25,197 nt of DNA from positions 1-25,197 of IMG/VR virus record IMGVR_UViG_3300025264_001379. One strand, written 5' to 3'. Positions within the stretch are counted from its first letter, which is position 1. Every line of letters starts with the position of its first letter. The stretch comes from a virus. Positions 1-25,197 of the stretch are shown here, one piece after another. Below the pieces are notes generated by a model, which saw only the letters and a program-made list of their open reading frames with translations, was not told the origin of the DNA and ran no database searches. The position numbers and the translations under genes are program-made.

Positions 1-2094
1 CAGGAACTCCATGCCGTCCGTGAGGATGCCGCCAAGGGCGTCGTCAACCGCGCCATAGACACCCGATGCCGCCCCGAACAGCGGGCCGAACGATCCGGCT
101 GTGATACCCCCAACACCAAGGCCAAGGACGCCGGCCGCCAGTTGCCCCTGGGAGTAACGGTCTGACGTGCTGAACTCAAGACCCGCGCGCTGCCGCGCAA
201 CCATATCAACCGCGCCACCAATGCCGAGCTGCAGGGTTTGTAGGGCCTGAAGCATGCCCTGGTTGATGCCTACCAGCTGGCCGATACCGCTCTCCGAGCC
301 TTCCACGGCACGGCGAATGCTCTCTGATTTTGCGTTGATATCACCGAGTACGGTGCCGGTGCCCTGGCGCGCCTGGCGGTCTTCGGTTGGGTCCCAGTCG
401 TCGCCGGAGAGCCAGTCGGAAATCTTGTTTACAGCAAGTCCTGCAATGCCGCCGGCAACCGCCCCGGCAATGGGGCCAAAAATCCCAGCCGCGGCTTGGC
501 CAGCCATCTGCTCAGTCAGGGCATCCGTAACCATGCCTCCGATCGCTCCAGCTAGCGCCCCGCCAATGCTGGCACCGATTCCATCCCAGTCGCCGGAGGT
601 GATAGCGCTCTGCAAACTGCTGGCTACACGCTGGCCCGCAGCAGACATTTGCTTTTCCACTTTCTCAGCGAAATCTGCGCCGCCTTCATCGCCGGCGTCG
701 GCCATGCCTTCCACCAGGTTGGCAATCAGAGTGTCACGATAGGACTCTGAGATATCTCCGTTTGCCGCCGCCTCGATTAGGAGCTGCTGCTTTTCGTAAA
801 CAGACTCAAACTCAGCGCCAAGAGGGTCCAGCTCGTTCACCAGGGCCATGACGGACTGCTGATATTCGCGCTGCGCGCGAGTAAGCTCCCGCTGCGCCTC
901 CTCCTCTTTCTTGGTGGCGATCGCCGCCTGCTCGTGCTGGTAGATTTGGTCGTAGTAGGTATTGATCAGCCCGATCTTTTCTGCGCCAGCCTTTGCGTCC
1001 CGCGCAGCGGCAATGTCCACCTGGCGGTTGTACTCAATCATCTCCAGGGTGCTCTTGCCCTGGGTTTCGGCTTGTACGCGAAGCTTTCCGATCAGCTCAT
1101 CAACGGCTTCAACGGCATCGCCGCCTGCGGCTCCCGCCAGATCCGAAAGCGTATCCCTTAGGAACTGGGCTCGCTCTTCTGCAGTGCGGGCAGAATCAAA
1201 GAACTCTCCAATGCTGCCAACCAGATTCTGCAGCGGATCACTCTCGCGCCCCAAAGTAGTGGAGATTTCCGCCACGGTTTGTTCGAGAACGCGGAAGTTT
1301 TCGATAACCGGGTTTGCATCTAACGTTCTCAGGGCAAGGAAGATCCGGCGTGCAGCCTCGACACCTTCATCGCCCGCAAGCCCAAGCGAGTCACGGAGAT
1401 CAATGACCGCGCCACCAACTGCCCGCCCAAACGGCGCACCCTCGAAGAAGTCCGATAGGTCTGAAAAGCCAACAGTGTCGGCAATATCATCAAAAGAGTC
1501 TCGAATGGCGCGGGCTGACTGGCGGGATGCCTCCTCGGCTGCCGCCATCGCGGATACGATGCGCGCACGAGCGGCCACCTCGCTTTCCCTGGCAAGATCT
1601 CTGATCTCTCGGGTAAGCGTGGGTATGCCATCGTTATCCTCGATGGTTTCATCCAGGGACTTCATGGCTGCATCAAGGGCCTTGGTGGCATCCTCGCCCT
1701 CGCCCATAGAAGCAACTAGCGATCCACCAATAACGCTGCCGATGGCGAGCACAGCACCAAGTAACGCGCCACCGGGCCCCAGAATTCCGAGCAGCTGAGA
1801 GCCTTGCTGACCTAGCGCGACAAACGCGCTGGTGCCAGAGCCGACTTGTACAAAGAAGTCCTGAAACTGATAGCCAGCCTGCTGAAGCGAGCCCTTCTGA
1901 AGGCGGAACATCCGGTTGGCTTCTTGCCCGGCGGTGGTAAGGCCCGCCATCTGGCGCGTGTTGGCCTGGGCGGCAGTGGCGGTACCTGTCAGAGAACCCT
2001 GAAGGCCACGGACTTCGCGGGCGGTCTCCCGCACAGTGCCGCTTACGCCTTTGTTGTTTGCCTTGATGGCAAGCGTCAGGTTCATCTGTTCCAT
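1..2094 (-). CDS. Tail tape-measure protein (partial, C-terminus off window)
   Basis: The reading frame is open from ATG at 2094 to the left edge, 698 codons without a stop, so the C-terminus is missing. Tape-measure proteins set siphovirus tail length and fill the tail tube. Residues about 98-129 form a Gly/Ala-rich hydrophobic stretch after a QFQDFFVQVG-like motif typical of the lambda-type tape-measure N-terminal domain. Residues about 378-440 are charged, Gln/Glu-rich and probably coiled coil. Further Gly/Ala-rich hydrophobic segments lie at about 505-555 and 650-698. An AGGA ribosome-binding site lies 6 bases upstream of the start. The gene begins 2 bases after the DUF1799 stop, matching the lambda order GT then H. 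Position, length and composition agree; the family assignment is strong. Confidence 0.9.
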   Translation of the reverse strand, partial: MEQMNLTLAIKANNKGVSGTVRETAREVRGLQGSLTGTATAAQANTRQMAGLTTAGQEANRMFRLQKGSLQQAGYQFQDFFVQVGSGTSAFVALGQQGSQLLGILGPGGALLGAVLAIGSVIGGSLVASMGEGEDATKALDAAMKSLDETIEDNDGIPTLTREIRDLARESEVAARARIVSAMAAAEEASRQSARAIRDSFDDIADTVGFSDLSDFFEGAPFGRAVGGAVIDLRDSLGLAGDEGVEAARRIFLALRTLDANPVIENFRVLEQTVAEISTTLGRESDPLQNLVGSIGEFFDSARTAEERAQFLRDTLSDLAGAAGGDAVEAVDELIGKLRVQAETQGKSTLEMIEYNRQVDIAAARDAKAGAEKIGLINTYYDQIYQHEQAAIATKKEEEAQRELTRAQREYQQSVMALVNELDPLGAEFESVYEKQQLLIEAAANGDISESYRDTLIANLVEGMADAGDEGGADFAEKVEKQMSAAGQRVASSLQSAITSGDWDGIGASIGGALAGAIGGMVTDALTEQMAGQAAAGIFGPIAGAVAGGIAGLAVNKISDWLSGDDWDPTEDRQARQGTGTVLGDINAKSESIRRAVEGSESGIGQLVGINQGMLQALQTLQLGIGGAVDMVARQRAGLEFSTSDRYSQGQLAAGVLGLGVGGITAGSFGPLFGAASGVYGAVDDALGGILTDGMEFL

Positions 2095-2096
2095 GG

Positions 2097-2423
2097 TCAG
2101 TCCTGTTGCTCCCGGAACGCTTCCAGAGCGCCGCTTTCAATCGTCTGGAGCTGGCTGAACGTTCTGGCCGGATCGTCCAGGTCGCTCATTCGGATCACCA
2201 CATCCACGGCGGTGTAATCCAGCCCCGTTCTTACGCCTGCCATCCCTGCATATCGCCACTGGGTTGCACACTTGAGAAAAGTCAAAACTGCGTCCCAGTT
2301 TTCCGGCAGGACCAGGAACTCCCGATCCCCATCCCGGTGCAGCGATTCGGTGTCCACTCCCTGGATACCGAAGGCCTGCAAATCCGACTCAAGGCCGCCA
2401 GGATCTGCCTGACGACCTTGCAC
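2097..2423 (-). CDS. DUF1799-type tail assembly chaperone, probable -1 frameshift extension (lambda gpT analogue)
   Basis: The protein contains a WDAVLTF...TQWR...GLDY pattern characteristic of DUF1799, the C-terminal partner of siphovirus tail assembly chaperones. From its first possible start, a GTG at 2423, it is 108 residues, but that GTG has no convincing ribosome-binding site. The frame is open upstream to 2462 and lies exactly in the -1 frame of the preceding gene, directly after an AAAAAAG slippery heptamer. I infer it is made mainly as a fusion: 102 residues of the upstream protein plus 121 residues read from 2462, about 223 residues in all. By analogy with lambda gpGT, the fusion would load the tape measure with tail-tube subunits. 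The alternative is weak independent initiation at 2423. Confidence 0.8.
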   Translation of the reverse strand: MQGRQADPGGLESDLQAFGIQGVDTESLHRDGDREFLVLPENWDAVLTFLKCATQWRYAGMAGVRTGLDYTAVDVVIRMSDLDDPARTFSQLQTIESGALEAFREQQD

Positions 2424-2443
2424 CCAGAACCGGCCTGCCGCCC

Positions 2444-2767
2444 TCAGGTTCTCGGTCGGTTCTTTTTTGTGATGGACTCCTGGTACGCGTTAACCAGGGC
2501 CGTGCTCACGGAGGGGTCCGCTTTGAGCGCAGTCAGAAGTTCGTCACCCTGCAACGGCTTTCCGTCAGCCCCTGAAACCTCCACGCCATCCACGCCAACC
2601 AGCACAATGTCCAGCAGGCGCTTGTTTTCGTTCTCGGGGTGCTTCAGATCAGTGGCTGACGCCACCTTAAACTCGGCGGTGAACTGGCCGGTGACCTCCT
2701 TGTCACCGTCGAAGAGCACTACGGAAACCGGGTACCGAAATGTGCGACTTGGGTTGAGCTTGAACAT
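2444..2767 (-). CDS. Tail assembly chaperone (lambda gpG analogue)
   Basis: A 107-residue protein lies between the tail tube gene and the DUF1799 frame. That is the place of lambda gpG, the short form of the tail assembly chaperone, which acts in the cytoplasm with the tape measure and is absent from virions. The N-terminal half looks like beta strands (FKLNPSRTFRYPVSVV). The C-terminal half is helical and ends in KKNRPRT. The start at 2767 has an AAGGAG ribosome-binding site at good spacing, and the gene follows the tail tube stop by 13 bases. Its last codons contain the slippery heptamer that links it to the downstream frame. Function is inferred from position and the frameshift, not from a strong motif. 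Confidence 0.78.
   Translation of the reverse strand: MFKLNPSRTFRYPVSVVLFDGDKEVTGQFTAEFKVASATDLKHPENENKRLLDIVLVGVDGVEVSGADGKPLQGDELLTALKADPSVSTALVNAYQESITKKNRPRT
2462..2468 (-). promoter_or_regulatory. Programmed -1 ribosomal frameshift site (A AAA AAG)
   Basis: On the minus strand the zero-frame codons read ACA AAA AAG, giving a perfect X XXY YYZ heptamer in the phase needed for -1 slippage. The zero-frame stop comes 5 codons later, at 2444-2446. The -1 frame continues into the DUF1799 frame. About 9 bases downstream, AGAACC can pair with GGTTCT to form a possible stimulatory hairpin; an overlapping GAACCG/CGGTTC pairing is also possible. This is the known arrangement of lambda-like G/GT genes. 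Confidence 0.8.
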
Positions 2768-2780
2768 AAGGGAGGGCTCC

Positions 2781-3716
2781 TTACTTAACAGTGATCACCA
2801 GCTCGTCGTTGCCGGTGTCTGGGTTGATGGTGAGCGGCAGAGACAGCATCTGTACGCCGTTCTTGTCCTGCTCGGTCGGGCTGCCAATGCCAACTGCCGG
2901 AGCGGAGAACTCAATGATATTTCCCGCCACCTTGCCGTGGGTCACGCTGAGCGCTCCGCGGGCAGATGTCTTGGCCTTCTCGTACAGGTCGATCACCGCC
3001 AGGGCCGGCTCTTCTACCACGGCGGTGCCAGTCGGCTGCCGGTCCGTGATCTGCATGGACGTTTCCTGGCCCACCAACTGGTGCTTCACCGTCTCCACAC
3101 CGATGTCAAAGCTCAACTGGTCAAAGCTCAGGTCCGAACCAAACAGGTTCAGCGCGGTTGTGTTCGCGTTGGTGACGGGAGCCGGCATGATCCAGCCGCT
3201 GGTATCCGCCTGCGGGATCTCGGCGTTACTGATTGGCCCCAGGATCCCCATGAAGTTGAATGTGAAGTAGGGGATGTTGTTGGTAGACATGCTGAAGCTC
3301 ACTGTGCCCCGGCCGCCCACAAACTTGTGCAGCACTCCGTCCCGGTGAATCCAGCAGGTGATGGACTCCTCGCCGCCGGTAATCGGGTTGTAAGATACGG
3401 AGATGCCCACCTCTTCCGTCTCAGCAAAGCCGCAAGCGCGCAGTAAAGGCCCCCACTTAGGCGCGGTGCCGGCAGAGCCGGATCCGGCCAACTCAACTTC
3501 CAGCTGCAGCTCCACATGCTTTTCGCCGGCAACCTCTTCTGAGTTGCCGAAGTGGCCTCGAATCAGGTTGCGCTGGATGTTCTCGCCAGCCAGCGGCGTC
3601 ACCTGCACGGTGCGCGCCAGAATGGCGTTAGCCGATTCGGTCGGCGCTGCATCAGTGCCGTATGTGGTCTCTACGCTTGCCAGCACCACGCGCCGGCGCA
3701 TCTTGAATCCAGACAT
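2781..3716 (-). CDS. Major tail tube protein, siphovirus type
   Basis: This 311-residue protein begins with a basic MRRRVVLASVETTYGTDA segment, typical of the Phage_tube_2 family, followed by alternating beta-strand-like sequence rich in Thr, Gly and Val. Tail tube proteins stack as hexameric rings to form the lumen for DNA passage. The start at 3716 has an AAGGAG ribosome-binding site. It lies immediately before the G/GT-like genes and the tape measure, as lambda gpV does. In Mu this region would carry a sheath (L) and a contractile-tail tube (M). No sheath is present, so the tail is inferred to be non-contractile. Length is normal for the family. Confidence 0.85.
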   Translation of the reverse strand: MSGFKMRRRVVLASVETTYGTDAAPTESANAILARTVQVTPLAGENIQRNLIRGHFGNSEEVAGEKHVELQLEVELAGSGSAGTAPKWGPLLRACGFAETEEVGISVSYNPITGGEESITCWIHRDGVLHKFVGGRGTVSFSMSTNNIPYFTFNFMGILGPISNAEIPQADTSGWIMPAPVTNANTTALNLFGSDLSFDQLSFDIGVETVKHQLVGQETSMQITDRQPTGTAVVEEPALAVIDLYEKAKTSARGALSVTHGKVAGNIIEFSAPAVGIGSPTEQDKNGVQMLSLPLTINPDTGNDELVITVK

Positions 3717-3719
3717 GTG

Positions 3720-3854
3720 TTACTCCTTCTTCCCGGAGGTCTTCTTGATTCCGTCGTCCCGGGTCTCCGGCTCGGCGGTCTTGGGTTTGGGCGCGCCATC
3801 TTTGGCCCGCTGGTACTGCCCGCCGCGTTGCGGCAACTTCACACGTTTACTCAT
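3720..3854 (-). CDS. Small basic hypothetical protein (44 aa)
   Basis: A 44-codon frame runs from ATG at 3854 to TAA at 3720. Its start overlaps the stop of the preceding gp37-like gene by 4 bases (ATGA). The product is Lys/Pro-rich and strongly hydrophilic, beginning MSKRVKLPQRGGQYQRAK and ending in KKTSGKKE. It ends 3 bases before the tail tube start, and its last codons contain that gene's AAGGAG ribosome-binding site. This slot resembles that of the small Mu gp38-type ORFs upstream of tail genes, but I recognise no family. Coding status rests on tight packing, the coupled start and its fit between two real genes. Confidence 0.6.
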   Translation of the reverse strand: MSKRVKLPQRGGQYQRAKDGAPKPKTAEPETRDDGIKKTSGKKE

Positions 3855-4318
3855 GGCGTCCACCAATACTCCGTTCGAAATGCATCTACCCAGTACAGGG
3901 CGTTGTCGCTCATAGACAGCAGCTGGCCGCCATGCCAGGCCACCTCTGTGTCATAACTCAGCACCGGAAGCGTGAAATAGTCGTACCAGCTGCGGCTGGG
4001 CGTTGATGTGCCGAACGGCGGCGGCATCCAGTCCACCAGGCGCTGCAGAACCGGCCTGCGCACTCCTGAAAGCTGATCAACCATGGGGCCGCCCAGGGGC
4101 TGGTTGCCCCGGCTAACCCCGGTAACCACCAACACCTCAACCACAATCTTGTGCCTGGAGCCCTGCGTCATCGGCACAACGGTGACCGCCTCCCGGCCGG
4201 GAACCACCACCACAGAGGGCAGCGTTCTGGACTTTCTGGCCGCATCAACGTCGGCCGCCAGTGACGCCTGCACTTCAGCGGTCGAAATCCTTTCAGCCCA
4301 GGCAGTCAAGTCCAGCAT
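3851..4318 (-). CDS. Mu gp37-like protein, probable tail terminator
   Basis: The start is taken at ATG 4318 (MLDLTAW), giving 155 residues. It overlaps the gp36 stop by one base (TGATG), which favours it over farther upstream starts. The position, directly after gp36 and before the tail tube, is that of Mu gp37 and of tail terminator/completion proteins, which cap the tail end that joins the head. The sequence has alternating strands (SVVVVPGREAVTVVP, KIVVEVLVVTGV) and an aromatic C-terminus ending EYWWTP. Mixed alpha/beta composition and length fit a tail terminator, but no diagnostic motif was recognised, so the role is inferred from position. Confidence 0.7.
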   Translation of the reverse strand: MLDLTAWAERISTAEVQASLAADVDAARKSRTLPSVVVVPGREAVTVVPMTQGSRHKIVVEVLVVTGVSRGNQPLGGPMVDQLSGVRRPVLQRLVDWMPPPFGTSTPSRSWYDYFTLPVLSYDTEVAWHGGQLLSMSDNALYWVDAFRTEYWWTP

Positions 4319-4740
4319 CAGATAAACCCTTTGCTGTCTGCGCGATCCCACACGCGTCCGCCAGACTGGATCTCAGCGCCATCGTTAGAAGTGGGCTCAT
4401 CGCCAGCATCACTAACGCCCAGGGAAACCCGTCCCATAGACACCTGGCGCAGCAACTCAACCGCCGCCTTATAGCGCGTCTCCACCACCTCCGGGATGTT
4501 GTCGTCGTGCAGGTGGTACCGAGCCATATCGGAGCACACCCGAACCAGAACGGTCGGGGTGCTTGTAAGTGGCAACTGGTACCGCGCAGCGAGATAACCA
4601 TCTATCTCGGCGGTTGCGTCAGCCAGGGCGCGATCAAGCACGGCGGCATCAATCGCTCCGGCATTACTCCGATCGGTGAGCTCAACCATCTCCCGCTCAC
4701 TGAACCGGCTGATCATGTCGGCCTGGCTGGCGTAACTCAT
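4318..4740 (-). CDS. Mu gp36-like protein (DUF1320), head-tail connector candidate
   Basis: A 140-residue protein opens with MSYASQADMISRFSEREMVELTDR and has a central DGYLAARYQLPL motif, both hallmarks of the DUF1320/gp36 family of Mu-like phages. Members resemble head completion or connector proteins that sit between the portal ring and the tail. It is mostly helical. Its ATG overlaps the previous stop by 4 bases (ATGA), and its own TGA overlaps the gp37-like start by one base, so the three genes are translationally linked. Length is normal for the family. Confidence 0.85.
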   Translation of the reverse strand: MSYASQADMISRFSEREMVELTDRSNAGAIDAAVLDRALADATAEIDGYLAARYQLPLTSTPTVLVRVCSDMARYHLHDDNIPEVVETRYKAAVELLRQVSMGRVSLGVSDAGDEPTSNDGAEIQSGGRVWDRADSKGFI

Positions 4741-5231
4741 TTTCTGGCCGCCGAGATGTGCGGATCCGCTTCGATCAGGGCTGCGACCTCTTCCGTCACA
4801 ACCACCTCACGCGGTTCCTGGGTGACAATCACCCCGCCGCGAATGCGGCGTGGCAAGCGGGTGACCACTTCCAACGTGATCTCGCCTTCCTCCAGTGACG
4901 CCTGTTCGTCGTCATCCGGCAGGTTGCCGTCCTTGGCAGGCCCCCGCTCCTTGCTCTCATCGTCGCCCTCATCGGACTTTGTCTCAGGCTCACTTGGAGC
5001 TGTCGCAGACTTGTTGTCCTCAGTGGACGCGTTACCGGAATCCGTGCTGCCCACTCCGGCAGCGGAGGACTGCTCATTCTCTCCGCCACCGGGCTGGCTG
5101 GTTGTGGCCCCGGTCACTTCGGGGCTCTGCTTCGAGGTATTCTCGGCTTTGGATTCCTCCGGCTTCGGAGCCGGTTGCTTGGCCTCAGGCTGCTTTACAG
5201 CAGCCTGGGCGGTCGATTTCTTGGCAGCCAT
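4737..5231 (-). CDS. Mu gp35-like (HI1506/FluMu_N-type) protein with acidic low-complexity region
   Basis: The chosen start is ATG 5231, which has an AAGGAGG ribosome-binding site 8 bases upstream; a TTG one codon earlier is less likely. The product is 164 residues. Residues 1 to about 115 are low complexity, rich in Ala, Pro, Ser, Glu, Lys and Asp, and probably disordered. Residues about 118-164 form a compact segment with a RRIRGGV motif and a C-terminal EVAALIEADPHIS pattern, resembling the FluMu N-terminal domain found in HI1506-like proteins. The gene follows the major head protein, the slot of Mu gp35. A minor capsid or decoration role is possible but not shown. Confidence 0.65.
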   Translation of the reverse strand: MAAKKSTAQAAVKQPEAKQPAPKPEESKAENTSKQSPEVTGATTSQPGGGENEQSSAAGVGSTDSGNASTEDNKSATAPSEPETKSDEGDDESKERGPAKDGNLPDDDEQASLEEGEITLEVVTRLPRRIRGGVIVTQEPREVVVTEEVAALIEADPHISAARK

Positions 5232-5244
5232 CAATCAGCCCTCC

Positions 5245-6156
5245 TTATTCCAGCCAGGGAGACACGAGCAGCTCGGCTGTGCCCTGGTAGACGTTGGTTG
5301 CGCCTGCCGCGGCGCGGTTGGCCTTGAGCACCTCAAAGCCTGCTCCTTCCAAGGAGGGCGGAACCACCAGCAGAGTTGGGCGAATAGCCAATGGTCGGCC
5401 GCCATCTGCTTTGAAGTTCATCATGGCGGTACGCGCCTTGGCGTAATTCTCTTTGGTCAGCGGCTGCCGGCTCTTGTAAGCCATCTGCCAGAAACCAAAG
5501 CCCACGTTTGAGCGAGCGCGAACGCCGTATCGGTATTCGTCCTCGGTGAACACGTGCTCATCGTCGCTCTTGGTCATCTGCTGCAGGTCGGGCTTAACGC
5601 GCTCCTGGAAGATGATCGGCTTGATGGCGCGACTCACGTCGAGCAGATACCACGCAGCACCTGGATCGGTTGCGGGGATATCTTGGTTTGAAACCGTTGC
5701 CGGAGTGCCAGTGCCATCTACATTTGGATACACCGGGTGGTCGGTATCGAAGAAGTTCTGGCCGTCGTAGCACAGCGTGGTGCCGCCCGCCGCAAGAAGG
5801 GCATACACCAGCTCATCCGGATGGATGTTCGCAGCGCGACCCATTTCCTGGAACAGCATGGCGTAAGCGCCGATGTTGTCATCTTCGATATCGGTGCGAG
5901 CAACGCCCACGGTGGATTCGAACAGCTTGTTGGTGATCTGGTAGCCGTGGGCTGCCATATCCTTGATCACACGAGCGCCTACCCACTCGCGGAATTGCGG
6001 GAACTGGCCCAGCCAGCCGTAGGTGTTCGAGCTGGATGAGCTCGAAACCTTGGAAGCCACCTTGCCCCAGGTGGGCTCAACCATGGCCAAGCCCGCTTCG
6101 TACTCTTTCTTGTAGCTGGTGAACAGCGCCGTCAGAAGTGCCGGGGTAATAATCAT
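5245..6156 (-). CDS. T: Major head (capsid) subunit, Mu gpT-like
   Basis: A 303-residue protein begins MIITPALLTALFTSYKKEY, the signature start of Mu-like major head subunits (Mu gpT is about the same length). It contains the family's WLGQFPQFREWVGAR and YDGQNFFDTDHP segments and ends with LLVSPWLE-type sequence. It self-assembles into the HK97-type icosahedral shell, guided by the scaffold and protease encoded upstream. The ATG at 6156 overlaps the protease stop by 4 bases (ATGA) and has a GGAG ribosome-binding site. There is no sign of truncation. Confidence 0.95.
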   Translation of the reverse strand: MIITPALLTALFTSYKKEYEAGLAMVEPTWGKVASKVSSSSSSNTYGWLGQFPQFREWVGARVIKDMAAHGYQITNKLFESTVGVARTDIEDDNIGAYAMLFQEMGRAANIHPDELVYALLAAGGTTLCYDGQNFFDTDHPVYPNVDGTGTPATVSNQDIPATDPGAAWYLLDVSRAIKPIIFQERVKPDLQQMTKSDDEHVFTEDEYRYGVRARSNVGFGFWQMAYKSRQPLTKENYAKARTAMMNFKADGGRPLAIRPTLLVVPPSLEGAGFEVLKANRAAAGATNVYQGTAELLVSPWLE

Positions 6157-6668
6157 GCGGTTTTCTCCTTAGCCTTTACGCCTTTCGCCTTCAGGAACTC
6201 CTCCGGCGTTTGGCCCATGTGGCGGCAAACAGCCAGCTCTTCTTCAGTGAGCTGATCATCTCCCTCGGGGGGCGTCTTGCCGTTGGTTTGTTGGCCGGTC
6301 AGCGCAGCGATCGGCTGGGCGCTGCCCAGGAAACTACGCAGGGCAGCAATGTCCTTTTTGCCCAGGTCCCGCGCCCAGCTTTCCAGAGACGGCATCAGTC
6401 GACCGTCTTCCAGGCCTTCGCCTACCAGCTTGTCCACCTCGCCGGTGGTCAACTGGGTTGAAAGAGCTGTCACGCGAGTGTTCAGCTCATCAAAAGCGGC
6501 TTTGGGCACGTACTTTTCCGGATCTGGGTTGTTTGCCTGGCTGCGCAATGCCGCCATGTCGGTCTCGGTCTTTGCGGCTTTGTCCATCAATGCCTGAACA
6601 GCCGCTCGAACCTGCTCAGGGGTGGCGTCTTCGCCCAGCCCGAGCAATTCCAGCAGTTCTTTATCCAC
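6153..6668 (-). CDS. Z: Nested scaffold protein, Mu gpZ-like (internal in-frame start)
   Basis: Inside the protease gene, in the same frame, a GTG at 6668 is preceded by AGGAG at 9 bases spacing. Initiation there gives a 171-residue product, starting VDKELLELLGL, that comprises exactly the helical, charged C-terminal half. In Mu, the scaffold gpZ is made from an internal start in gene I and shares its C-terminus. The internal ribosome-binding site and the domain boundary support the same arrangement here. Whether the GTG is used is an inference. Confidence 0.55.
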   Translation of the reverse strand: MDKELLELLGLGEDATPEQVRAAVQALMDKAAKTETDMAALRSQANNPDPEKYVPKAAFDELNTRVTALSTQLTTGEVDKLVGEGLEDGRLMPSLESWARDLGKKDIAALRSFLGSAQPIAALTGQQTNGKTPPEGDDQLTEEELAVCRHMGQTPEEFLKAKGVKAKEKTA

Positions 6669-7181
6669 GGGTTTGGTCTCCTCGTGTGGTTGGTGCAGGT
6701 AACGGGCAGCCGCCACATCGGCGATCCCATCAATGGCCGGGTTATTGGTCACCGCCGCCATAAGCAGCTCGGTAACCACACCGGAATTCGGGTCAAACTT
6801 GAAAACAGGGGAAAGGTAGCGGTACTCATCGCCAGTAATCAGCGCGGCCGCTCGTTCGGTCCACTCGACATCCACCGCATACAGGCCATCGCCTTCGCGC
6901 CACTCCAGGGTGTTGAACCAGGCAGCAGCCGGGGCCGGGTTGCCGGAGGTTTCGGCGTAGAGGGTCTGGTGTTCGTAGTCGATCACGAACGGGGTCTGGC
7001 GCTCAGTGGCCAGGGCCACCAGTCTGCGCGCGGCGTCAGCATCCAGGCACCAGCCTTCCACGCCGTGAGGCCGGCCATCCCGGGCACGGAAAACGCCAGC
7101 CGGGAACAGCTGGATCTCCGATCCGGGCTTCCGGAGCCGGGTGGTGCAGGCAGCGATGTGAGTGCGGGGTGATGTTTTCAT
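6153..7181 (-). CDS. I: Prohead protease, Mu gpI-like
   Basis: The protein belongs to the Mu-like protease (gpI) family, which processes the prohead and scaffold during capsid maturation. From ATG 7181 (MKTSPRTH) it is 342 residues; an in-frame ATG at 7208 would add 9. Neither start has a clear ribosome-binding site. The protease region spans residues to about 170 and includes the conserved PFVIDYEHQT segment and the EYRYLSPVF motif. The rest is charged and helical, with Gln/Glu/Lys-rich sequence typical of a scaffold domain. A second in-frame start at 6668 probably yields that domain alone. A 240-bp non-coding gap precedes the gene, as expected if it has its own late promoter. Confidence 0.9.
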   Translation of the reverse strand: MKTSPRTHIAACTTRLRKPGSEIQLFPAGVFRARDGRPHGVEGWCLDADAARRLVALATERQTPFVIDYEHQTLYAETSGNPAPAAAWFNTLEWREGDGLYAVDVEWTERAAALITGDEYRYLSPVFKFDPNSGVVTELLMAAVTNNPAIDGIADVAAARYLHQPHEETKPVDKELLELLGLGEDATPEQVRAAVQALMDKAAKTETDMAALRSQANNPDPEKYVPKAAFDELNTRVTALSTQLTTGEVDKLVGEGLEDGRLMPSLESWARDLGKKDIAALRSFLGSAQPIAALTGQQTNGKTPPEGDDQLTEEELAVCRHMGQTPEEFLKAKGVKAKEKTA

Positions 7182-7269
7182 GGGGCCAGTTTGGGAGCTG
7201 GCGCGCATGGCAGGAACGCGAATGGATTCGGGCAGTGATCCGGAGGTGGGCGCGGGAGGAAAATTGCAC

Positions 7270-7348
7270 CTGGCGACGGGGAGAATACCCCTACGGGGTG
7301 GAGCTGCTCAAGTATTGCGCGTTAGACCCACGTTAGAATCGTCGCCAG
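7270..7348. repeat. 9-bp perfect inverted repeat enclosing promoter-like region
   Basis: CTGGCGACG at 7270-7278 and CGTCGCCAG at 7340-7348 are exact reverse complements, separated by 61 bp. The enclosed segment holds the candidate PI-like promoter, a small hairpin and the tandem TCTAACG motif. The repeat could fold the leader transcript into a long-range stem or mark a protein-binding site. Confidence 0.5.
7282..7311 (-). promoter_or_regulatory. Candidate late promoter (PI-like) upstream of protease I
   Basis: On the minus strand TTGAGC (7311-7306) and TATTCT (7287-7282) are 18 bp apart, each matching the sigma70 -35 and -10 consensus at 4 of 6 positions. Two TCTAACG direct repeats at 7337-7331 and 7326-7320 lie just upstream of the -35 and are 11 bp apart, about one helical turn, as an activator site might be. 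In Mu, PI lies upstream of gene I and needs the activator C. No experimental support exists here. Confidence 0.35.
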
Positions 7349-7421
7349 TATGCCTATCTGGTTTTACGCGCCCCGTTGGTGCTCATAAGGGTCAGAATCG
7401 ATTAGAGGCGATCTGAGGCGG

Positions 7422-7907
7422 TCACTCAAAGGCGCCCGCAAGATGCTCGGCAGCGATCTGCAGTATATCGCGTTCATCCTCCGGCCCGATACCCAGAAAC
7501 GGGCGGGCGGGGATATCGCCCCAGGGGATGGGGCCACCACGGCTGGTGGTGCCGAACTCGCCCTGCTGGGCGCCGAAGTGGTGAGTGGGCCCGTAGACCA
7601 CATTGGTGCCAATCTGGGCGAAGTCCCGCCCATAGTCGGTATCGATGGAGCTGCGCAGGCGGCCGCTGTCCTGCAGCAGGTCACCGCCCTGGCGGTACGG
7701 CCGCAGGGCCAGCGTGACCTCCGAGAGTGGATCCCAGGCCACGCCGGTGGCCGGGTCGGATTCGGTGGCGAAGGCGCGGGCGGTAGCCTCTTCCAACACC
7801 CCGGCGATCCGCTTCATCGCCGGGGCCGGATCCTCCACGCGATTGACCAGGCGATTCAGCGCCTGGAGCACCTCATCACTGTTGTGGGTGATCTCGATAC
7901 GACTCAT
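7422..7907 (-). CDS. G: Virion morphogenesis protein, Mu gpG-like
   Basis: This 161-residue protein belongs to the phage virion morphogenesis (Mu gpG) family, linked to tail completion and head-tail joining. It shows the family features: N-terminal MSRIEITHNSDEVLQALNRL, a central LSEVTLALR, the DSGRLRSS motif, and a C-terminal IPARPFLGI motif that is nearly universal in the family. It starts 2 bases after the gp30 stop, with GGAGGGG upstream inside gp30. It is the last gene before the 240-bp gap. Length matches Mu gpG. Confidence 0.9.
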   Translation of the reverse strand: MSRIEITHNSDEVLQALNRLVNRVEDPAPAMKRIAGVLEEATARAFATESDPATGVAWDPLSEVTLALRPYRQGGDLLQDSGRLRSSIDTDYGRDFAQIGTNVVYGPTHHFGAQQGEFGTTSRGGPIPWGDIPARPFLGIGPEDERDILQIAAEHLAGAFE

Positions 7908-7909
7908 GA

Positions 7910-9238
7910 CTACAGCAGCCCCTCCAGCGTTCCTTCCAGCAGTTCGTACCGGGCGCGATCCGCAAGCTCGGTAATGCGCACAACAACCGGCTGCAGGTTC
8001 GAGGCCAGCGGCGCAGCAGAGGTGCTCGCCAGCGGGTAAGGGGCCCGGATAACGCTCACGGTGCTCTGTTGCGCAGCGCCAGCCACATACACCAGGGCAT
8101 GATCAGCCGAATCCCAGAGGACGGCCTGGGGGCGGTGTAGCAGCTGCGGGATGGCCCGCCAGAACTCCAGGGCGGTGATGCCGCCCTGGACCTGGGCGCG
8201 GCGGAGAATCTCGCCCTCGGAGAGCGCCATAAGCCGGCCCGGAGCGCTACCGGTAAGGCGAAGCACTGCATTTGCCAGGTCGTCCGGCAGCAGGCCGGCG
8301 GCGGCCCGGCCCTGGCCGGTGGTTTCGCCAGCAGCCACCTGGTCCACCCACCGGGCGAAGCTGTCGCTGCGCAAGTCGCTACTGTTGAGGTCCCGGATCA
8401 CCTGGGCGCGCACCTCCGAGTTACTGATCTGGCCGAGCTTCTCGGCAATGCTTGCGTCCGTGCCGAATGCGCTGGCGCCGGGGTTGTGGCCCCAGCCCAG
8501 ATCCGGGCTCATGGTGCGGCCGTCCGGCAGGGTGACCACCGGGTGATTCACGGTCATCACCTCGCCGGTCTGCATGTTGGCGCCAGTCTCCCGCGTGACC
8601 ATCTGAATGTAGTCCGCGCCGCTTTCGACCGTTAGACCCTCCCGCTGCAGGTTGCGCTCGGACAGATTTCTAACGCTGCAGCGACAGCCCCAGCCGTTGG
8701 GCGGGTAGATGAACTGCCAGATGGGATCATCCCACCGGAACACCTTGCCGTGCAGCGCGGCGTGGCTTGGGCGGGTGCGCGAGTCCAGGATTGCCTGGTA
8801 CATCCAGTACGGGCGATCGTCCACCAGCGCCAGCTGCCGGCGGTACCGGCCGGCCATGTACGCCGTGGAGGTGTTGGCCCGGAAGATGGTCTTCAAGCGG
8901 TGCACGCTCCCCAGCTGGACTTCCCGCTCATTGCCCTGGGCGTCCATCCAGGTCTCTTTCCCCCACCAGCCCTTTTTCTTCAGGGCCGGCGCCAGGCGGT
9001 TGACGAACTCGCGTTCGGTTATCCCTTCGGAGATCGCCGCATCGGTGGCCTCGCGGATATCTTCCAGGATGTCCATGCGCATGGCCTTGGCCACGGTGAA
9101 GGCCTTGGCGTGAGCGGCTCCGTCCATCTCCTGCCACTGGTCAGTAATTCGAAAGCCCTTGGCACGAAAGAACGCCACAGCGTCCTTCGGCTCCATGCTG
9201 AACGCGGCCAGCAGGTCTGCCTTATTCTTCTTCGGCAT
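7910..9238 (-). CDS. Head morphogenesis protein, Mu gp30/gpF-like (SPP1 gp7 family)
   Basis: A 442-residue minor head protein. The central segment carries the Phage_Mu_F domain: RANTSTAYMAGRYRRQL, then LDSRTRPSHAALHGKVF, then PPNGWGCRCSVR with its paired cysteines. Such proteins enter the prohead and help DNA ejection or head assembly, and bind near the portal. The start at 9238 overlaps the portal gene by 17 bases in another frame. The C-terminal third, beyond the F domain, includes an IIRAPY/ALVYVAG-like segment whose function I cannot name. Length is close to Mu gp30. Confidence 0.92.
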   Translation of the reverse strand: MPKKNKADLLAAFSMEPKDAVAFFRAKGFRITDQWQEMDGAAHAKAFTVAKAMRMDILEDIREATDAAISEGITEREFVNRLAPALKKKGWWGKETWMDAQGNEREVQLGSVHRLKTIFRANTSTAYMAGRYRRQLALVDDRPYWMYQAILDSRTRPSHAALHGKVFRWDDPIWQFIYPPNGWGCRCSVRNLSERNLQREGLTVESGADYIQMVTRETGANMQTGEVMTVNHPVVTLPDGRTMSPDLGWGHNPGASAFGTDASIAEKLGQISNSEVRAQVIRDLNSSDLRSDSFARWVDQVAAGETTGQGRAAAGLLPDDLANAVLRLTGSAPGRLMALSEGEILRRAQVQGGITALEFWRAIPQLLHRPQAVLWDSADHALVYVAGAAQQSTVSVIRAPYPLASTSAAPLASNLQPVVVRITELADRARYELLEGTLEGLL

Positions 9239-10793
9239 CGATGCTACCCCACAGCTCTACGGCAAACATGGCGCGCCTCAGGCGCTCCTCCAGCCCAGAG
9301 GTATCCATATCCGGGTAAAGCTCGGCCAGCATGCCCAGCAGCACGTCCGGCCCTTGCTCGGCAGCCTCCATGATCGGCGCAAGCACTGGCACCATCTCAT
9401 CATTCAGATCGCCAGAATCCAGTGCGTCCAGCGCTTCGTCTACCGCCTGCAAATCCGGGGCGTCATCCAGCGGGTCACGCGCCTGCGCCCGCAATGCGGC
9501 AGTGGCCTGTGCGGCCACCGGTGCTGGCGTCGCAGCCAGCCGGGGCGTAAAGTCCAGCACTTCCTCATCTGCCTCCGGCTGGGGAATGCCCAGTTTTTCG
9601 TAGGCCCAGCGGGCCGGGATTCTCAAGGCCCGCCCCAGTTTGGGCAGGGCGTCTGCATACAGCTTGATGTCTTCTGGCTGCTCAGTCTCAAACACAAACG
9701 ACGGCAGTCGTCGCATGGGTGTGTTGAGTCGCGTGAGCGGATCCACCAGGTGCTGGGTGATGGAGCGCGCAATCTGGCGGGCATCACTAACCAGGATGTC
9801 GTGGCGCACCTCGTTGTGTACCTGCCCCAGAGCATAGGCTCCACCGCCACTTTCGCTGGTCTGGCTGGTGAGAGTACCGCCCAGAATAGCCTTGCTCATG
9901 CTGGCCTCTGCCCAGCGCATCATAGCCATAAAGGGCTCGGAGCTGCCTTTGGCCGCCTCCTGGAACTCAATCTCCATGCCCTGAGGGATGATGCCGGCCG
10001 CGGCATGGCCGATGTTAACCACCGCCTTCATCAGGGTGGATTTCTCGGTGTCGCTGGCGCCGGCCGGATACTTGCCCAGCCGAAGAGGCAGGCCGTGAAT
10101 CTCCAGGAACTCAGCCAGATCCCTGGCGGAGTAGTTGCGGAACAGGTACGGCCAGGCGAGGATGCGGGCCAGGCCGCCCCGCGTCAGGTAGCCAGATTTT
10201 GCTTTGTGCACGTGCACCAGCCAGCCCCACTGGCGCAGCTGCTCGCCACGGCCGTCGAGCGTTCGCAGCACCAGCGTGTCTCTGTCGTTCTGGGGCGTCA
10301 TAAACCAGTCTGGCTGTCGGTAGTCAGCAGATTTCAGGCGCCACTGGCCCTCGCTGCGCTCCCAGTTGTACTCCAGGCAGGCATAGCCGTAGAGGATGGC
10401 GGCAGATGCGTCATACACGATCTCCTCCCAGTCCAGGGCCCGCACAATGCGCTCAATGCGGCTGGTCCACTCCTTCTCCTGGCGCGTGGCCTCTTCCGGA
10501 GGCCGGAGGTGCCAGTTCAGCCCCAGCAAAGCGCGCCGGCGCTTGCTCAGTTCCGAGAACAGATGGGCGTCTTTCTCCTCCATGTCTTCAGCCAGGCGCG
10601 CCTGGTCTTCCAGCCGGCCGCGTTCGCCATCTTCCAAAATGCGGGACAGTTTGGCCGGGGTCAGGCCGCGGCTTGGGTGGTCTGCAAACTCGCGGTACAG
10701 ATAGCCAACACTGGCAGTTTGCGGCTCCACCGTTGGGCCGTTGCGGGTTTTTCGGGGCATGGGCTCCCCGCGGTGGTCAAGTATCTCTACCAT
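9222..10793 (-). CDS. Portal protein, Mu gp29-like (DUF935)
   Basis: A 523-residue DUF935 protein, the Mu-type portal that forms the dodecameric gate for DNA packaging and the site of terminase and tail attachment. Recognisable parts are KDAHLFSELSKRRRALLGLNW near residues 72-95, the GYACLEYNW segment, the GGLARILAWPYLFRNYSARDLAEF stretch and ALGQVHNEVR. The ATG at 10793 overlaps the end of the terminase gene by 7 bases and has an AGGAG ribosome-binding site. Length is close to Mu gp29 (about 512). The acidic C-terminus ends in AEEE. Confidence 0.93.
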   Translation of the reverse strand: MVEILDHRGEPMPRKTRNGPTVEPQTASVGYLYREFADHPSRGLTPAKLSRILEDGERGRLEDQARLAEDMEEKDAHLFSELSKRRRALLGLNWHLRPPEEATRQEKEWTSRIERIVRALDWEEIVYDASAAILYGYACLEYNWERSEGQWRLKSADYRQPDWFMTPQNDRDTLVLRTLDGRGEQLRQWGWLVHVHKAKSGYLTRGGLARILAWPYLFRNYSARDLAEFLEIHGLPLRLGKYPAGASDTEKSTLMKAVVNIGHAAAGIIPQGMEIEFQEAAKGSSEPFMAMMRWAEASMSKAILGGTLTSQTSESGGGAYALGQVHNEVRHDILVSDARQIARSITQHLVDPLTRLNTPMRRLPSFVFETEQPEDIKLYADALPKLGRALRIPARWAYEKLGIPQPEADEEVLDFTPRLAATPAPVAAQATAALRAQARDPLDDAPDLQAVDEALDALDSGDLNDEMVPVLAPIMEAAEQGPDVLLGMLAELYPDMDTSGLEERLRRAMFAVELWGSIDAEEE

Positions 10794-12340
10794 GCGCCTG
10801 TCTCCTGAATGGGCAAGTCATCGTCGTCGCCCCAGCTGTTCTCTACGGCATCCCAGCGGCTTTTGGGGCTGGGCGCTGCGGTGTACTCAATATCGACCGG
10901 ATCCTGCCGGCTGGCCGCGTAGGCCAGCGCCAGGGCAATGGCAAAATCCCCATGGCGCCCATCCTTGCGAGAATTGTTTGGCACTTTCGCCACGCCGTTG
11001 ATGGTCTGCACGGCGCGCAAGTCGTCTACCAGGTAACTGTCTGCCGGCATCTCCAGCATTCCGTCTTCAAAGGCAGCCTTCAGGGGCGGCATGTTCTCCC
11101 GGTACCAGCCTTCAGACAGCATCACCTCCTGCACCCGGTGGCCGCCGTATGCCTGGGCAGTCACTTCTGCCAGGTAGGCGCCGTTACCGGTCGCATCCAT
11201 TGCGCCGCCCTGCAGGCGGGGCACTCTGTCCAGGATGTAGTGCAGAATCTGTCGCTGCTGCTCAAACGGCACGTTGGCCAGCTCCACCACAAAGGGCGTT
11301 CGGCGCACCAGGTCCTGGCCGATCAGCAACGGCACAATCACCGTGAGGTCCATCCGGCGGGCAAAGTCTTCGCCAAAGGCCAGCCAGAGATCCGGCGGCA
11401 GGTTCATCAGTAGCGGTTTCAGGTGCTCTTCGCACCAATCCCGGATTTCGGCCTCACGCATGGCCGTTGGCCACTGCTTGAATGCGTCATCCAGCTTCAG
11501 GCGCAGCACTGGGATGTCTTTGCGGGTTCTGTCCTCCACCAAGGCCCTGGGCAGCCAGTTGCCGGAGCCCTCGGCAGGTATGGCGTCCAGCTCTTCGTCT
11601 GCGGCTGCGCCGTAGAAGTCGTAAACCTCTGCCACCCATGCATCCTCGGCGGCTTTGGTCCAGGGCTTGCCCAGCCGCATACACACCCGTTCATACAAGC
11701 CCTGGGCTACGGCCTCCTTGAACGTGATGCGCTGCACCGAGCCCTTACGCCGGCCGGCGCGGATGTCGTTGATCAGCAAATTGAAGGGGTTCTTGTCGCC
11801 ATTGTGAGTGCTGATCACGCGGACCTTGCCGCCCCATATCAGCAGCGCCAGCGCGGCCTTCAGCAGCTCACCGAGCTGGTCGTGGAACGCGGCCTCATCG
11901 ATGACCACCACGCCCTGCTTACCCCGAAGGTTTGCGGGGCGACTGGACAGAGCCACAATCCGGTGGCCGCTGTCGGGAAACCGGATGGTGAAGGTCTTGA
12001 TGTGCTTATCGTCGCTGTCGTCTTCCCACAGGCCCTCTTCCACGGCACTGGCCGCGTGGTTAAAGACTCTGGCCCACAGGGCGCAGGCCTCCACGTATTC
12101 AATGGCCATGTCCTGGTTGTAGCCGATGTAATACACGTTCTGGCCGCCGGCGCCCTTGGCCGCCGCTGCGATCAGCACATCGTCGGCAGACTCGGCCCAG
12201 GTGAGGCCCGTTCGCCGGCTCTTTTCGCTGACTTTCAGTTGGCTGTCGTCAGCAATCCAAGCCTGCTGATAAGGCAACAACACCGGCGGCGGAGCGTCGG
12301 CGTTGGCGGCTGGAACGTTAGAAAGCGGGTTATTTGGCAC
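10787..12340 (-). CDS. Terminase large subunit, Mu gp28-like
   Basis: A 517-residue packaging motor. The ATPase part has a non-classical Walker A region (SRRTGLTWAES, residues about 41-50) and a clear Walker B, VVVIDEA, at 143-149 with D147 and E148. The C-terminal nuclease-like part has acidic positions in AFGEDFARRMD, GAMDATGNG and HGDFAIALA. It cuts and pumps phage DNA into the prohead; Mu-like phages package by headful from the left end. The start is GTG at 12340, whose G overlaps the TAG stop of the small terminase gene, implying coupling. Length is slightly below Mu gp28. Confidence 0.93.
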   Translation of the reverse strand: MPNNPLSNVPAANADAPPPVLLPYQQAWIADDSQLKVSEKSRRTGLTWAESADDVLIAAAAKGAGGQNVYYIGYNQDMAIEYVEACALWARVFNHAASAVEEGLWEDDSDDKHIKTFTIRFPDSGHRIVALSSRPANLRGKQGVVVIDEAAFHDQLGELLKAALALLIWGGKVRVISTHNGDKNPFNLLINDIRAGRRKGSVQRITFKEAVAQGLYERVCMRLGKPWTKAAEDAWVAEVYDFYGAAADEELDAIPAEGSGNWLPRALVEDRTRKDIPVLRLKLDDAFKQWPTAMREAEIRDWCEEHLKPLLMNLPPDLWLAFGEDFARRMDLTVIVPLLIGQDLVRRTPFVVELANVPFEQQRQILHYILDRVPRLQGGAMDATGNGAYLAEVTAQAYGGHRVQEVMLSEGWYRENMPPLKAAFEDGMLEMPADSYLVDDLRAVQTINGVAKVPNNSRKDGRHGDFAIALALAYAASRQDPVDIEYTAAPSPKSRWDAVENSWGDDDDLPIQETGAW

Positions 12341-12888
12341 TACGCAATCCCCAGTAATTCCCGGCGCAAATCGTTGACCACCTCGGCAGACAGGCCGCCT
12401 CGCTTGGCGACTTCTGCCGCTTTCTCGGCGGCCTCACGGGCCACTTCCTTGCGGACCTCCCGCGCCCACTTCTTCTGGTTGATGGTCATCCGGCCCAGAT
12501 CAGCCAGGGCATGGCTAACGGTGGCCATATGCTTGGCGGCCTTCTCCGGCTCGTGCTCAGCCTTGCTGAGCGCCAGGGTGATCTGCATCAGCTGGTTTTG
12601 AACCATCTGGGAGGTGGCGCCCATCAGCGCTCCTTTTGAGTCTTCGTCAGACTCTGCCCAGGCCTTGGCCATCTCGGTGCTCTTGCGCACAGCGCTCATG
12701 GCTTCGTCAAACTCTTCCTGCAGGGCGCTGCCATAGCGGTGCACGGCGGAGCGCGAGAGCTTGTAGCCGTTTTCGGCAAGCCACTCGGTCAGGGCTTCGT
12801 AACCCTGGAAACCGCTGGTAACCAGCCGTTCGTTCAGCTCGTCTCGCAGTTCCTGGGGCAAGTCGTACACCTTTGAGCGCGGCGGCAT
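12340..12888 (-). CDS. Small terminase subunit, Mu gp27-like (DUF3486)
   Basis: A 182-residue helical protein starting MPPRSKVYDLPQELRDELNERL, the signature of DUF3486 proteins that serve as small terminase in Mu-like phages. An N-terminal HTH (YEALTEWLAENGYKLSRSAVHRYG, about residues 30-53) would bind the packaging site. The rest is long helices rich in Ala, Glu and Lys, ending in a RGGLSAEVVNDLRRELLGI motif that probably contacts the large subunit. GGAGGT lies just upstream of ATG 12888, at the end of the preceding gene. Length is normal. Confidence 0.88.
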   Translation of the reverse strand: MPPRSKVYDLPQELRDELNERLVTSGFQGYEALTEWLAENGYKLSRSAVHRYGSALQEEFDEAMSAVRKSTEMAKAWAESDEDSKGALMGATSQMVQNQLMQITLALSKAEHEPEKAAKHMATVSHALADLGRMTINQKKWAREVRKEVAREAAEKAAEVAKRGGLSAEVVNDLRRELLGIA

Positions 12889-12890
12889 GC

Positions 12891-13190
12891 TTATACCTCC
12901 GGCCTGGGCGCAGCAACACCGGGCTGCCTGGCGCGGCCTTCCGCCACGTCATTGCCTCGGGTGGTGAGGGTAATAAGCCAGCCGGCTCGGGGTTGCTGAC
13001 ACATAACCAGCCCTTGCTCTTCAAGCCAGGACAGATCGCTGTGCAGCAAATCCTTGCTAACGTGATGGCCGTAGTTGCCGGCCAGTTCGTCGTTCAGGCT
13101 GTACTCGTTGGCGGTGAACATGTTGCGCCGCGAGAGGATCCGCAAGATCCCGAGCCGGCGGCCTTCGGTCTGGAAGTCCTGGTAATTCAC
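12891..13190 (-). CDS. Winged-helix phage protein (VpaChn25_0724 / Mu gp26-like)
   Basis: A 99-residue protein with a winged-helix pattern: RRLGILRILSRR, then NEYSLNDELAGNYGHHVSKDLLHSDLSWLEEQGLV, then a strand-rich WLITLTTRG wing. Small proteins of this kind sit directly before the terminase pair in Mu-like phages and are annotated as the VpaChn25_0724 family; the role is unknown. The start is GTG at 13190, overlapping the previous TGA by 4 bases (GTGA). The stop is followed after 2 bases by the small terminase start. Confidence 0.75.
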   Translation of the reverse strand: MNYQDFQTEGRRLGILRILSRRNMFTANEYSLNDELAGNYGHHVSKDLLHSDLSWLEEQGLVMCQQPRAGWLITLTTRGNDVAEGRARQPGVAAPRPEV

Positions 13191-13573
13191 TGGCCCTGGC
13201 CTCCTTTCTGGTTCAGCAGGTACTGGTTGACCATCGATAACTGGTGAGATAGGGCGCGCATCTGGCCACCCACAGAAGAAAGATCCTCCGCCACGTCGTT
13301 CAGGCGGTCGTAAACCTTGGATAGGTCGGCGTGGGTTGGCGCATTATCCATGCGACTCTCGAACACATCCTGCCGGCGCTCCGCCCGAGAGATTCGCTCT
13401 TCCAGGCGATCCTGCGAGTCTTCCAGGTCCGTGCGAACTTTGTTGATGGCGCTGGCGTTGGCCTTGGATTTACTCGTGAGGTGTTGGTATACCCCCAGCG
13501 CCACCAGGCCGCCCAGCTGGGCAATGTCCAGGGCCAGCTTGGCGTAGGAGGCATCAAACTGCGAAAGATCCAT
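13187..13573 (-). CDS. DUF2730-type membrane/coiled-coil protein
   Basis: The start is ATG 13573, one base overlapping the upstream TGA (TGATG), giving 128 residues. Residues about 10-32 (KLALDIAQLGGLVALGVYQHL) form an N-terminal hydrophobic segment. The remainder is a long charged helix with heptad-like repeats (LEDSQDRLEERISRAERRQDVFESR, split around residues 48-72). This is the DUF2730 layout common in the gp25 region of Mu-like phages. An N-terminal anchor plus coiled coil next to holin and endolysin genes is also the topology of inner-membrane spanins, so a lysis role is possible, but no outer-membrane partner was seen. Confidence 0.75.
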   Translation of the reverse strand: MDLSQFDASYAKLALDIAQLGGLVALGVYQHLTSKSKANASAINKVRTDLEDSQDRLEERISRAERRQDVFESRMDNAPTHADLSKVYDRLNDVAEDLSSVGGQMRALSHQLSMVNQYLLNQKGGQGQ

Positions 13574-13797
13574 CAACGGTGCCTCCGGTCGTGGTCGTTC
13601 TGACAGTCTACGCAACGCACTGCCCGAGGGTTGGCGCTCAGCCTGGCCATGGCTATCTCGTCGCAGCAATCAAGGCAGAACCGCCGGCCGCTCATCTCCA
13701 TTGGCGGCTCAAGGTGGCACTGCATGGCCTGCTCAATGCCTGCTTGGGTCAGGCGTTCGGTGAGGGCTTGCGCCTGCTCAAACTGCCTTTCATCCAT
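13573..13797 (-). CDS. TraR/DksA-type C4 zinc-finger protein
   Basis: A 74-residue protein with the TraR/DksA zinc finger: CLDCCDEIA followed after about 20 residues by CVDCQ. Full-length DksA/TraR proteins bind the RNA polymerase secondary channel and alter promoter choice. This one is short, like phage and plasmid TraR. Its N-terminal half is one acidic helix (DERQFEQAQALTERLTQ). It sits between holin and DUF2730, a common place for it in Mu-like and P2-like phages. A role in late transcription is plausible but not shown. Confidence 0.85.
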   Translation of the reverse strand: MDERQFEQAQALTERLTQAGIEQAMQCHLEPPMEMSGRRFCLDCCDEIAMARLSANPRAVRCVDCQNDHDRRHR

Positions 13798-13801
13798 GGT
13801 G

Positions 13802-14299
13802 TTAGCCCTTCCCTTTGACGAGCTTTTCTAACAGACCACTGCCGGTGGCGTGCTGGGTGATCTTTTCGGCAGAGCGGCCAATTACGTAGCCACCCAGGCC
13901 CAGCTTCATCAGCCCGAAGAGCGAGAGAATGGACTCTTCAGAGAGATTGGGCGGGGTGTAGCCGAACCAGTAGCCGCCGATCAGTACGCCGAACCAGAGC
14001 ATGGTCAACGGTCGCCAGTTGCGCTGAAGCCAGCTTTCGCCTTTGGCTTCTGCCTGCACCACTTGGCCCCGCGTCTCGATGCGGGCTCGTTCCAGGTCTG
14101 CCTCCAGCCCCTTGAGCTTCAGCAGTGCGGCAGGATCCCGGCGCAACTCGGCCTCAATGGCGTCCGGCGATTCCTCGACGCCCAGGGCCTTGGCGATCAG
14201 GCCGCCAACGGCCCCGCCGGCAGGGCCACCCAAAGCCGCGCCCAGCATGGGCGCGGTGTTCGAAATCAGGCTTCTGACGCCATCCCAGCTCCAGCCCAT
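13802..14299 (-). CDS. Holin, 3TM (GTA-type) family
   Basis: The start is ATG 14299, which overlaps the endolysin TGA by one base (TGATG), giving 165 residues. The N-terminus has a Gly/Ala-rich segment (PMLGAALGGPAGGAVGGLI, about 16-34), then a charged helix, then two hydrophobic helices (PLTMLWFGVLIGGYWFGY and LSLFGLMKLGLGGYVIG) in the C-terminal half. This is the pattern of the 3TM holin family (PF11351 type). It would permeabilise the inner membrane and time lysis. The tight link to the endolysin supports the call. Confidence 0.85.
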   Translation of the reverse strand: MGWSWDGVRSLISNTAPMLGAALGGPAGGAVGGLIAKALGVEESPDAIEAELRRDPAALLKLKGLEADLERARIETRGQVVQAEAKGESWLQRNWRPLTMLWFGVLIGGYWFGYTPPNLSEESILSLFGLMKLGLGGYVIGRSAEKITQHATGSGLLEKLVKGKG

Positions 14300-14790
14300 C
14301 AGGCCACCATCCTCAATGCGTCTTCCACTGAGTGAATGCCATACACGTAGTGAGTCCGGCCCGGTTTGCGCACGGCGGTGAGCAGTTGCCGGCGCGGCTC
14401 TGCGCCCGGTTTGGCCATGCCGACGTGTACCCACTGGCCGAACTCGTGAATGACCTGGTCAAAGGGGATTTCGCTCTCGGCAAACCACTGGGCGACCTCC
14501 AGCGGGCTGCGCCCGACCACGGAGATGTCCGCCGCGCAGCCATGCACGTGGGCGCTGGTGCGGCTGCCGCCGATGGCGGTGTTCAGAGCTTCAGGACGGT
14601 ATCCGGAGCTGATAAAGATCGGTCCGAGAGCGTCCCGGGCCGGCTGCAGCGCCACGCAAGCCAGGTGTTGAAGGTTTGTGAACACCTCGCTTCCCTCTGG
14701 CGCCTCAATCTCGATGCCATGGCGGGCGGCCGCCTGGGAGCGGGTGAACTCGTGAAGATAGAAATTGGGAGAAAGCTGTATTTTTTTCAT
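14299..14790 (-). CDS. Endolysin, peptidase M15 (D-Ala-D-Ala carboxypeptidase-like)
   Basis: From ATG 14790 (MKKIQLSPNF) the protein is 163 residues and belongs to the Peptidase_M15_3 group. The zinc-site signature SxHxxGxAxD is present (S79, H81, G84, A86, D88), with the third ligand probably H122 in a WVHVGM motif. An SSGYRPEALN segment precedes it. It cleaves peptidoglycan cross-links at lysis. There is no signal peptide, so release depends on the holin next to it. A GGGAG lies only one base before the ATG, which is unusually close; a TTG at 14832 would add 14 residues but has no ribosome-binding site. Confidence 0.88.
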   Translation of the reverse strand: MKKIQLSPNFYLHEFTRSQAAARHGIEIEAPEGSEVFTNLQHLACVALQPARDALGPIFISSGYRPEALNTAIGGSRTSAHVHGCAADISVVGRSPLEVAQWFAESEIPFDQVIHEFGQWVHVGMAKPGAEPRRQLLTAVRKPGRTHYVYGIHSVEDALRMVA

Positions 14791-14866
14791 GCTCCCAGAG
14801 TAGGGAGCGGGCTGGGAGGCGGGAACCTGCAAGGGTTCGGGGTGTTGCTAGGGTGTGAGCAGGAGA

Positions 14867-14895
14867 ACAATACGGCAGGTTCGAAAGGTTGGCAA
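14867..14895 (-). promoter_or_regulatory. Candidate promoter for lysis/head operon (Plys-like)
   Basis: On the minus strand TTGCCA (14895-14890) matches the -35 consensus at 5 of 6 positions and TATTGT (14872-14867) matches the -10 at 4 of 6, with an ideal 17-bp spacer. It lies in the 125-bp gap before the endolysin, the position of Mu Plys. A decent -35 would make it less dependent on an activator than Mu late promoters. Prediction only. Confidence 0.45.
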
Positions 14896-14912
14896 GGGGC
14901 GGCGCGCGCCCC
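14896..14912 (-). terminator. GC-rich hairpin after the secreted BamE-like gene
   Basis: GGGGCG at 14896-14901 and CGCCCC at 14907-14912 form a perfect 6-bp GC stem with a 5-base loop, 3 bases after the TGA stop. There is no run of T behind it on the minus strand, so it is a weak candidate for an intrinsic terminator. It abuts the -35 of the candidate lysis promoter, separating middle and late transcription. Confidence 0.35.
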
Positions 14913-14915
14913 GTC

Positions 14916-15401
14916 TCACTCCTGAATCATGGTGAGCACGCCGCTCTCAATGAACGCGATACGATCATCAAACATGATCTGCTCCACAACCATGTCTTTG
15001 GTGATAGTGCGTTTTGTGTTGTTTGGCTTTCCCCATGCCAGGTAAACGGCTGCCTTGGGTGAGCCTATGGGAGCCTCTCCGCTAAGCAGTCGCTCCCGGC
15101 GCTCTTGGTTCATTGTCGCCATTGCTTTTTTCAGGGCGGCGATAGCAGCCTTTATCTCCGGGGTGTTGCGAGCCTTTTGGCATAGAGACTCTATATCTGC
15201 CTTTTCCTCGAACGCTCCGCCAGCAAGTGCTACGGCGCACGCATGACGAAAAGCCGGCTTATCCTTCTGGATTTTCCAGTAGAACGCATCCTCTTCGGTC
15301 ATTTCTGACCAATTGATGCCGGGATCAAGGTCAGAACTCTCAGCCACGGCGTGGAAGGACAGAGCAAGCCCAAATACAAATACTGCCAAAAACTGCTTCA
15401 T
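14916..15401 (-). CDS. Secreted BamE/SmpA-like protein, possible moron
   Basis: The start is ATG 15401 with GGAGG upstream; the product is 161 residues. Residues 1-20 are a signal peptide (Lys, then FLAVFVFGLALSFHAVA), with no lipobox cysteine, so export to the periplasm is predicted. Residues 113-160 show VYLAWGKPNNTKRTI, then EQIMF, then FIESGVLTMIQ, the pattern of BamE/SmpA-like folds (lGxP ... eqWvy ... fxnGxvtxiq). Cys55 and Cys74 could form a disulfide. The gene sits between the middle operon and the lysis genes, with 77 bp before and a hairpin after it. Neither Mu nor standard relatives need such a gene, so I infer an accessory (moron) gene acting on the host envelope. Its function is unknown. 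Confidence 0.7.
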   Translation of the reverse strand: MKQFLAVFVFGLALSFHAVAESSDLDPGINWSEMTEEDAFYWKIQKDKPAFRHACAVALAGGAFEEKADIESLCQKARNTPEIKAAIAALKKAMATMNQERRERLLSGEAPIGSPKAAVYLAWGKPNNTKRTITKDMVVEQIMFDDRIAFIESGVLTMIQE

Positions 15402-15478
15402 AGCCTTACCTCCATTGTTTGGTCTTAACGATGGCTCAAAAATCGTAACCGGTAAACCCACGACTGGGTGCGCCCATG

Positions 15479-15703
15479 CTACCGGCGCCTTTTGCGGTCG
15501 GCGCCGCTCAGCCGGGCTTTGTTTTTTATGGCGTTCAGTCTGCGGCGCCAATCATCTCGCTCCGCCTCATCTTCGATTCTACCGAGCCAGGCGCGGATCT
15601 CTGGCGGGCGCATGGTGCGAATCATTTGCCAGGCCCTGTGCCAGCGCTGCTTATCTTGCTCAATCTCTGCGCGCTGACTGTCTGGCATGGTGGCCAGATT
15701 CAT
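15479..15703 (-). CDS. Small basic hypothetical protein downstream of Mor
   Basis: A 74-residue protein rich in Arg, Lys, Trp and Glu, ending in ADRKRRR, probably two or three helices (EIEQDKQRWHRAWQMIRTM, then EIRAWLGRIEDEAERDDWRRRL). The ATG at 15703 overlaps the Mor stop by 4 bases (ATGA), so it is co-translated with Mor. I recognise no family. A 5-bp stem (15456-15469) follows in the 77-bp gap, too weak to call a terminator. A nucleic-acid-binding or regulator-partner role is only a guess from charge and position. Confidence 0.7.
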   Translation of the reverse strand: MNLATMPDSQRAEIEQDKQRWHRAWQMIRTMRPPEIRAWLGRIEDEAERDDWRRRLNAIKNKARLSGADRKRRR

Positions 15704-16086
15704 TCAAACAGGTCTCCCTGGTTGTCGTCTTCCGGGTTGGCGTTCAAGATCTTCATCACCTGCCGATCGGTCAGCTCGTACTTCAGCGCCAGCTCGGACA
15801 GCTTGGCACCGCCATTCCGCTCCCGGCGGATAGCGCGGTTGCGGATCTCGGTCTTCAGGTGCTTGCCCCTGGGCACTTTCAGTCGCTCGCCGGCCATATA
15901 CTCGCTGAGGGTTTGGGCGGCCTCTGCGCCTACGGCGTCCACCAGCGGGTGGTGGTGAGGCATTCGCTGGGGCACCCAGAACTCGGTGCCTCCAAATGCG
16001 TCCATCAGCTTCAGCACGGCAGGCAGGCCAATAACCTCCGCAAGATCGGCCATGGAGGCCGGCAGCAGTTCAGCTTCAGCGGTCAT
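15700..16086 (-). CDS. mor: Middle/late transcription activator, Mor family
   Basis: A 128-residue Mor/C family protein, nearly the same length as Mu Mor. The N-terminal half contains the dimerisation part (LAEVIGLPAVLKLMDAFGGTEFWVP, about residues 14-38). The C-terminal half has the HTH (NRAIRRERNGGAKLSELALKYELTDRQVMKIL, split across 83-115). In Mu, Mor turns on the middle promoter Pm and its relative C turns on the late promoters. Only one such gene is present here, as in B3/D3112-type phages, so it probably activates late genes directly. The ATG overlaps the previous stop by 4 bases. Confidence 0.9.
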   Translation of the reverse strand: MTAEAELLPASMADLAEVIGLPAVLKLMDAFGGTEFWVPQRMPHHHPLVDAVGAEAAQTLSEYMAGERLKVPRGKHLKTEIRNRAIRRERNGGAKLSELALKYELTDRQVMKILNANPEDDNQGDLFE

Positions 16087-16586
16087 TTCTTCACCTTATA
16101 CTGGTTTGGGTCTACACCAAGCCGGCGCATATGGGCTTCCCACTTGCGCTGGGCCTCCTCGGGGCTTTCCTCCATGCCCTGCTTTTTCTCCGTTACCGTC
16201 GGCCGGCCGCCATCTGCCTCGGCGGCTGGCCTGCGGGCGTCAGGTGCCACGCTGGCCAGCACCTGCTTCAGGTAGTTGTGGTTCTTGAGCGGGTGGTTTT
16301 CGCCTCTCTGGCGTTTCTCATGCAGGCTGCGGACTGTGTCCTGCAGTGCCGCCACCAGGCTGTCACGGTCGGCAATGGCCAGCGCCTCCTGGGCCAGCTT
16401 CAGGGCTCGGGCATTACTGAGGTCTGACTTTGCAGGACGAAACAGCGCCAGGTATTGCACCAGCGGCCTAGCCAGGGGCCGACCGAGGCCGGACAGCAGG
16501 CCCAGCAGCTCACTGCCGGCGTCGTCCTGGATCAGCGCATCCAGGTGCAGGTGGCTATGGCAAACGGGGCAGCGGCCTAGTTTCAT
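16083..16586 (-). CDS. Hypothetical protein with N-terminal CPVCH zinc motif
   Basis: The start at ATG 16586 is favoured by a 4-base overlap with the GemA stop (ATGA) and a purine-rich GGAAAGGGGCGG upstream. The product is 167 residues. It begins MKLGRCPVCHSHLHLDAL, half of a zinc ribbon, with no second CxxC visible. A helical region follows and the C-terminus is basic (NQYKVKK). A KNHNYLKQVLASV segment near residue 100 resembles phage proteins found between GemA and Mor in Pseudomonas Mu-like phages, but I cannot name a function. It overlaps Mor by 4 bases. Confidence 0.75.
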   Translation of the reverse strand: MKLGRCPVCHSHLHLDALIQDDAGSELLGLLSGLGRPLARPLVQYLALFRPAKSDLSNARALKLAQEALAIADRDSLVAALQDTVRSLHEKRQRGENHPLKNHNYLKQVLASVAPDARRPAAEADGGRPTVTEKKQGMEESPEEAQRKWEAHMRRLGVDPNQYKVKK

Positions 16587-17176
16587 TTTTCCGCCCCTTT
16601 CCGGTGCTCTTCCAACCATTGGTCCGAGCCCATGTAGTGGGCACACAACCGAGCCAGCATCCTCCTGTTTCTTCGCCAGTTCTTCGGCAGGCCAGAAAAC
16701 TGTTTTTCTGCGTCTTCAAGCGTTAGATTCTGATCTTTCAGACAGCGCTCTAACGCGCTCAGCAGGCGGCGCTTCTCCAGCTCAACATCGAGAGCTGCAA
16801 TCAAACCGGTGTATTGCTCCACGGTTTTAAGCCACGCGCAGCGCTCGATCTTGTACTGGCGCTTAGCAATGGCGTCGGCGTAGCTCCACGGGGCTTTCAG
16901 CTCGGCCAACAGGGCCTCAATCTTCTGCAGCATGGGCTGGGCGTCCAGGTTGTGCGGCTTGCCAGGGTACTGCGCCACGCGCTTCCGGGGCTTGGCCTTA
17001 AAGCCGCGTTCCTTCATGTGCTGCACAATCTTGTGCAGCTCTGCCACGTTGCAGTCAGAGCAGGAGCGCTTGCCGCCGGTAACGGTGGCGATCATCTGGC
17101 GGTAGGTATCTTCGTCCAGCGCCAGCTCTTTACGGGCAATGTGGATCTGGGCGAGTACGCCTTTGCGGTTGCTCAT
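16583..17176 (-). CDS. gemA: GemA/gp16 regulatory protein (DUF1018)
   Basis: A 197-residue protein. The N-terminal part (residues 4-60: VLAQIHIARKELALDEDTYRQMI, then TGGKRSCSDC, then ELHKIVQHMKERGF) is the DUF1018 signature of Mu GemA/gp16. C39 and C42 give a small Cys pair. In Mu, GemA modulates host gene expression and DNA supercoiling. The C-terminal part (about 80-197) is helical and basic. The ATG overlaps the previous stop by 4 bases. The gene contains one of the two GCGTTAGA-N21-TCTAACGC inverted repeats (16720-16756), where the Leu codons are TTA and CTA rather than the usual CTG. Confidence 0.88.
   Translation of the reverse strand: MSNRKGVLAQIHIARKELALDEDTYRQMIATVTGGKRSCSDCNVAELHKIVQHMKERGFKAKPRKRVAQYPGKPHNLDAQPMLQKIEALLAELKAPWSYADAIAKRQYKIERCAWLKTVEQYTGLIAALDVELEKRRLLSALERCLKDQNLTLEDAEKQFSGLPKNWRRNRRMLARLCAHYMGSDQWLEEHRKGAEK
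16720..16756. repeat. GCGTTAGA-N21-TCTAACGC inverted repeat (copy in gemA)
   Basis: A perfect 8-bp inverted repeat with a 21-bp spacer lies inside gemA. The same arms with the same spacer length occur at 22757-22793 in the transposase gene, while the spacers differ in sequence. This looks like a spaced binding site or stem-loop rather than a duplicated segment. Confidence 0.6.
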
Positions 17177-17490
17177 TTAGCGACTCCGTTGCGGCAGCTT
17201 GTGGGATCAAAAATCCTAGACTCAAGGCTGCCCTCCCACTCAAAGAACATGTCAGCCTGGCCGTTTCCGTCTACAGCTGCGAGAAGTCTCTTCGCAAGCC
17301 TCACAGCGTCGTCGCGGGTAAGTTGAACGGTTGACCCTTGCAATCCTCCGTTCCATTCAACTCGCAGAGCCACCCATTGGCCGCAGGAGTCTTTGTATGG
17401 CGCTGTTATCAGCCGGTGTCCGGAATAAATTGCATACATTTGCAAGGGTGCGTCGTTCAACTCGAAACTGCTTTTATGCTCATCCGTCAT
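17173..17490 (-). CDS. Hypothetical protein, first gene of the middle operon
   Basis: The start ATG 17490 (MTDEHKSSFEL) is preceded by AGGAG at 10 bases, giving 105 residues; longer upstream frames lack a ribosome-binding site. It contains a strand-rich core (MYAIYSGHRLITAPY, WVALRVEWNGG) and a helix (TRDDAVRLAKRLLAAV). No family is recognised. It follows an 88-bp gap holding two hairpins, and its stop overlaps the GemA start by 4 bases, so it probably opens the middle operon. Confidence 0.7.
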   Translation of the reverse strand: MTDEHKSSFELNDAPLQMYAIYSGHRLITAPYKDSCGQWVALRVEWNGGLQGSTVQLTRDDAVRLAKRLLAAVDGNGQADMFFEWEGSLESRIFDPTSCRNGVAK

Positions 17491-17534
17491 CGCTGTCAGG
17501 CTCCTGGCTTTATGAATTCGGCTGCTCATCAGTA

Positions 17535-17573
17535 CCGGGCCACCACGCCCGGCAGACGCCCCGGCTGGGGCGT
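17535..17573. terminator. Tandem GC-rich hairpins between early and middle genes
   Basis: CCGGGC-N6-GCCCGG (17535-17552) and ACGCCCC-GGCT-GGGGCGT (17556-17573) are two perfect stems of 6 and 7 bp, 3 bases apart, just after the stop at 17579. Neither has a clear T-run on the minus strand; the plus strand continues TTTCGCTT. They may attenuate early transcripts or protect the message end. Intrinsic termination is uncertain. Confidence 0.4.
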
Positions 17574-17578
17574 TTCGC

Positions 17579-17809
17579 TTAGTGTTTTTGGTTGGATCTA
17601 CTAACGCATTGCTCCTGCTGCACGTCGAACGTTTCACGTATCGCTTCGCGGATGGCGTCGCACCCAACCATTGCCAGGACTTGCACGATGGTTGGGTCTT
17701 CGCCCATTTTGTCGCCGTGAAAGTCCAGCCCGACCTGGAACCCCTTTTCTAGCGATTCCAGGGTGATGGTGGCCCTGGCTCCTACCTTCATTCCGGTGGT
17801 TTCAGCCAT
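17579..17809 (-). CDS. Hypothetical protein downstream of HU
   Basis: A 76-residue protein overlapping the HU gene end by 8 bases, with AAGGA upstream of ATG 17809 inside HU. It starts METT-like (MAETTGMKVGARATITLES) and contains a helix GCDAIREAIRETFDV. There is no signal peptide or Cys motif of known type. It ends the early operon before the tandem hairpins. No family is recognised. Confidence 0.65.
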   Translation of the reverse strand: MAETTGMKVGARATITLESLEKGFQVGLDFHGDKMGEDPTIVQVLAMVGCDAIREAIRETFDVQQEQCVSRSNQKH

Positions 17810-18101
17810 GATTCACCCGATCCTTCAGCGCTTTGGCTGGCTTGAGCTTCACTACCCGAGACGCCGGAACCGTCAGCTCTTCACCCGTCTGCGGGTTGCG
17901 GCCGGTGCGAGCGGCGCGTTCTGAAACCACCAGCTTGCCGATCTCCGGCAGGACTACTTCATTGCCCTGGCGCAGCTCTGAGGCAACCACATCGCCCAGG
18001 GCGGCCAGAACGGCGGTCATATCGGCCTTGCTGATCTGGCAGCTTTCGCGCAGTTCGTGGTGGCGCTTGATCAGGGCTTCAGTCAGTTGTGCTTTGTTCA
18101 C
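17802..18101 (-). CDS. HU/IHF-family DNA-bending protein
   Basis: A 99-residue HU-type protein. The C-terminal half holds the classic arm: IGKLVVSERAARTGRNPQTG (about 54-73) with the intercalating Pro70, then PASRVVKLKPAKALKD. The N-terminal helices carry a few extra residues relative to host HU (HHELRESCQISKAD). Host HU and IHF are needed for Mu transpososome assembly and early control, so a phage-encoded copy in the transposition operon suggests self-supply of the DNA bender. The gene follows DUF3164 by 35 bases and overlaps the next gene by 8. Confidence 0.93.
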   Translation of the reverse strand: MNKAQLTEALIKRHHELRESCQISKADMTAVLAALGDVVASELRQGNEVVLPEIGKLVVSERAARTGRNPQTGEELTVPASRVVKLKPAKALKDRVNHG

Positions 18102-18136
18102 GTTGTATTCCTCTTAGGTTTGCGGGGGTTGCTTGG

Positions 18137-18754
18137 TTAAAGGGCCGCTACGTCGAGCGGGATTTGGCGGTGCGGGCCGTCTTCGCCCTGCCGCTCGTAG
18201 AAGCGCAGATAGCTCTTGCTGCCGGTGATCTGGATGGAATCCATAATTGCCTGCATGGCCTGCTGCCACTTCTCGTCTTTGATGTTCAGGCTGCGAAGGC
18301 CCAGCACTCGGGCGGTGCTTATCTTGCCTTCCTTATCGGTCTGGAAGGCGTGTTCAACCAGGGCCTGCACTTCGGAGCTGCTGCCGGCGGTCCACTCGTG
18401 AATGCACTGGTCAATCAGCTCCTTAGCTACCTGAAGTCGTTCGTCAAACGCCAGATGGTCGGCCACGGCGCGCTTTACCTGGTACTGGCCATCAAAGCTG
18501 GCCAGGGTTACGTTGCCTTTCTTGCCGCCGTAGGCCGTGTCGTACTCGCGGGCGCTCAGTTCCAGGAAGGCTTCTACCTCGCTGGAAATCTCCGCTTTTA
18601 CCCGGCGCATCTCGTCTTGCAGGGTTTTCACCTTGCCGATCACCCGCTGCACCAGGTCATCACGCAGCCGGTCGATGTCTTTGATTTGGTCCACCGGTAC
18701 CCAGTGGCCTTTTGCGTTGCGGCGGAACTTATCCGCCTGGGCTACTTCGCTCAT
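18137..18754 (-). CDS. DUF3164 family protein
   Basis: A 205-residue protein with the DUF3164 signature: GHWVPVDQIKDIDRLRDDLV near residues 16-35, the GNVTLASFDGQYQVKRAV segment and a C-terminal SKSYLRFYERQ. Such proteins are conserved in the early operon of Mu-like phages; the function is unknown. It is largely helical and charged. GAGG lies upstream of ATG 18754, which follows the previous stop by 11 bases, so it is the first early gene not joined by an overlap. Confidence 0.88.
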   Translation of the reverse strand: MSEVAQADKFRRNAKGHWVPVDQIKDIDRLRDDLVQRVIGKVKTLQDEMRRVKAEISSEVEAFLELSAREYDTAYGGKKGNVTLASFDGQYQVKRAVADHLAFDERLQVAKELIDQCIHEWTAGSSSEVQALVEHAFQTDKEGKISTARVLGLRSLNIKDEKWQQAMQAIMDSIQITGSKSYLRFYERQGEDGPHRQIPLDVAAL

Positions 18755-18765
18755 AACTCAGAACC

Positions 18766-19116
18766 TCACGTGGTTTGGGGTTGCGGACGGGTGGTGCGCT
18801 TGAAACAGCTCAGCCTGCCGCGTCTTTTGGGGTGCCTCAGGTGGCGCAGGGGCTCGAACGGCCGCACATTGTTGCGCGGCAGGTCGTCCAGCTCCCGGGT
18901 GATTTCTTCGGCCCGTTCTTGCAGGATTTCTTCCCGAATGAGTCTCACGCGGACCGTGGTTTGTGCTGGCATCAGCGGGAACGGAGCGCCCAACAGGTGC
19001 TCATACCGGGCCGGATCGGCCAGATACTGGTCCAGGCTTACGCCGTGTTTGTAGAGCATGTGGCTCGCGTATTGGTCGGCGTAATGCTCCAGATAGGCGG
19101 TTGGGTACATTTTCAC
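18766..19116 (-). CDS. Hypothetical early protein
   Basis: The start is a GTG at 19116 that overlaps the previous TGA by 4 bases (GTGA); an ATG at 19110 (MYPTAYLEHY) is an alternative. About 116 residues. The N-terminus is Tyr/His-rich, the middle helical and acidic (LIREEILQERAEEITREL), and the C-terminus basic and Arg/Pro-rich (RHPKRRGRLSCFKRTTRPQP). No family is recognised. It closes the chain of overlapping early genes. Confidence 0.65.
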   Translation of the reverse strand: MKMYPTAYLEHYADQYASHMLYKHGVSLDQYLADPARYEHLLGAPFPLMPAQTTVRVRLIREEILQERAEEITRELDDLPRNNVRPFEPLRHLRHPKRRGRLSCFKRTTRPQPQTT

Positions 19117-19472
19117 TGGTTATCTCCCATGGCTGCCGGGTTGCGCGGGCAGCTTCGGCACGCTCGGTAAAGGCGAATACGGGTCGGGTTGCTGCCAATG
19201 AATGGCTTGGCGCGCTCTTTTTGGCACTGCTCGCCAGTGATCTCGCCCAACACCGGGCAATCCACAAAAGATGCCCAAGTCATAATGGCCTTCTCCATTC
19301 GACCGGTATTGGCCGGGTATTTGTTGGCAAGCAAAGTACTGACGCTGGCGCGGTTCACGCCGATTCGCTCGGCTGCCGCGTGGTTGCTGCCCGCCTGGGC
19401 AACAAGTCGAGCCAACACGCGGATAAACTCGGGCGGCTCTGGGCCCCAGGCGCTGATATCAGGCTTCTTCAC
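19113..19472 (-). CDS. HTH DNA-binding protein with Cys-rich C-terminus
   Basis: The real start is GTG 19472, which overlaps the previous TGA by 4 bases (GTGA); a longer upstream frame lies inside the neighbouring gene and is rejected. The product is 119 residues. Residues about 18-56 form an XRE-like HTH (VLARLVAQAGSNHAAAERI, GVNRASVSTLLANKYP). The C-terminal half has Cys in DCPVLGEITGEQC and RACRSCP, a possible zinc site. It is probably an early regulator in the transposition operon. The exact role is unknown. Confidence 0.75.
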   Translation of the reverse strand: MKKPDISAWGPEPPEFIRVLARLVAQAGSNHAAAERIGVNRASVSTLLANKYPANTGRMEKAIMTWASFVDCPVLGEITGEQCQKERAKPFIGSNPTRIRLYRACRSCPRNPAAMGDNQ

Positions 19473-20101
19473 AGCAATTCCTCCGGCTCGTCGGCGTACA
19501 TCACCTTGTTCAAGTTCGGGTCGTACACGGTTTTCACGTTTTGAATCTGGGGCGGGCGCGGGCCTGTGTCCATGCGGGGGATCAGGCACAACTTCTCCAT
19601 GCGCCCCTTGCGGCGGTTGCAAGGCTCTACCACCTCCAGGTACCCCGCCTTTTTCAGCATGTGCACATAACGCTTGGCAGAGGTGACCTTTACTTCTATT
19701 CCGGAGCTGCTGGCGTGTGCGGCCAACTGCCTGGCATCCAGTGCGCCAAGCATGCGCATGCAGCGCCACATGGCTTCTTGGCCCATCCCGGAGGTGACCG
19801 GCTGGCCATCGCGGGTTAAGCGTGGGGCCTCGATGCCGGTGTCTTTAATCAGCTGGTAGTCCGAGCGCTCGTAACGCTCGTCGGTCAGGCGCACCACGTA
19901 TCCCCCGGCCATCAGGCTCTGGATGTAGGTTTTCACGGTTTCGTCATCCACATTGGCGGCCCGGGCCACATCGTAAATGCGGAACTTCAGTTTGAACTTC
20001 CGGATTTGCTCCCACACGCGCTGGCGCGGAGGCTTGCCACCAATCAATTCCATTTGCGCGGGCTTGCGATAGCCCTGGCGGTTGGCTACAGCTGTACTCA
20101 T
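19469..20101 (-). CDS. Tandem winged-helix DNA-binding protein
   Basis: The start is ATG 20101, overlapping the MuB stop by 4 bases (ATGA), giving 210 residues. Two winged-helix-like units are visible: residues about 28-75 (VWEQIRKFKLKFRIYDVARAA, DDETVKTYIQSLMAGGYVVRL) and about 110-155 (EAMWRCMRMLGALDARQLAAH, TSAKRYVHMLKKAGYLEVVEP). It follows an ATPase that lacks the N-terminal HTH of Mu B, so it may supply DNA binding in trans; that is a hypothesis. No named family is recognised. Confidence 0.75.
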   Translation of the reverse strand: MSTAVANRQGYRKPAQMELIGGKPPRQRVWEQIRKFKLKFRIYDVARAANVDDETVKTYIQSLMAGGYVVRLTDERYERSDYQLIKDTGIEAPRLTRDGQPVTSGMGQEAMWRCMRMLGALDARQLAAHASSSGIEVKVTSAKRYVHMLKKAGYLEVVEPCNRRKGRMEKLCLIPRMDTGPRPPQIQNVKTVYDPNLNKVMYADEPEELL

Positions 20102-20877
20102 GCCAACCTCCGCTTCGGTGCTTCTCCGGTGTAAAGCTCTCGGCGACCCCATGTTTTGCGATCAATGCGCGATGCGCCCGCAGCGGTGGCAGCGTCGGCA
20201 ATCAACTCCAGATTCACCGCCACCCGGCGAACGCTGCCCCCGGAAATTTCTACCAAGTGTGCTAGCAGGTCTTCCGCGATATCCACGCCCGGGGCGTACA
20301 GCGGTGCCAGTTTCACCGCATCTTCCAAGGTGACTGGCTGCGCCCCCACCCAGCTCAGAATCCGACCGTGAAAGCGCTCCCATTTTTTAAGCTTGGTGGG
20401 CATTTGCTCTTCGCCAATGATCAGAATCGGGGCGTGACTGGCTTCGTACAGATCGCGAATCAACTCCACCGCCTTTTTCTCTACCAGGTGATCCATCTCG
20501 TCGATAATCAGGGGGCGGCCGCTCATCGCCAGCTCCTGCGCTGCCTGGTCCAGCATTTCCGGGATGGTCTTCGCCGGCTGCATGCCCATTTCATGCAAAA
20601 TGGCCAGCAGGGTATGCTTCTTTGTCCACACGCTTTTGGCCTGCACGTAGTAGGCGCGGCGGCGGCAGGCTACATGGGTAGCCGCTACCGATTTACCAAA
20701 CCCGCTCGGGCCATACAGACACACCATGCCCGGCAGACTGCCGGTGCGATCAATGGCGCGCTCAAGAGCCACATCGCACAGGCCCAGGTTTGCAGTTTCA
20801 GCTACGCCGTTGACGGCCAATACTTTCTCGTTCAACATATTCATATCGCTCTTTTCTGGTGATTGTTTGGGGCTCAT
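20098..20877 (-). CDS. B: Transposition target-capture ATPase, Mu B-like
   Basis: A 259-residue AAA+ ATPase. Walker A is GPSGFGKS (56-63) and Walker B is LIIDEMD (122-128). A sensor-like LIIGEEQMP follows, and a C-terminal helical domain contains ISGGSVRRVAVNLEL. MuB proteins coat target DNA as ATP-bound filaments, capture the target for MuA and give target immunity. It lacks roughly the first 50 residues of the 312-residue Mu B, which hold a HTH. The ATG at 20877 overlaps the transposase stop by 4 bases; an internal ATG at residue 12 has a somewhat better ribosome-binding site. Confidence 0.92.
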   Translation of the reverse strand: MSPKQSPEKSDMNMLNEKVLAVNGVAETANLGLCDVALERAIDRTGSLPGMVCLYGPSGFGKSVAATHVACRRRAYYVQAKSVWTKKHTLLAILHEMGMQPAKTIPEMLDQAAQELAMSGRPLIIDEMDHLVEKKAVELIRDLYEASHAPILIIGEEQMPTKLKKWERFHGRILSWVGAQPVTLEDAVKLAPLYAPGVDIAEDLLAHLVEISGGSVRRVAVNLELIADAATAAGASRIDRKTWGRRELYTGEAPKRRLA

Positions 20878-22970
20878 CGGGCTGCAACCGCTGGGCCCCA
20901 GTCGTCAAAATCTTCTTCCCTGCGCTTCTTTGATCGGTATTCGGCACTTCTCGGGTAACGCTCCACCCAGTCTTTCGCATCGCTATCGATCGGCCTGGCA
21001 CCGCTGGCATACTCTTGGTATAGGGTGTAACGCTGGTCGGGAGTCATGCTTTCGAACCGGCTCAGCGGCAAAATCTCCTCCTCTACCGGCTGATGCAGAC
21101 TGCGTGATTGCGCTCGTATCAGCTCCCCATTAATCGTGCCCAGGGCGCCCAGGCTCATGCTGTTGTCGTGCTCCAGCAGCGGCTGGCCACGGCGCTCTTC
21201 CTCAATCTCCTGAATCTGAGCCTCCTTGCGACGCAGTCGGCCTTCAAACCGCTTCTCGCGCGCCTGCTCAACAAACGGAACCGGGTAGTAGTCGGTGCGG
21301 TTAGCGTTCCACTCCGCGCGGCATATCAGGCGGTCGTGCTCTGGCTCAAAGATCCAGATGTGGTTGGCGTTGTTCAGGTCGTAAGCCACGTGAACCTCCT
21401 CGCCGTGCCACTCGGTCAGCTCATTGCTGAAATACCGGTTGGCGAAAAGCTCGATCTCGCCACGGCGAACCTTACGGGTAACCCTCGGACGGAAGATCTG
21501 GGCGGCTTCATCGCCAGTTAGCATTACCGGCTGCCAGCCCTGGTCTACGAACATTTGCCACTGCTCGTCCGGGGTTGCATGGCGGCGCTTGCCGGTGGCA
21601 TCAGTCACTTTCGGCAGGGTGCTGTGGGGCCGACTGTTGTACCAATCCACTCGCGCATGCACCCACTCCATGAACTCAGGAAAACCCATCAAGTGCATGG
21701 TGCCGCCTTCACGGATAGCCTTCCGGCTCATCTTGAACTGGCTCTGACGCGCCTGCTGATCCATGTCAGCCCCCATATAGCCCGGCAGAGTTTTGGCGCC
21801 ACTCACCCAAAGGGTTTGGTGTACACGCTCAACCACGCCACGCGCTTGCGAGTTGTAAGGGATGGAGTGCGTCATGGTGGTGCCCAGGCGGGCCATTACT
21901 CCGGTGGCTTCGTCTTTGAGCATGGCGTTGCAGTAGCCGGAGCCGTTATCCACGTAGTTGATCGCTGGCACTGCCTTTCCGCAGGCATCCATGAAAGCGT
22001 CCAAAACCGCAATACCGCTCTCAGCCAAGGCCACGGAAACGCCCACCACTCGCCGGGTAGCGATGTCTATCCAGGTAGTCACCTCTGGCCGGAAGGGCCG
22101 CCCGTGCAGTGGGTGCTGAACCTCGCCATCGAAGGTGTGACCGTCGGCGCTGTAAATGTCCGCCGGCAACAACTTGCTGAAGTCGCGCCGAGTGAACGGC
22201 AGGATGTTTTTCAGCTCGCGGGCGCCCATGCGGCCCTGGTTCTTGGCGATGTTGCCCATTTTCTTGAGAAAACGGCGCACCGAATCAATGCTGGGCGGCT
22301 TGCCCTCGCCCTGCCAGTTCGCCACCATTTCTGCGTGGGCAGCGTTGATGGACGGCTTTTCCGGGCGCTGCCAGCGCATCAGGAAATCGTTTGCCCAGAC
22401 CGGTACCGGATCGGGTTGGCGCTTCTTTGGGGCCAGCTGCTTAACGTCTGTGTAGAGGTAGCGTTTTAAGCTGCGCAGACTGGGGTAAGGCGAATTCCCG
22501 CCTCTCCCGCGCCTGTCTTTGGTCATGCGTAAAGCCTTGTCCAGCGCCGGGTTGCTGATCGCCAACTGCCCCACCTCGGCATGGGTGAGCAGGGTTGTCA
22601 TGGCGGCCTGCTGGGTTATGCCCTGAGCCTCTAGGCCCCGGATAGAGTTGATAATGGTTACCCGCGCATCCGCGGCCGATCGCTGCGCCTCCGTTAGTGG
22701 TAGGCTGCCAAACGCCTTAACGGCGGGTGCCAACTGTTGCGCCGGCTCCACAGCTCGCGTTAGAAGCTCGCCAGCCATGCGGCTTTCTAACGCCCTGCGC
22801 GCTTCAAACGGCAGATTGCTGATGTGGTATTCAAAGCCGCCACCGCGACCCATGCGCTGCTGAGCCTCCCAGGATTCGCGCTTGGCTTTTTTGATCATCC
22901 CTGCTTCGCTTTGCGGCATGGCAGGAAGTTTCGCCGAGGCCAGCTCGCTCGCTGTGAACCACTCTTTCAT
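20874..22970 (-). CDS. A: DDE transposase, Mu A-like
   Basis: The start ATG 22970 (MKEWFTASELA) overlaps the previous TGA by 4 bases and has GGGAG 8 bases upstream, giving 698 residues. Residues 1 to about 65 form the Mu-type winged-helix domain (WFTASELASAKLPAMP, GRGGGFEYHISNLP). The catalytic core contains D276 (ADGHTFDG), D341 (YVDNGSG) and E381 (GVVERVHQ), a complete DDE triad. The C-terminal region (TPDQRYTLYQEY) is the part that in Mu contacts MuB and ClpX. It catalyses strand transfer in integration and replicative transposition. An inverted repeat, GCGTTAGA-N21-TCTAACGC, lies near the 5' end. Confidence 0.95.
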   Translation of the reverse strand: MKEWFTASELASAKLPAMPQSEAGMIKKAKRESWEAQQRMGRGGGFEYHISNLPFEARRALESRMAGELLTRAVEPAQQLAPAVKAFGSLPLTEAQRSAADARVTIINSIRGLEAQGITQQAAMTTLLTHAEVGQLAISNPALDKALRMTKDRRGRGGNSPYPSLRSLKRYLYTDVKQLAPKKRQPDPVPVWANDFLMRWQRPEKPSINAAHAEMVANWQGEGKPPSIDSVRRFLKKMGNIAKNQGRMGARELKNILPFTRRDFSKLLPADIYSADGHTFDGEVQHPLHGRPFRPEVTTWIDIATRRVVGVSVALAESGIAVLDAFMDACGKAVPAINYVDNGSGYCNAMLKDEATGVMARLGTTMTHSIPYNSQARGVVERVHQTLWVSGAKTLPGYMGADMDQQARQSQFKMSRKAIREGGTMHLMGFPEFMEWVHARVDWYNSRPHSTLPKVTDATGKRRHATPDEQWQMFVDQGWQPVMLTGDEAAQIFRPRVTRKVRRGEIELFANRYFSNELTEWHGEEVHVAYDLNNANHIWIFEPEHDRLICRAEWNANRTDYYPVPFVEQAREKRFEGRLRRKEAQIQEIEEERRGQPLLEHDNSMSLGALGTINGELIRAQSRSLHQPVEEEILPLSRFESMTPDQRYTLYQEYASGARPIDSDAKDWVERYPRSAEYRSKKRREEDFDDWGPAVAAR
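22757..22793. repeat. GCGTTAGA-N21-TCTAACGC inverted repeat (copy in transposase gene)
   Basis: This has the same 8-bp arms and the same 21-bp spacer length as the copy at 16720-16756. Here the pairing can extend (GAAGC with GCTTTC, one bulged T). The encoded Leu codons are TTA and CTA, unusual in this GC-rich genome, which suggests selection on the DNA. Confidence 0.6.
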
Positions 22971-23248
22971 GACATGCACTCCCAAAGCTTGGCGCCCTGA
23001 AGGTCGTTGCCGTCTATGGCCGTAAACTCGCTGCCTTCGTCGCTGAATGCGAAACAGCCAGGCATAAAGCCGGAAGGCTCAGGTAGGTCCAGCGCCCACA
23101 TGATCACCTGGCCGCGAAAGCAGATGAGATAGCCTTCGTGAAGGTCATGCTGCTCACGAAAGCGCATGCTTGCCTGGCGGTTACGTTCACAGCGGCCTCT
23201 TGTTTTGCTGTCATGGAGTACGCTCTGATTTAGCGCTGCTTTGCTCAC
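22967..23248 (-). CDS. Hypothetical early protein upstream of transposase
   Basis: A 93-residue product from GTG 23248, which overlaps the previous TGA by 4 bases and has a strong GGGAGGT ribosome-binding site. The N-terminal third is basic and Gln/Arg-rich. The middle is strand-like (GYLICFRGQVIMWALDLPEP), and the C-terminus is acidic and ends WECMS. There is no signal peptide or known motif. It is coupled to the transposase by ATGA. No family is recognised. Confidence 0.7.
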   Translation of the reverse strand: MSKAALNQSVLHDSKTRGRCERNRQASMRFREQHDLHEGYLICFRGQVIMWALDLPEPSGFMPGCFAFSDEGSEFTAIDGNDLQGAKLWECMS

Positions 23249-23724
23249 TGGTCACCTCCCAAGAGCAACTCAGGCTGCTGATGCTTTGCTACGTTTCCGC
23301 GCTGATGAGCCAGATCCTCAATCAAGATGGTCAGTGCGCCCTCCACCTCTTCCTGCTCACACCGCCCTTCGTAGAAATCAATCAGCATGCCCATCACCTG
23401 GTTGGTGTAGGCGCTGACCTCGTTCAGTTCCTTATGGGTGGCGCGACGGCCAACCGGGATTTCAACCAGCATCCGGTTGGAGCTGGTGGCGAGGTATTGG
23501 GTTACGAAGTGTGCGCCGCAGGCGTTCTCAAACGCAGGGATTAAGATTGCAGGCATACGCCCGCTTTCCAGATACTTATAAAGCGTGAAATGACTGGGCA
23601 TGCCCATCAGGTCGGCAATGCGATCCACGCTGCGGTTCAGCTTCTCGCGGGCGTGCTGAACGTTCAGCTCCATGCCTCGCCGAAGGCTAATTGCCCGTTC
23701 GTGTTTCCAGTTTTTGCGTGTCAT
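23245..23724 (-). CDS. CII-like HTH regulatory protein
   Basis: The start ATG 23724 (MTRKNWKHERAI) with GGAG upstream is preferred over a TTG at 23811. The product is 159 residues. A HTH (RSVDRIADLMGMPSHFTLYKYLESG, split at about residues 32-55) is followed by IPAFENACGAHFVTQYLA and an acidic helical C-terminus. This layout resembles phage CII/CP76-type regulators of early transcription, but I am not certain of the family. It is the second gene of the early operon after Ner, 103 bp downstream of it. Confidence 0.65.
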   Translation of the reverse strand: MTRKNWKHERAISLRRGMELNVQHAREKLNRSVDRIADLMGMPSHFTLYKYLESGRMPAILIPAFENACGAHFVTQYLATSSNRMLVEIPVGRRATHKELNEVSAYTNQVMGMLIDFYEGRCEQEEVEGALTILIEDLAHQRGNVAKHQQPELLLGGDQ

Positions 23725-23788
23725 TTGTGGTGCCGCTCCAAACTCATGAGCCAAACAAAAAGGTGATTTGTGCCTGTTCGGTGTCGCT

Positions 23789-23806
23789 TTCAGGGCATAA
23801 CCTGAA
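23789..23806. promoter_or_regulatory. Inverted repeat TTCAGG-N6-CCTGAA, operator-like
   Basis: A perfect 6-bp inverted repeat with a 6-bp spacer lies in the 103-bp gap between ner and the CII-like gene. It could be an operator or a weak hairpin. No T-run follows directly. Confidence 0.35.
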
Positions 23807-23827
23807 GGCAAGTCTCAAACTGAGGAT

Positions 23828-24130
23828 TCACCCATGGCACGAAGTAGATTCAACTTGCTGTCTGGCGAAAGGAGCGGTGTTACACTGAGCGTGCGTATGG
23901 CGTGCATAGCGAGTTGGCCAGATTACCTGGGGCTCCACCCCCAGAAACTCAGCCACAATGCGCTCCACCTTCGGGTACGGCATCTTGAAAACGTTGTAAA
24001 ACGTGGTGGGGTTGTTGTAGCCGTTCCGGCGCGCCAGCTCGGCCACGCTGATACCGCATTTGCGGATCTCGGCGGCAATGTCTTGGCGGTGCCAGTCTTG
24101 AAGTTTTGAGCGGGTCTCTGACTTGCTCAT
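23828..24130 (-). CDS. ner: Ner-like DNA-binding regulator
   Basis: A 100-residue protein whose first 76 residues are a Ner/Nlp-type HTH: LQDWHRQDIAAEIRKCG, SVAELARRNGYNNPTTFYNV, then YPKVERIVAEFLGVEPQVIWP, a pattern highly typical of Mu Ner. Ner represses the early and repressor promoters to tune the lytic switch. It has about 25 extra C-terminal residues (HTHAQCNTAPF...) compared with Mu Ner. ATG 24130 has AGAGG 10 bases upstream. It is divergent from the S24 repressor. Confidence 0.92.
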   Translation of the reverse strand: MSKSETRSKLQDWHRQDIAAEIRKCGISVAELARRNGYNNPTTFYNVFKMPYPKVERIVAEFLGVEPQVIWPTRYARHTHAQCNTAPFARQQVESTSCHG

Positions 24131-24153
24131 TTTTTTAGCCTCTTGTTAACCAG

Positions 24154-24164
24154 TTTTATGTAAG
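24154..24164. promoter_or_regulatory. Operator-like site 1 (TTTTATGTAAG)
   Basis: An imperfect palindrome similar to sites 2 and 3. Its centre lies about 25 bp from that of site 2 and close to the ner start. Confidence 0.4.
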
Positions 24165-24179
24165 CGTGTGGGTCACTGC

Positions 24180-24189
24180 TTTACGTAAA
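24180..24189. promoter_or_regulatory. Operator-like site 2 (TTTACGTAAA)
   Basis: A perfect 10-bp palindrome next to the overlapping -10 candidates, so binding here could block both directions. Confidence 0.5.
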
Positions 24190-24276
24190 CAGGTTAGCAC
24201 TATAGACCGAGAGAAAACAACTCCTTGGTGCTAATAAATTCGGTTCAGAGTTCTTATGCTCGCACCAAAGTGGCGT

Positions 24277-24289
24277 TTTTAATGTAAAG
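24277..24289. promoter_or_regulatory. Operator-like site 3 (TTTTAATGTAAAG)
   Basis: A third palindrome of the same TTTA-N-GTAAA kind, about 30 bp before the repressor start, suited to autoregulation. Confidence 0.4.
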
Positions 24290-24316
24290 CCCTTATTTAA
24301 CAGGCGGTTAAGTGTT

Positions 24317-25021
24317 ATGTCTGGCGAAGAAAAGCACTCTGAACTTAGTTCAGACATTCAGCCCTACAACCCTGAACTCTTTTCAGAGCGACTTAGAATC
24401 GCTATCGGGAACGAATCCACCAACAGGTTCGCAAAAAAGTGCGGAATCGGTGAGAGCCTGGTGCGCAAGTACCTAAATGGATCTCTGCCAGGTATAGACA
24501 AAGCTTTGGCCATGGCCAGGGCAAGCGGTGTAAGCCTTGATTGGCTGGTATCTGGCGAAGGGAGCATGCGGGCAGATGAAAAGGCCGACGAAGCCTCCCT
24601 AGATGATGAGTTCGCCATGGTGCCCGGCTACAACATCCAGGTGGCAGCGGGTGATGGGGCGCTGCCGGGGCCGGAGAATGCCACGCGAAAACTGGCTTTC
24701 CGGCATAAGTGGTTGAGGTATCGGGGGCTTAAGGTGAAGAACCTAGCGCTCGTCTTCGCCAAGGGCGACAGCATGGAGCCGACCATTGACGACAATAACA
24801 CGGTAATGATTGACACCAGCCAGAAAGAATTGCGTGATGGGTCCATCTATGTGATCCGCACTAATGATCACCTGATTATCAAGCGTATCCAGACTCGCCT
24901 GGGAAGCCAGGTGCTCCTGATCAGCGACAACAAGGCTTACCCACCCATTGAGGTCAGCATGGACGAGGTTAACGACCTGGAAGTAATAGGCCGGGCGGTC
25001 TGGATTGGAAAGGATCTTTAG
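24317..25021 (+). CDS. c: LexA/CI-type phage repressor (HTH + S24 peptidase)
   Basis: A 234-residue protein and the only clear plus-strand gene. Residues about 22-80 form a HTH (RLRIAIGNESTNRFAKKCGIG, SLVRKYLNGSLPGIDKAL, then LDWLVSGEGSM). The C-terminal S24 domain has the catalytic Ser152 in KGDSMEPT and Lys189 in LIIKRI, 37 residues apart as in LexA. An Ala-Gly pair at about 111-112 could be the self-cleavage site. Such repressors maintain lysogeny and are inactivated by RecA during the SOS response. Mu's own repressor is not of this type. The ribosome-binding site is weak. Confidence 0.93.
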   Translation: MSGEEKHSELSSDIQPYNPELFSERLRIAIGNESTNRFAKKCGIGESLVRKYLNGSLPGIDKALAMARASGVSLDWLVSGEGSMRADEKADEASLDDEFAMVPGYNIQVAAGDGALPGPENATRKLAFRHKWLRYRGLKVKNLALVFAKGDSMEPTIDDNNTVMIDTSQKELRDGSIYVIRTNDHLIIKRIQTRLGSQVLLISDNKAYPPIEVSMDEVNDLEVIGRAVWIGKDL

Positions 25022-25197
25022 CGGCCGGTCGCCGCTGTGCTCGGCGTTAGCCACAAACTGGTGCGAGACTTACTAATTCGAAATAAAGTAAGCGAACATT
25101 ACCCGGAGATATAAGCCAAATCCGGATGGCCAAAAAACGATTTCAATAGTCGTGGCAATTTTTGCAAACGTCGAAGCTGCCGGTAAACAGTGCTCCG
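25022..25197. other. Terminal segment expected near the phage left end
   Basis: Non-coding. It begins with a hairpin (GCGGC-CGGTC-GCCGC, 25021-25035) at the repressor stop, without a T-run. Then comes A+T-rich sequence with an inverted repeat CTTACT/AGTAAG (about 25069-25092) and short AT-rich repeats. In Mu the attachment end with transposase sites L1-L3 lies in this place. On the minus strand a TG at 25189-25188 could be a terminus, but I cannot confirm it. Confidence 0.35.

Follow-up and report, generated by a model that had tools for sequence, protein, structure and literature searches.

CGTTAGA in Mu-like transposable phages: a conserved, helically phased site system with a tandem at the genome centre

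The heptamer CGTTAGA belongs to a system of sites which are under selection at the DNA level, phased, centrally placed, deeply conserved and linked to the transposition module of Mu-like transposable phages. It was studied in a viral contig that is part of such a phage (IMG/VR record IMGVR_UViG_3300025264_001379); "the window" hereafter means this whole stretch of 25,197 nucleotides, in which the genes for MuA, MuB, GemA, Mor, gp27, F, a G-like protein, the I-protease and gp36 were identified. The comparisons described below support CGTTAGA as a site for a DNA-binding protein. There is about an even chance, in our judgement, that this protein belongs to the phage transposition module, being most likely the phrog_2030 protein, and that it organises the prophage round its centre. 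The features of the window are collected in Table 1.

Table 1. CGTTAGA sites of the window and the genes discussed in the text
Feature	Position	Strand	Remarks
CGTTAGA, exact copies	1319, 4383, 7320, 7331, 8630, 8669, 12316, 16721, 16749, 22758, 22786		exact-word search
CGTTAGA, single site	1319..1325	-	tail/tape-measure region
CGTTAGA in gp36-like gene	4383..4389	+	conserved exactly in 3 of 8 relatives
CGTTAGT, one-mismatch convergent partner of site 4383	4411-4417	-	28 bp away
Gene I-like protease/scaffold	6153..7208	-	flanks central tandem
Central tandem CGTTAGA-CCCA-CGTTAGA, 11-bp direct repeat	7320..7337	+	intergenic G-I (7209-7421)
gpG-like virion morphogenesis protein	7422..7907	-	other flank of tandem
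Convergent pair, starts 39 bp apart	8630..8675		gpF-like head gene; both sites retained in L015/G008
CGTTAGA at large-terminase gene start	12316..12322	+	39-bp convergent pair in G001 and G009
Mor/C-family activator	15700..16086	-	disfavoured as binder
Convergent pair, 28 bp, in gemA	16721..16755		rare codons CTA and TTA conserved in all six relatives
phrog_2030 protein, two winged-helix domains, candidate binder	19469..20152	-	directly after MuB
MuB-like AAA+ ATPase	20098..20877	-
MuA-like transposase	20874..22985	-	HTH_Tnp_Mu_1, Mu-transpos_C
Convergent pair, 28 bp, in MuA-like transposase gene	22758..22792		kept in G005

Excess, conservation and geometry of the word

A preliminary description of the window had counted 11 exact copies, seven on the plus and four on the minus strand, and had read them as a putative protein-binding site selected on DNA. 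Every coordinate and the strand split were recovered on recount, but two to three copies, the number which had been expected by chance, is an overestimate, since the null models give about one; the excess is therefore larger than had been claimed. Dinucleotide shuffling of the window gives an expectation of 1.00, with none of 100 shuffles reaching 11, and Markov models of order 1 to 3 give 0.83-1.25. Among 6,629 7-mers of the window CGTTAGA ranks first with the order-2 and order-3 models (p 1.6e-9 and 9e-8, respectively) and second with the order-1 model. In the codon shuffle that had been set beforehand, which preserves each protein and its codon usage, the open reading frames tested hold 8 copies against a mean of 0.98, and 0 of 5,000 shuffles reach 8. 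The codons which had been called unusual at the sites are indeed rare in the window: TTA and CTA make up 2% and 3% of leucine codons, and AGA 6% of arginine codons.

Comparison with relatives points the same way at synonymous positions, where conservation had been proposed as a check. The rare leucine codons CTA and TTA of the gemA pair are retained in all six relatives while neighbouring residues change; the residue ahead of TTA varies between Ala, Thr and Ser, but its codon ends in CG throughout and the motif stays intact. The excess itself is retained in close relatives and reaches up to 31 copies per phage: distant relatives hold 31 copies in 37 kb (p 1e-25) and 28 in 39 kb (p 2e-25), and one holds 22 in 18 kb. 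The preliminary description had also named an equal enrichment of the host chromosome as a refutation, and the host genomes examined lack a comparable excess. A Marinobacter metagenome-assembled genome with a related prophage contains 71 copies in 3.9 Mb, about 1.8 per 100 kb, while the prophage contig has 7 in its first 20 kb; in the same 3.9 Mb the 11-bp tandem occurs just once, and convergent pairs (spacers 10-35 bp) number just two, both of them in the prophage contig. The CGTTAGA signal is a conserved site system, not a host property.

The geometry of the copies had been missed earlier. Eight of the 11 copies in the window are paired, one pair being direct at 11 bp and three convergent (28, 28 and 39 bp), and site 4383 is a ninth copy with a partner, at one mismatch. 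In 30-odd relatives, selected blind to convergent pairs, all 22 convergent pairs within 60 bp are spaced at 17-19, 28-30, 39 or 49 bp; direct pairs are about 11, 21 and 31 bp apart, and few pairs are divergent. When homologous pairs were collapsed to one, the 14 independent convergent pairs gave a resultant length R of 0.92 at 10.5 bp (p ~7e-6), which none of 20,000 random sets reached. The phased spacings place the sites on the same helix face, which would be expected from cooperative protein binding and not from RNA stems. Together with the null models and the synonymous conservation, the phasing supports the earlier reading of selection on DNA.

These results bear directly on the view that the excess comes from chance, codon bias or RNA structure, the probability of which is practically negligible. 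RNA stems could form from the inverted pairs; however, the null models, scans with control words and codon conservation contradict this view, direct repeats exist and copies lie on both strands, the phasing runs in steps of about 10.5 bp, and Rfam gives no RNA family at the sites. A restriction, Chi or uptake word is likewise argued against by the tandem, the phasing and the limitation of the excess to phages.

Two further observations may be added. In another record, L281 (IMGVR_UViG_3300005253_000481), positions 2125-2288 carry a ladder of six CGTTAGA, most of them separated by multiples of about 11 bp, and no Mu genes are recognised in the vicinity. The Rfam search of the window had its only match away from the sites, a Type II hammerhead ribozyme at 17516-17580 (minus strand, 80.2 bits), which belongs to the early operon and is close to the HU-like gene. 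Chromohalobacter phage YPCBV-1 has its only DNA match (94%) in this stretch, which also borders the match to Alteromonadaceae phage B23.

The tandem at the genome centre

The direct pair of the window is an instance of a widespread feature. Among the IMG/VR matches listed for CGTTAGA-N4-CGTTAGA, 81 of 119 loci have Mu-like genes, while among those listed for control words the Mu-like share is 1 of 75 (13-bp tandem) and 2 of 120 (reversed word). The tandem occupies the G-I position in more than 70 diverse Mu-like phages and lies between the gpG and I-protease genes wherever both neighbours are visible, typically 80-110 bp after gpG and often 115-150 bp before the I-protease. It points the same way as the genes in 48 cases and the opposite way in 30. 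In nearly all full-length contigs of 31-39 kb, D3112 and DMS3 included, it stands at 0.43-0.53 of the length, the exception being one degenerate element with the tandem at 0.77.

This place coincides with the annotated gyrase cut site of Mu, to the right of which CGTTAAA, GGTTTAA and CGTTTTA stand at 0, 11 and 31. Mu-like phages without CGTTAGA often carry a CGTTTAA-type tandem there, many with a third copy at +31; in the CGTTAGA class the 0/11 spacing is present and the third copy is absent. In Mu, the strong gyrase site is needed for end pairing (PMC10052514, PMC11626157), and its right arm wraps the C-terminal domain of GyrA through phased AT tracts (PMC11626157). Because of the same G-I place and the 0/11 spacing shared with the CGTTTAA-type and Mu repeats, the CGTTAGA tandem may be regarded as the counterpart of the Mu centre. 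D3112 carries the central tandem alone, with no dispersed copies, so dispersal is not universal; D3112-like phages suggest that what is essential is the centre, dispersed copies being a lineage elaboration. In Vibrio phage ZX4290 (L395), GTTTAAA is over-represented (20 vs 6.4), and 11-bp tandems of this type lie at 685, 3841, 18882 and 37049, that is, in the outer parts as well as at the centre.

A 2021 Leptospira study called the conservation of central gyrase sites unclear. The literature searched gave no description of the CGTTAGA tandem, although the papers of 2004 and 2006 on the strong gyrase site of Mu may mention CGTTTAA-type repeats, and CGTTAGA as a whole word appeared only in one unrelated paper.

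The transposition module and the candidate binder

Which genes the type of site follows was judged from trees of the same 60 phages (FastTree only), the trait being a CGTTAGA or another centre. The trait changes 2 times on the MuA tree (59 rows), 4 on MuB and 7 on GemA, but 8-9 times on the portal, gpF, gpG and Mor trees; sign tests on independent pairs were borderline, with a median p of 0.06 on portal and gpF and 0.25 on gpG. Since the fewest changes fall on the MuA and MuB trees even though the tandem adjoins gpG, the centre type, as read from these trees, tracks the transposition module and not the adjoining head genes. The binders named in the preliminary description fare poorly by this measure: Mor, with 9 changes, is disfavoured, HU is sporadic (10 of 32 CGTTAGA-centre phages), and neither Ner nor the repressor tracks the site type.

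A better candidate is the phrog_2030 protein, encoded in the window by a gene whose profile match has an E value of 3.7e-64 over positions 2-196 of 202. Its AlphaFold2 model has two winged-helix domains (pLDDT 88), and a fold search of the PDB gave nothing beyond generic winged-helix matches, the AspA centromere-binding domain (E 0.004-0.013) being one of them. In a gene-family screen phrog_2030 occurred in 30 of 32 phages with the tandem as against 5 of 31 without it and was the only gene of the window that splits the two classes; no copy of it lies anywhere in the genome of the nearest portal relative that has a CGTTTAA centre. By profile search it is present in 38 of 39 tandem-bearing records. 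The exception, G029 (L286, L426-L427), is a degenerate element with MuA, MuB and Mor-like genes and a fragmentary protease, without phrog_2030 and head genes, and its tandem lies at 30252, directly downstream of MuB. With one degenerate element left out, phrog_2030 stands just after MuB in all 35 CGTTAGA-class phages that could be judged. Furthermore, in Marinobacterium litorale (G010, contig C7, 79152-90986) six CGTTAGA lie within 12 kb away from the main prophage, and this cluster includes a second phrog_2030 gene (87283-87909).

The phrog_2030 protein is thus the most likely binder of CGTTAGA, leading but not proven, because divergent members occur without the word and MuA fits the trait as well: on its own tree phrog_2030 shows 3 changes of site type against 2 on MuA. 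The relatives without CGTTAGA are those of four alphaproteobacterial phages, Pseudoalteromonas HS6, Idiomarina and Aeromonas. As alternative cognate words, TCGTCTA of HS6 and CTATGCC of Rhodovulum were rejected since all their copies lie on one strand and are thus codon-driven, and TGGAACT of Thiobacimonas, although on both strands, comes without a tandem or phased pairs. Clustered CTGTTTA in an Aeromonas prophage (L232, 16051-16107) and clustered GTTAAAC in a Marinobacterium prophage (L217, 13514-15776), both with divergent phrog_2030, are possibly related words and perhaps reflect another specificity, the copies being too few to tell.

The choice of phrog_2030 as binder and its part in organising the prophage are both inferred. 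In the proposed mechanism the phrog_2030 protein would load on the tandem at the genome centre and, in the lineage of the window, also on the phased pairs and single sites, along one helix face. The bound protein would mark and compact the prophage as a single unit about its centre, and the compacted prophage would let its two ends pair for replicative transposition, the same job as that of the central strong gyrase site in Mu. It is possible, if somewhat short of an even chance, that in a large branch of transposable phages the host-gyrase centre known from Mu gave way to, or was joined by, a tandem winged-helix protein of the phage and a genome-wide array of phased 7-bp sites anchored at the central tandem, a kind of phage nucleoid or self-mark.

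Other binders and comparison with known systems

The coincidence with the gyrase cut site of Mu, the 0/11/31 layout shared by Mu and the CGTTTAA-class phages and the wrapping of the GyrA C-terminal domain by phased AT tracts (PMC11626157) would also fit host DNA gyrase as the reader, with the 11-bp repeats as arm motifs wrapping that domain, the tandem as the strong gyrase site and the dispersed copies as extra sites. This is unlikely, though its probability is appreciable: what gyrase recognises, through indirect readout, is a degenerate pattern of 130 bp (PMC6379681), not a lone exact 7-mer, and the site type follows the transposition genes. In addition, B3 and Fc22 infect P. aeruginosa like D3112 and DMS3 yet have zero CGTTAGA, so a host protein alone does not require the word. 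Gyrase could still be engaged at the genome centre. The MuA-like transposase or MuB might instead bind CGTTAGA as internal enhancer or self-recognition sites; the MuA tree has the fewest changes, and MuA of Mu has separate end-binding and enhancer-binding domains. However, this reading is distinctly unlikely, as there is no CGTTAGA in the ends of DMS3 or the left end of D3112, in D3112-like phages the predicted L1-L3 and R1-R3 sites consist of other 22-bp sequences (PMC4378225), and the operator regions of the window, D3112 and DMS3 hold no conserved CGTTAGA cluster. A Mor/C-type activator acting at a late (gene I) promoter, with the tandem as its operator, is very improbable: although a Mor-family gene is present in all but one phage, and the distance to gene I is often suitable, the tandem occurs in both orientations to the genes, its direct repeat is asymmetric, most copies are intragenic and the Mor tree bears the 9 changes noted above. 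The late promoter of Mu lies at a comparable place upstream of gene I, which counts in favour of the operator reading.

Self-immunity as the role of the tandem alone is not favoured, because phage Ab30 self-inserts heavily (PMC5977238). In Ab30 a 37-bp insertion-free segment has been proposed as a gyrase site (PMC5977238); it cannot be taken as the footprint of the tandem, since the segment lies at 18,736-18,772 and the tandem at about 19,640. In the record used here (L373) the segment, at 18758-18795, overlaps inverted repeats, GGCACATTGTGCC...GGCACAATGTGCC, upstream of accessory genes in the anti-CRISPR position, so that a bound repressor is an alternative to a gyrase site there.

Should the phrog_2030 protein bind CGTTAGA, a family annotated just as "transcriptional regulator" or hypothetical would gain a candidate site on DNA that can be tested and, probably, a part in transposition. 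A sequence signature of two classes marks the centre of many transposable phages, which makes the question testable, for example in the P. aeruginosa laboratory phages DMS3 and D3112, and a short word becomes readable across phage genomes through its helical phasing.

Among known systems, the N15 centromeres and the Noc and SlmA sites also recur as short words along a single replicon and have a cognate protein that binds them. They are palindromes with known binders, whereas CGTTAGA is an asymmetric 7-mer with one-face phasing, and a ParB partner was not found in the window. PhoB-type boxes, 7-bp direct repeats with a 4-bp spacer, have the same 7+4 layout as the tandem; unlike them, CGTTAGA is mostly intragenic and forms convergent pairs, and no response regulator was found. 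The CGTTTAA-type tandem of Haemophilus, Photorhabdus, Vibrio and Chromohalobacter phages has the same place and 11-bp tandem and also starts with CGTT, but its phages often add the third copy near +31, mostly lack phrog_2030 and have no CGTTAGA excess. The strong gyrase site of Mu, finally, shares the genome centre, the position between G and I and, for the 0/11 spacing, the phased repeats; its repeats are AT tracts, while the phages of the window type have the exact word CGTTAGA, which, unlike the Mu site, is also dispersed as singles and phased pairs and linked to the transposition module.
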